64,000 nt of DNA from Liolophura sinensis (taxonomy: Eukaryota > Mollusca > Polyplacophora > Chitonida > Chitonidae), in the NCBI RefSeq assembly GCF_032854445.1, contig NC_088301.1, forward strand, positions 9,048,281 through 9,112,280, in the 5' to 3' direction. Position 1 is the first letter of the stretch. Each line of letters opens with the position of its first letter. The translations under genes and the position numbers were made by a program. The notes beneath the pieces are model-generated. The model searched no databases, was not told the origin of the DNA, and was given only the letters and a program-made list of their open reading frames with translations. Positions 1-64,000 of this stretch are shown here, piece by piece.

Positions 1-148
1 CACAACAATGCTGGCCTATCTGTATTTCCTGATAATTTATCAGTGAGAGGGATTTTGGTCAAAGCCGTTTCCACAGATTTCATCATGGTTTATGCACAGT
101 CTTTGAAGGAACAAATGCAAAGTTGTCTCCCTTTAGTGCAGTGCGAAA
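1..148 (+). promoter_or_regulatory. OXCT1 5' flank / possible 5' UTR
   Basis: The window opens only 148 bases before the start codon, so the promoter is largely outside it. No TATA box is evident. Bases 5-16 (acaatgctggcc) resemble the SINE core. An ATG at 85 opens an overlapping frame out of phase with the gene. Confidence 0.3.
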
Positions 149-238
149 ATGGCGACCTTGTACAACGTCAGGCTGTTTGCGGCTGCAGGGAAGACTTTTG
201 TGAGAATTCCACAGAAATACAATTCACCAATTTGTTGT
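149..238 (+). CDS. OXCT1: OXCT1 coding exon 1 (residues 1-30)
   Basis: It begins [20 protein letters not shown], which is basic, without acidic residues and amphipathic, as expected of a mitochondrial transit peptide. It ends in phase 0 before gtaaga. An upstream ATG at 85 is in another frame and would overlap this start if it is transcribed. Confidence 0.85.
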
Positions 239-3200
239 GTAAGATTCCTAGTATAGCCTACACATCTTGGCATTGTGACACACAGAATGCGCTTTCTATA
301 AAGACATACAATACGGACAAAGTTTGCTCAGCGGTTGTTGTTGCAACTCGGTTGTGATGGGTAGAGCCTTGGAATGTATCCAAAACAGTACTGGTTCATT
401 AAGTTGGTAAACCTTCGAAGCCAGATTGTCATGTGTGATATAAACAGTTTCACAAGTTCTAATAACCTAGGCCAGAGTTTGTGATTGAATTTGATATTCC
501 ACTATTCAAGTTGTCTTAGAGAATAAAGTCTCAAATATGAAGTTGCACAGTGTCAAAAGGGTATCCAAAAATTAGCAATAATAATAATAATATAAATAAT
601 AATAGGTAAATAAATTGTATGGCAAGTAGAATAAGTGCACCTGATTGGAAATCAGAATGTAGAAAGTTGTCAGAGAAAAACTCAAGAAAACCAAGTTTTT
701 AAAAAATTTTGGTTAAGCTGGTTTTATTCTAACCAGAATCTGTGTCTGTTGCTTCGTCATATTTCATCACATAGTATTTTGACCTGAAGATTTGAACATA
801 GAAAGACAGGCTCCAGAGTACTCCTGCAAGATTTCTGAAAGCAAGGGGTAGGGGCATAGGCCCATATACAAATTCCCATTTTCCCACAGTGGTAACCTTA
901 TCACTGACTGACACCTTGTTTTGCTGCCATTTCAGTGGTTCCCAGCTAAACATTTTATTGGATGATAACTTATGCCTTGGTTTCCTCCCACCATAATGCT
1001 GGTCATTGTCGTATAAGTGAAATATTCTTGAATACAGCGTGAAACACAAATCAAATTAATAAATAGATAACGAATGCTATTTATCTAAAAAGAGGACCCC
1101 TTTCATCTCATGAGATTTTCTTTGTGTCATATTTTAGATAAAAACTTTTTTGATAGTGTATAATGTAAATGTATTTTATTCTTCTAATTTAGATCACCAG
1201 TTGCAAGTATTTCAGTTCCAGTTCTCAAAGAAATGCCAGATTTTATGAGAATGCCGTTGATGCTGTGAAGGATATACCAGATGGAGCCAAACTTTTAGTG
1301 GGAGGTCAGTGCTCTTTTTTTCAGCTTCGCTCACTCTAAACACCAGTTCTGAACACCAGCACCCAAACTTTGCATAATAGAGAACTTTTGAGTTAAAGGA
1401 TAAATAAATCTTGTTATGGGTGTTTCTACTCAGTATGCATTTTAGCTTATGAAAAGTGCATAAATCATTACAGCATTGTCCAGGGCCTGGTTTTTCAAAA
1501 CTGGTTGAAGACTTAATACCAGATTTAACTTTGAGCCAAGTCTTCAATTTTGTACTTAGCCTAAAACAGAAAAAAATTTGTACAAGTATAAAATATGAAC
1601 TAAAACTGCTACTGTTATTCTTTGACTTTGGAGTGACATATTACCAGTATTAGCTACTACACTTTTGAACAGCTTTACTATGGGGGTAACACGTATCTGG
1701 ATAATACAGAGCTGAAATAGAGACAAGGAAAAAATATGTATATATATCTGACATTTGTATGCTACTTGTGAACAATGAATGGGTGTTTCAAGTTGATAAT
1801 CATGAGATCAATTTTACCCCAAAATACACAATTGTTTGAGTCACATCAAGGAAAAAAATTGTTATTTATCTTACCCTCTGTGATAGCTGTCTTGTATTCC
1901 ATGATTTAGTTATCACCTGGTCAAGGATGAATCCCAAGTATTTTATTTATATGTGGGTGTGTGAAGCTCCATTGTTGCTCTGGAATATGTAAAAGACATT
2001 CAAATAGGGGATTTATTACTTCATATTTTACTTTAATATTTAATATGTATTTGTGCTGGTCATTATTTGTTATTCTAGGATTTGGACTGTGTGGCATCCC
2101 TGAAAACTTAATAGCGGCCTTACGAGAAACTGGGAGTAAAAACCTGACTGTTGTCAGCAACAATTGTGGTGTGGATGACTTTGGGTTAGGAATTCTCCTC
2201 AATAATAGGCAGGTTCGTCAAAGCTGGTATTTAATATAATATGCGGCAGTCCTTCAAAAATTCTGTGCCAGATGCAGCCTGACGCTATCAGAAACAATTG
2301 GTTGGATAAAATTCTATCCAAATCCAAATTTGGATTTTTTGGCGGGTTGATCAGTGTATGCCCATTGGGCATTTTTACTGACGGCCTGAGATATTGCATC
2401 CGAAGTCAGAGAGGGACGCTAGAAACTGCTGAATGTATGGTTCTTGCCTTGCTGGCTATATGTTTCTTGGTATGTAAGGCAACATCAACTTAAATTTTTG
2501 TTTTTTGGGCAGAATGAACTCTTTTCAATATCGTTGGAGGGTATATAAAAAAAAAGTCCAAATTGTTGGAAATGTTGACTGTCCCAGCAGTCTTCTTTTG
2601 GTGAAGGCATATGTTTACATTACGGAAAAACCTTGAAAATCTGGAAAATCATAAAGGACATCAAGATTGCAAAAAAAAAAAAAAAAAAATTTTAGTTTTT
2701 ATTTTTATGCCATTTTTGGATTTTTTCTGTCCGCTTACCTGTATAAAGCACGTAAGATTTGTGCTGCCTAAGCTTCAAGTACACTGGGTAAATTGAATTT
2801 TTTAAAAATTAAAAGGCACAGCAACATTCAGCCATTCAAGCAAGGATTGCTTCTGATTGACTGATTACCAGGTAAATACATCAGACATTTTTACTTTGCA
2901 TTGGCCCAGTCCACAGTCTGTTTTGAATGGAATTTTTTTAAAAATTAAGAACACAGCAACATGCAGCACCTCAAGCAATGATTGCTCCCGATTCATTGAT
3001 TGACTGATTGGTTTCTTTTATATGGTTGTTAATGTTGTGGAACAAGCAGATTACTGAAAGCCATTAGAATTGTCATTATGAAGCAGTGCATTTTGTTGTA
3101 TTTTGACCATTTCAGAGGAGTGTGTCACCAGATTATGTTGTATGCCAGTTTATGTGCGACAGAGCGAGTCATGGTCAAGCGGTTCAGAAACTTGTCATTC

Positions 3201-6200
3201 TATGGCTTGAATAAACAATGCGTGGGGTTCAATTCTAGGCTAGGACATTTGTGAATTTCCAAGTGATCACTGTTTGTGAGGCCTTGGTGACAATACGCGG
3301 TTGAAGGTGCTCGTGTAGTTGTTTGTGTAGTTTAACATTCACTGAAAACAACTTGTCTTCCATTTGTACGGGGTCCTCCGTGGCAGAGCGGGTTAGCACG
3401 CCAGCACAGCACAGTGACCCAGGAGCCTCTCACCAATGCTGTCGCTGTGAGTGCAAGTCCCTCATTCTGAATTCCTTTCCGGTCATACTTGGGAAGGGCT
3501 GCCAGAAACCTTCAGATGGTTGTGGGTTTCCCTTGGGCTATGTCCAGTTTCCTCCCACCATAATGCTGACATACAGTTGAAATATTCATGAGTGTGGTAT
3601 AAAACACCAATCAGTCAAATGCATTAGTATGGTTCACATATCTTTATGTCTCGTGGGAAAGTTCGTCAGTAACATGACAAAGGTCGGTGGTTAACTCTAG
3701 CACTGTGTTTCATCCACCCATAAAACTGAACGACATGATATAAGTGAAATACTCCTGGATATGGTGTCCTACAACCGTTGAATAAAAAAACAAAAACGAA
3801 GTGTCCAACTTTCCTCTCTCTCTCTTTGAACAGATCAAACGCATGATTTCCTCCTATGTTGGAGAAAACAAAGAGTTTGCACGTCAGTATCTGTCAGGAG
3901 AGCTCGAAGTGGAACTGACACCTCAGGTAAACTTTAAACGACAAATTTGCGTGTCAATGTTTGTGTTGTACATGCCACAGCTCTGCACTGTAAAGCCCCG
4001 TCCAGACTATCCAACATTGTTCAACTTTGAATACTGTTGAGGGAAGTTGAGTGTCCAGTCCAGACTACAAATCAGATTGGTCAACACTGCCCAACACTTT
4101 TGTCGTGTGTTGAGAGGTGTTTGTTTACCAAATTTTCAATAAATGCAAGGGAAATTTCCATCTTTCTCTCCAGTGCATGATGCACAATAATTTTCCTTTG
4201 TCTCTGTCTTTAGAGAGAGTGCTGTACAGCCAAGGGTATTTTTCATACTCCTGTATCAACGCAATTGTCTCATCTTGAGACCAGTTTCTCTCTTTGGTGC
4301 CTCCATTTTGCCCAGGTAGCATGACTTAAGACGGTTACATTATTTCTTCATGCCCGCTGATTGGCTACTTTCACTCAACTTGACTCAGTTTGTTGAGAAA
4401 AAATACATATGCACATTTCTGATTTTAACAATGTTGGAAGGTGTTGAATGGAGTTAAAGAACTCGTTCACTTGTTCACTCAGCTTCAAGTTAACACTCGT
4501 TGAGTTTACAAAAGTTGAATGATGTTGGATAGTCTGGACAGGGCGTAATTGAGTGATAAAAGTATCTCACTCTAGTGGCGTATATGTGGGAAGGTCTGAC
4601 AGCAGACTGCAGATGGTTGTAGGCTTCACCCGGGCTCTGCCTTCTGCAAAGTGACTCTGTGTGATACGAATGAAATAATTTTGAAAGCCATGGTAAACTG
4701 GTATAAAACAAGAAAGCATGAAATGGTCATAAGACAGATTGTCATAAGGTTATAACAAGGGTCAAAATGTTTAGTCATTCACACGTATTTAAGAGCTCAA
4801 AATTAAAATACCATCCAATTTAAGCTGAGGTTATCTCAGAGATAATTTTGAATCAAGCATGTTCATAATTTCACTAAAATACTTGTTGTAATTTATCTAC
4901 TTTCATGTTGTGTTACAATGTGGCTAAATGGAATCTAATACATTTCACACACCTTCTTGCCTTAAACAGAGTGGCTCAAAGCTTTGTATTTTTATACTCT
5001 TACCTGTGGCACTTCACACACTTTATGTAGTGTGTGCTCAGAAAACACCTTTGTAGTACTGTATCACAAATACTGCAACACCACAAATGAAACATTGTGG
5101 TTTTACTGCAGTCTGGACTATTTTGTGTAGCCTGTCAGATATTGTGAACGACAGACAAGAATAACAGCTGATTTACCCCTGTTTTCATGTTATATTTTAT
5201 CTGGCACTAAGTGTCTATGTGTACCAATTACCTGTATTACCTGTATTTTTTCCAGTGATTTTCATGATAAATTTGTTTTGTCGGGTTGTTTCGTTTAACG
5301 ATTAATGTAGAAGACATACATATACATCTATGTTGGGCTCAACATTGAAATGATGAACAAGGGAGGCAACCCATACCTGGGTGTACTTGATGGGCTAAAG
5401 ATTTTATGGTGATAACTGAAGAATGTGACCACCTCTGGTGACCACTTTTCTGTTTTGCATTTTTTCTCAAATCTCAGAGATCTTACAACTATTTTAGTTT
5501 GAAAACTGGCCCCTATCCCTCTACATATGAACATTAAGACAACAGTGCTAACCAGCCTACTTTCTTGTTGCCAATTTTTCAGGGTACGTTGGCAGAGAAG
5601 CTGCGTGCTGGGGGCGCAGGTATACCAGCCTTCTTCACCCCAACAGGATATGGCACCCTGGTGCAGGAAGGAGGGGCACCCATCAAATACTCTTCTGATG
5701 GCTCTATCGCTGTTCCCAGTGAACCCCGAGAGGTAGGTGGGCCGTGCAGACATGTACATGTATGTTGATTGTGAAGGATTTTGTTAGTCAGGTTCATTGG
5801 AATTTTAATTGTGAATTCAAATTCCAGATGTCAGGGACTGGCATGGTGAGAATTCAAACCTGGCCTCAGACGGGGAATTTGTTGAATCCTGTTGTCACTC
5901 TACATGGTGGCTTGGTGACGATATTTGTGTGGCCATTTGTCGTTAATGTGTGTTGCAGACCACTTGTTTTCCATCAGTATGCGGTATATATCTGTACATC
6001 GCCTGTGGAAAAGTTTGTAGCGTACTATATATGTGTATTAAAAGCCAAATCCAGTGTTAGGTTATGTACATTTATCTGGCCAATCAGCATTGTTTCTGTA
6101 TCCCTTTGTAAAATGAAAAATATTGTTTGTAAAATGAAAAATACTGTTTGTAAATGAAAAATACTGTTTGTAAAGAGAAAAATACTGTTAGGATACAAGA

Positions 6201-8012
6201 CATCCGTGACCCTACCAATGACCTTCGAAATGTTTGTTGTTTGTCAACTTTATTTTGATACGTCTCATTTTTTTTTCCTATTTGATACTTTTGGAAAAGT
6301 TATTTCATTGAGCACAGCGCAAGCTTGTATAGAATAGAGATGATGTGAACTCAACAGTTAAAAAGCCTGAATGGCCAATTTTCTGTGCTAGAATCTGTGC
6401 TATACCCATAAAATATAAACCCTCAAGATACAACAGCAGCCAGCATTATGATGGGAGGGAAGGTACGGCTGCAGAGGAAGCCTGTATGAGCATCAACATG
6501 ACTTGAACTCACAGCAACCGCAGTTGTGAGAGGTTTCTGGGTCATTGCACTGGGCTGACACGCTCACAGTGGAGGCATTAATTAATACATGTAATATGAA
6601 TACTGTGATATATGTAAATGCAAATACCATGGCAACATACACAAGTAATGTACGTGTATTTACAGGATTGTAGTGAGGCAACTACGTTTCTGATGTATGT
6701 GTCACACAGGTGTTCACTGTACCAGGTGTGATATCTGTAGACGAAAATTCAATACAGATGAGCATTAGGATCTTGTACACTCACATATATGTCTTTATTA
6801 CCCTGTCATTCGTAATGCTACATATATAGTTTTCTACACTATTACACAGGAGCTAGATTACAGTGTACAAACTGGTACACTGAATGGTAATCAGTTGTAA
6901 TCCTTTGCAATCAGTTGTTATCAGTGCTCAGGTACACTCAGCTACTATCAGGTTCAAGAAACTTTATGGCCTCAAAAGTCCACTCCATGCTTACGTCAGT
7001 CAATTGCGTCACAGTCCTGATGAAAAATATGACTTGATATCATAACAACACTACTGTTTTACCAAATATGACTTGATATCATAACAACACTACTGTTTTA
7101 CCAAATATGACTTGATATCCTTACAACACTACTGTTTTACCAGGTATGACTTGATATCATAACAACACTACTGTTTTACCAGGTATGACTTGATATCATA
7201 ACAACACTACTGTTTTACCAAATATGACTTGATATCATAACAACACTACTGTTTTACCAGGTATGACTTGATATCATAACAACACTACTGTTTTACCAAA
7301 TATGACTTGATATCATAACAACACTACTGTTTTACCAGGTATGACTTGATATCATAACAACACTACTGTTTTACCAGGTATGACTTGATATCATAACAAC
7401 GCTACTGTTTTACCAAATATGACTTGATATCATAACAACAAATATTCAGTTTAAACCTGTGTAAAATCAAGCAAAATGTTAACATAATCTGAGCTGCCTG
7501 CCGCCCATCATTCCTGAAGTTTTGCTGGTCCCCTTAAAACTCTAACTGTGACCTATCCAGAGATGTGGGGTGGTGGGGGAGTATCCATCATCAGCACTGT
7601 CACTACAAATGGATCTGACATAGACAGGGTTGGTGTGTGGCTATGAAATGCCTGGAAACGACTGACCCATTAAAAATACACACAAGAAGTAGTCCAAATC
7701 CAGTTGATCCATTTTAACAATTTAACATAATGAAAAGGCTAAGTAACTCTGAAGAAATGTGGCTCACTTTATTAGCTGGCTACATTTCTGAAGCCAGCTT
7801 CTCTGGGAGCATTTACTGTGTGCATGTCTAAGTGTATATACACACATGACAATAACATACTTCACACTACATGCACTTGGTACAGTTCTCATGAGGAGGA
7901 CTTCAATTTAAGTCGATATACGTGTATCATCAAAATGAATTCCCTGGGAATTATACTTGGCTTATAATTAAAAGTAGACCAGTTATTAATTTTTTAGTCA
8001 AAAGTTTTGTTC

Positions 8013-8052
<40 letters not shown>

Positions 8053-11000
8053 TACATATATATATACTTTGCAAAAGCGTAAGTAAATAAAATAATTAAG
8101 ATATGTTTGTAAATAGTAAGTCCATAGATGAAATTTAATCTATAGGTTTTTTTGTCACATATATTGTAAACTGCACTGTACATTTTAATATTTGAAAGGA
8201 AAGTGAAGGTAGAGGTACTGATCATGTGGTGTTTTTTTTCTGTATTACTGGATGAATTACTTCACTCTGTAAATAAATCATGTCAGATTCTCAGGCAGAA
8301 TGTGTACAGTAACGGTTATTCACATGAGCCTGGTGAAAAACAGAAAAAGAAGTAAGACTACATGCGGAGCATTGCTCAGCCATGTCAGCTGGTCCACTGT
8401 ACCCAGTTAGTTCCCAGATGACATTTCCAAAAATATTTGAGCAGTGACAGAAAATATGAGCGAAAGAGAGGGATAAAATATACCTCAAAAATGAAAAATA
8501 TATATATTTTTTTCATAGTTTTGCCCTAAAAACGATAATGTTTGATTTAGAGTTCTTTTTCACGGATTCTTTTAATCACCTGTTAAACTGTTTAATAGTC
8601 CAGAGATGTAGAACCACTGGCTCATACAGATGGTCTTGGGATTCCTGCGGGCATTGCCCAGTTTCCTCCCACCATAATGCTGTCCTCAATCGTATAGGTG
8701 AAATATTTTTGACTAAAGTATAAAACTAATTACTGATTAAATAAAATTAGTATATGGAAGCAGTGGCTTCTCTGTACATATGTTTTTTGCACGGATGATC
8801 ATGACGACTGAGAATCCTCAGGGGCACAAAGCTGTCAAAGGTAAATAGGCTTGAATAAATGCCGTCAGAGTTTTATAGTCTGAACTTGTCATGCTAATAC
8901 ATGGTATGTGTATTCTTCCTGGACATACATTTGAACTTGGACACTAATTTTTAAATTTCTCATGAAAGTCTTAAGATTTTTTCTAAATGGAGATTTCTAA
9001 CAGATATTTACAATACATGCACTGAGTTTTTGCACTGACACTAATGAATTGTTTTAAAGTTCAAATTAGGTCTGAGAGAGCTTCATGCCCTATGGGCCTG
9101 GTTTAGGCCTCAGGTTTGGCCCAGGTTTGGCCCATTGAACATGACAGCTATATATATATATTAGAATACTTTCAGATTAGATTATTTTCACTATTACTCC
9201 CGTTCAAGTACTGGGTGCAGTAATGGATTTTCCTGGTACACAGATTTTGTCCATACAACTCGGGCTAAAGTGCTGCACCAAGTTTCCAGAAACTGTATAT
9301 TTTTTATATTATCTAAACATTTACATGAGTAATAATAATGGAAGTTTCATTATTACTTTTATTTTCCTTTTCTTTCTTTTATCCTTGGAAACGATGGGGA
9401 TGGATTGGGGGGTAATGGACATCCTGATTCTACTTTTTTTATAGCATCCTTTTATATTTTTGCCTCATGAGCTCATGTGCAGATGACAAGGGGATGGGAA
9501 AAGCCATCGCCCACTCACTCGTTCTGTGCTTTACACATGTGTATCATGAGGTTCCACTTCTGGAGGGGATAGGAAGGCGTTGGTAATGGGCCGTCTCCCA
9601 CTAACCTATCTCTTCCATTGGTTGGGATAGTTATGGTGGCAAAATTCACACTTGCCTTTATTATTATTTCACTGTTTAAGTACTTTGTGTTGATTTAATT
9701 TGCCACCGTATATCTATCTATATATATATTGTTTTCCAAATCTTGATGCAGCTGGTTTACACAGTCTAAATAACCATGTTTTCCATTGTATATGTAATGT
9801 AAAACATATTGGTTCAAATTGTTTGTGTCTGAGGGCCACAGGGTAGATCAACCTAGTGTTGACTGAGTATACGTATTGTATTTTACCCTCTTGAAAGAAA
9901 GCCATTATTATTATTATCATTATTTTTGAAAACTTGAACAGTGTGTATTTAAATTCATTATGTTCAAGGGGTTATAAATGTTTTTCTCCTGTAATTTGAG
10001 GTAGTCCTTCATGATCGAGACTGATACATATATGGTATGGTAGACATAAGCTAGTTCATTCACACACCATATTGTACATGTGTTTTGTGTGTACATTGTG
10101 TCGTTGGTAAGCTTACACATATGGACCGTACATGTTTACAAAATACCAAAACTTACACACACGTATATATGTGCTACTACCATGTGTCGATTACCTGGTA
10201 ACAGTTTTATTGAACGCTCGAATGACCTATAAAAACCTTGTCTTGGCTAGACAAACCAGCAAGCTGTTGTTGGGATGGTTACCATGGTAACCTGGTGACA
10301 TCATAGTGTCGTCATTTGCTTTATTTGTGGATTACACAGTTCAGTATATGTCACACCCATCTAGTCTGTGTGTCTTTGGTAATAGAATGGCATGTACATG
10401 TCCTATAAACTAGGAAAACCTGGTCTTCATTATAGATAGATACAGGCATGAAGGCATGTTTTTAGTGTAATCCATAAAAATGGGATTTGGGGAATGTCAA
10501 ATTTTGCCTATGTCATATGTTTATGTTGATTATGGCATAAAACACCCACCAAATAAATGAGTAAAATATTTTTAGGTTAGGTGAAATGTATCATTCAGGT
10601 TACATTGGAGTAGCTAAATTATGGTAGTCATATACATGAATTATGAATATGCGCAGGTACATGCAGTATGTAAAGGTATAATAATGTAGGTACAAATTTG
10701 TGCTGAAATTTAATGTTGTGTCGGTGTAGCATTTGCACATAATAAATACTATTGCATGTCACAAATTAGCTAGCCTTACAGGGTCAGTGTGTACTTCCTT
10801 TATGTATTGATTTAATACCTGGGCTGTGGTGAGGTTTTCCTTATACAGGCGTATTGTAGGCCTGAGACGGGCAGGTAGCATGGTGCAGCCCACCTGTATG
10901 TCACATAAAGGTACACCTGTAGTTACCTTTGTTATGAAAATGAGGTCTGTAATCAGGACCGAGAATAATTCATTGTCTCTAGCACCTCAGAACAGGGTAG

Positions 11001-14000
11001 TGCACATGCTGTGGAGCAACACGCGTGCCTAGCGTATTGTTCAAGTTAGAGACAGGAAATGCTGATATCCTGGTGGAGAGTGTGTGTAGTGGGTTATAAA
11101 CATTGACCTGTCTCCTTCGCTGTACTGAGTCACTGTACCTTCTAAAGCCTTGACTCACTCAGCTCACAGGCTGTACTGTTTTTTTCTGGATATAAGATCA
11201 TGTGTTGGGGGGCCTGTGATTCATTTCGTGTGGACAAGCATGGGTGACACATGTGGATTTCCCAACTGAATACCTACACAAGACACTTACCCGGGAACTT
11301 GTCTCTCTGGTGTATACTGGACAGAAATATACATGGACCTGTACGCTTATAGTGAAGTATATGTAGGTGATAGCTGGTCACTGTGATTGTAGGGAAACAG
11401 ATCCTGCTACCAGTGTTTTGTGCATGTACATTGCCAGGAAATAGAAATCTTGTCTGAGAAATCGTGGGGAATTTAAATCCTCTTTTATTACAATTATTCT
11501 GATATTTTGTAACTTTGGCTGGAGAAGAAAGTGCTTGAAAATGGTGAAAGATAGACTGGCAGATTTGAAAGCTCGGAGACCAAGTGTTTTCAGATCGATC
11601 AAGGAAAGTATTCGGAGGAAAAGCTTTCGAAGGAAAAACACGATGGGGAATTTTTTGGAGGATGTGAATGATATAGATGGAGCTCTGGTCAGTTTGAAGG
11701 ACAGTATCCAGGAGACTAAGCGTTTACAGGCTTCTGTGTTGAGTACCCCAGCCTCAAACAAGAAGCTACACACAGAGCTGGCCAAATCTAATGCACAAAA
11801 CCGAGAGCTTTCAGCAAACGTGAGGAAGCTGATACAAGATCTGCGTCAGAATTATGATGATCCTGCAGGTAAGAATTCCACCGATAAATCAAAAGCTAGT
11901 GAACAAGTTGTGCGCAATCAACTGGAACGTTTGACCTCAGATCTTAAAGAAACTGTGAATGATTGGCACACTGCCCAGGCATCGTATGGCGATAGAGTGA
12001 AAGAGAGGCTGAAACGAGAGTACAGTATCGTGGGCGAATCCAAAAGTGACAAAGAATTGAATGATCTGTTGAATTCGGACGAACCACACTCGGTTTTCAC
12101 ACAGGATGTAATCAAGGAGATACAAGACGCGCAGAATGTGTTAGACCAGGTGAAGGAAAGAGAGAAAGAAATACGCAATCTGGAGAAAAGTGTTGTGGAA
12201 GTCCATGAGTTGTTTACAGATATTCAGATTCTGGTGGGAGAGCAAGGGGAGGTTATTGACAGAGTTGAAACCAACGTGGAAAATGCGCACGAAAATGTGG
12301 CTGCCGGGGCGGCCAAACTGAAGCAAGCCAGAGTTTACAAGAAAAAAGCCCGCCGAAAGAAGTTTATCATAGCTGGCATTGTCATTGTGGCTGTTTTACT
12401 GGTTGGTGGAATAATAGCCATAGCCATTCTTGCCTAAGTGATTTCTCAATGGATTCTTGATGGAATTGTGAAAGAGGAAAGTACTTGATTTTATGATTTG
12501 TTTTGGATTCATTTATTTCTGCCATTTTTGGAATGTTTTCTACTGTCGAAGCTTGAACTGGTATCATACACATAAAGTTTAATGTGTTGAAAGATTATTT
12601 TTGTAACCTGAGCATCACATTATTGCTGCACACCTGTAGAATGTATACTTGTTTATTATCCTGTGGTCAGATTTACCTGTTTTTCAATCAGAATTTTGCT
12701 GATCTTCCTTTAGTACTCCTACATGTACTTGCACATACTGTAATCCTTCAACCTTTTTGCATGTTTGCAAGGTCTTTATTCAAGTGTATTGTGGGAACAT
12801 TATTTGCTTAAACTGATTAAATTACAGTTTTTTTTGGTGTCTCTGATGTCTCTGTGGTTTTGCAAATTAAAACACTGCATAAATCTGACTAAATGTTGCT
12901 CTTTCACATGGTGAAAGGTTGAGTATTTAGGGTACTCACACGTGTATACAGTACTTACAGGGTGTTGTTATCAACTGAAGTTTGATTATGCAGTTTCTGA
13001 ATACTTGCCTATACATTAATGCATATAATGACAGAGATGTATATGACACGTATTATGGTTTGTGGCAAATTCTTGTAATGTCTTAAACAAGTTCATTATT
13101 CATTAGCTAAAATTTCAGCATGTGAAGCCTTACATTGTTTCTCAAACTGCTTTCACCGGTAAATGGATTTGTTGTCCACTAATTACCCTGGACATTTTTA
13201 CAGTCATGTACAGGTATGGTATTTATGAGGGCTGTATACACACCAGGATTTACCTTTAATCGTGGTGCTCAGGACTCCTGGGAATGTCAGCACTTGGTAT
13301 GCTGTATAGGTGGCTTCAGACAACTATATACACCAGTTGTAGAGAGTTATATGTCGTACAGGAGTATGTCCCTTGTTATATGTATATTGTCAGTTCTCTG
13401 AGAAATATGCTTTAGAAAACTGTGCAAAGTAATGCTATGTGATATTTTATAATTCTGCAGTGTATTAAATTTCAGCAATTTAAACAAACAAAAAACCCAA
13501 CAACATGTAAATCAAATCTCATGCATTGCTTCTTAAGGTACAACAATTAAAATTGTTGAACAGATAAGTACCTTATACATGATAACTTTGACTTATGTCT
13601 TCTCTCTGTATTTCGTGACTTTTTTCGACAAACACATGCAGAGAAGGCTTAACTGTGCAGTTGCCACGGCATGGCTGAAATATTGCTGTAGTGCTGTAAT
13701 TATCCTTGCGTTATAAGGCTGCCGTAAAACACCTACCGGTGTGTCAGTGTAGATATATGAATATTCATGTTGTATGTTTTATCTGTACATGCATATGCAT
13801 GCTTTATATGGTAAACATGTATGGGACAGTATTCATGTTTGCTGTAAGATTTGTACATACATGTGTTAATTAACGTTGTGTACATATGCATTATTACTTT
13901 TTGATAAAACAATAAACTTCTTTAAAATGTGACATTTTCAACTCTTTTGAAAGTGTTGATACAACATCACAGAATGGGTATCTGAAACCAGTTGTTGATT

Positions 14001-17000
14001 AAATGAAGGCCCTCAGAGGATAAAATGGAACATTATTTTCAAGTCCGTTAACACCAGTTTTATGCTCTTATCTCCATGGTGATAATAAGCAGTTGATGCT
14101 GCATCTGAGGCCTTTGAAGGTGAAGACAACTTTTACCAGAATGGCATGCCAGCCTATATGCAGCACAGGTGGGAAAGTTTGTCAGCAACTTGCCAAAGGT
14201 TAGTGGCTTTAATACCCAGGCAGGCAGTCAGATTGCCTCCACGCATAAACCGGACAGCCGTATATAAGATAGACATTGTTGAGTATCCTTAGGACATTAA
14301 ACAATAATAAGATAAATCTAGTTGTTGTATGATTGGACTGGTCCTCAGCGGGTTTTGTGTATTTCTAGCCCCTAGTCTGTGCAGTTAAATAACATGTTGT
14401 ATGATTGGACTGGTCCTCAGCAGGTTTTGTGTATTTCTAGCCCCTAGTCTGTGCAGTTAAATAACATGTTGTATGCCATTGTCGTGTGTGGCTGCAACTC
14501 TTCAACAGGATGTAGTTCAAGTCCAGCTCATGCTGGCTTCCTCTGCAGCCGTACGTGTGAAGGTCTGTCAGCAACCTGCGGATGGTCGTGGGTTTCCCCC
14601 GGGCTCTGCCCCGGTTTCCACACCCACCATAATGCTGGCCGCTGTCGTATAAGTGAAATATTCTTGAGTTTGGCATAAAACACCGATGAATCAAATAAAT
14701 AAATAAATAAACAATGGTCTGAAATTACTTTGTGAGATTTATACATCAATAAAGATAGTTTCTATGGTCTTTGAGGCCTGTTACGCTGTTTTATAGCTCT
14801 GTTGTCGCATAACTGATTCACCTTATGGTCAATTGCGTCATGTTGGTATAAGATGCTGTCTAATGGGCTTACTTGGTTTGGGCAAAATCTGCGAATAACT
14901 TGGCCTTTTTCTGACGTGTGTCCTTATTTGTGATGCATAGTAGTTGCATGTAGATAACACATTTCCGAACCATTGATCTCAACTTTGAAAAACTACTCCA
15001 CTTTGTGGGGGTTTTTTTTGGCACATGTTTACCTTGTCTGCACTGTTTACAGTGTTTACAATGTTTACACTGTTTATAATGTTTACACTGTTTACAGTGT
15101 TTACGCTGTTTACAATGAAGCTAAGGACAGCAGATACTTGTTAACTACGTCATTCACGGAAGTGACCAAGGACAAATGGGTTTTAGGTCCAATTAGCCAC
15201 AAACTGACAGAAAACAGTTAAAACATCAAAATATAAGCAAAATCAACTTTTTAACCTATTCGCGTTGAAAATAATATATCTTACTTTCATTTTTCTGCTG
15301 ACATAAGTTTGCTGTAGTTGGACTGCAAGACCACGTTTGTGCTGTTTTAGCATCTTGTCAAATGACTCATTTTTTCCCCCTTTATCTCTGATGTGGCTAT
15401 CTTCAGGTGTGTGTAATGATTACGTAGACGTACACACATGTACATTTATCGGACTAGCGTTACCTAAGCATGTACACTATATGATAAGTGTATTGATTCA
15501 CAGTGATGTCATCTGAAATCCTTTTCTGGCATCTGTCAGGGTTAACTTGACACAGGTGTCACTTGGCAGGTGTTTGGGGAAACACATCAGATGTCTGGCT
15601 TCTTCTTCAAAATGTCCAAGCATCCGCTTCGGGAGTGGTAGATCCAGGATCAATCCTGCGTCGAGTCGCACCTAAGACCTTAAAAGAGGAAGTTGTAATT
15701 TTCTCGCTTGTCGTTCAGCATGAAGTGGATAGGCTAGTTGACCTGTGTCAGTATAATGGCGCGGGCGGGGTGGCTTACTTGCCTTCTGTAAGTCGTCTCA
15801 GTGAAGCAGTACTCCAACAAGTAGGCACATTACCTACACCCTGAGGATCCCTTCGTCGTCAAATGACTGAAAAATTGTTAAGGGCGACATTATATCCCAA
15901 GCACTCACTCACTCAAAATGTCCATTATGTCAGCAATATACCTGTCACCTGGCCATGCTTTTAAGGGGATTTTAAGGGATTTCCTGGTTTAAAAATTGTG
16001 ATCTGTACCATGTCTTCCCATACAGGGAGTGAATTGTGGGAATGAAAATAGGACGGATTAACAACAGAAATTTGTTTCATTATGTGCTTTAGCTATTTAA
16101 GTTATATTGATGTCTCTATGATGATATGAACGTACATACCCTACTTCTTGAAAGCTGTGGGACTGACATTAGTAGTGTTGAAAGGGGAATATTACATTTC
16201 TTTACCAGCCTTTTGGAAAAGTAAAGATATGAGTATGTTGTTCATTAGATGGTCTGACTATGTGAGAAAAAAGAAACTCAATATTCCTGCTAGAATTACA
16301 TATATATTGGCTAAAATGAGCAGATCAGGTGTTCCAAATTTTAGGGGAAATAGGGTAGTTTGTCCATGAGTTCGTACACAGGTTTTTTTTTTTCTTTTTT
16401 GTTAAGTTGAATAATATTTTCATGGATGTATATTCTGATCAGCCTTCCTGTAGTAATACTGTAAAACATCTGGAATACATTTTCCTTGTGGGATGAAACT
16501 ATCCAAACATGAAGGAAACGAAAAAACAAGGACAAATTTCCCTGACCCCTCTTTAATAATAGTGTGATCTGAACTTTCTGTATGTAAAATTATGTGATGA
16601 AATGATTACTATTTGAGGTAAACCTTAATTTTGTTCCTGATTTTACTTATTTTTGGTACTGTAATTCTTCAACTTTTTCACAAGTTTGTTAGGTGTTTAT
16701 TCAAGCATATTCTGAGGGCACAATTTTGAGAAGACATGAATTTATAGATTTTTTAGCACTCTGAAAGAGGCCAACTCAACCAGTGCAGCTTTATCTCCAT
16801 ATAAGTCGTCATAAATTGCACTGCTTTTTAATATGCAAACAGTTTGAATGAGTGAGTGCTTCGGGTTTAATGTCGTACTGGCAAACAGTTTGATGAATTA
16901 GGCTTGGCAGCATTATCTTACATTATCTTACATGGATATACAATAGATACTTCCTAACCTTTTTCTTGGTAGTTAACACTATTAAGTCATCATTATTAAG

Positions 17001-20000
17001 TGCATCAGAAGGTAAGGTTAGCTTCTTATAGATTTATATGTGATTAAGAATAAGAGACTCTTTATCTATATAAACATGTCATTAGTTTCCCTTACACAGC
17101 AGCAGGACTTCCATTATCTTTCTGACAAGAAGGCTTGAAAAGTAGCCAGCCACGTGACACAGAATAAATGAGGTAAAATTGGGGTTTTGGACATAGTAGG
17201 CAGCTACTATACCTGCTCAGTTTTCTGACTAACAGACTCCTTGTAGTTGGTAACTGTAGATGCTTTATAATCTAGCCATTGTGACCACGTTGACAGTCGT
17301 TCAACCGCATTGTGGTAACCTTTTTGAATCCAGCTTGTTGTGAATGTTCATCTGATGGTAGGGTTGGTTTCTCCATGTTCTGGTTAGTCTCCCTCACATG
17401 TAAACCTGATCAGCTGCTGTTATACATACTGAACTCCATGTTCTCTTGAGCATAACATAAAACCCCAAGTTATAGGAAGTAAAAGGCTGAGGCTTTTACA
17501 GCACACGGCCAGTACTTAAAATATATTGCATGTGGTGAGATTTGAATTGGTAGAAACAGGAAGACCCTGAATATGTTAGAAAAAGTTTGTAACTTTTTAA
17601 ATGATTCAGTATGATTGTAACGTTTTAATTGTGAACAGATTGTAATCATATGTACTGTCGAAGAGTTTAAGAAGACAATTTGACATCATCCCATTCTCAT
17701 AAGATATTCGTATCATACAGTCATTGTAAAGCCCGAATTATTTTGATATTAACAGTGAAAAAAGTTAAAAAATGAAGTGAGGCTAGGTCAAGAGATAGTC
17801 AGCTTTTCATTTATTTATTGTTTATTCAGATTTTTTGAATAGTTGTCATTTTGCAATTTGCGGATGTTCGTGGGTTTCCCCGTGGGCTGTGCCCAGTTTC
17901 CTCCCACCATAATTCTGGCTGCTGTCTTGTAAGTGAAATATTCTTGAGTTCGGCATAAAACACCAATCAAATAAATAAATGAAAGTATAGCTTAATGTAT
18001 TCAAATTAATGAACTCTCTAGTGTGCTTTACCAACTACAAATCTGAATGGTGTTGAGGTATTATAACAACAACAGAAAAAATAATAATGATGACAATAAT
18101 ACTTTATTTTCTGTTGGAGGTCAGCTAGTTACAAACCTATCTTCCTTGAGTCCTTCATGCTTACACACATTAACACACAAACTTATTTACATGTACATAC
18201 AGTATATATAAAATATAGATAAACCTGACTGATGATTACCAACTGTACAGTATGCATCCTAGACAATTCTACACTTAATCTGCCGAGGCATATTTTGACA
18301 TAATAAAAATTTCAATTTATTTTTGAAAACATTGATGGGGCCTCCGTGGCTCATTCGGTTAGTGCGCTAGCGCAGCATAATGACCCAGGTCGCTGTGAGT
18401 TCGAGTCCAGTTCATGCTGGCTTCCTCTCCGGCCGTACGTGGGCGTAAAACACCAATCAAATAAATAAATAAATAAGAAAACATTGACACTCTGTGATAT
18501 TTTTTAACATGTATATGGAGTCAGTTCCAAGGTGTCACCCTAGAATATCTAAAAGAATGTTTTAATAAGGGCATTAGTGCTAGCTTTAGGAGGGATGATG
18601 TTCATGGATGTTCGTACATGGAAGGTTATTTTGATGGACAGTTGCAGTGTATGTAAACTGCCTGATTAGGTATACCGTGAGGTTAGTTCATTCAGGCATT
18701 TAAACATTAGTACAGCTATGTGCGACATGATTCTTTCATATACTGTCATCCATTTTAAGATTTAGAACATTTTTTGACTCCATGTCTTATATTAAGCATT
18801 TAAAATAATCTGTGCTGGACATTTCTGCAGTTGTAACATACGTTCAAGTGACTCTTTAGAGCCATGCACTGCCCCGTATTGGGCAACAGTAATCCAAGAA
18901 TTGTTGGATTATAAAACAAAATTTTGGCATGGTGTGCTAAATATTTTTTGATCTTTCGTAACAATGCGAGCTTGGATGATATAAGTTTACTCTGATTCTC
19001 TATTAGTTTCTTGAAGGACAACTTGTCATCAGTTGTTATACAAAGAAACTTTGTATACTTAATGTTTTCAATTTTTTGTCCATCAATTTCTTGGTGGAGC
19101 TTCCTCTACAACTTAGCTATACACTGCCATGAACCAACTGTCAGGCCTCTTCTCTTATCACGGTTTATTGCCATGTCATTATCCTTGCACCATTGGAATA
19201 TGGTTTGACTTTCGTTTACTAGTGCTGTGTCTACACTTTCCAATTTTTTGGTTGAGGTTGATACTGTTGTGTCATCTGCAAACAGATCAGTAATACAATT
19301 ATTAGCTTATATTGGGAGATTATTAATAAAAATATTAAGGAACAGTAGGGGCCAAAATAAGGAACAGTAGATGGCCAAAATAAGGAACAGTAGATGGCCA
19401 AAATAAGGAACAGTAGAGGGCCAAAGTAAGGAACAGTAGGGGCCAAAATAAGGAACAGTAGAGGGCCACAGTAGAGGGCGAAAATAAGGAACAGTAGAGG
19501 GCGAAAATAAGGAACAGTAGAGGGCCACAATAAGGAACAGTAGAGGGCGAAAATAAGGAACAGTAGAGGGCGAAAATAAGGAACAGTAGAGGTAGCAAGT
19601 ACTCTGACATCACAATTTTTCCCACCCTAAACACTGAGTACATTTAATGCTGTTGTAGCTTTTGTTACCCACAAGTAAAAGATTACTTAAAACAATGTTC
19701 TAAAAAAAAAATATAATCCTCTGTATTAAGTGCTGAGGAATTTGTATACAGTTTGATTAATCTTGCTATTTTGCAATTTAGTTTGTCTTGTTATTTATTT
19801 AATTGGTGTTGAATGGCAGCCACATGTACCTAACAAATTTATCTGCTGTCCCGAAGCAAGAGTTGAACCTGTGAGTTCTGGATTTGAGGATATACAACCA
19901 TGTCGAGAAATTTGCTACGGAAAAAATGACTCTTTCGAAAAAGAAACCTCTAAAAGTACATTCTGAATAGTTGGCCTCTCTGATTTATCAGATCCCCACT

Positions 20001-23000
20001 TGAGATGTGTCAATGTAGCAATGGATACTCAAATCATATAATTCCATACATTTTATCACCACAGTTATCTTACTCTATTATTTTAAATAACATGTGATTA
20101 ATAAGATAATGCTCATGTTAGTGGTGCTCTCTCCAGTAATACATAGTCGTCATATGACTGACAAATTTTAAGTGTGACGTTCCCCCCCCCCCCACTCAAT
20201 CCAATAATACAGATTTGTGTGTGCCAAACTCTATCAACTCTTGACCACCGTGTGTGTGATGTTTAGATGATGTCAGGTTTTTTTTTACAGTCTCATATTT
20301 GTGCTCATAATTACATAATTATCAAGCTGCAATATGAGCAATAAATGTTAACACTGTGATTACTGTGTCCCAAAATACTTGCATAACAGTACATGCCATA
20401 CGACCTTTATGAAAAGTGCTCTGCCCAGTTTCCTCCCATTATAATGCTGGCCGCCGTGGTATAAGTGAACTATTCTTGAGTACAGTGTAAAACACCAATT
20501 TTTACCGAGAAATTGAGTTAGATTTGTGTGTGTGTGCATGTGCAGAGGAATGCATGATCAATACTAAATATTAAAATCCTTCAATTCTGATTGTGTAGTT
20601 AGCTACCTAAAACATCTGCACTTAGTGACTTTCACCAATCCTTCAAAATCTGCTGTTTCATTTTATATCAAACTTTGTACATGTCACTCAACATTTACTT
20701 AAACTACACCATTTCAGCTTATTCTGGAAGTCCTGCTTGGGCAGATCAGGTTTGCTGATGAGAGTGATCTCCCTTGTTTCAGGTGCGTGTCTTCAATGGG
20801 ATCCAGTATATCATGGAGGAGGCTATCACAGGAGAATTTGCATTGATCAAGGCCTGGAAAGCTGACAAGGAAGGCAATATTACATTCAGGTATTAAACAC
20901 TCGAAATACTCTGACTGAATGTTAGAAACAAAGAAAAGCATTCCACTGAATGTTAGTTTAGGACTTTATACAGCCTAGAAAATACAATCATGTGTGGCTT
21001 CTGACATGTATGCTAGTTGAAATAATCATTACAGTAGAGACTGAGCCGCAAATTCTTTTGGTCTGATAGTGAAACTTATTATGAACCACCTTGGTTGTCC
21101 ACCTTGATGTCTGGAGACTTCGCTGGAATCAAACCCGAATCGGGTCACACAAAAGGCTTTGAAAGGCTTTTTAAAACACCAGTCATATAGATAAATAAAT
21201 TAATTAAAAATACACCATTATTAAAAGACGTTTCAAAAACAAAGAGAGATAAGCTATGAATGTTTTCTGTTAAACATTATGTTAGATAGATGTAAAGGTA
21301 CAAATGCCTAAATTATTTTAACAAAAAATACAACTTTAATTTTAAAAAATAGCAGAAGCATGGTGATATTGGTATAATTTAGACTGGAAAAAAAACATTG
21401 CTATACCACCATGTACATGATATCTGTATTTGGAGTTATATTTATACTGGCTTACATCAAACTGATCTGTATGTGTTCATTTACAGTGTAGAGTGAGTTC
21501 ACATTTGGCATACATGTGTTTAAAGCATGTTCCAGTGCCATTGTTCTCTCCTGAAGGGCATTGGTGGCAATAAGTAACCAACTCTTATCTCTCTTTTAGT
21601 ATTTAATGCCATAGTTCACTGGAGGCCATATCTCTTCCACCAATATGACAAATGCCACAAGTGGAAAAGTTATCACTGTGACTTGACAGCGATCAGTGGT
21701 TTACTGAAGGGCTCTCTGGTTTCCTCCGCTGATAAAACTCACTACCATCTGGTAAAGTGTACAGTTCTTGAGTAAAACGTTAAACGAATCAAAGAGAAAA
21801 AACAAGCACGCAACATGTACATTAACTTTTCCATGGCATTAGGGCCAAAGCTGTTGGAAACGGTTACCATTATTCTCTTATACTTCTATATTCTCTTGTA
21901 TTTTTCCTCTTTTCTTTGTGCAGAAAAACGGCACAAAATTTCAATCCTCCTATGTGTAAGGCAGGTAAAGTCACAATCGCAGAAGTGGAGGAAGTGGTGG
22001 AGGTGGGTGAGATCGCCCCTGAGGACATCCATGTCCCACATGTTTACATACAGAGGGTCATCAAGGGGCCCAAATATGAGAAGAGGATAGAGGTGAGTGT
22101 ATGAAAAGAAATTTGAGGACTGAGGTGAGTGCATGAGAAGGAATATGAGGATAGAGGTGAGTGCATGAGAAGGAATATGAGGATAGAGGTGACTGCATAA
22201 GAGAGAATGTGAGGTTAGAGGTAAGTGCATATGGAAATATGTGGACAAAGGTGAGTGCATGAGAGGGAATGTGAGGATATTGGTGAGTAAATATGAGGAA
22301 GTCAGTGTATACATGTATTGAAAGAATCCTGTACCAGGTTTCATGAAGTGCACTTAATTATCATCTTATAGAGGTATGAAGTACACTTAGCATGCTTCAT
22401 GAAACTGACCCCAGTACTTAACTTCCACAGGTTAATTAGTCCTCTGACGCTATTCAGCTATTTCTCTTCTAATTTGGACAAAATTAAGTCCATTTTTGTC
22501 CTGTTACAGACTTAGTCTTCTGGACTTGTTTTTATAACAGGACACTGCACTGATATGAAACTTGGTAGGTGGCGTCACCATGGCGATTTATCGATCAGGT
22601 TCAGATTTCAGGCCATTTCCTCCTATTTCGACAAAATGATAGCAGTTTTAGGTCTGTTGAGATTGACATACAAAGACAAGTAGCCATTATTATTCTGACA
22701 GGGCAAAACCAGCAGGGAAGTTCATGTGTTGTGAAAGCAATGTTTCCATAATTTGCATTTGAATAAGCAGTACTTGTTATCTGTGCCCATCATCTGCAGA
22801 TTGTGTGGAGGCCACATGCGTCCACCTTTGTATTTCAATTTGGTCTTTTTGTCTTGTAGAGAATGACGGTTCGTAAGGACAGCAGTGGGGAATCGGGAGC
22901 CCAAAGTGACGCAGAAAAACTGAGAGCCAGAATCATCAAACGAGCTGCTTTAGAATTTGAGGATGGGATGTATGGTATCCTTGAATTGTCACAGGCTATT

Positions 23001-26000
23001 TTACACATTCATGTATAGGGCCACAGAAGCAATCTGTTTCAGCCCACTTTATTCTCAGTGTGAAATTATTTATATAGTACTCTATGTAAGCACAAACACA
23101 CTGAAGCCTTTAGGGGGCATTCCACTTTTATAGCCTATATATAAAGCCGGCCTGTGGATCTACATGAAGCTCTTGGTCAGAGAGTGGAAATGATGCTATC
23201 CACTATTTTGAACTGCATGTAAATCTTCAACCTTTCAACCTCTAAAGCACTCGTTTTCAATTGAATCTGTGCATACAATTACTATGAAAATGAGGCCAAA
23301 AATGACTTGTTTGTGGCACTGAAGATCCAAGCTTCATAAAACTTAGCAAATTATTTCTCTACACCCCATACTTCTCTCAGAATGTTTCAAAATATTGGTC
23401 ACAGAGATGGTTGAAAAGGTCAGAGGATTAGGGTACATGTAAGACATTATTTGACCTAAAACGTTGTCCATGATTAAGCCACTCATATTACCTTTCTGTG
23501 AGAGTTTTGTTCATCCATAGACAGGTGTTCTTAGGTTTGTAGACAGGGCAATATCCTACGGGAAAAATTTCAGTGACAAAGAAGTATTTTATGTCTATTG
23601 TTTGCCGCTAGAAATGCAAAATTTTAGGTTAAACAAACTATTGCTTATATTTACATTTTTACATTCATATTGTAAAAGAGGGGCCTCCATGGCCGAGGTG
23701 GTAAGCGTGCCCATGCTACGCCCTGACCAGGAACCTCCCAGCAGTGTTGTCACTCTAAGTTCATGTTCAGCTCATGCTGGTTTCCCAGTACATAGGCGGG
23801 TTTGACAGCAACCTTTGGATGGTTGAGGGTATCCCCTGTGCTCTGCACAGTTTGCTCTCACCATAATGCTGGCCCCCATTGGATAAGTGAAATGTTCTTG
23901 AGTACGACATAAAAAAAACAATCAAATAGATAGTAAATGAATAAGTTTGGAACATCAAATTGTCCTGGATCATTCAACTGACGCTCTGAAAAACAAAGAG
24001 AGATAAATGATGAAGTATATTTGAAGGAAAAAACCCACCATATTTTTCAAGATCATAGTGTTTGTGAGAATGGTTTGTCTCAGCACCATAAATCCTTCAC
24101 CTGTCCCTTAGCTAACCTGGGTATCGGCATGCCTATGTTGGCCAGTAACTACATTCCCCAGGGGTTGAAGGTGAACCTTCAGAGTGAAAACGGGGTGCTA
24201 GGTCTGGTGAGTACACCATCTCTGTGTCTGTCTGTCTGTCCTCATCTTTGTGTATTACACAACAGTACACTGGCCCAGTAACCTCTCTCCAATCTCTGTG
24301 AGTTCAAGTCCAGCTCACTTTGGCTCCCTCTTCAGTCATACATGAGAAGGTTTTCTAGCAATCTGCAGATGGTTGTGGGTTTCCCCAATCATAATGCTGG
24401 CCACCGTTGTATTTGAGTGAAATATTCTTGAGTACGGCATAAAATTTTAATCAAGTAACTAAATAAATAAAATAATTGCCAGTTTATTGTATTTATAATA
24501 ATAAAAAGTGGTAAGGGTCTCAAAATAATGCTTATTGACCATCTCTGCTCAGTATGGTAAAATCTGTACCACAGGCTGACAGCCATTGTTCCCTATGTTT
24601 TGTTTATGAATCTATAAACCAAACACTTATATTTTGCGATTTTTATATTTTTTGCCTGTTTCATTTCTTTGCATTTTAGTCCCACGATTTTGCAAAGTTC
24701 AAAATTCAGTTCGAATCTCTCTGACCAATTTTTGATCATTTGGTCTCAGTATGATAACTACTCCAAGTATTGTCCAGTTTTGATCATGTTTTGGGAGCAG
24801 ATTTATTTTGAGACTCCCTAATAGATTATGTTAATAGATTAAACCAGCTTGATCAATATATAAGTTTTGCTTGCAGTATATAGCATGGGATATAGACTGA
24901 CATAAATTACAATAAAACTTGTACATGTGTTAAATAAGTCTCTTGTTTTGATAAAGAAAGTAAATTAAATTTATTCGTCAATATATGTATATATATATAT
25001 GAGGAATTAAATTACATTAAACATGAATTCATGTGCCTAATGATGTGTTTTGTGAAGGGCCCAATGCCGACCAGAGAAGAGGTGGATGCTGACCTGATTA
25101 ACGCTGGTAAAGAGACCGTGACGGTCATCCCTGGAGCATCATACTTCAGCAGTGACGAATCCTTCGCTATGATTAGAGGGTAAGACATTTACTTCAAACC
25201 CTGACCACTTCGGTAACCTAATGGTTAGAGTGTCCACCTCGAAGCTCCAGGGATCAAACTCAGATCCGGTCATACAGAAGACTTTAAGAATGGTGCTTGC
25301 AACTGCCTCGCTTGGCGCTTAGCACTGAGAGGTTAGAGCAAGGAAACAAGACCGGTTCGCCAGGTGTCAGTATAATGTGACTGGGTGAGGTGTCATGTCT
25401 GGTGTCTTCTACATGATGCATGGACCTGCCCTGCCACAAGAACATGCAATGTGTGACCGAAAAATTGCTAAGTACGACATTAAACTCCAGACAGACATAC
25501 AAACATGTTCATACTTCATACCTGCACTGAGCTACTTACTTTTTGCAGGGTTAATGCTGTGTTTAATATTGTTTTGGCTATATCACAACAATGCCTCCTT
25601 TTTGTTGGTTTATTTGATTGACATTGTTTAACACCATTTTCAAGAATTTTTCACTTATACAATGGCTATCAGATTTATGGGTGGAGAAACCCGGAAGCCC
25701 CAGGATAAATCACTGACTTTTGTCATGTGTGACATTTATAGATTTGTCTATGACTTTGGTAATGATAAATAAACTTCGTTGAAAATACATATAAGACCTC
25801 AGGGGCAAACAGGCTGTTGAAAATACATATGGTGTAGTAAGTAGTTTCTGTGTTTCTTATGGTACAGGGGCCATATTGGAATGACTATGCTTGGAGCCAT
25901 GCAGGTGTCAAGATACGGAGACTTGGCCAACTATATGATTCCGGTAAGTTTCATTGTGTTTTCTGTAGGGACAGTAAAATGTCTCCCATGTAATTCTTAA

Positions 26001-29000
26001 CCTTTTCACATGTTTACAAGGTGTTTGGTATTCAAGGATATTCTGAAGGCATTATTCTGTGTTGATTGATAACATGATACTTTTTGTTAAGCCCTCAACC
26101 AATGTAGTCTTGTCTCCAAAGTCAAATTAAAAGTGTGCATAAATTGCACTGAAAGTTGCTCTTTCACATGCAAAAAGCATGAGGAATTAGGGTAAACACA
26201 TTTTGTTTGGCTGAGAGTTCTGTGATCTAAGAACAGTGTCTCCTGGTTTGTTTGCAAGACAGGATGATATCCCGTGAGAAAAATTGAAGCTTTCAGAGCC
26301 AGAAGTATTGTATTTATGACGTGTGCCTCTGTAAGTGCATTCAGACTAAATACATAATATTTAGTGTGTAAAATTGAGCCTTTAATTGAAGTTTGTGTTT
26401 GGTAGCTAAATACTTTCATTAAAGGTACATGTAAATTTTCAATTTCAACAGCCGAAATAACTATGCACTGCTTTAGCGTCAAAAACTTAAACTTTAAGGA
26501 GCCTGTCACAACTATATAACACGACAGCGGCCAGCATTATAGTGGGAGGAAACCCTGCAAAGGATATTTATATTAAAAATGGCAGCTTTCATCGTTCACA
26601 TTGTCACAGTGTTGAAAAGCAGAAGTCATGCATCTGTGCCTTTCATCTTTCATGCACATAAGCTGTATCTTCTTACCAACTTCCAGTTAATACAACCTAC
26701 AGACTTAGTAAGACACCAGGGAAGAATTTATAGGTGAAGCTTGTCATGTCCACTTGAATCTCATAAAACTCCCAAGTAAACCCATAAATGTATGGAGCAT
26801 GTGTTTTAATAAACTTGGAATAGTTTAGTAAATTTGTGCATAATTTGGAATAGTTGACCAGCAGGGCAGAAGAAGTGGATGGACTCTTGTTAGGAATGAT
26901 ATTAATTTTGTGTTGTGTGTGAAAGGGATTGGAGGCAAACACCACTACTAGTACTGTCAGCACAATGACCCAGAAGCATCTCAGTAGCAGTCCCTGTGAG
27001 TTCAAGTCCAGCTCATGCTGGTGTCCTCTCCGGTGATACGTGAGCAACTTGCAGAAGGTCGTGGGTTCCCCCCGGCCCACCCATTTCCTCCCAACACAAT
27101 GCTGGCCGCCATCTTATAAGTGAAATATTCTTGAGTACGACATAAACTCTTATCAAATAAATAAATACATGCGGTTGTATTTCAGGGTAAGATGGTGAAG
27201 GGTATGGGAGGAGCCATGGACCTTGTCTCCACACCAGGGTCAAAGGTTGTCATAACCATGGAACACACTGCAAAGGCTAGTGTAGTATTTACTTATTAAA
27301 GTGAGGCATGCATACATTTCTGACTAATGTACAGATATTGTTGAGTTACACAGATAAAATGCTGAGTATGTGCGCATGTTTGTGTGATAAACTTTGTAAT
27401 AGTGTATCTTATTAAGCCCATTAAACTTGTAGCCGTACACCACAATGCTGGCAGCCATTGTGTAAATGTTATAATCTTGGGTATAGCATAAAACACCAAT
27501 CAGAATGAATAGATACAGGTGGGTAAATATTGTGTATGACATGACATACATGTAGCATATGATGGTGCTGATTTGTGTGGCCTTGCATAAAGTTTACTGA
27601 AGATAACTGCGCTTCTAAAGATATGACACTTTGGTGAGTTCACCTGTTATTTGCAGATGGTCATTGGATAAACTGACTTTGTATCACATTTCGACCAATC
27701 AAGTGCGATTCAAATTTGAAATTATTCAGCACATGACCCTACACCTCATGGGAACTATGTGGGGAAACCTTTAATTTTGTGGAGAAACCTTCAGTTTAAT
27801 TATGTGTGGAAACCTTTAATTATAAGGGGAAACCTAATTATATGGGGTAACCTTAATTATGTGAGGGGGGCCTCCATAGCTCAGTTGGTAAGCGCGTTAG
27901 CGCAGCGTAATGACCCAAGAGTCTCTCACCAGTGCAGTCGCTTTGAGTTCAAGTCCAGCTCATGCTGGCCGCCGTCGTATAAGTGAAATATTCTTGAGTA
28001 CGGCATAAAACACCAATCAAATAAATAAATAAATTATATGAGGAAACAAATGGACAGTGTAAAATGTTAGGGTCACAGTCTCATTGAAGCCAGCAGGGCC
28101 AGTCATATCTTTAATAGGATGTTTCCAGATTTACAAAATAAGCAAGTGGAACTTGTGGGCTGATTGCTGACATGGCTGATTTCTGATTGACCCCATTACA
28201 ATATAGCTGACATGTAACTGAGAAAAGAGAATCAGTCCATTTACTGTAACAGCCCATATTGGGAATTCTTGCATTCTAGTCTGGTAGCTGTTTCCTTCTC
28301 AAATATCAAAAAATGCAAAGAATGCATACTGTGGACAGGGCTGTTTTACTGTTAACTGGAAAAACATTTATTGATTTATTGTTCATGTTAACGATATTTT
28401 ATGTTTATCGTTCCAGGGAGGAAAGCACAAAATCTTGGATGAATGTTCACTACCACTCACTGGAAAAAAATGTGTGGATTTGATTATTACAGAAAAGGTA
28501 AGGCCATTTGGGCCAGCCATCACTGAGTCAGCAAATTTAAAGATTCAGTAGCATTAGCCTCCCTTCATGTACTCTTGAAAATTAGAGGTAAAAAATTTGA
28601 TTAACCTCCAGTGTGGTAAAAGTGCTGTATTTCCAGATATGGGGTGTGCTAACTCATTCAAAGTGGGAACCTGTGTGTATTACGAAGAAAGGGAGACAAC
28701 TGGTTAAAATTTCTCATATATTTGTAGAATTGCAGTAGTTGTGTAAACAAGCTATCAGTGTGTACGCCTCTAAAAAACTTTGTGACTTTTGACTATTGAC
28801 TATAAGTGTACTTATATCGTGTTTGGAGCTAAATCTTTAAATATAAAGCGTTTTGATTTTCCTGTATAAGATGTTTTAATTGTTTTATTAATCGTTGCTC
28901 TATGCATTTACCATATGTGTACCTTATGGGTAAATCAGCAAGAAATTCTGTTTGGTTTGGCCATATATTTCCATGCGCAACAGTACATTTTCCACTTACA

Positions 29001-29969
29001 GGATAGATAACAATTTCGAAAAACATTAACTGCAAAATATGTGCCAAGTGTCAGATAAGAAAGGCTTAAATAATGACCAATAAAATGTAGAAACAATAGG
29101 AATTGATAAGAGGTTGTTTAAATAGTAATGGTGTTGGCATATAAAAGTGTACTTGTTTGTTGTAGTGTGTATTTAATGTGGACTCTGAGAACGGCCTGAC
29201 TCTGTCTGAGCTGGCAGAAGGGGTCACAGTAGAAGAGGTTATTGAGTCTACAGGCTGTGAATTTGAGGTATATTAATACTATAGTGTAATTAATTACAGT
29301 GTTAATATTCCCCTGTTGGTAACACTAGGGACTCATCTGTCTTTTTTTTTTTCAAAGTTCATGAATTTGAAATCTGGCTAAAATTACATGGTTTGATTTC
29401 AGTGACTCGCAGATATTGTTTCCATTTTCAGTAAAGGTATTGGCATTTTGGTCTTAATCATTTTTCCAGCCATGTTTTCACAAACAGCTCATCATATTGA
29501 ATGAAAGTGTGGTAAGGTCACACCTACATTTTGTATTCATGCTTTGGTGAGCCATAAAGTTAAAAAATGTCTTGTTAAGAATAACTGTTAATACGTCAAA
29601 TTTTATGGCCATCTCTGAACTACACCTTTCAGTAAGTCTGAAATGAAATTGGATATAAGGTTTTGAAATGCAGACCTTTGGGCTGGCAGTATTGGTGTCT
29701 TTTTGGGAGTGGGTTGTGCACAAAGGCACTTCCCTTTCAATCACTAGGACACACAAGGTGCAGGTTCAAAACCATCCTTGGGCAGGGAATCTGTAGGTTC
29801 CCCTACTCTCACTGTTTCATGGTGATATGTACAGGTAATCAACATCAAACACCAGCCAAACATATAAATGTATAAATGAACTTGTATACCTGTATTTTTA
29901 AAAATATTTGTTTCTTTTTTTTTTTGTCTACAGGTGTCAAAAGATCTGAAGCCAATGGGCAGTGTGTAG
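149..29969 (+). CDS. OXCT1: Succinyl-CoA:3-ketoacid coenzyme A transferase, mitochondrial (15 coding exons)
   Basis: The product moves CoA from succinyl-CoA to acetoacetate in the mitochondrial matrix, the committed step of ketone-body use. Coding exons are 149-238, 1193-1304, 2079-2212, 3834-3926, 5583-5732, 20783-20889, 21924-22092, 22860-22974, 24112-24206, 25058-25179, 25868-25943, 27186-27275, 28417-28497, 29166-29267 and 29934-29969. Joined, they stay in one frame for 523 residues (human enzyme about 520). Seen: a basic, Ser/Ala-rich N-terminus like a transit peptide (about 1-45), the CoA-transferase alpha domain with [10 protein letters not shown] (67-76), a polar linker around 288-305, and the beta domain with QSENGVLG carrying the catalytic Glu at residue 349. 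All introns read GT-AG except intron 12, which appears to be GC-AG. The start follows gcgaaaATGg and gives a plausible targeting signal. Intron 5 hosts a syntaxin gene. Family identity is very secure; single-base borders are inferred. Confidence 0.96.
239..1192 (+). other. OXCT1 intron 1
   Basis: AT-rich intron with a short AAT run near 577-600. It also contains the 3' part of a diverged SINE, listed separately. I see no other feature. Confidence 0.7.
977..1068 (+). repeat. SINE family 1, 3' part
   Basis: It matches the body and tail of the main SINE: tttcctcccaccataatgct, then gtataagtgaaatattcttg, and a degenerate aaattaataaat tail. The head is missing. Confidence 0.7.
1193..1304 (+). CDS. 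OXCT1: OXCT1 coding exon 2 (residues 31-68)
   Basis: It follows the acceptor ttctaatttag. It carries the end of the transit region (a serine run) and then the start of the mature enzyme, with [15 protein letters not shown] matching the family's conserved N-terminal segment. The donor gtcagt leaves phase 1. Confidence 0.93.
1477..1580 (-). repeat. Fragment of a 'gggccc...caaaa' MITE family
   Basis: cagggcctggtttttcaaaa and the segment gccaagtcttcaattttgta are the reverse complement of sequence inside the larger copy at 38943-39450, so this is a truncated copy in the opposite orientation. Confidence 0.4.
2079..2212 (+). CDS. OXCT1: OXCT1 coding exon 3 (residues 68-112)
   Basis: It encodes [12 protein letters not shown] and [13 protein letters not shown], the glycine-rich CoA-transferase motif and the following conserved strand. 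Acceptor ttattctag, donor gttcgt, ending in phase 0. Confidence 0.95.
2789..3010 (+). repeat. Direct repeat, two diverged copies of about 85 bp
   Basis: Copies at about 2789-2874 and 2923-3010 share ttttttaaaaattaa, cacagcaaca, a ttcaagcaa/ctcaagcaa block and gattgactgatt. They lie in OXCT1 intron 3, and the function is unknown. Confidence 0.6.
3370..3620 (+). repeat. SINE family 1, near full length
   Basis: It has a tRNA-like head (gggtcctccgtggc, gcgggttagcacgccagc), a B-box-like region (gtgagtgcaagtcc), the conserved body ending cctcccaccataatgctg, and a degraded tail. It lies in OXCT1 intron 3. Confidence 0.8.
3650..3790 (+). repeat. SINE family 1 relative (body and tail variant)
   Basis: It shows gtgggaaagttcgtcagtaa, ccacccataaaactg and gatataagtgaaatactcct, followed by a degenerate tail. 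The same variant body ('cccataaaactg' in place of 'accataatgctgg') recurs at 14165-14310 and 42790-42930, which suggests a distinct subfamily. Confidence 0.55.
3834..3926 (+). CDS. OXCT1: OXCT1 coding exon 4 (residues 113-143)
   Basis: It reads [15 protein letters not shown] and [13 protein letters not shown], near-identical to animal SCOT. The acceptor has a strong pyrimidine run (ctctctctctttgaacag). Phase 0 at both ends. Confidence 0.96.
3994..4544. mobile_element. Non-autonomous PIF/Harbinger-like DNA transposon
   Basis: Terminal inverted repeats of about 36 bp read agccccgtccagactatcca on the left and cgccctgtccagactatcca from the right, continuing acat..ttcaacttt. Both ends are flanked by TAA (3991-3993 and 4545-4547), the TWA target-site duplication typical of PIF/Harbinger. 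A 65-codon minus-strand ORF inside (4125-4322) contains [20 protein letters not shown], which resembles the Myb/SANT-MADF protein encoded by this superfamily. There is no transposase, so it is probably a deletion derivative. It lies in OXCT1 intron 4. Confidence 0.75.
4125..4322 (-). pseudogene. Remnant Myb/SANT-MADF-like ORF of the DNA transposon
   Basis: This 65-codon frame starts [20 protein letters not shown]. The spacing of Trp, Leu-Ile and Tyr-Pro-Trp-Leu-Tyr is that of MADF/Myb-like DNA-binding domains. It stops early, after about 45 residues of domain, and is treated as a truncated passenger of the element, not a host gene. Confidence 0.5.
4579..4712 (+). repeat. SINE family 1, strongly diverged
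   Basis: gtgggaaggtctgacagcag, agatggttgtaggcttcacc and cgggctctgcc match the body; the end is eroded (ggtataaaac). It sits just beyond the DNA transposon. Confidence 0.55.
4713..5582 (+). other. OXCT1 intron 4, distal part
   Basis: AT-rich sequence; I see no repeat or gene beyond the branch/pyrimidine region that precedes exon 5. Confidence 0.5.
5583..5732 (+). CDS. OXCT1: OXCT1 coding exon 5 (residues 144-193)
   Basis: It reads [20 protein letters not shown] and [10 protein letters not shown], the core of the alpha domain. Phase 0 at both ends. The 15-kb intron that follows contains the syntaxin gene. Confidence 0.96.
6106..6189 (+). repeat. Short tandem repeat, 21-bp unit, four copies
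   Basis: The unit tgtttgtaaaatgaaaaatac repeats four times with small changes, in OXCT1 intron 5. Confidence 0.8.
6431..6575 (-). repeat. SINE family 1, minus strand, internally deleted
   Basis: Read on the minus strand it has the head (gcctccactgtgagcgtgtc), the tgacccagaaacctctcac block, tgtgagttcaagtc and cctcccatcataatgctgg. The middle of the body is missing. Confidence 0.65.
7029..7440 (+). repeat. Minisatellite, 39-bp unit, about 10.5 copies
   Basis: The unit atgacttgatatcataacaa plus cactactgttttaccaaat repeats exactly every 39 bases (7029, 7068, 7107 and so on to 7419). Copies differ mainly in the junction, ccaaat versus ccaggt, in a non-random order. It is in OXCT1 intron 5. Confidence 0.97.
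8016..8067 (+). repeat. (TA)n microsatellite
   Basis: An uninterrupted run of TA dinucleotides grades into catata variants. Confidence 0.95.
8627..8748 (+). repeat. SINE family 1, 3' half
   Basis: cagatggtcttgggattcct, tttcctcccaccataatgct and gtgaaatatttttgac mark the body; the tail is degraded. Confidence 0.65.
8749..11540 (+). other. OXCT1 intron 5 between SINE and syntaxin gene
   Basis: I see no exon or RNA gene. Short simple runs occur near 9145-9160 (ta) and 9905-9925 (ttattatta). Regulatory sequence for the nested syntaxin, if any, would lie in the last few hundred bases, but no TATA box or clear initiator could be placed. Confidence 0.4.
11541..12437 (+). CDS. Syntaxin-like Qa-SNARE, intronless, nested in OXCT1 intron 5
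   Basis: The 298-residue single-exon frame encodes a tail-anchored membrane-fusion SNARE. It starts [10 protein letters not shown], like the Munc18-binding N-peptide of syntaxin-1-type proteins. A strongly basic stretch follows (about residues 11-34, with [10 protein letters not shown]) where neuronal syntaxins are usually acidic. Residues about 40-150 are helical and fit the Habc bundle. The SNARE motif spans about 200-262 with the zero-layer Gln at 235 in [16 protein letters not shown] polybasic KKKARRKK precedes a single C-terminal transmembrane segment (about 275-297). ATG 11541 is the first in frame; the codon two positions upstream is TTG. The lack of introns and the position inside another gene suggest a retrocopy kept under selection, since the frame is intact. 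It is a plasma-membrane-type syntaxin, but the exact orthologue is unclear. Confidence 0.9.
   Translation: MVKDRLADLKARRPSVFRSIKESIRRKSFRRKNTMGNFLEDVNDIDGALVSLKDSIQETKRLQASVLSTPASNKKLHTELAKSNAQNRELSANVRKLIQDLRQNYDDPAGKNSTDKSKASEQVVRNQLERLTSDLKETVNDWHTAQASYGDRVKERLKREYSIVGESKSDKELNDLLNSDEPHSVFTQDVIKEIQDAQNVLDQVKEREKEIRNLEKSVVEVHELFTDIQILVGEQGEVIDRVETNVENAHENVAAGAAKLKQARVYKKKARRKKFIIAGIVIVAVLLVGGIIAIAILA
12736..12934 (+). mobile_element. MITE-like element, copy 1 (about 200 bp)
   Basis: The left end, tactgtaatccttcaacctt, pairs with the reverse complement of the right end, taccctaaatactcaacctt, giving imperfect terminal inverted repeats of about 28 bp. Related copies lie at 16657 and 25988. 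Confidence 0.6.
12942..14160 (+). other. OXCT1 intron 5, unassigned sequence
   Basis: AT-rich sequence with no exon seen. A short stretch at about 13660-13745 (ggctgaaatattgctg ... gccgtaaaacacc) resembles the 3' end of yet another dispersed repeat. Confidence 0.4.
13911..13916 (+). promoter_or_regulatory. Candidate poly(A) signal for the syntaxin gene
   Basis: AATAAA about 1.47 kb after the syntaxin stop is the first perfect hexamer I found downstream. Weaker variants occur earlier. Confidence 0.25.
14165..14310 (+). repeat. SINE family 1 relative (variant body)
   Basis: gtgggaaagtttgtcagcaa, cttgccaaaggttagtggct, cacgcataaaccgga and a degraded tail place it with the copies at 3650 and 42790. 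Confidence 0.55.
14324..14467 (+). repeat. Tandem duplication, 72-bp unit, two copies
   Basis: The unit beginning gttgtatgattggactggtc recurs exactly 72 bases later with one visible difference (cgggtt versus caggtt). A third partial start appears at 14468. Confidence 0.95.
14511..14711 (+). repeat. SINE family 1, long copy lacking the head
   Basis: It runs from gttcaagtccagctcatgct through ggtcgtgggtttcccccggg and cacccaccataatgctggcc to a clean (aaat)n tail. Confidence 0.85.
15043..15117 (+). repeat. 9-bp tandem repeat, about 8 copies
   Basis: Units of the type ctgtttaca, gtgtttaca and atgtttaca alternate, giving a loose 18-bp higher-order pattern. Confidence 0.9.
15619..15912 (+). mobile_element. 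SINE family 2, full length with perfect TSD
   Basis: The element ends in gcactcactcac and is flanked by the identical 12-mer tcaaaatgtcca at 15607-15618 and 15913-15924. Internal landmarks are ggtagatccaggatcaatcc, gacctgtgtcagtataatgg and gaaaaattgttaagggcgac. The family is shared with 25202 and the fragment at 21080. The perfect duplication indicates fairly recent retroposition. Confidence 0.88.
15925..17850 (+). other. OXCT1 intron 5, unassigned sequence
   Basis: AT-rich sequence holding one MITE-like copy, given separately, and a short family-2 SINE tail remnant near 16853-16880 (gagtgagtgcttcgggttta, minus orientation). Nothing else recognised. Confidence 0.4.
16657..16840 (+). mobile_element. 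MITE-like element, copy 2 (right end lost)
   Basis: tactgtaattcttcaacttt, gtgtttattcaagcatattc and cagtgcagctttatctcca match copies 1 and 3. The right inverted repeat is missing and SINE-tail sequence follows. Confidence 0.55.
17853..17980 (+). repeat. SINE family 1, 3' half
   Basis: tttgcggatgttcgtgggtt, tttcctcccaccataattct and an intact caccaatcaaataaataaat tail. Confidence 0.8.
18336..18476 (+). mobile_element. SINE family 1, young copy with TSD and large internal deletion
   Basis: Flanked by the perfect 11-mer gaaaacattga at 18325-18335 and 18477-18487. It keeps the tRNA-like head (ggggcctccgtggctcattc), the B-box-like gtgagttcgagtcc and the tail, but jumps from ccgtacgtggg straight to cgtaaaacacc, losing about 100 bp of body. 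Confidence 0.92.
18790..19640 (-). mobile_element. Non-LTR retrotransposon (LINE) reverse-transcriptase fragment
   Basis: On the minus strand the translation contains, in order, [13 protein letters not shown] (about 19305-19345), the active-site block [13 protein letters not shown] (about 19255-19300), [17 protein letters not shown] (about 19010-19060) and [19 protein letters not shown] (about 18900-18970). These are the RT motif order of CR1/Jockey-like LINEs. Frames change and stops intervene, and the 5' and 3' parts are absent, so it is dead. A 23-bp minisatellite has expanded at the GPLLFL block. It lies in OXCT1 intron 5, opposite to the gene. Confidence 0.8.
19336..19592 (+). repeat. 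Minisatellite, about 23-bp unit, about 11 copies, inside LINE remnant
   Basis: The unit ggaacagtagagggccaaaa plus taa varies mainly at ccaaaata, cgaaaata and ccacaata. Its minus-strand reading is a repeated copy of the RT motif (PLLFLI) that borders it, so it probably arose by amplification of that codon block. Confidence 0.9.
20179..20192 (+). repeat. Poly-C run
   Basis: A run of about 12 C residues, likely length-variable and a site of possible sequencing error. Confidence 0.9.
20417..20505 (+). repeat. SINE family 1, 3' part
   Basis: tgctctgcccagtttcctcc, ataatgctggccgccgtggt and taaaacaccaa. It lies about 280 bp before OXCT1 exon 6. Confidence 0.75.
20783..20889 (+). CDS. OXCT1: OXCT1 coding exon 6 (residues 194-229)
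   Basis: It encodes [20 protein letters not shown], highly conserved in the family. Acceptor ccttgtttcag, donor gtatta. It ends in phase 2, so residue 229 (Arg) is split. Confidence 0.95.
21080..21210 (+). repeat. SINE family 2 fragment joined to a family-1-like tail
   Basis: ttgtccaccttgatgtctgg and cgaatcgggtcacacaaaag are family 2 head sequence. It is then followed by aaaacaccagtcatatag and an (aaat) tail as in family 1, so it may be a chimera or two insertions. Confidence 0.45.
21640..21805 (+). repeat. Diverged SINE family 1 relative (variant body)
   Basis: ctggtttcctccgctgataa, gttcttgagtaaaacgttaa and acgaatcaaa keep the order of the SINE body. Heavily eroded. Confidence 0.35.
21924..22092 (+). 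CDS. OXCT1: OXCT1 coding exon 7 (residues 229-285)
   Basis: It encodes [20 protein letters not shown] and [20 protein letters not shown], the end of the alpha domain. The donor GAG/gtgagt is the first of seven similar sequences in a minisatellite immediately downstream. Reading through it meets an in-frame stop at 22102-22104, so the first donor must be used for a full product. Confidence 0.95.
22091..22320 (+). repeat. Minisatellite built from the OXCT1 exon 7 splice donor, 32-bp unit, 7 copies
   Basis: aggtgagtg-type starts occur at 22091, 22123, 22155, 22187, 22219, 22249 and 22281. The unit contains the last exon bases (gaggatagag) and the donor gtgagtg followed by catgagaaggaatat. The array therefore begins with the real splice donor and carries up to six donor-like copies, some mutated (gtgact, gtaagt). 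Confidence 0.95.
22331..22415. mobile_element. Short foldback MITE (about 85 bp)
   Basis: The left arm, ccaggtttcatgaagtgcac, pairs with the reverse complement of the right arm (ggtcagtttcatgaagcatg). Both outer edges read gtac. Confidence 0.55.
22860..22974 (+). CDS. OXCT1: OXCT1 coding exon 8 (residues 286-324)
   Basis: It holds the variable polar linker ([10 protein letters not shown]) between the domains and the beta-domain start [14 protein letters not shown]. Acceptor tcttgtag; ends in phase 1. Confidence 0.95.
23216..23443 (+). mobile_element. Possible MITE related to the 12736 family
   Basis: The left end atgtaaatcttcaacctttc and the reverse-complemented right end atgtaccctaatcctctgac are weakly similar and the size is like the other copies. 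Tentative. Confidence 0.3.
23680..23940 (+). repeat. SINE family 1, near full length
   Basis: It has a head (ggggcctccatggccgaggt), the aggaacctcccagcagtgtt block, cagctcatgctggtttccc, tcaccataatgctggc and a tail degraded to aaaaaaaacaatcaaataga. It lies about 170 bp before OXCT1 exon 9. Confidence 0.85.
24112..24206 (+). CDS. OXCT1: OXCT1 coding exon 9 (residues 324-355, catalytic Glu)
   Basis: It encodes [16 protein letters not shown] and [10 protein letters not shown]. The Glu of SENG (residue 349) is the nucleophile that forms the enzyme-CoA thioester in this family. A diverged SINE starts about 65 bp downstream of the donor. Confidence 0.96.
24272..24473 (+). repeat. SINE family 1, head truncated
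   Basis: gtgagttcaagtccagctca, agatggttgtgggtttcccc and ataatgctggccaccgttgt plus a tail. It begins about 65 bp after the exon 9 donor. Confidence 0.8.
25058..25179 (+). CDS. OXCT1: OXCT1 coding exon 10 (residues 356-396)
   Basis: It encodes [19 protein letters not shown] and [12 protein letters not shown]. The acceptor ttttgtgaag has a weak, purine-containing tract. Donor GG/gtaaga, phase 2. Confidence 0.95.
25202..25504 (+). repeat. SINE family 2, near full length
   Basis: It has a tRNA-like head (taacctaatggttagagtgt, gggatcaaactcagatccgg), a ggtgtcagtataatgtgact core and the 3' end gaaaaattgctaagtacgac. It begins about 20 bp after the OXCT1 exon 10 donor. Confidence 0.8.
25868..25943 (+). 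CDS. OXCT1: OXCT1 coding exon 11 (residues 396-421)
   Basis: It encodes [20 protein letters not shown] followed by NYMIP, matching the beta-domain segment of animal SCOT. Donor CCG/gtaagt, phase 0. Confidence 0.95.
25988..26194 (+). mobile_element. MITE-like element, copy 3 (about 207 bp)
   Basis: Left tgtaattcttaacctttt; right end atgcaaaaagcatgaggaat followed by taggg. Internal match to copy 2 (tattcaaggatattctgaag). It begins about 45 bp after the exon 11 donor. Confidence 0.6.
26513..26560 (-). repeat. SINE family 1 fragment, minus strand
   Basis: gcggccagcattatagtggg and aggaaacc are the reverse complement of the conserved core. Confidence 0.6.
26958..27167 (+). repeat. SINE family 1 abutting the OXCT1 exon 12 acceptor
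   Basis: It shows cacaatgacccagaagcatc, gttcaagtccagctcatgct and aatgctggccgccatcttat, and ends in caaataaataaataca. Only 18 bases separate the tail from exon 12, so the exon's upstream splicing context was largely replaced. Confidence 0.88.
27186..27275 (+). CDS. OXCT1: OXCT1 coding exon 12 (residues 422-451)
   Basis: It encodes [20 protein letters not shown] and [15 protein letters not shown] tail ends only about 18 bp before it. The donor that keeps family alignment is AAG/gctagt, a GC donor. In-frame GT sites 6 or 9 bases further on would add two or three residues not expected in the family. Confidence 0.9.
27431..27512 (+). repeat. SINE family 1 fragment
   Basis: accacaatgctggcagccat and gcataaaacaccaatcagaa mark a diverged 3' fragment. 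Confidence 0.55.
27757..27865 (+). repeat. Degenerate tandem repeat, about 22-bp unit
   Basis: Repeats of gtggggaaacctttaatta, about five copies, interrupted by the SINE at 27866 and resuming briefly as aattatatgaggaaac at 28032. Confidence 0.75.
27866..28031 (+). mobile_element. SINE family 1, internally deleted copy inside a tandem repeat
   Basis: It has a complete tRNA-like head (ggcctccatagctcagttgg, gcgcgttagcgcagcg), gttcaagtccagctcatgct, and then jumps at 'atgctgg' directly to ccgccgtcgtataagtgaaa and an intact tail. Near-identical flanks aattat(g/a)tgagg probably are its target-site duplication. Confidence 0.9.
28417..28497 (+). CDS. OXCT1: OXCT1 coding exon 13 (residues 452-478)
   Basis: It encodes [20 protein letters not shown] and then DLIITEK, matching the conserved HKI-LPLTG segment. 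Acceptor tcgttccag, donor gtaagg, phase 0. Confidence 0.94.
28498..29165 (+). other. OXCT1 intron 13
   Basis: No repeat or gene recognised; AT-rich. Confidence 0.5.
29166..29267 (+). CDS. OXCT1: OXCT1 coding exon 14 (residues 479-512)
   Basis: It encodes [20 protein letters not shown] and [14 protein letters not shown], the C-terminal helix region. Acceptor tttgttgtag, donor gtatat. Confidence 0.93.
29268..29933 (+). other. OXCT1 intron 14
   Basis: Short T runs; nothing else recognised. A stretch around 29700-29850 (cactaggacacacaaggtgc, aggttcaaaacc) has a B-box-like gttcaaa and may be a very old SINE. Confidence 0.35.
29934..29969 (+). CDS. OXCT1: OXCT1 coding exon 15 with stop (residues 513-523)
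   Basis: After a long T-rich acceptor it encodes [11 protein letters not shown] and TAG, corresponding to the VSPKL-P end of other SCOT proteins. Confidence 0.9.
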   Translation: MSKDLKPMGSV

Positions 29970-30350
29970 TGATTCCTTCTTGTTCTAGAAAATAACATAT
30001 CAGACGTGTGCTGTTCTATTCTGTCAGCGTAACTTTGTAGAGCGTCATCCGGAAATTCCAGTCAATCGGAGAGTGTGCAGGGGATTTGTACATGCGAGCT
30101 AAAAATTACATTTACTGATCGGAAACTTCATCCCATGGAGCAAAAGAACTGTAGAGTTCTTTGTGAAAACCAGGTGCCTGGAAGTGTATCACCCATGGGA
30201 CACGTGTATGTGCACTCATGTGAATTGTTACATGTGATACGTCAGCACATGGACTTCTCTGGAAATTGTGCACACGTGTTTATTGTCCAGATGAAGTTAT
30301 GCACAGTTGCAGTTTTGTATATACTTGGGAATAAATTCTTAATCTCTTGG
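29970..30350 (+). promoter_or_regulatory. OXCT1: OXCT1 3' UTR with candidate poly(A) signal
   Basis: The sequence after the stop has no family-like reading frame. An AATAAA lies at 30330-30335, about 360 bases past the stop. A second AATAAA at 30990-30995 could serve a longer transcript. The cleavage site is not determined. Confidence 0.45.
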
Positions 30351-31917
30351 GCCGGATTTTGTGGTGAGCCCTTCGTAAGAACTATAACTTGATAGTTAAA
30401 AAGGAAAAAAAATTAGTTTGAATATATTTGTGAGTCAGCTATTTTATTTTAGCATATATCTGAATATATTTTTAAAAATATTTCACTGTATATGTACATA
30501 TTTACTGCAAGAAATGTGTTCAACTTTTATGAATGATACAAAGGTATTTTCTAACGTGATACTTTGCAATACTACCTTCTGATTGATTTGTCTAACAGCA
30601 TAATAATGTGCCGCTATACATTTTCATTGTGATTATAGTGTTCTGTTTGCTGGAAGATTTTGTGTTTTTTTCTTATTCTGAAGGCACATACAAGTATGGA
30701 TTTTAATGTATTGAAGAAAAAGAATTGCCAGATATTGCAAATGGTTTGGAAGCTGAAACAAACCAGTCTGGACCATGCCTGGATAAAGTAATTATGTAAA
30801 AGATAATATAATTTTAGAAGTGAAGAGTTTTTTTGTTGCTGCATTGTAAAAAATGGAACAAGAAGTAAAGCGAGTTTACTGATATGATATAGTTAAATAT
30901 TTCTCAGTGAGTGTGTTTCTGTATCAGCAGTAGTAGTTGTATTCTCTGAAACATTCACATGTGTGTCTGAAGTATTGTAATACACAATTAATAAATATAA
31001 AGGGGAAACATTTTTTCATGAGTAAACTATTCATACAACCTGTAAATATAGGACACATGAGGGATTCAGTACTTCACAAGTTGGAACAGTTGAATGCATG
31101 ATTTAATACTTAGAATGCCTATGCATGTTGGAATAGACAGACGGTTTAATACACATCATTCCTTTACAATTTAATCTCTATAATCTTTTAAGAAAATGTT
31201 TCCGTCATGGTTGTTTGTGAAAACCGGTTAAATCTGAATTTTTAGGAATGACATCTTATGGATGTAGCCTCATTGTGAGCGTGGAAACATACAGAATGGA
31301 GGACAACATGTATGAATGTCAGTTAGGTACTATATTCTCTTAACACTTTTGTACTAATGAAATTTTTAGCTTTACCTCAATTGACTAGTCAAGTAGATTT
31401 GTACTTTGCCATTATTATGTCTCCTGTCAAAGATTTTTTTTTCGTCTCTTCTGTTATTGAACTGTTGTCTGTATAAATCGAACGAGGCCTAGAGGTCATC
31501 CAATGGTTTGCTGATGGTGAGACTGTGGCACTGCAGTTGACTCATTAGAGAACATATTCCAGTCAACAGTTTGAGTTGGATGCACATATTTGTTATTACA
31601 ACAACAAAGAGACATCCCTGTGCAAAATGACGTTGAAATGGCACGTTCGATTTCTTCCCTATCCTTTAACTAGAGTGTTTTGCATTGAGATAAAATTGCT
31701 AGTAGAACATTCCCAATGTGTCGTAAGGCAGTACCTCAAAACATGCGTATAAAAATTAATATTGACTGTTTACACATCCACTGACCATAAAAGTAATTCT
31801 AATTAGCCTCCACTAAGGTGGAATAGTAGTGGAATGCTAGAGGTCAACTACAGGTGTACTAAACGTGAGCTACAGGCATACCACTAGAGATATCTGGCAC
31901 TGTAAGGTGTTGTATGG

Positions 31918-32004
31918 AGGGCTCTGCCAGGTTTCCTCGCACCTGCGGTGATGTAAGTAAAATAGTCTTGAGCACAGTGTAAAACATTACTCAAATAAAT
32001 GAAT
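31918..32004 (+). repeat. SINE family 1, diverged 3' part
   Basis: ggctctgccaggtttcctcg, gtcttgagcacagtgtaaaa and a tcaaataaatgaat tail. Confidence 0.6.
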
Positions 32005-32352
32005 TATATGGAAGGGGTCTTTATTTCTAGAAAGCTTTGTGCCAGGTTTAATTATAATTATTTAGCCCTTGTGATGACATGGACTTTTTATGTGAACCTT
32101 TTTAACTGTTTTCTCAGCCGAATCTACCTTTAAGGAAGTTTTACAAAGTTTTGATGATTTACTCTGCCTACTCTGTGCCAATGAACATCAACCCAATTAT
32201 GTCTTTAATTTGTGATATCTTATTCATAATTCACAGGTCTTTTTCTTTCCTGTGCCTAGGGAATAATAAATTTGTGCTGATTGTGAACTCCAGGAAGATG
32301 GTCCTTCAAATTCTTGACCTCTGATCACAAGCTACAACTTTTAGGCTTCTGC

Positions 32353-32422
32353 TATGTATATATGTGTGTGTGCGTGCGTGTGTGTGCGTGCGTGTGGGTG
32401 CGTGCGTGCGTGCACGTGCGCG
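32353..32422 (+). repeat. Alternating purine-pyrimidine (TG/CG)n tract
   Basis: About 70 bases of tgtg and gcgtgcgtg repeats ending cacgtgcgcgcc, a classic candidate for Z-DNA and a mutable microsatellite. Confidence 0.95.
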
Positions 32423-33567
32423 CCCCGAATTGTTTGCCAGTTTTTTTTTTATCTAAATGAAAAGTAGAAAATCACACTTTTAGTAAGTGAGATTGTTGAC
32501 TAAGCAGGGTGTTATTTTAGTTGTGACATCAATGTTCTATAAATAGCCTATTCAGTGCATATCGTGTAGGAGTTGCCAGTAATTGTGTAAATAAGCTGAG
32601 TGCAAAGATGAAAAAAAAGAAAGAAAACAATACAATATTAAATGTTTGAAAAATAAGAAAAAATAAAAGAGATAATTGAAAGTAATAAAAGGAAAAAAAA
32701 TGGTGGTAGTCATGATTTTCTGTTGTATGTTTGTCCAAGATGCCAGTCTTGATGTGTACTCTGTTTAATAATTTGTGTATGTATCCGGGTATATAAAGGT
32801 TTGCTGACATGATAAACTCATTCGAGGCCAAGAAAGTTGATATTAACAAAATATATGCGAGTATCTTGAAGTTAGAAACTGTCGTGTCGTACATAAGAGA
32901 AACTTGAAGGATAGGATATATGGAGAATTTAAGCATGTCGGTAGTCTGAAGGCGCATGTGGTGTTGACGACATAAGAAAGGCATCCATGTGATGAAGTCG
33001 GTGTGTTGGGATGGTGCGGGGTGGTGTAGTTGGAACGTAATCTCTGATAGCTGATCAGATTTGTTATTGTTGATGGCGAAAATATTCGTTATCATGCCAG
33101 TAAGCATTCAACCCAAGTCATGGAAATATGTCGACATGAGTTTTATTGTGTAAGTAATAACAAGTAGTAAAAATTTCACATAGCTGTATATATAGTATGG
33201 ATGAAAAGCTGAATTTTATTCGTGAGTGAGTTTAAGTATACTTCTGGCGGTTTGTATTCTATACAAGGTGAAGACTACATAATCACTGTATTCAGGATTC
33301 TCTTTAAGGCATAATACTATACTCCACGATTATAAGTCGGTATGTTCTGTGCTATTCAACTTTAATTTGTAACTAAATCCGATAAATGGTTCCAGATATT
33401 TTTAACCAAACCTCAAAGTAAAATCGACCCATTCTTTTTGTTTCAAATGAAGTAATATGAACAGTTGTGAAATACAAGTATCAAATGATGAATACCGTGT
33501 TTTCACTTATATTTCTCGACGATCAGCGTTCAAGTCATTCTTTACAGAGGTTAAACCGGACATTTTG

Positions 33568-33680
33568 GCAAAAAAAAAAAAATCGATCAGCACAAATACA
33601 GCCGAATTTCTGCAACTTCAGAATCGCAGCCTTGTCCGCACGTGTTAACGTTCAAAATCAATAATAAAGTTCCAAAATTT
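33568..33680 (+). repeat. Diverged dispersed repeat, copy 1
   Basis: atcagcacaaatacag, gccgaatttctgcaac, ccgcacgtgttaacgttcaa and tcaagcgg resemble, in the same order, the stretch at 44330-44465. No ends defined. Confidence 0.35.
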
Positions 33681-33878
33681 GTCAAGCGGGTATAGCAGTA
33701 TAACTTTTTCAAACATTGGAATCATTTTAACATTATAAATAGCAGTGTACGAGCCGTATTTTTATGGAAGGTAATAATAGGAGTTAGAACTAGGTAAATA
33801 GAGAAATTCGATATGATCAGAGAATACGGAATTTTGCCAAACATCTTCGGTATGCCCTCTTCATTTTGTTTTATTTTG

Positions 33879-33958
33879 AGTGGTGTTTTACTCGAGAATA
33901 TTTCACTTATACGACGCGGCCAGCATTATAGTGGGAGGAAACGGGACACAGCCCGGGG
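33879..33958 (-). repeat. SINE family 1 fragment, minus strand
   Basis: gagtggtgttttactcgaga, tttcacttatacgacgcggc and cagcattatagtgggaggaa are the reverse complement of the SINE 3' half. Confidence 0.75.
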
Positions 33959-35936
33959 TAAATATGTGCTCTTTAAGACAACTTATTACCTTAATTACGA
34001 TGTGAAATACAATGTAGTATGTTAATCACTTGAGAAATGCTGTCATAAAATGTAAAGTTAATAGTTAACGCATCAAGATGGTGTAACGCATGCTGAGGAT
34101 ATGGGTCACTATAATATACAGGCTACTATAATATATAGGCTACTGCAGTCATCTCTGTGCACACGTCTGCGTGGTAAATAGCCCTAATGCGCCACGGATG
34201 GAGTTTAGGAATGATTGTATCCTCCGCATAGCCAGCTTGCGACATGGGTAACGACTGAAGCAATATAGGGGTAGGATATGAGACGTAATGATGTTTACGG
34301 TGAATGGATGTAACTGGAGATACTATGGGACAGATGAGGAGATAATTCCCACGCCTGAAATGTCACAGGATTATGCGCTTAGTGTGAAATATCATAACTA
34401 GATGGAAGTAAAATCACAGGCCACTGTATCAAATAAATAGACCTCCAGTGTATATACCATGTTATACCCTATAGTTTGACCTTGTAAAAATCGCAAAGAT
34501 TCGAAACGCCGATTCCTCCTAACCCCAACTCAAAAACTACAACTACGATGCAATCCAACACATTCTGCCATTTATACTTCACGCCTACCCATATTTTCCC
34601 AGAAAAAGACATCTTTCGGTGTGATATGGGTAGTAGACTACTTCTCTTGCAAATCGCATGTTTGTCAAAACTGGCGGCAGATTGCTTTATTTTAAGTTCA
34701 TTCAGCTTAGCTGAGTTGGGGTTATGAGGACCGGCGCTTCAAACATTTACTTTTCATGAGGCCAAGTGTAAAACGTATAACATGGCACATTCACCATAAA
34801 CGCATCCATGAGGAAAATGCAGGTGGATGACTCCACATAAAGATGCCACACCTATTATTTCCAGGGCATTGACATGCAATGTGACCAAAATTCTGCCATA
34901 TTAGACGAACTTCTTATACACGATAGGCTGATTTATTACAAGCGTAAGACGCATGGGGAATACAGTGAGGCTAGAAACAAGTGGGTGCAAGCGGTGGACT
35001 TCATGTTCCTTCATGTTACACGTCATTGCTTCTGTATATTTGTATATTCTGTGTGTTCGGAAAGCAAAATGCAATCATAGGCAACGATGTGTTTTTACAC
35101 AACTATAGGAACCGACGTATTAGGGTGCAAAATATTTCAGGTTCTCACTACCAGATTCAGATAGTTTAAATCAACACCATACTGCCTGATATTATCATAT
35201 ACTGACATAATTATAATGTGGGTTTTTGTAATCAATGTGCGAGTCAACTTGTTCATTTCCATCACTCACGTCTATTCGTGTTGGTATGGGTCCATATATA
35301 TATATATATATATTCCTTGTACTATACTCTAAGATGTTGCAGACTGGCCTTTGTCCATCTTTTCTCGTGGGCATTAACCATCTAATGAAGGTGTAGAAGT
35401 ACGCATCGTGATTTCGATTTGTAAGCTAATTAATAATTCCTCTGGGTTCACCTGTTAATTTGTCAGAACAAACCACTAACTAACACTGGTCCGCTATTAA
35501 CAGATCATTTTGGGAAGACTGCGTATTCCATGGTTTATGACCATCAGCGATAAGCCTTCTTCCACTATCCTGAGATACATCTTAATATTGACACTTTAAA
35601 ATAAGGTCAATGTCAATAACTATAAAAGCAAAGCCGCCGACGTCATCACTCATGATATATAATGTACCGGTAGTTGTTTACTGACTATATAATGAACTTT
35701 TTTCAGCAGGTGTACTCCTTGATATACACGGAATCAAAAACATTTGTGACACCTTGTGCAAGTACACGAAAGCCCTTTGGGTTTTCTGAGAATAAGATAA
35801 GATCTAAGACCTAAAAGTCACAGACATGAATAACGAATCTGTCTCACTCCCCTGAATATTCACAAAGCTTGTGGTAATCCCATTATTGCATTGATGGCGA
35901 GAGACGGTTCCATATATGCATGTAGCCTGACAGTCC

Positions 35937-36105
35937 TCACAGACGGGATACGTGTGACTCCGGCTCGCCGTCCGGTAACGCCTTCGTGGATCCGTTCATG
36001 GCATCCTTCGCGGTCATCTTCCGCAGGTCGTGCCGAGACAAGTGTTCTATGATTCCAGCCCCGTATCCGTCCCCTAACACATTAATCGCCGTTCGACAGC
36101 GGGCC
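35937..36105 (-). CDS. SLC1 copy A exon 8 (TM8 and C-terminus)
   Basis: It encodes [30 protein letters not shown] and a short polar tail, then TGA. The acceptor attag/GG makes the residue before Arg an Ala, not the usual Asp. Confidence 0.93.
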
Positions 36106-39100
36106 CTAATTTAGGTACAAAAACAAACCATACTGAACGATTGAAACTTTAAATTTCTGCACAAAGCAATTTAGTTCTAATGGCTAAATTATTGACGGTA
36201 TACGAATGTACGGAAATGGCTGTGTGACAGAAACGGTAATATAGGATAGTCCTAATCCTAAAGCTGTACACAGTTTTACTCCTGTAGGATGTATGAATTT
36301 ACAATAGAAATGAACAGTAGGTCTTAATATTAAGATTTCAAGAAAATCCCACACAGAACCAAAATGATTGCCAGACTGAAACGCAATCTTTGTACTAAAA
36401 GGCAAAGCCTAAATAACCATTGGAAAGTGCCTCTCTGTATTTTACCTCTGTACATACGAATGCAGAGAAATCACTTTATACCAGAAAGTGAATAGTACAT
36501 GCCTTATTATTAAACTTTTCATAAATGTTATGTCAAAGGTGTGTGTAGTAGTATTTACATGTCTGTGCGGTATAAGGATGTGCAGTAATGACTTTACAGC
36601 AGAGAAATAAATAGCAAACCTCAATATCAAAATTTTGATGAGAGTAACGCAGTCCAGTGTAGTACGAAAGGCAATGTAAATATTTGTTTAGGCAGAGGTC
36701 GTCTTAGTTGCTCGTCGTGTATACCGTATACTTACAAGAACCAGTCCACAGCCAAAAGGGTGCTGATGTCTTCCGTAGGCAGGCCCATGGAGGTCAGTAT
36801 CATGATCATGTAGACAACACCGGCTCCAGGAATCCCAGCCGCACCCATGGCTATGGACAGAGCCAGGATGCTGTGGACAGAAAATACGAGTTGAATGAAA
36901 GATAACAATACGCACAAGTTCATTTTAGAGGTTTAGAAAATCAGCCCATTCGTAAGTCTTGTGAAGGGTGCCAAAAAGAAACGCGTGGATTAATTTCCAG
37001 ATGATAATTATTCTGGTGTTGATCAAATCCGGATAATTAGCCTAATTTTTTCAGCCAAGTTATACAAAATCAGAAAGCCAGAAATCATAAAGTAAGTCAC
37101 CCGGTCGCAAGCGTATATACCTTTACATTGGAATATAGCATCAGCAACATGTGACACAGGTAAACATTTCCTTTTTTGGAGAGATTATTTACATATTCAA
37201 CCAGGTGTGTCCGGTTTACTGATGGACGATATGGAAGCACCCAAAGTGCGGGACACCTGACAGATCTCCTCACTTTAATCTGCAGTCGTCGAACTAGCAG
37301 GAACTTGAGTTGATCTTGGAACTGGATTTGAGGAGAGGACAAGGCTTTGTGCGCCCGAGTTAGCGAGGTCATCTTCCTTGTACCCTATTGACGTATCAGC
37401 CATGAGTAAGGTTCTGTGACTGAGATAGCGAGGTCATCTTCGCCCTGGACAGGTATGAGTTGTGAACAACGCTTTGTGTGAGTGACTTAGCGAGGTTTTC
37501 TTCCTTGTACCCTAATGACGTATCAACCATGGACGAGGGAAGGTTAAAATCGTCTTGAAACTTGATGGAACAATGTCAAAAGTTTAGTTGGACTTAGTTG
37601 TCAAATTCGACAAGTGGCCATATAATAGGACGTCTATTTCATAAGCCACGCCGAGAAGGTGCGATGTCAAATGTACAATCGCATGTCCTGTTTCCATTTG
37701 ACTAGCCGAATTCGACAGGTTAAACTCGACAATCGCATCATGTCATCGTTTAACTGAATTGAATATTGTTTTCATTTCACTTCATCGTTCAGATGTAAAC
37801 AACAAACAATCACTTCCAACTGGCAATAATGACAAGGCGAAACCTGCAAATTTTACTTCAAAACGTTGACGCAACGTCATAATCAACGTTTTAGAATTGT
37901 TTACAGCGCGAATCTTTTAACGACTTTCGATTAAGTGAGAGTATCAGTGCAGCTGCCATTAAAAAAAACGTCATAACAGAAACCACCCAAAATTTCGAGT
38001 GACGTCATCTGCTGTTGCTTTTTGACCACGACAACCGTCCTCAAAAATCCAGTGTAAGACGCAGTCGTCATTGATGAATGTCATTGCTTTCATTCGAGCA
38101 GATGCATGTACACGCCTTGATAATTAACATTCAGCGGTAGCGTTGTTGGCCCGGTGCCAGGATAACGAGTTTCATAGACGAGGCCTTCGTTAATGTGCCA
38201 GGTCACGTACTGTCAATATAAAACTTAATATAACATAGCATATTATATAGCCGTGCATGTGAAAGAGAAAACCTCGCAAAGGCTGTGGTATACAGTGACC
38301 TGTTCACGAGCGCTGTGGGTCTGTGAAGAGACGGGCCGCTTACTCGATTTCTGTCTATGTTTTTGTCATCAGCACGATTAGCCATCCTAGGTTGTGTTCA
38401 GAGCAGGTAGAGATTTTTCACAACATGTCTCGCCCTACATTCGTACAATCGTAATTTAATGTGAAGAATGTGTGTAAAAAAAATTGAAACGTTAACTGAA
38501 ATTTTGATTTATTTGCTTGCTGGTAAACGTCACACCAAAGAATATTTCATTTCCAGGTGGAGGAAACTGGAGTTACCAGCATAAACTATCGACCTTTGGC
38601 AAGTTAATGGCGCACATTTCCTCATGTGACGTTCACATATAAACACACCTTTTGGTGGATCAAAAGTGGTCTTCACCAAGCGTCAGCTGCACCCACGGCC
38701 ACACAAGCCTCGTCCACTGCTTATTGTCATGAAGGTCATTGTTGTTGATGTTTTTTTGATTCTGGTTAATGGTAGCCCGTGTCCCAAATTCTCTGTCTCA
38801 CGGACGCTCAAACTGGCCTTTTCCTGTATGTGAGCCTAACGTATATGATTTATGTGAAGCATGAGAACGTTACGACCTATCAGCGATAACCCATTCACAC
38901 AAAGGCTGCTTCCAACGCCCCACGAGTTGGTCACGATCATCCTGGGCCCAGTTATTCAAAAATGTATTAGCTAAAACTGGTATTAAGTCAACTTATATCT
39001 TTAAGAATTTAACAAAAATGTGTAGTCAGTGTAGTTATATAACGATCAAGTATATAACAGCATCGGATTTCGTTTATATTTAATACGTATATACTCTTAT

Positions 39101-42100
39101 ATCATTAACTTTAGGCTCAGTACTGAATTGAAGACTTGGCTTTAAAGAAGAAGAAAACATAAAAATGATGCCAAAATCAGGTGAACGAACGTCAAAACTT
39201 ATTTGCAAATATGGCCTTTAATATATTTTAGTTTTTTTTTTTCAGGAGAAAAGGGTATTTGAACATAGTTTGTATGGTGGGTATTTGGGACCACCTTTTT
39301 GTATTAATAATTGTTGCATAATAATGTTCTAAATAACGATGTGATGCATGTGTAACAAATTTATTTGAAAATATATTTTGTGGAAAGTGATTCGACATTC
39401 AGCTTAAATCTGATATTAAGTATTAGGACATTTTTGAACAAACGAGCCCTGGCTTGTGACATGCCTGCTTCAGTACAGGTTTTGTCGCAGCTACTGTCCG
39501 CTTTTCACTGAAGTTATTTGTATCCACCCATTATTTAGTCAGGCCAGTACTTTATAAACTTTCTCCACCGACAATTTCGACCATGTAAATATAAGATAAT
39601 TGTTCAGAGAGTAACTGTTCAGTCAAGACGGAATATTTAATTTTTCGGTAAGTGTATGCCATTAATTCTAACATTATGTTCTTCTGGTAAATATGGTTCT
39701 GAATACGCTGAGTATACAATGCCATCACCTCGTCTGACCCGGTATTTCTGACACATCTACGAGGAACGGGCATGCAATGCTTAGCAAGTTTCTTTTTCTA
39801 AATGAAGACTGTTGTGCTTACATATACGAAGGTCGTGATTAAAAGACAGGCCAAAGGTTATGTTTACATATTTCTCCCACAAAGCTCTACTCATGTACAT
39901 TCTTTTTAAGACACCTTATACAACTAAGCTCTATATGGTCCTCTTTTCCTTACTGGCTAAGTGCCAGCATAAAAACCGTAGCGAATTTCGATTTATGTCC
40001 ACACGTTTTGTCAATGCTCCTTTAAAAGTGTGCACCAAACACAATACAAGACGAGTGTAAACAGCACGTTTGCTCAAAAAATGCCCCCTGGAGTAACCCA
40101 CTTGCAGAAGAGTATATACATATATACACACATATATATAAGCTTGAAAATGTCCCATATATAGTTGTGCCATGTCATAAACCGAGAATACGAGGTGGTC
40201 CTACATGGATTGTTTACATAATGGCGTGCTGAGGCCGTTCACAATCATTTTATAGAAAATCTTTGTGACCATTCTATGCACGATCTTGAGATTTTCAGTC
40301 CATAAAATATTAGGAGAAGGGCTAAAAAGGCATAAGTTTCAGAAAAGAACATTTTTGACGATATTTCATAACTTTGCAGGTTTCAACATAAGCTGGGAAT
40401 ACATGTACACGCATCAAAACGCTTTAGTTTTAGGTTTGCAGCAGCCTGCGGATGGTCGTGGGTTTCCTCCGGGCTCGGTTTCCTCCCACCATAATGCTGG
40501 CCACCGTCGTAAAAGTGAAATATTCGTGAGTACGGCGTTAAACACCAATCAAGTAAATAAATAAAATAAATCTTTAGTCCTAGGGATACATTTTCTGAAT
40601 GGTGTTCTTTAAGAATAGGTTAACTATCAAAATCCTCGATTTTCATACCTAGTTTCTAACTCGGTCAACAAGATCATTGCATTTTCATCTCCGACAAGGA
40701 GCTCTATAAACCATATATAAACCTGTCGGTCAGTCAAATCCTGGACACCCCATCTTTTAGCATGGGCCATTTGGTCAACTATTTCATTTCTTTTCTGTTC
40801 ACTTAGCACTAAAAGAGTTGCCTGTTGAAAGACGATATCAACGTTTAGCTATGTGTTTGTATAGAGAGTTAAATTGAATTTTCGCTTGTTTGCTGGCAAT
40901 GTTAGTGTACCTGATAGTCACCAGCTGTCCAACCGACAATGGAACTCCGTTCAGCTGAGCTACAAAGATGGCCATCATGGTGAAATAGAGGCAGGTGCCG
41001 TCCATGTTGACAGTGGCCCCTACAGACGCTATCAGCTTGGTCACTCGCGGGTCCACTCCATTCTTCTCTTCCAGACACTTGATGGTCAAAGGCAGAGTGG
41101 CGCTACTGTAACGTCAGAACAGAAATACCTTCTTCGTGTGAGTCACTCATCAGTGATATGTCCAAAAGAAATTGAAATCAGCGCACATTCAACACTTCAC
41201 ATATATTCTTTAAGGAGATATTTGGCTTTCCATCTGTCCACATCGAACAGCATGGGCTGTACATTTTTGTACTTTGATTCTATACTACAGCTGCTTCTTT
41301 ATGAGTTTTCAAACTTTCAAGCGCCAACCTATATTTGCATGCTAACGTTTTCCTAAACAAATAAATCCTCTAAAAGATAATTGGTACGAAAGCCCCAAAA
41401 TCACTTGTAATTTATATATCTACATGCACATTTGTTCTCTAAGCAATAAAATAAAAAAAGGAAAAACAACATGGAAAGAAATGTTAAAAAAATCTAAACT
41501 GGGTCTAAATCTGACCTGGATTCGGATCCAAAGGCAAAGACCATGGCTGGAAACATGGCTGGTAGGAACCGCAGAGGATTTTTGCGGACAAAAATCAGGT
41601 AAATGAGTGAGAGCACGACGAAACCATGTATGACAAGGCCTGTTACAACCGTCACGGCGAAAATACCCAAATCCTTGAAGGTTTTTGCCGGGTCATCCAT
41701 TTCCGCCAACTTTGCAGCGATGAGGAAAGCGATACCAACAGGAGAATACCTTAAAAACACAAGTTATGGACTTCTGCAATAAAGGCATGATGCCCTGGAC
41801 TATCTCGTAATGCATGAAATTTAACTGTAAAAACGTTTAGTCGATATTCAGAAATTTTCTATTTGAAACGGTTTAAACAAAATTGCTAGTCCGTTAGCAA
41901 TAGTAGCTGCCTAAGCTTAGCCTTTAGACTTTCTTTGAAACGGGCCCCAGGGCTCTGTCTGGCTTCCTGTACCTATAAACTTGATATGTTGATATTTGTT
42001 ATAATCTTCGTATAACAGAAATACATGTGTTCCTGACTGTGGCGCAAAAACATCAGTCTAATGAAAATTTTTTTTTTACAGTTTATATAGCCCATTAGCC

Positions 42101-45100
42101 GATGTACATAATGTTACAAGTTTAACATAATTAGATGTTTCTCACCAGATAAATATGGAGACCAGTTTGAAACTAACGGCTCTCAGAGCTTTGAAGAAAC
42201 TTAAAAATGGCTTAGCCTCGTTTCCAGCAGCGGAAGTGACGCAGCCGAAGACGATGGAGCTGACAACTAAGCCGATCATATTAATGCCATTCACTTTCTC
42301 TATCACCAGCTTCTTCACGCCTTCCTCTGCTGATTCGTCTGAAACAATAAAGTCACAAGTGATTTAAACTGATTTAACACAGTAAGTTAATACTGCCAGT
42401 TTTCCTGCATGCATTTGTCGCCATAACATGCAGTGAGTAGGTCGCGACCAAATGGGTACAGATGCTCGAGTTCAAGTCCAGCTCATGCTGGCTTCTTCTC
42501 CGGCCGTACGTGGGAATGTCTGTTAGCAGCCTGCGGATGGTAGTGGTTTTACCCCGGGCTCTGCACGGTTTCCTCCCACCATAATGCATACGTATACGTC
42601 AAATATTCTTGAGTACGGCGTAAATATCAATCAAATAAATAAATAAATTCAATTGCACTGGACAGGGAAATTGTAGCTCCTCCCCCTCTTATAGTGAGTG
42701 AGGACTTGATGATACTGGAGAGGACGCCTATAATGTTCAATGAAGACCACCTGTCCTCCTATAATGTAGTGTGCATATCTGAAGTTACACGTGGGAATGT
42801 CAGTATCTTGCCAACTGTCCGTGGTCTACTCCGTGTCATGCAGTCCCGTTTTCTCCGCCCATAAAACTGATCGCAACTGTGTAAATGAAACTTTCTTGAG
42901 TATGGCTTTAAACAACTGGTCAACTGGCTACAGGCTAAAAGGTTACATTTACAAGTTTGAATAATCTGACTCGAAGAATTTGTTTATTCACGAGTTATCT
43001 ATAATACAAATATGAATTCTCACCGGAAGTATTCTTTAAAGCTGACATGATGGTTTCTAAAGCAGAAATGTTGGAAGCAGTCACATTGTCAGAGGGTTTG
43101 ATAATCTCTGTCACCTCCCTTGTCTTTTTCTAAGGAAACAAAAAGCATATTCAGACTATAAAATCATAATAAAATGTTCCTTTTCACATCCAGACCTTAT
43201 GCAATATTTGTATATAACACTGTGAGCTAAGCTAAGACTAGTTAATTCACGCAAATGATATTTTAGGCGAGATGTCAAATCATCCCACTTATATGCGACA
43301 ACCGTGGGGTGTTTGTATGTAACCCCATCTGATCGAACAGCGAACTATAGTAACCAAGGTTTGGATTTGAACTCACGGCCTCTGTGGTCCTAAAATCATG
43401 TTATTATCAAATAATGTACACTGATTTCATGATCAAGCAGACCACTAAGGGCTAGAAAAAACAGCTGTTTGGTATCAGCGGAAAATACGCATTTACAATA
43501 GCTGGTTGGGATCAGGGGAAAATACGCATTCACAATAGCTGGTTGGGATCAGGAGAAAATACACATTCGCATGAGTGAATGGTGCTTTAGTTCTAAGCAT
43601 ACTATCGAACTATTTCCCAGAATTGTTGGCCATTACTTACCGACTGAAAGCACACTTCAACTAGGTTGTCGGGGACCATATTTCTGCAAAAGACAATTTC
43701 CGTTAATCTTTCATAGAGTAATGTCATTCGTGGTGTAATATTTAATATTTTTTATATATTTTTATAATTTATATTTTGTCACTATGTAAACGATGTTTAA
43801 AAACCGTTTAAGCAGCTTGTTTTGTTTACATTATACACACTATGTACAATGTAATAATATATACTTTATTTGGAGGCAAATTTGAAAGGTTGACCGCATA
43901 AACCTTAATATGAAACAAGATCATGCAGCAACTCAGTACCGGTGTTCACATTGATTGACAACGCTATAAACAAATCCCAAAAATATGGAGTAAAACGAAA
44001 GTTTTTGAAGTCATATTCAGCAAACCACTTCATTATCTGATAATACCAAAGGCAATATAATCATGTAACATATCAATTAAAACAAATCAAAAGTTTATAC
44101 ACAACTTTCCTTGTCATAAGGCACTTTCAACTTGCTACAGCTTATAGTCCCAGCAATTTTACAGCACATGACACATTTTTATAGTTTTATCCTGAAAGGC
44201 GGAGGCGTGGTTGCGATAGGGGAGTGGATGGAGGGGGGTCTTAACAATTCTAGGGTGCATTTATACTTTCTATGGATTTTCAAACAAGTGCTTAGGAGGC
44301 CACAGGTAGACTGGAGATTTGGGTCAAAAAGCGACCAGCGCAAATCCAGTAGAATTTTTGCTATTATTTTAGAATAGCCCAAATAATTTTCCATTGCACA
44401 AAATATCAATCTGGTCTGTGCACGTGTTACCGTTCAAATTAGGCACTAAAATTCTCAACATTTATAAAACAATCTCCGGTGCACCAGTTAAGTTCATATT
44501 ATTTCTTTATGGTGCACCGTTATAATCAGTGCGATTCATTGTTTGCTTTGGGCTTTATAAGTTCTGCCTGTGTGTTTATTCTGCGGTGGACGAGTTTATG
44601 CGTTTTTATTATGTTCGACATAGACCAAGTGTTTTTGAGAGGACATGAACCAAAAAATGGCAGAATTATATGATATCTACATATATAACGTGACTGGGTT
44701 GGTTATTGTGACATACAGTCGTGTAAATACTGATGGCGCTAATCCATGTTATTCAACTTTAACGTTACAAATGCTACTACTATACATGTGTATGATTTGA
44801 GAGGAAACATCTAATTTCACCCTAACACGTAGAAAAACTATTCGCAGTACAGCGCATGCTCGTAAGTATCATGTTTAGATTCATTATAGTAAGTTTTAAG
44901 GGACGAGAAAAAAATGAAGAAAAGGACAACAGCAAGACAATGCAAAACTGTAGCTAAAATATGCGTTCTACCAGATTTTAAAATTGTTTAACTTAGAAAA
45001 ATGCAGTTAAATCTTAATATTATATGGTAAGTTTTATCGGCAATATTTTGGTGTTATGGTTCTTTCATTTTAACAGGATTTTTTCATTCATTCTTAGCAC

Positions 45101-48100
45101 AACACAGCACAATGGTCACATACAGGCATAATATTAGGCCTACATGTCTAGATTTTATAAACTATGCATTTTAGGTGAAAAGGTCCAGCGATATCACTGT
45201 AGCCAAATGTATAGCTCTTCATGTCCACCTTGGGATCGCCGTGGCAAAAGTGGTTAGCACGTCAGCGCGGCGCAATGATCCACGACTGTCTTCACAATGC
45301 GTTCACTGTGAGTTCAAGTCCAGGTCGTGCTGGCTTCCTCTTACGTCGTCCGTGGGAGATCTGTCATCAACCTGCGGATGGTCGTGAGTATCCCCCGCGC
45401 TCTGTCCGGTTTCCTCCCCAAAACGTTCTTTGAATGTTTGTTTCTTTATTACGTGTATCTTTAGGTCGGTGTTCATTGTCTTGCTCATTAATTTAGCACT
45501 TATATACGACGGTCAGATTTATAGGTGGGGATTTAAACGGCAACTAAAACTCAGAGACATCGAAAAGAATAATGCAGATTGTAATTTGTTTCCATTTCAT
45601 GATGCCACACTATAATATGTCCACCGAACACCCCTTACACGTATCTGTCGTCAACTGTGTGTAAAGCTGGACTCCGACAAGCCATCTCATTCGTCTAGAC
45701 CTATGTCATGGAGGTGTGCCAGATCAAGAATGACTTACTTTCACTGCAAGGTCATGGTTAGGTGGCCATTGACAAGTAACACCAAGATTCCAGAGAAATT
45801 CTTGCAGTAAGTGCTACCAGCCTCGAGTAAAACCAAATTTTCTCATCTCCTTTTTTCACCAAACCTGTCTTCCATTACACAAGGTCTTGCAATAGTGACC
45901 CAGCTCCGCTTAACCTTTCACCGATTGCTCCATGCTATTATCCACAGTCCAGGTTCATATTAGAATAGCAAAATTCCTCGATGGAAGATGTCCATCGTCA
46001 CAACGAGGTGCATGACGGTCATGGTGAAAACCAGTGAGAGATTACGGATTACTCGAGGTGTGTGGCACATTCTGCAAAGACACCATGGCTCTGAAACGTT
46101 ACCGTTGTCGAATTTGTTGAGTGAAAAACGATGAAAGATTCAGAGAGCACTGTGAGAATCGGGTATGGACTGGTGCTAAAGGAATTGTTGAAACGCCTCG
46201 AGTCTTCAGTGACACCTACCCATGGAAGCCTAAACGTCATATTTGAACTTGGTTATATCACTCAATAGGTCAAGGCCGGAAATAGCCATCCTGTCTTACA
46301 CTTATCTCAGTATTTCTGTTCCTTTCCCAGGTTATGTGATAAGCTAATCCGAGTTAACTTTAAACTGTGATTTTTTCACCGTGTTACAAGAGTTGTTGGC
46401 TTATCGGAACATTGCCCTCACTGAAGTGATAACCTTGTAAGTACAGGCAAGCAGTTAAGTACGTGTATGTTTCCTAAGCTCAAAACAAGACAGACGACGT
46501 ACGGGGTTATATCCGGTTTATGATAACTAGATTAGATTTAAAACCCTTGTCAGGGCAAAGGTCAACAGTGGTAAGGTCATAACGCTGCATATGTAGCCCC
46601 TATAGTTGAACATCTACATGTATAAACACGTATTAAAAGGATCGGTGTGTAAGTATTTATTTGAGCCTATCAACCCTTTTTTCTGACCAATTTGCGTCGA
46701 AAATTTTCTTTCTGAAATTCAGTTTTCCGATTAAAGAACTGCGCATAAATGGGTGCATTATGTGCGTTTTTTTATCCGGCAAATCGATATTTGAGGTACA
46801 TGACGTTTGTGAATTATTTTGGCTTTCACGATTTTATAGCAGATGGAAAGAGTTATTTTAAACATATTTGATTTATTTCATTGAATACATTGGATTAGCG
46901 TTTTACCATATATCGAGCAACGATTCCATTGCATAATACCTGTCACGAGTACGGATGGAAGAAATGGACAGAGCCAAGGGAAACAACTACATCTTTGCTT
47001 AAACCAAATGTATTTAAAAATAGTCGGATTTTACAGCTGATACTAGATTTGAAGACGCGACCTAACCGGCAAGAGCTAGTTGTCTTGTGAAAAAAAATAA
47101 AGTAAAAAACAAAGTGTTTCTCAAATGAAAGGGAACAGAAAAGTGCACCAATTAATAACTTAAAGTATTTTTGAATTTTTAGGAGTTACCACGACATTGC
47201 ATAAGAAGAATTTTCCTGAGGAGTATTTATGACCATATTTTCCCAATCCTTTTCATTTTATTTACAGCGCCTAAAATATAATCAATACTTACTCGAATGC
47301 TCCAAACGGAGTTAACTGGAGAGGATTTAATTTCATAGAAAATACGTGTTTTCAAAATTATTAGGACTTATTAGGGCTTATATAATCGTAAGTGCATATA
47401 ATCACCAGGTAAATGTGAAACGTGTTACAAGCTTTCGACCCTCTTGTCTCTTCCTCAAATTATCTTGCCACCAGGGTCAAAAGCTTGTTAAAGCTTTTAC
47501 ATTTCCTTAGTGATGCCTCGATAACATTATAATGTTTTCAAAATGCTGTTCTTACAAAGAAAGTGATGTGACGTCACACCAATTAGTAGTGGTTCGAAAA
47601 GATAACCGTATTTTATCCCACTCTAAATGTGCAGCAAAAAATAAATGAATATAGTTTTGTAAAACAGTTTGGCGCAGCGGTTTGAATAGCATGAACTTCG
47701 ATCTTCACATCGTTTATGTTAATTCACTTTAGCAAGTTTTGCTAAAAAAAACAATTCTCACATCGTAATGGTGGGAATATGCAAATGTTATCTGGCAATG
47801 AGGTCAAAAAGGTACCTACCTGAAGAGGTCCATGAAGGCGAGGCCCGGACTAGAGGACAGCGAGTATTTGTCATCTCCCCCAACAATCTGGCCACTTGTC
47901 CTCTCTCCCGGGCGGATAGTCACTGCCAAAGTAATCCCCAGTATAGACGCAAGCACGAGGGTAGCGATGTAATAGGCCAAAGCTCGAAGGCCAATCTTTC
48001 CTGAAGACCGGATGTCGATTTCGGCAGTAGAGCACAAGAGACTCGACACAACGATCGGGATAAGTAACATCTTCATGCTCTGTATAAAAAGGTCTCCCGG

Positions 48101-48328
48101 AAAACGAAGATAGACGATTTCTGGCTGGCTAAGTTTGGGGTCCATAGAATTCAAGCCTACCCCAATGGCGATCCCAACAAGTACTCCAATTAACATAAGC
48201 AACACCAGCAAATTTGACTTGATAAAGCCAACACAACAGTCTCTCGTCGCCTTCATCTTGGACGCTAATCCGTGCCTCTTTAAACGTCCACCTTCGACGA
48301 TGTCTTCCTTTGGATTGAGGGGCTCCAT
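35937..48328 (-). CDS. SLC1-family amino-acid transporter, copy A (8 coding exons)
   Basis: This is a plasma-membrane sodium-coupled transporter of the SLC1 (EAAT/ASCT) family, predicted 527 aa. Coding exons in transcript order are 47820-48328, 43641-43683, 43024-43129, 42146-42338, 41516-41749, 40911-41105, 36736-36870 and 35937-36105. All are joined in frame with GT-AG borders. Seen: TM1-3 (about 39-58, 79-99, 113-138), an extracellular loop with three N-glycosylation sequons (N199, N204, N217), HP1 with GSESSSATLP, TM7 [11 protein letters not shown]2 [11 protein letters not shown], and TM8 [16 protein letters not shown]. The usual TM7 Glu is Phe403 and the usual TM8 substrate-amino Asp is Ala473, while Arg476, Asn480 and Asp484 are kept. 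Classical glutamate transport with proton/potassium coupling is therefore doubtful; substrate unknown. The 525-aa neighbour is a tandem paralogue with identical exon phases. Confidence 0.92.
36736..36870 (-). CDS. SLC1 copy A exon 7 (HP2)
   Basis: It encodes [20 protein letters not shown] and [17 protein letters not shown], the second re-entrant hairpin and the start of TM8. Confidence 0.95.
37335..37535 (+). repeat. Tandem repeat, about 64-bp unit, three diverged copies
   Basis: tagcgaggtcatcttc recurs at 37361 and 37426, and as tagcgaggttttcttc at 37488. The first and third copies also share cttgtaccctattgacgtat/ cttgtaccctaatgacgtat. It is in intron 6 of copy A. Confidence 0.85.
38943..39450. 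mobile_element. MITE-like element with 'gggccc...caaaaatgt' inverted repeats
   Basis: The left end gggcccagttattcaaaaat pairs with the reverse complement of the right end (agggctcgtttgttcaaaaa). An internal segment matches the inverted fragment at 1477-1580. It is in intron 6 of copy A. Confidence 0.55.
40436..40571 (+). repeat. SINE family 1, 3' half
   Basis: gcagcctgcggatggtcgtg, tttcctcccaccataatgct and ggcgttaaacaccaatcaag plus tail. It is about 55 bp from the orphan ORF. Confidence 0.88.
40627..40826 (-). other. Coding-like orphan ORF in intron 6 of SLC1 copy A
   Basis: A minus-strand frame from the acceptor-like tttcaacag (about 40827) reads [20 protein letters not shown], then [20 protein letters not shown] and [20 protein letters not shown] to a stop. 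Composition is that of a soluble helical protein, unlike the AT-rich shadow frames around it. I do not recognise the family. It could be a captured exon, a gene fragment or chance. Confidence 0.35.
40911..41105 (-). CDS. SLC1 copy A exon 6 (HP1 serines, TM7)
   Basis: It encodes [39 protein letters not shown] and [16 protein letters not shown]. Phe403 sits where EAATs have Glu (NMDGTALYE). Confidence 0.95.
41516..41749 (-). CDS. SLC1 copy A exon 5 (TM5-TM6, start of HP1)
   Basis: It encodes [19 protein letters not shown] through [16 protein letters not shown] to FGSES. Acceptor tttttaag, donor tccag/gtcaga in phase 2. Same 234-bp length as in copy B. Confidence 0.93.
42146..42338 (-). CDS. 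SLC1 copy A exon 4 (TM4 region)
   Basis: It encodes [20 protein letters not shown] and [18 protein letters not shown], matching the VNGVNALGLVVFS and AIMRLVAVIMW regions of EAATs. Confidence 0.93.
42467..42648 (+). repeat. SINE family 1, head truncated
   Basis: gagttcaagtccagctcatg, ccggccgtacgtgggaatgt and cctcccaccataatgc, with tail. It is in intron 3 of copy A. Confidence 0.88.
42790..42930 (+). repeat. SINE family 1 relative (variant body)
   Basis: acgtgggaatgtcagtatct, ctccgcccataaaactgatc and tttcttgagtatggctttaa, with the 'cccataaaactg' variant core. Confidence 0.5.
43024..43129 (-). CDS. SLC1 copy A exon 3 (glycosylated loop)
   Basis: It begins [10 protein letters not shown] and carries NVT, NIS and NTS sequons in a fast-evolving loop. 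Ends in phase 1. Confidence 0.85.
43461..43573 (+). repeat. Tandem repeat, 37-bp unit, three copies
   Basis: gctggttgggatcaggggaa and aatacgcattcacaata recur every 37 bases from 43464. It is in intron 2 of copy A, about 65 bp from exon 2. Confidence 0.92.
43641..43683 (-). CDS. SLC1 copy A exon 2 (43-bp micro-exon)
   Basis: It encodes [15 protein letters not shown], the conserved FP-NLVEACF region that starts the large extracellular loop. The same 43-bp exon exists in copy B. Confidence 0.9.
44330..44465 (+). repeat. Diverged dispersed repeat, copy 2
   Basis: accagcgcaaatccag, tagaatttttgc and gtgcacgtgttaccgttcaa correspond to 33568-33680. It is in intron 1 of copy A. Confidence 0.35.
45232..45420 (+). 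repeat. SINE family 1, tail missing
   Basis: It has a head (gggatcgccgtggcaaaagt, ggttagcacgtcagcgcg), gtgagttcaagtccaggtcg and ctgcggatggtcgtgagtat, then stops at ggtttcctccc. Confidence 0.85.
45421..47819 (-). other. SLC1 copy A intron 1, proximal part
   Basis: No exon or clear repeat recognised. Confidence 0.4.
47820..48328 (-). CDS. SLC1 copy A exon 1 (residues 1-170, TM1-TM3)
   Basis: It starts [14 protein letters not shown], has a basic cytoplasmic N-terminus, three hydrophobic segments and the family stretch [20 protein letters not shown]. The donor is cttcag/gtaggt, phase 2. Confidence 0.92.
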
Positions 48329-49011
48329 AATGTAAGGGGGGAGTTTTATAACCCTATGTACACTATGTAAACAAACCAGCCTTTAGCGCCTGTATAAGAT
48401 AACAATGGGGCGTACTATAGCCGACCCAGCCGAAAAGCAAGGATTTACTAACACAGTCCTGTCGCTCAAATATTTAATATCACTTTGTAGTCAGTCAGCA
48501 TAATCGCTCTCAGACTGGCCTTACACCAAAATTCCCTGCAAATACAAAAAGTATAAAAACCAGTTAATACCAAGCAAAGAAGAAAAAGAAAAAGCATGGA
48601 GTAAAGTATATGCACGGCATCAGCCCATGTAACTGGTTTTTTGTACGCCGGTATCATGGGTTGTGGCATGACGTTACACACCTGTCCATCTGTCTGTTCG
48701 TCCGTTAACTTTGTGCCGTTATCAACCGGACCGGTTTACCCAGAGTTATCAAGTGTGTTTACTTTTTGTTTCCGCCAGAAAGGACAAATTTCATAAGGCG
48801 TGTAATTCAGTCATCATCACCAAACCTGAAGGCCTTGGACTGTTGTTCCCTTTGCCATGACAGATGTATTCTGATCTTCCGAAACTCTTAATTTACCGGC
48901 GGTTAGAGCGTAGAAGCAAAATTCGTTCGCTTCACCATCGCTTAGTGCTTCCTCACTAAAATACATGTACCATGCGTTAGACACAAAACATGACGTCCCA
49001 AAGTTGCTTAT

Positions 49012-49186
49012 TATAGATAGTTTGCAACCGCAGCCATCTTTGAGGTAAGTTTGTGTATTGCCCACTGGCTGTCTGTTTTTAAAGGTGTCATAAGCTGGGC
49101 AGAGGAACTTGGCTGGTAGGGCACACATACACACATACACAAACTTACCTCAAAGTTGGCTGTCGTTGCAAACCATCTATGCTGGC
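49012..49186. repeat. Imperfect inverted repeat, arms about 45 bp
   Basis: tagtttgcaaccgcagccat with ctttgaggtaagtttgtgta (49017-49057) pairs with the segment around 49138-49186, whose reverse complement reads ggtttgcaacgacagccaac and tttgaggtaagtttgtgtat. About 40 of 44 positions match. It encloses about 80 bp, so the DNA or RNA could form a hairpin. Confidence 0.85.
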
Positions 49187-49682
49187 ACAGGGCCGACCAG
49201 TAGATTTTACTCCCTGAAACTGAACAGCAAGCGAGAGATAAATTTCGCCTAGCGCTCACAAGCTAGATCTTGACTGGGAAAGAGACAGCTGTGAGCCTCA
49301 TGTTTTTGTCCTTAATTAACTGTGATGGTATTCTACGTCATGACTTTTTCAGTCTCAAACCTCAATCTTTAATGCCAACACACAGCAGACAAGTTATTTT
49401 CTCCAGCGAGTAATACTTGTTTTATGTATTAGATATGTTGTTTCACTTTTTAAAAAAAGCGCAGTGTCACTCGTAAGAGCAAAGTAAAGCATCGCCATAT
49501 GACTTTGTGCTAGACTAGATCCCCGTTTTAGCTAACTTTAGGTACTTGTTGTAAATGTAAGTTTGGTTTATGAACATGTCAGTTCGTAACATAAAGCTAT
49601 GTCAGGACTTTAAACAATATAACTTGTCGTGGCGATGTTGGTCGCCTAGTCAGCGAAGGAACAGGCAAAGTTATCAAAAAGC

Positions 49683-49751
49683 GAGTAGCCGCTGCCGTAT
49701 ATGTGAAACATTATTGAATACAACTTCAAACACCAATCAAATAAATAAATA
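49683..49751 (+). repeat. SINE family 1 tail fragment
   Basis: gccgctgccgtatatgtgaa and cttcaaacaccaatcaaata followed by aataaataca. Confidence 0.65.
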
Positions 49752-52180
49752 CAAAACAAGTGCATGTAATTGATGTGAAAATGTGACCTGCTTGGAACTT
49801 AGACGTTAATATCAATGTAAACTCTCCTCAGGACGCCCATAATCTGTTCTGGGTTTAATGTTAAAAATGTTGATACAGAATAACACATAGTCTTACATTC
49901 CTAGCAATGAGGGTCCGATAGAGCAAATGGGCTTATAAATCAGAATATATGCAGCCATGTGAAAAAACTTTCTCAATCCTCTCATTTGCAACATCTCAAA
50001 TCGGCCATATTCATTTCATTTATTCACTATTCATTACAAACTATTTGAAATGTCTTAATCAACGTTTGGTTTATATTGGGAAATCAAATAACGCTATTTC
50101 AGACAATTTATTGCCGTCTACGTTGGATTCGCCCGAGTATAAATGTACGAGTCTACTACTGTGTAACGCATACTCTTTCAGCCCTTGGTTATTCATATAC
50201 CCCGGGTTATAGACCTGTGCTATGGTTTGAGCTTGTAAGGTGTATAACAGGCGTGTATCTGGCTGAAAGCTCGTATATCATCACAAGAGAAGGCATGGAG
50301 ATGTAATTTCAGTCTGGGGAGGGGAATCCATAGGCCTGAGAAAATGGCACTGGAGTGAGTTTACTCTGAATGACTTAAACAACATGGTCAACTGGGCCAG
50401 CATTTCGGCCTACATTAAGGAATTACTAGGTACAAAATTGCTCTAAAACCAACCCGGGCATAACGATGTAGGAAACTCTGATACGTTATATATATGTCAA
50501 CATGGGATATAAATTCATACCTCCGAGCCACACGCGTACAGATAACGTAACTAGCTCGATCCACTATGTGTAATCTCGCCTTTGTGAGTACCGACGAAGA
50601 TTTCTTTATACGTGTGCGTCTATACGATATAGGAATTGACTAGTCTCTATGCACATCCATGCATATATGTACTTATATATACTTAACATATGTACTTGAA
50701 TATTTATGCGTACAGTAAACTTAGGGATAAGTCATAGAGGTTACAGCACGAAATACAAAGGCAGCACTTACCCGCTTTCCTTTCAGTTTGACTGTCACTG
50801 TCTTCTGTTCGTATTGTAAGTGAACCAAAGCGTGAAACACAAAAACGACGTCTGGAAAAATCTCCAAAGCTTTGTGGTAAACCACTCAAGTGTATACACT
50901 GTTCTTCGTGATTGCTCTATTGAAACTACGACAATGTATACCATCGTCAGTTGTACTTGATCACCACGGGGAAGACGGGATAGGTATACTAGTCATCGAG
51001 ACTCTAGGTCATAAGCTGTAAGCCTGTATGTTGAACTAAGCTGTTAATTCCCCAACTACAGCAAAGGGATGTGTTTATATCAACCATATACATGTGTGTC
51101 AAGCTCAAAAACATGGGCTATATTACCTCCTATATTGTACCGAATACACGGTAATCGGGCAAACGGTAATCCCATGCCTTCACTTGGATTACTGAAAACT
51201 TAACACTTATCGGGGCAAGAGGAAAGTGAGTCAGTTCGTGTACTTATTTATTCATATAGATCTAGTTATTCTTATTTTACAGGTTAATTGTCTTTGATGT
51301 AGTTCCTTATGAGGATGTGCTCCAATATACAATATACCTCATATTACACTCATGAAAGATGAAGGAGAATGAAAATAACATTTACCTTTAAAGTATATAT
51401 CCAATTAGATATTCAGAATTTTGGGTTTCTCATTCATCCAGATGTTAGGTCATTGCAGATCGAGGTCTTCGTGAAGAATTTACGCGGTCTTAAGGTAGAC
51501 ATGAACTTCAAGTTCGTAAAAATTGTGTACTTATCGGAATGGGCTCTCCCAAGCCCGACCTCTGACTAGCTTCGGGACAATGAATTATCCGTAATCACAA
51601 ATTCAACTGTTAAAATCCTTAACCATATGTGACCGTAGGTCTTGAGATATACACCTAGGACATGTTGTATCAAGGTTAATCCGCCTGGCTACTATATACA
51701 TGTACAACACAGACACACAATTGTTCGAAAACAGCTGTGGTTCGTTTCGATAGTACATATATGTAGGCTATATCAAGAGATAAGGTGTGAACTGTTACGA
51801 TGTCACAACAGCATGCCCTCAGTTTTGTAGATAGCAACTTGTTTTCATATCAAGGTGTCAACTGTTTGGTGTCAATGCTATCAAAAATGTAGTTGACGCA
51901 AAAACCTTCTACCCTGAATTTTAAGTTCTATGTCAGTAAAACTAATTTATCGCTATTATGAATTACCAGCGTCTACATGCTTTTTACAGGATTTGACTTT
52001 TCAGGACTGTCCAGTGTATAATCTTAAAATTCGCAACATAGAGAGTCATAAATCCGCCACATATAAAGTAATAAATCCGCCACATAAAGTTATAAATTCC
52101 GCCTCACAAATAATGGTTTTATATGATTAATGTGGCATGCCACACACCGCACAAGTTACAAGACAGTAGTCCCTCCGAAT

Positions 52181-52386
52181 ATTTATTTATTTATTTATTT
52201 ATTTATTTATGTCATTGTTGTTTTACGCCGAACACAAGAATATTTCACTTTATTTTACGACGGCGACCAGCATTATGGTGGGAGAAAACCGGACAGAGCC
52301 AGGGGGACACCCACGACCATCCACAGATTGCTGCCAGGCCTCCCCACCTACGGCCAGAGAGGAGTCTCTCCACCTCCCCCCACCAT
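52181..52386 (-). repeat. SINE family 1, minus strand
   Basis: It begins with an (attt)n run, then gttttacgccgaacacaaga, gcgaccagcattatggtggg and cccacgaccatccacagatt, which is the reverse complement of tail, core and body. Confidence 0.88.
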
Positions 52387-53500
52387 GTGGGTCATCGCCT
52401 CGATTTGCTACTGTCCAACGTATTTAAGACCCTGAATTGTCTCGTGGTATATATGTATCATGGGTCATTACTCAGGAAACATGAGCTTAGGGGACCCTCA
52501 AAAACACCTGAGACGTTATAAATAATGACAATATTATGGGGATTATGGGGATAGGTATAAACGAAAAATCGGTTTGACTTGAAATATTCTACATAAAAAT
52601 AGTCACATAATATAATTTAATTATAAATCTAACCAAATGTAAGCACCAATAGACAAAAAGACAAATACCTCTGCCAGGTCTCTTACATCCACAATACTTT
52701 ACCTTATTTCGTCACATAAGGTATTTCATGTAGATATAAAGTTTATTTTAAGTTTATTTTAGACAAAAGTCAGTCAGAAACGAATTTTACCTGATTCATA
52801 ATAGGACAAGATGTAATGTGTACTGAAGCCATCATCATCAGAAATATTAGTGCACGCAAATCATATCAAAGTCACTTTTAAAACGTTTCTAGAACAAAAT
52901 TTGGAATGTGTGAATTCTGAAGTGGGAATTATGAACAATACTGATAGTGCTTACCGCCAACAACCCTAAAGTTGTTCTTTTCACCAATATGGCTTTGTAT
53001 TTGAAGGCAGATTAACTCTTTAAATAAGTATCTGTGAACATCAAATAAATCAGATTTTCTCAATAGTCAAACATAGAGGTAAAAACGTCTTATAAGCGAT
53101 GTAAAAATGGTAAATAGAACCCACCATAGAACTCTGGTTCATGAAAATGTTATAACAGAGGTCAAGGTAAATTAAACAGTTTTCAATAGGGGAGTTTCGG
53201 GTTTTAACTCCTTTGTCGCTAAAGAAAGTTAAGTAACACTGTACCAGGTGATCTCATACTTCCTACAGCGCATGCTCCACTATCTACGTTCGCTTTACAT
53301 CACTGTCACCAGAAGCAAACTTTGCAAGAAATCTTGCGGCGAACAACGCCGAGCTCACTGGGGTCGCGGTGATCAGACACGAAGTGATGTCAAAACACTA
53401 AAACTCTCTCTCAACCTTTGTTTGTAATAATACTCCATACACACACATTACTTTTATCTAACGTATGCACTGTATAAATATAACCAATACATGAAACAAT

Positions 53501-53506
53501 TTTATT
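53501..53506 (-). promoter_or_regulatory. Candidate poly(A) signal for SLC1 copy B
   Basis: tttatt on the plus strand is AATAAA on the minus strand, about 790 bases after the copy B stop; it is the nearest perfect hexamer I noticed. Confidence 0.35.
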
Positions 53507-53507
53507 G

Positions 53508-53600
53508 TTCAATACTGATTACATAGTTCAGCATGAGAACACCAGCCGTGAGGCCAAACATGCCTACGTACACCTCGAAGTCTCCAAAGGTGAAACATGT
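53508..53600 (-). other. Possible orphan transmembrane exon
   Basis: A minus-strand frame reads FTFGDFEVYVGMFGLTAGVL and then MLNYV. This spacing (aromatic, Asp, aromatic, Val, small/hydrophobic run) resembles the first transmembrane segment of SLC5 sodium/solute symporters. A GT donor-like gtaatc follows NY. It is isolated and overlaps the inner side of an inverted repeat, so it may be a gene fragment or coincidence. Confidence 0.2.
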
Positions 53601-54294
53601 ATAGTATTGGCGGTGATGTAAAGCAAGCGTAGAGAACGCTGCACATGCGCTGTAAGGAGTATGATGTAAGTATAACTGTCAAAAATATAATGCAATTTTT
53701 GTTGATATGAATTCTTCGATCTCGTGTCTCATGGTGTAACGGAGGTACAAATGACATCTCTTTCTTCTAGGAACTTCTAAAATTCACAAAGATTCAACTC
53801 CTGAATTTACTCCATCCTTAGCCTTCTCTGAATAACTCTTTCAATTTTCAGACTCCCATGTTATGTCTACCATTTGTGACAGGTCGCAAGGTACATTAGG
53901 ACTTTTTTAACCTTTAACGTTAAAAGAGTTCCAACTCGAACCTATAGTAATCTCTCACTGAATCCGATAAATTCCTGTATGTCTCGTGCTTTTTGTGACA
54001 ATTGTGGAATTGGAGCTGAGTATAACGGTGTATATTCCATAATTAGTTAGGCGGAGAGTCTAATAGGTGCATTGAGGTGGCAATAAACCATATACCTGTA
54101 AGTTATGAACACCTTCTCTCCACCAGGGTCCCATCTAGCAAAACAGTGGCAACAAGCACATGGTGTTCCGTCCATAGCAATACAGAGTGAAGACATGTAT
54201 CCCCATGGTAAATGCGTTTGACGTGTAGCACTATGGCAGGATCCCATAAAAGTTTCAAATCTCTGCTTCGGTATCCCATCTGGAGAGGTTTTCG

Positions 54295-54469
54295 TCAAAC
54301 GCGTGCTGTTCCCTGTTCTGCTTCTCCCTCATACAAGTCCTGTTCCGAGTTAGCCGTCAAAATTATCTCCCTTTCCGCCATTTTCTTTAGATCATGTCGG
54401 GAGAAATGTTCAATAACAGCTGCTCCAATTCCATCTCCTAATATGTTGATGGAGGTCCGGCAGCGCGCT
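54295..54469 (-). CDS. SLC1 copy B exon 8 (TM8 and C-terminus)
   Basis: It encodes [30 protein letters not shown] and an acidic tail ([11 protein letters not shown]), then TGA. The acceptor ttgtag/AG fixes Ala before Arg. Confidence 0.93.
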
Positions 54470-57400
54470 CTACAATAGGCAGTTAAAACACCATAGATAT
54501 GACGATCTTGTTTAAAAAGTGTTGCATTTATGGGTCAGTATTAGACTTGTAAAGTCTTTAATTGCATTCTGATGATGGTTCTGATCGAGGAGGTCGATGG
54601 AGAAAAAACCAATACCGATTAAAATCCTAACTCGTTCCAAGCAAGAAACGGTTTTACATGGTTCCATTTAGGTGAAACTGGAAGGCCCGTGCAGGATTAA
54701 GAGATATGAAATTTCTTAAAATCTATGCGTCGAAACAGACATTTATCAGCCGTCAACCAACAAGAACATCGCAGGTCAATAATCGCAAGGCCAATTCCCA
54801 AAACGACGTATAACAAAAACCACAATAGAAATCAGAAAGTATATGAAGTACAAAAATAGGACGGAAGAATGCAAAGAGAAGCAGTCAACAGTTTTCAACA
54901 CGCAAGGTTCTAGGCGACTGAATGAAAGCAGTATTCAAATCGTGCTACACTATAAGTTGTCGATAAAAGCTACGAAATACGTACAGAAACCAGTCGACAG
55001 CGAGCAGAGTGCTGATGTCGTCCGTGGGCAGCCCCATGGAGGTGAGGATCATAATCATGTAGATCACTCCGGTCCCCGGAACTCCGGCTGCTCCCATCGC
55101 GATCGACAGGGATAGGATACTGTGGAGAGGAATGTTACGTAAAAGCAGGATGATGCATGAAACGTTTTTTTAAAGGATATAGCCTAAAATACAGAACTGC
55201 AAGAAACTTTCTCAACTTTGTGGGACGTAGTATGGGTTTGAACCAGTTACCCTGAAGCCACGACTAGTGCCCAGCCTGGAAATAAAGTAGCTTGCATCGA
55301 TGAGGTCAAGGCTGATAGCTGTCAAATCGACCCTGAGGAAGAGTCTGAATGAGGGCATTGAGGTGGTACCTCGTTCCCAGTGACCTCATCGATGACGTCA
55401 AGGCTGATAGCTGTCAAAACGACTCAGAGGGAGAGCCGGAATGAGGGCATTGAGGTGGTACCTCCCAGTGAGTTCATGTATGTCATTTTCAAAAGTTTGC
55501 GACCATTAATGAAATACATTCCTTAAATACAGGGGTAAATTGAGTTTTTGCCATAACTTTATCCAATGCCCTTAAAACCAAAATATTTGTTCTCGAGCTC
55601 CGTTTCAAGTATCCTTTATTTCTAGTTTTGTTATTGACCGCTTAATTTGATGTACGTGTGCCTTAGGCACATTTAGAACAACGTACGTGACGTAACAGCT
55701 ATAGGCTGGAGATCTGTATTTCTGAAAGCTAAGGTAGAAATCTATGCGTCGAGACAATTGTATGCCAGCCGTCAACCAAGATGGATGCTCCTCAATTTTC
55801 TCAAAGCCAATTCCCAAAATTACTTTTTACCCAAACCATCAAAGAATGAAGAAGGCATATGAAGTACGAAATTAGGATATGTTCAAGGCGAATGAGTGAA
55901 ATTTTTGTTCAAATCGTGCACCATCTCAGTTGCGCTTTGATTGCAACTGTTCACACATCATGACGCAGAGCATCAGAGATTTTCGATGCTCTGCCCATAT
56001 TCACTTACAAGAGAATAATACGCATTGTATAAATCAAGAAACTTAGAGTGAAGGCGTTTGACGGAATAACCTTGACACACTAGTTTTTGCAGTAATAACT
56101 TATGACACTGGTTGAACTCGTCACACAACACTCAGGATCTAACAAATGCTACCTGGCGAGATGTGTACACGCTATGTGCAGGACCTTCAGTATACTGCTG
56201 CACCAGTAGGGATAATTTACAGTCAAAATGAAATTATCACTCTTATTGTAAAGTCTGCAAGAAAGGAAACTGCTTTGGTCTTTGTAGTAATATTAATGCA
56301 GAGAACATGTACGAGCTGGGGAATCTGTGGTTTTCTTTAAATAAAGCGAAGGTGGGTAAATATCTTTTACAGCGTTTGTTATATATGGGTTGCTTCAAGC
56401 TAGCAGAAAGATGACAGAAACACATCTAAGGTCTAACAGCGCTGTCGAACTTCCCAATGTTCAGACGGGCATAACTAGGTGTCAAGAGAGACGGGAAAGA
56501 GCAAGCGTTCGGTGCATTTTACCTTATAGTGACCAGCTGCCCAGCCGACAGGGGAATTCCGTTAAACTGTGCTATAAAGATGGCCATCATGGTGAAATAG
56601 AGACAGGTGCCGTCCATATTGACAGTGGCCCCTATAGACGCTATCAGCTTGGTCACTCGCGGGTCCACTCCATTCTTTTCCTCGAGACACTTAATCGTAA
56701 CTGGCAGAGTGGCACTACTGTGAAGAAGATGTAGATGTAGTATAAGAACGGTGTCCTGTAGAAAATGGCGAAGGGTTACCCCAGACTATATATTTTATAC
56801 TGGAATAACAGGATATCTAAATGAATAGGTCCGCGTGACTATGTCTGGTTTGTTGGCACAAACGGTCGTAAAAATATAAAAAATTTTCATACGTGTAATC
56901 CAGAATAGTCGATTTTCTCGAAATTTGGCGGTTAATGTTAATTATAAGATGTACGTCATGGGGAAAATGCTCCTGAGAAAGCTATGTGTTTTCAAAACTT
57001 CCCACTGGGCTCTACCTGATAAGGAAAAGAGACAAAAGCAGATTTGAGCGAGTATTCCATGTGAATACGGGTGTATTACATTCTGGGGCACCTTGATGCA
57101 ACGCCCAAAAACGTGTATTGGCCGGGACAGCCCATAGTGTAACACGCATGGATGGAAAGTGCTCTCCATTACATAATAATGCAACACTATATAGGTAGCA
57201 ACTGCTGCTCATAATGAAATAATACGGGTAGCAAGTGCTACCCATAGTGAAATAATTGTTATGTTACGGGATCTTATTAGACTGTCCGTGTCCTGGGAAA
57301 CTTCGTAGTGGATGTAATAACGGCCTCATGGAAAGAGAACAAATGCAGTCGTATTTGTTTCAAACAGTTTGACTTGTGAGTGGGTTGAATGGAGTGCCGA

Positions 57401-60400
57401 CGTTCTACTTATTCTATATTTGTAGTTTTGAAAATCAGGATAAAACGTTTAAAATTATTGTGGAGAGTATAGAAAATTGTAGTCATTTTTGAACGTTCAA
57501 AAATAATTTTCAAAATCAGACAAAAGCGCATCTTATCTAATAAAAAAACCATAACACATGTTTAAAGCTTACCTACTCTCAGATCCAAAAGCGAAGAGCA
57601 TAGCTGGTACCATACCAACTAAGAACTTGAGGGGATTTTTGCGTAGAAAAACCAGATATAGCAGAGACAAAACAATAAAGCCGTGAATAAATAACCCGAC
57701 CAGCACAGTCACAGTAAAAATGGCCAGATCTTTGAAGGTTTTTGTTGGGTCGTCCATCTCCGCTAACTTGGATGCAATCAGAAAGGCGATTCCAACAGGC
57801 GAGTACCTGTTAAAACGCACACAACCGCGGCATGAAGAACAAATCGCATAAATAATAGCTGTCTATAGGTTAGTGTGTTCGTATGGTTTTCGCCGAGAGC
57901 AAGAATATTTCACTTCAGTTCTAAGTTGGCAGTGACTTTCTTAGGTAAATGAATCGGAGCTCCAGGAATAAACCTCCGATCTTTAGTAAATAACTGACTA
58001 ACTTTCCTACAAGGCGGTTTGATTTAAAAATCGTGTTTTAATAATCTGCATTGGTCAAATAAAGTGTCTCATATTCCAAATGCAATCTTTTGTAAAATTT
58101 GAGATATAGCTAAAGTACAACGGGGTTATTACTCGAATGTAAATAGATGTAGTTTTCTTCAAAACATACCATTAATATGTGGAGTATAATGGAGTACACG
58201 GAAATCAGTGACTTTTTTGTGTAAGAGCTGTCTAGAATATGTTGATTCGTGTGGAGTGCGTTGCTGACTATGTTGCAATGAAGTACAGAGTGATACAGAT
58301 TGCAATTGTAACTTGCAACTTGTAAATTGTGTGAAGTTTAATTAATTTCTTATTAGACGAGGTTAACTGTTGGCATCAAAAGAATCATTATGGAAGTGCA
58401 GTTATACATACAAAATACAATGCATCTATTGTTGATATGTCTCTTGTTAAAATGGCAGGCTATGTCCAGCGTCCAAGCCAGTCATTCAGTCTGAGATATA
58501 AGTGGAAATGTGGAATTACTCACCAGATAAAAATTGCCACGAGCTTGAAACTGACAACTCTCAGAGCCTTAAAGAAGTCTAAGAAAGGCTTGGCCTCGTT
58601 TCCAGAAGCGGAAGTGACGCAGCCAAACAGTATGGAAGCAACAACCAGGCCCATCATGTTGATACCATCAACTTTTTCCACGATCAGTTTTATTTGTCCT
58701 TCATTCTTTGCATCTTCGTCTGAAATTTCAAATATCTTTAAATCAACCTGAATTTACAGCTTGTCAATGATATCGCCTGAATATGCTAATTTTGTTGTGT
58801 GAGCGATGATGGATATTTTGATGTTAAACCATATATATCTTGACATGTATATTCAACATACTGGTAGTCTATACAATTTTTATGCTGTATCAAGTATCAA
58901 TGGATTCTGTGCGCTAGAATAATCTGCTACAATAACAATGCCTAAATTTAACAGCTCAAGGCAGTCACTAAATCGTAGCACGGGGGGGGGGGGTCGTTTT
59001 CCCCGTGCGCACGTAGCATTACCTATACACGTATTTGCCGTGGAAACCAATACGCGGTGTGATAGCTATGTGCACGTTTAGCAATAAGTGTACTTTGTGA
59101 AAGGGGACAAAAAGGACTAGAAAATTTTTTGTTTCATTTTTTTCAAAATGTATTCTAAAATTTTTTTGCACAATGTTTTGATGAACACGAAGCACCCAAC
59201 AGACAAATATGACAAACACCTCTGCCAGCTTCTCCCATATCCTGAAAACATGACCTACGTCGTCACATGGGGTCACTGTGAGTTCGTGTTCAGCTCAAGC
59301 TGGCTTCTCCGTACATGGAGAAGTCTGCCAGCAACTTGCGGATGGTCGTAGGTTTCGCCCGTACTCTGGTGGGTTTTCTACCACCAGAATGCTGGCCGCC
59401 GGTATATAAGATAAATATTCTAGAGAACGGTGTAAATCACAAATCAAATAAATAAAATAATACTTCGTACCAAGGAGCTAAAACTTTTAATGACATTTTT
59501 AAAAAATTCTTTTATGTCCGACACGTTTGTAGAGAAAGGTGCAGTCTACATGCAGTGGTATGGCACGTGTACAGGCTAAGTGTCATATACATACCAGCCA
59601 TGATTAAAATCCCTGTGGTATGGCATAGATCCACTTTAGATTTTGACGATGTATGCATTTTTTATGTTGAAGTTTCTTATTATACAAAAATTTAAGAAAA
59701 ACGATGTGTTCGTTTATCAAGCTGCAAAGAAGCCAGATGCAATCGCCTCTAAATTGATTGAAGTTGACTGAAAACAATTTTATATTTTTTATACGCAGGT
59801 CGAACATAGGAAAATCGACAGATTATCTTCTTCAGTCACAAGCATGGAGATCATATATACAGTAAGAGAGAAATAATACATAATGCGTAGTGGACACCAG
59901 CTTCTTCATTTAGTTTTATAGATTTATTTTAATTAGGTGTAAATATCTATAAAACAACAACAACAACAACAAAAAACGGACAGAAAAATTCTCGTTATAC
60001 ATACAGCTGGATGGAAAGAAGGCAGTGTCTTATAATTGTTTTAGTTTTACTGGAATTCCACGGTTGTTGCTGTTTTTCTCCAAAAATCGTGTTTATTTGC
60101 AAATCCCAAACTGGGTTAGATCACAGAACTGATAGTGAGTACGTCAGAGCGCTGATTTTCTCTTGTGCAACTGCGGACTAAATTGCCTATTCACCTATAG
60201 TAGGCAACAGATCTTCTGACCGTCCAGTTTTACAGTAGAGTTGTTGTTGGTGCCATATGTTCTGGTCTGCTGGATTACCATGGCTGTGTTCTGTGCTCAT
60301 GCTGGGCCTTATTATCACCACATCGTACTGAAGATGAAAGCAGCTGACATATTGGACAAAATGCGTGTCTTACCACTGATATTTTTCACAGCGTTCAAAA

Positions 60401-62709
60401 CCGAGGAAAAAGATGACGAGTTGCCCATAGTCGTCGTTCCATCGCCTGTCACTTCTCTAGTCTTCTTCTGCATGAAAAGTTGAATATTGAATAAATAAGC
60501 ATATTGCCTTTTATGACAAGCTTGCCCAGAGTTCTGAGGTACCAATCTGCTATCACAATGGATATGTGGACAACACTGTGTCAGTTATTACTATGAAAAA
60601 CTGCCATTCTTTGACCTAATTCTGCTTAAAGTATGCTTCTGTGAACATTTACAGGGAGTTGTAAAGACAAGGTAGATTCCTTTCAAGGTTGTTATCTTAC
60701 TTCACTAACTTTCATCGTGAATAGATTATGGCAATAATCGCATTTAAATGAAGCGCTAAAATAAAACTTAACTGAGGTACGTGTAAATTAATATACAAGA
60801 ACCCGGTTTTCGATATTACGTGTGACCATTTGCCACTATCACACTGTCCTTGCAGATCTGGTTTTATTGTCCTGGCTATATTTTACTCAGTGTACTCGGA
60901 TAGTTTGGACAGCGTGTCTGTTGCTTCTCATGTAGTGAAACTGCGCTAGATTATTCGGATAGCAATGCTAATTAGAGACACGCTTGGTTGATCTAGGGTT
61001 GATTCATTGATGAACTTTGTCTAGAGGATTGACAAACTAAGTCAACAAACAGCTGATTTTACCTCTGTAACTCTCATTTGTATGTATTAGCGTTGAGAAA
61101 AAAACTAGTTAAACTATAACGTCTTTATTTGGCAGACTTAAAGGACTCGTGTTTTATAAACAAATAACATAACGCATGTAATTCGATATTCGAAGTGCGT
61201 TTTGTGTATATGTAAGTCATGACGTCAGGTGTTCATGCAGACAGTGACTTGATAGCTGACTGTGGTGGTGTCACGTACAGAGCTCAATACTGTGATTGGT
61301 TAGTCAGAATACTACTGGCAGCCTCTTCCCAATAAAAAAATTGTAGTTTAATGCAGGTTGTAAAGAATGAATGAATGATTATGGCTTAACGCCACATCGG
61401 CAATATTTCAGCCATATCTTGGCAAAGGTTGTAACGATATCGTACAGCTTAAATCTCAGCACACAATGGAACAACGTGTATCAAAGCGCTTACCGATTTG
61501 AAGCAAACTTCAACAAGGTTGTCCGGGACCATGTTCCTGTGAAATATAATTCAAGTTGGTGTTATGATGCAGTCTTTCGATATATACAGGATGGACGTAC
61601 TTCTCACTTGTAGAGTAACCTTGTCTCTGTAATGCATGTACGCTAATATTTAATGACACTGGTGATATTGTCTTTATCTGTATATCTATATACTGAACCA
61701 TTGATGTTATATGTTCGCACCCAGTCGTCGCTGGCCCCCTTCCACCCACACATAAACCAGATGTCGACATATTGCTGAAATATTGGTGTGTACAACGTAG
61801 CTTCAAATAACCAACCAAATAAATAAACATGATCCTGTAGAGTAAGTTATATGTGTTTTGAAGAAATGCATGTATTTCTTACACAATTATGCATATTTAC
61901 TAAAGACTGTGGCGGATTAAAGCGAGAGGGCAGTAGGGAGAGGCCAGACTTTGTCTAAAATGAGACAATAGCATTTTAACGGACAAACCAACTGCAAACT
62001 ATCAAGCGAATTCTGGGTCCGAACATACACTGAGTGTTAAAAATTGGTTGTGAGTCGTGCTGAGACTTATTTTAATTACCGAACAGACCGTTTGGCCTGC
62101 CACCACGTGACGTATACGCAAGAAAATAAATACTACTATGCTTCACCGAAGACAAGTGCTACTTAAAAAGGTAACATGCACAAATTGTAACAGCAATGTT
62201 TACCTGAAAAGATCCATGAAGGCGAGGCCTGGATTTGAGGATGAGGAGGGGATGTCTGGGACCAAGCTTGGCCGCCCACTTGTCCTATCCCCCGGACGAA
62301 CTGTCACTACTAGAATTACCCCTAAGACAGACGCAAGCACGAGGGTAGAGATGTAATAGGCCGAGGCCCGAAGACCAATCTTTCCTGAAGACCGGATGTC
62401 GATTTCGGCCGTAGCGCACAAGAGACTTGACACAACGATCGGGATTAACAGCATCTTCATACTCTGTAGGAAAAGCTCCCCGGGAAAACGAAGGTAGACA
62501 ATCTCTGGCTGGCTAAGTTTGGGGTCTTTGGAGTTTAGGCCTAATCCAATGGCGACCCCAACAAGAACTCCAACCAACATAAGCAACACCAGCAAGTTGG
62601 ACTTCAGGAAACCGACGAAACATTTTCGTGTGACAGACTTGGGCAGCCATTTGCGATCCCTTTCCTCTGCGTTCCTAACAAGGTCATCCTTCGGATTAAG
62701 GGGCTCCAT
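54295..62709 (-). CDS. SLC1-family amino-acid transporter, copy B (8 coding exons)
   Basis: Tandem paralogue of the downstream SLC1 gene, predicted 525 aa. Coding exons in transcript order are 62204-62709, 61494-61536, 60374-60467, 58524-58719, 57573-57806, 56523-56717, 54985-55119 and 54295-54469. Exon number and phases equal those of copy A, and exons 2, 5, 6 and 7 have identical lengths. Seen: [11 protein letters not shown] start, TM1-3, a loop with sequons N199 and N212, HP1 GSESSSATLP, TM7 [11 protein letters not shown]2 [13 protein letters not shown]8 [16 protein letters not shown]. Phe399 and Ala469 replace the Glu and Asp of glutamate transporters, as in copy A. The copies differ most in the N-terminal cytoplasmic segment, the glycosylated loop and the C-terminal tail, where this copy is acidic and Glu/Gln-rich. 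Substrate unknown. Confidence 0.92.
54985..55119 (-). CDS. SLC1 copy B exon 7 (HP2)
   Basis: It encodes [20 protein letters not shown] and [17 protein letters not shown]; donor ttct/gtacgt. Confidence 0.95.
55296..55480 (+). repeat. Tandem duplication, 92-bp unit, two copies
   Basis: atcgatgaggtcaaggctga at 55296 recurs as atcgatgacgtcaaggctga at 55388; both continue to gagggcattgaggtggtacc. It is in intron 6 of copy B. Confidence 0.93.
56523..56717 (-). CDS. SLC1 copy B exon 6 (HP1 serines, TM7)
   Basis: It encodes [39 protein letters not shown] and [16 protein letters not shown]. The Phe for Glu change is shared with copy A. Confidence 0.95.
57573..57806 (-). CDS. SLC1 copy B exon 5 (TM5-TM6, start of HP1)
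   Basis: It encodes [19 protein letters not shown] through [16 protein letters not shown] to FGSES, with donor agtag/gtaagc. Confidence 0.94.
57880..57945 (-). repeat. SINE family 1 fragment, minus strand
   Basis: ggttttcgccgagagcaaga and atatttcactt are a short remnant of the reverse-complemented 3' end. Confidence 0.4.
58524..58719 (-). CDS. SLC1 copy B exon 4 (TM4 region)
   Basis: It encodes [20 protein letters not shown] and [18 protein letters not shown]. One codon longer than in copy A. Confidence 0.93.
58982..58992 (+). repeat. Poly-G run
   Basis: About 11 consecutive G residues in intron 3 of copy B; length may vary or be misread. Confidence 0.9.
59271..59460 (+). repeat. SINE family 1, head truncated
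   Basis: cactgtgagttcgtgttcag, tgcggatggtcgtaggtttc and agaatgctggccgccggtat, with a tail caaataaataaaat. It is in intron 3 of copy B. Confidence 0.85.
60374..60467 (-). CDS. SLC1 copy B exon 3 (glycosylated loop)
   Basis: It starts [13 protein letters not shown], has NSS and NIS sequons and is four codons shorter than in copy A. Only the first seven residues are shared without gaps. Confidence 0.85.
61494..61536 (-). CDS. SLC1 copy B exon 2 (43-bp micro-exon)
   Basis: It encodes [15 protein letters not shown], one residue different from copy A. Acceptor atttcacag, donor tcg/gtaagc. Confidence 0.92.
61715..61830 (+). repeat. Dispersed repeat 3' end (third family)
   Basis: gtcgctggcccccttccacc, gacatattgctgaaatattg and aaccaaccaaataaataaac. 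A related stretch, gattatggcttaacgccaca with caatatttcagccatatctt, lies at 61376-61420. Confidence 0.45.
62204..62709 (-). CDS. SLC1 copy B exon 1 (residues 1-169, TM1-TM3)
   Basis: It starts [16 protein letters not shown] and contains [21 protein letters not shown] good acceptor (tttttattttcaag) ends 16 bases before the ATG, so this exon probably starts at 62725 and an untranslated exon lies upstream. Confidence 0.92.
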
Positions 62710-64000
62710 TCTTTAAGAGTATCCGCTTGAAAATAAAAACAAAAGCCGTTCAGTAAAGTTGTATGAAGTGTTCATCTACTCACACTAATATCAGTTCCAC
62801 TTGCGGATAGAGAAAAATACAGCGACTGGGCTATACTCCATCCAAAGCAGAAGTACATGAACGCGTGACTCAAAAATACATCAACGACCTCATCGAAAGT
62901 GTCGCGTTCCCTGTTTGAAACAACTTCCCAAATCAAGTGCAAGTGAGAGACCTGGTGAAATAGGTCGTGCAGTCCTCCGTATCACATTATTCGGATAGGT
63001 CCCATTCTGTTTTAGATAGGTGACTGGCAATAGCCGGGCAACGAATGCCGGTGACCTTCATAATGCTGGGTGCACGCTTGGGTAAGCGCACTACACACTG
63101 GCCTTTGTACTAAAAAACACTTCGTCTGTCCACCAGAGCAAATCGCACCTACCTCCCGTCGACCGATTTGAGTCAAGAAATGTATAGTTTTTTTTTTGTG
63201 AAAGCGGGTGACACTTGATTTTTCTTGCTTGTTGAATCTGCTTTTCTGGCAGGTAAATAATCCGTGGACTATGAGGGACAATGCCCAGTTAAATAAAGTC
63301 GGTCCAAGCCGCACTATTTTGTTAGACTAACAGCAGAGAATGATTTGATTTTACTCGGCTTATGGAGGAGAGGAAATGTTCAGCAAATGGGTCCATCGTC
63401 CAGCGCCAATGTACAAAGTAACTAGTTAGCCAACGTTCACAGTTCATACGCTGTGCTTGGGTATGGCGTAAAACACCACATTAAGAAATACACATTGTCG
63501 GGCAGGCAAGTGTGAAACGTTCGAAATAACGTGACCAAAAAACTGCCAATAGGGTCAGTGGGAGTTGTATATTTGAATTAGTCACCTATTTAATTACGGA
63601 GAAATAGAAAAAACTACACGACACCAGACTTCTCGGTCCCATGGGAAACATTTGATTTTATAGCTGTTTTACGTCACATACATTTTCTCGTCAGTGTCAT
63701 GAGCAAACCACCAATCGGCATTCTCTCGTGTTTAACTCGTGAACCATAAAGTGACATTCCGCGTCGATGATCGCAAACCTATTTCCAAAGCAACCTAAAA
63801 CTCCAGTTCCCAAAGGAATATGTAAGAAATAATATATTAATATTAAAGTTGATTACAAGTAAGAAAGAAGTGGCCAACAGATAATGAGATGGAGAACGAC
63901 TTGTGGCCTTCAGAGAAAGTTACTCTACGCAAATGATCCGCATTTAGTCACTAAGGCTTCACAGAGTTGGGAATTCACAAATTTCCTGTGAATACAAGGT
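62710..64000. other. 5' flank of SLC1 copy B to window end
   Basis: It begins with the likely acceptor for exon 1. I see no further exon of a known family and no strong repeat apart from a small SINE-like remnant near 63455-63485 (ggtatggcgtaaaacaccac). The promoter of copy B may lie here or beyond the window. Confidence 0.35.

Follow-up and report, generated by a model that had tools for sequence, protein, structure and literature searches.

The window, which is the whole stretch of 64,000 nucleotides of Liolophura sinensis DNA that was analysed, carries two minus-strand SLC1 genes. In the splice-aware alignment, copy A (C7_a) runs from ATG to stop (48328..35937) and encodes 493 amino acids in seven exons, at 48328-47820, 43683-43637, 42338-42146, 41749-41516, 41105-40911, 36870-36736 and 36105-35940 and the stop codon at 35939-35937. 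Copy B (C7_b), running from ATG to stop at 62709..54295, has seven exons as well, at 62709-62204, 61536-61494, 58735-58524, 57806-57573, 56717-56523, 55119-54985 and 54469-54298, with the stop codon at 54297-54295 and a product of 499 amino acids. Neither model contains an internal stop, and both match PF00375 (the SLC1/SDF family) over its full length, profile positions 1-386 of 387, at 345.1 bits for copy A and 339.0 bits for copy B (cut-off 27.9). The models were built from genomic sequence alone; in copy A the least certain boundary lies where the small loop exon (43683-43637) meets the exon after it, and in copy B the acceptor of the exon at 58735 is uncertain.

Binding-site residues and the exon 7/8 junction

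In both copies the spliced models read NMDGTCLYF in TM7 and DWFLARCRT in TM8 (DWFL/ARCRT across the exon boundary), in agreement with an earlier note on this DNA. That note had equated these motifs with the columns of E374 and D444 (EAAT3 numbering throughout), and the alignment bears this out, as 25 EAAT3 ligand residues of a published table land on their own numbers. Position 374 is Phe (minus-strand codons TTC at 40982..40984 in copy A and TTC at 56594..56596 in copy B) and position 444 is Ala (GCC at 36102..36104 and GCG at 54466..54468, minus strand). Arg447, which binds the distal carboxylate in EAATs (PMC3737229), is kept (CGA at 36093..36095 and CGG at 54457..54459, minus strand), and so are N451 and D455, as had been stated. 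The further statement that HP1 and HP2 are retained fails at key places. Q413 in HP2 is Gly in both copies, and S331 in HP1 (by alignment EAAT1 S363 and GltPh R276) is Glu (GAA at 41521..41523 and GAG at 57578..57580, minus strand), a new acid absent from the earlier account. At the Na3 site, T102 (GltPh S93) is Leu in both (CTC at 47957..47959 and CTC at 62341..62343, minus strand).

The exon 7/8 junction is in phase 2 in both copies: the split codons TT/G and CT/A encode Leu and are followed by GCC or GCG, for Ala. The splice signals are normal GT-AG (GTAAGT and GTACGT on the donor side, TTAG and GTAG on the acceptor side), and four canonical EAAT paralogues of the chiton have the identical phase-2 junction, there encoding Asp. 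A different junction that restores Asp had been named as one observation that would tell against the residue loss, and it was looked for in the genomic sequence. Joins were enumerated between GT or GC donors lying no more than 60 bases beyond exon 7 and AG acceptors in the interval of -400 to +60 bases around the exon 8 start; none of the 22 in-frame joins across six related genes places Asp at 444, and alternative splicing restoring it was not found in this range. Nor did a pattern search reveal a second TM7 or TM8b exon.

A clade of at least six chiton genes

The chiton genome contains at least 17 SLC1 loci, and at least six of these belong to a single clade: four lie in tandem, one is dispersed and one is divergent. 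The description of the window genes as duplicated was thus right about multiple copies and too low in its count. The tree places 20 metazoan rows together on one side (100/100) and recovers the chiton clade at 100/100; neither tree includes b_L109, b_L110, b_L113, b_L117 or b_L120, and the second also omits b_L123, whose branch is very long.

D444 and E374 occur in none of the six genes. Position 444 is Ala in five and Thr in one, and position 374 is Phe in five and Leu in one. Position 331 is acidic in all six (five Glu, one Asp), the acid being maintained in the C4 gene, where Glu has become Asp, and in the divergent C11_2 gene, whereas it is found in 0/47 sampled bacterial SDF proteins, 0/81 DctA proteins and 0/9 EAAT/ASCT/Q rows. 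R447, T448, N451, D455, D440, D368 and N366 are retained in 6/6 genes, together with the Na1-site residues and most Na3-site residues; R445 is present in five, and C7_c has H445. No stops occur in any of the six models, which is partly by construction, since the aligner penalises stops. Tiny loop exons in the C4 and C11_2 models are probably artefacts of the aligner, the C11_2 model has no N-terminus, and that of C7_d ends short of the C-terminus.

The clade genes are under purifying selection, with dN/dS of 0.11-0.13 for copy A against four close copies (dS > 1.1) and of 0.24-0.39 among the four recent copies. The synonymous distance of C11_2 is saturated, and the signature residue states are common to this gene too. 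There is no pocket-wide excess of change (4/22 pocket columns versus 28/118 elsewhere, p 0.78; with nine reference rows, 2/15 versus 14/47, p 0.31). An HP1-TM7 exon scan of viral_contigs (243 pattern matches) found no relative.

Comparison with known SLC1 classes

The clade resembles human EAAT1 and EAAT3 in family membership, R445 (5/6), R447, T448, N451 and the Na1-site residues, and it has the exon 7/8 junction phase of the chiton EAATs, but E374, D444, T102, S331 and Q413 are all altered. Of the EAAT residues Glu374, Asp444 and Arg447, the last is present in 6/6 genes and the first two are absent. Human ASCT2 likewise lacks Glu374, but it keeps D444 and has Cys for R447; the ASCT combination of a neutral 447 with Asp444 is reversed in 6/6 clade genes. 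The earlier claim that the residues fit neither class misses an established third one, to which DctA and the mosquito CuqDCT belong. According to PMC3958442, R445 inserts between S331 and D444 in EAAT3 simulations, one of three candidate K+ sites consists of S331, D444 and T448, and the backbone carbonyl of residue 276/331 coordinates substrate. Position 331 belongs to this D444-R445-S331 cluster, which means that an acid has in effect changed place inside it; between GltPh (R276/M395) and EAATs (S331/R445) it is an Arg that relocates, in the same 331-444-445 cluster.

DctA, a bacterial C4-dicarboxylate transporter, has lost D444 and kept R447 (PMC3737229). In our sample of close orthologues (the 80 top-ranking among 549 relatives, lying near E. 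coli DctA), L374, S444, R447 and A448 are found in 81/81, as is E445, an acid adjoining the lost Asp. We also compiled 47 bacterial SDF loci, made up of 18 of 19 first-set loci (one fragment being excluded) and 29 added as the best-scoring among the matches listed. D444 is missing in ten of the 47, all of them DctA-type with 53-95% identity to E. coli DctA, R447 kept and no acid at 374. The chiton clade is like DctA in having no acid at 374, in the loss of D444 with R447 kept, in an acid near the lost Asp, and in T-M at 375-376 (6/6 clade genes and 81/81 close DctA proteins, but 6/10 of the DctA-type proteins in the SDF sample). It differs in having A/T444, R445 (5/6), T448, D455 and E/D331 where DctA has S444, E445, A448, N455 and S331, and the DctA pattern S444-E445-x-R447-A448 accordingly appears as A/T444, R/H445, R447 and T448.

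Copy B scores 140.4 bits against the NCBIfam DctA models (NF002461/NF009587), for which the cut-off is 513. DctA versus GltP scores in bits are 140/134 for copy B, 117/102 for C11_2 and 160/151 for the canonical paralogue C14, and do not separate the clade from C14; in C7e_3 GltP (164) exceeds DctA (153). A global DctA resemblance was not supported, with three DctA-only versus five GltP-only columns among 51 changed (one and seven of 21 in the control pair C7e_1/C7e_2). A shared origin with DctA was rejected, by the tree and by an AU test (p-AU 1.0e-5 against a clade+DctA grouping that was defined after the first tree had been inspected). Because the chiton clade lies among animal SLC1 proteins and not with DctA, its loss of D444 looks independent.

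A further precedent is the mosquito transporter CuqDCT, which carries D444N and T448A with R447 kept and for which transport of succinate, malate and alpha-ketoglutarate was measured (PMC3737229). Its Km is 51 uM for succinate versus 1085 uM for glutamate, and K+ evokes no response; glutamate affinity returns with N428D, and a K+ response appears in N428D/C440S (PMC3737229). In human EAAT3, neither D444S nor D444N by itself produced transport currents, and transport of dicarboxylates required T448A together with D444S (PMC3737229). Like CuqDCT and AeaDCT, the chiton proteins are EAAT-derived animal SLC1 members with a neutral residue at 444 and with R447 and N451 kept. They have Ala or Thr444 in place of Asn444 and retain T448 in 6/6 genes in place of T448A; the chiton clade has six copies, has lost E374 and carries an acid at 331. 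Function has been measured for CuqDCT, whereas the chiton clade is known from its genes.

Substrate, coupling and competing explanations

We propose, with confidence about evenly balanced against doubt, that the clade comprises Na+-coupled, K+-independent dicarboxylate carriers. The subfamily would have arisen from an animal glutamate transporter, and its substrates would carry two carboxylates while lacking a primary alpha-amino group (succinate, malate, fumarate or alpha-ketoglutarate). That the substrate might have no alpha-amino group had been suggested before, and this gains support from DctA and CuqDCT, which lack D444 and are dicarboxylate transporters. The two carboxylates would be clamped by R447 and N451, as proposed for EAATs and the mosquito dicarboxylate transporter. 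In place of D444, which would have a part in amino-group binding and K+ counter-transport, the clade has Ala or Thr, and in place of E374, the proposed proton site, it has Phe or Leu. EAATs take up glutamate along with 3 Na+ and 1 H+ and move 1 K+ outward; in the chiton clade Na+ coupling would be expected, and EAAT-type proton symport and K+ antiport would be absent. The new acid at 331 may pair with R445 in place of the D444-R445 salt bridge that lies close to the inner gate, which would preserve the local charge balance. Several observations count against a dicarboxylate substrate: T448 is kept in 6/6 genes, though EAAT3 needed T448A; Ala444 cannot act as the hydrogen-bond donor that Asn or Ser is proposed to be; Glu331 brings an extra negative charge near the site; and there is no clear protein-wide DctA shift, no separation by NCBIfam and no enrichment of change in the pocket.

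The main rival, possible though unlikely, is that Glu331 replaces D444 and binds the amino or imino group, so that these proteins would still transport acidic (or N-substituted) amino acids with altered coupling. It would explain an acid confined to all six clade genes among the proteins compared, fits the retention of T448, and would parallel the known arginine swap between GltPh and EAATs; the substrate contact of the 276/331 carbonyl and the S331-D444-T448 candidate cation site (PMC3958442) also favour it. Against this, GltPh R276 binds substrate through its backbone carbonyl, its side chain being uninvolved (PMC3958442). DctA, moreover, carries dicarboxylates with E445 nearby in 81/81 proteins, so an acid in the vicinity need not signify that amino acids are bound, and the co-occurrence of changes within one clade is a single evolutionary event and has little statistical weight. 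More doubtful still is a third SLC1 charge layout, with recognition of the amino group passed from the acid of TM8 (D444) to one in HP1 (Glu331) and the EAAT Arg445 unmoved. In its boldest form this would mean substrates that combine two carboxylates with a secondary amine, for example opines, which molluscs make in anaerobic metabolism; alternatively it would mean an acidic amino acid carrier needing neither proton nor K+ coupling.

Reduced carrier function, the proteins serving mainly as anion channels, exchangers or sensors, is distinctly improbable. A table in PMC3958442 gives EAAT3 D444C and D444E as exchange-only mutants, but the retention of the Na1-site residues, most Na3-site residues, R447 and N451 in 6/6 genes argues the other way, as do purifying selection, a Glu at the proposed anion filter that would be expected to disfavour anions, and the two known natural D444-lacking SLC1 lineages, which are carriers (PMC3737229). 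We found nothing favouring in particular the anion channel or sensor suggested earlier. It is highly improbable that these are relaxed, decaying duplicates whose changes are drift in redundant genes: C7_c no longer has its aligned start ATG and carries H445, L374 and A370, and the dN/dS among the four recent copies could be read in this way, but copy A keeps low ratios against the others, all six models are without stops (again partly by construction), and the signature states extend to the saturated C11_2. That the Asp is concealed by a misplaced splice junction, an alternative exon or a faulty assembly is scarcely credible, given in-phase GT-AG junctions in six genes at different places, no tested join that gives Asp and no second TM8b exon by pattern search.

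Among the matches listed in the open-licence literature, we found no mollusc or chiton SLC1 protein without D444. Three oyster EAATs are described in PMC11545548, the consulted parts of which contain nothing on these residues, and PMC2873418, as far as its consulted parts go, is vertebrate work. The chiton clade would be a second example among animals in which D444 was lost and R447 retained, probably independent by tree and taxonomy, and its route, with T448 kept, E374 lost and an acid gained at 331, differs from that of the mosquito, which has T448A. These genes could be used to test what replaces the Asp that links substrate class to K+ counter-transport, and they suggest a possible mollusc route for uptake of Krebs intermediates outside SLC13.

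Outside the clade, T448 is missing in C7e_1 (frameshifted) and C7e_2, and position 448 is Ser in two chiton 'Y' genes whose last exon was located. One chiton genome holds both D444-lacking (six) and T448-lacking SLC1 genes.

The tandem SLC1 pair and its exon 7/8 junction

Searching the genome that holds the window with the Pfam SDF profile produced 78 exon-level matches, which by hand grouping represent at least 17 SLC1 gene loci on seven contigs. Gene models were built with a purpose-written splice-aware protein-to-DNA alignment of the SLC1 stretches. Both window genes lie on the minus strand and have seven exons with no internal stops: copy A occupies window positions 48328 to 35937 and copy B 62709 to 54295, stop codons included. 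The range 35937-62709 in the earlier note spans the pair from one outer end to the other. The next genes of the tandem array, C7_c (C7:9119500-9131600, the third copy) and C7_d, extend as far as 9.147 Mb on the same contig, and together with a C4 gene and the divergent C11_2 they share a common signature with copies A and B, making a clade of six.

Exon 7 ends in phase 2 in both window copies, at GACTGGTTCTT followed by GTAAGT in copy A and at GACTGGTTTCT followed by GTACGT in copy B. Exon 8 opens with G GCC CGC TGT CGA after TTAG in copy A, and with A GCG CGC TGC CGG after GTAG in copy B, such that the split codon encodes Leu and is followed by an Ala codon in each. The identical junction yields Leu-Asp in four canonical chiton EAAT paralogues. 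Alternative joins were enumerated for all six clade genes, with donors (GT or GC) allowed up to 60 bases beyond exon 7 and acceptors (AG) anywhere from -400 to +60 bases around the exon 8 start. None of the 22 in-frame joins places Asp at position 444 (EAAT3 numbering throughout), so the missing TM8 Asp of the earlier note withstands this search, and in each gene TM8 spacing is preserved solely by the modelled join. A pattern search of the six genes turned up no further exon for TM7 or TM8b. The codons for Phe374, Ala444 and Glu331 lie entirely inside exons in copies A and B.

Residues, placement and divergence of the clade

Glu374 and Asp444 are absent and Arg447 is kept in all six clade genes, extending what had been claimed for the two window copies. 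Position 374 is Phe in five genes and Leu in one; position 444 is Ala in five and Thr in one; and position 331, in HP1, is Glu in five and Asp in one. The nine reference rows comprise three human proteins (EAAT1, EAAT3 and ASCT2), the four canonical chiton EAATs and a pair of chiton "Q" paralogues; among them D444 is present in 9/9, and 331 is Ser or Ala in 9/9. Every clade gene has Asn366, Asp368, Thr-Met at 375-376, Gly413, Arg447, Thr448, Asn451 and Asp455. Position 445 is Arg in 5/6 and His in 1/6, position 102 is Leu in 5/6 and Phe in 1/6, and position 370 is Thr in four, Ala in one and Ile in one. C7_c has several of the odd residues (H445, L374, A370) and lacks an ATG at the aligned start of the other copies, and hence may be relaxing or losing function.

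The six genes are monophyletic in both trees (support 100/100) and in the second fall within the animal side (20 rows, 100/100). A group uniting them with DctA, the bacterial dicarboxylate transporter, was named once the first tree was seen and was rejected (p-AU 1.0e-5). In the first tree the "Q" pair, ~0.7 Mb from the window genes on the same contig, sits closest to the clade, although with support of 83/82 this branch is not strong. By the Nei-Gojobori method, copy A against the four close copies gives dN/dS of 0.11-0.13 at dS 1.2-1.4, and comparisons within those four give 0.24-0.39 at dS 0.19-0.28; dS against C11_2 is saturated. Since these dS values far exceed the reported heterozygosity of 1.24% (PMC11068029), allelic duplication in the assembly does not account for the copies.

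Precedents for the loss of D444 and a likely function

The earlier note held that this residue combination fits neither known class; D444 loss with R447 kept in fact has precedents, in DctA and in mosquito SLC1 dicarboxylate carriers. Outside the clade, DctA alone has the pattern among the proteins examined, the last exon of three genes of a second aberrant chiton clade ("Y") not having been found. E. coli DctA and 80 close orthologues, the best 80 of 549 relatives, carry S331, L374, T375, M376, S444, E445, R447 and A448 in 81/81. Of 47 bacterial SDF proteins in a further set, which shares a few genomes with the first, 37 have D444 and ten have Ser. The ten are all of DctA type, at 53-95% identity, and share E445, R447 and A448, but only six have Thr-Met at 375-376; two remoter proteins with DctA as best match (30-38%) retain D444. 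The Culex quinquefasciatus protein, as described in PMC3737229, carries D444N and T448A, and its Km is 51 uM for succinate, 11 uM for malate and 20 uM for alpha-ketoglutarate, against 1085 uM for glutamate. That account gives its K+ response as absent, with one seen in an N428D/C440S mutant; N428D by itself flips selectivity, and in human EAAT3 the D444 and T448 changes were both required.

The analogy with DctA and the mosquito carriers, which show the same D444-loss/R447-kept pattern, makes dicarboxylate transport the most likely function of the clade. Simple equivalence with the mosquito route is argued against by T448, replaced by Ala in the mosquito but retained in the chiton, because human EAAT3 required both changes. 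Lack of E374 and D444 predicts that EAAT-type H+ and K+ coupling is absent; the residues of Na1 are retained, as are most of those of Na3, and T102 is lost. Against the dicarboxylate reading, a protein-wide shift toward DctA is not clear (3 DctA-only and 5 GltP-only of 51 columns; 1 and 7 of 21 for a control pair), NCBIfam scores fail to set the clade apart, and no enrichment of changes was found in the pocket (4/22 columns vs 28/118 elsewhere).

The acid at 331 may be read in two ways. A ligand-residue table for GltPh, EAAT1, EAAT2 and EAAT3 equates EAAT3 S331 with EAAT1 S363 and GltPh R276, whose backbone carbonyl binds substrate, and R445 with EAAT1 R477 and GltPh M395 (PMC3958442). EAAT3 simulations from the same source have R445 slipping between S331 and D444 as the inside opens. 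They also yield three candidate sites for K+, one of them made up of S331, D444 and T448 and lying where the substrate amino group binds. At that same spot the GltPh equivalent of D444 is reported to bind the amino group, and also Tl+ (PMC4051121). On the rival reading, Glu331 could have replaced D444 in function. In our preferred reading it would instead pair with R445, preserving the salt bridge and charge balance, as DctA likewise has an acid, E445, adjoining the lost Asp. An acid at 331 occurs in 0/47 of the sampled bacterial SDF proteins. Also against our reading, the 331-444 association inside the clade is one single event. SLC1 carriers that lost D444 and switched to dicarboxylates are already known. 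What this clade adds is its lineage, its tandem expansion, Ala or Thr444 alongside a retained T448, and an acid at 331, a combination for which the open-licence literature gave no report among the matches listed.

Other SLC1 genes and a syntaxin frame

The five "Y" genes (C3:12630893-12642195, C3:12677356-12684559 and C6:34366047-34400124; L010-L015, L126-L128) group with support of about 100/99-100 in both trees. Their NMDG motif reads SANGS or NADGS, with Ile374 and Glu440. The two with a last exon found, C3_2 and C6_1, retain D444, R447 and N451 but have Ser448 and His455, so that from sequence the Na+ sites, not the substrate site, look changed. The "Q" paralogues C7e_1 and C7e_2 (C7:8327403-8343415; L016, L017) have D444, R447 and Gln374, and their T448 is replaced by Ala or Gly; two mosquitoes apart, this Thr is reported to be conserved in eukaryotes. 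C7e_1 has a frameshift inside its HP1-TM7 exon, which means that either the gene is a pseudogene or the assembly is wrong there; HiFi coverage is given as 14x (PMC11068029).

Seven bacterial SDF proteins (L133-L135, L138, L142, L143, L149) match human EAAT3 best of five queries, at 41-44% identity. Glu374 is present in 7/7 and Arg445 in 6/7, features otherwise met here in the animal EAATs. A one-piece long open frame at window 11445-12434, plus strand, matches Pfam Syntaxin (57.6 bits) and SNARE (55.9 bits); it codes for a syntaxin and is possibly a retrocopy.
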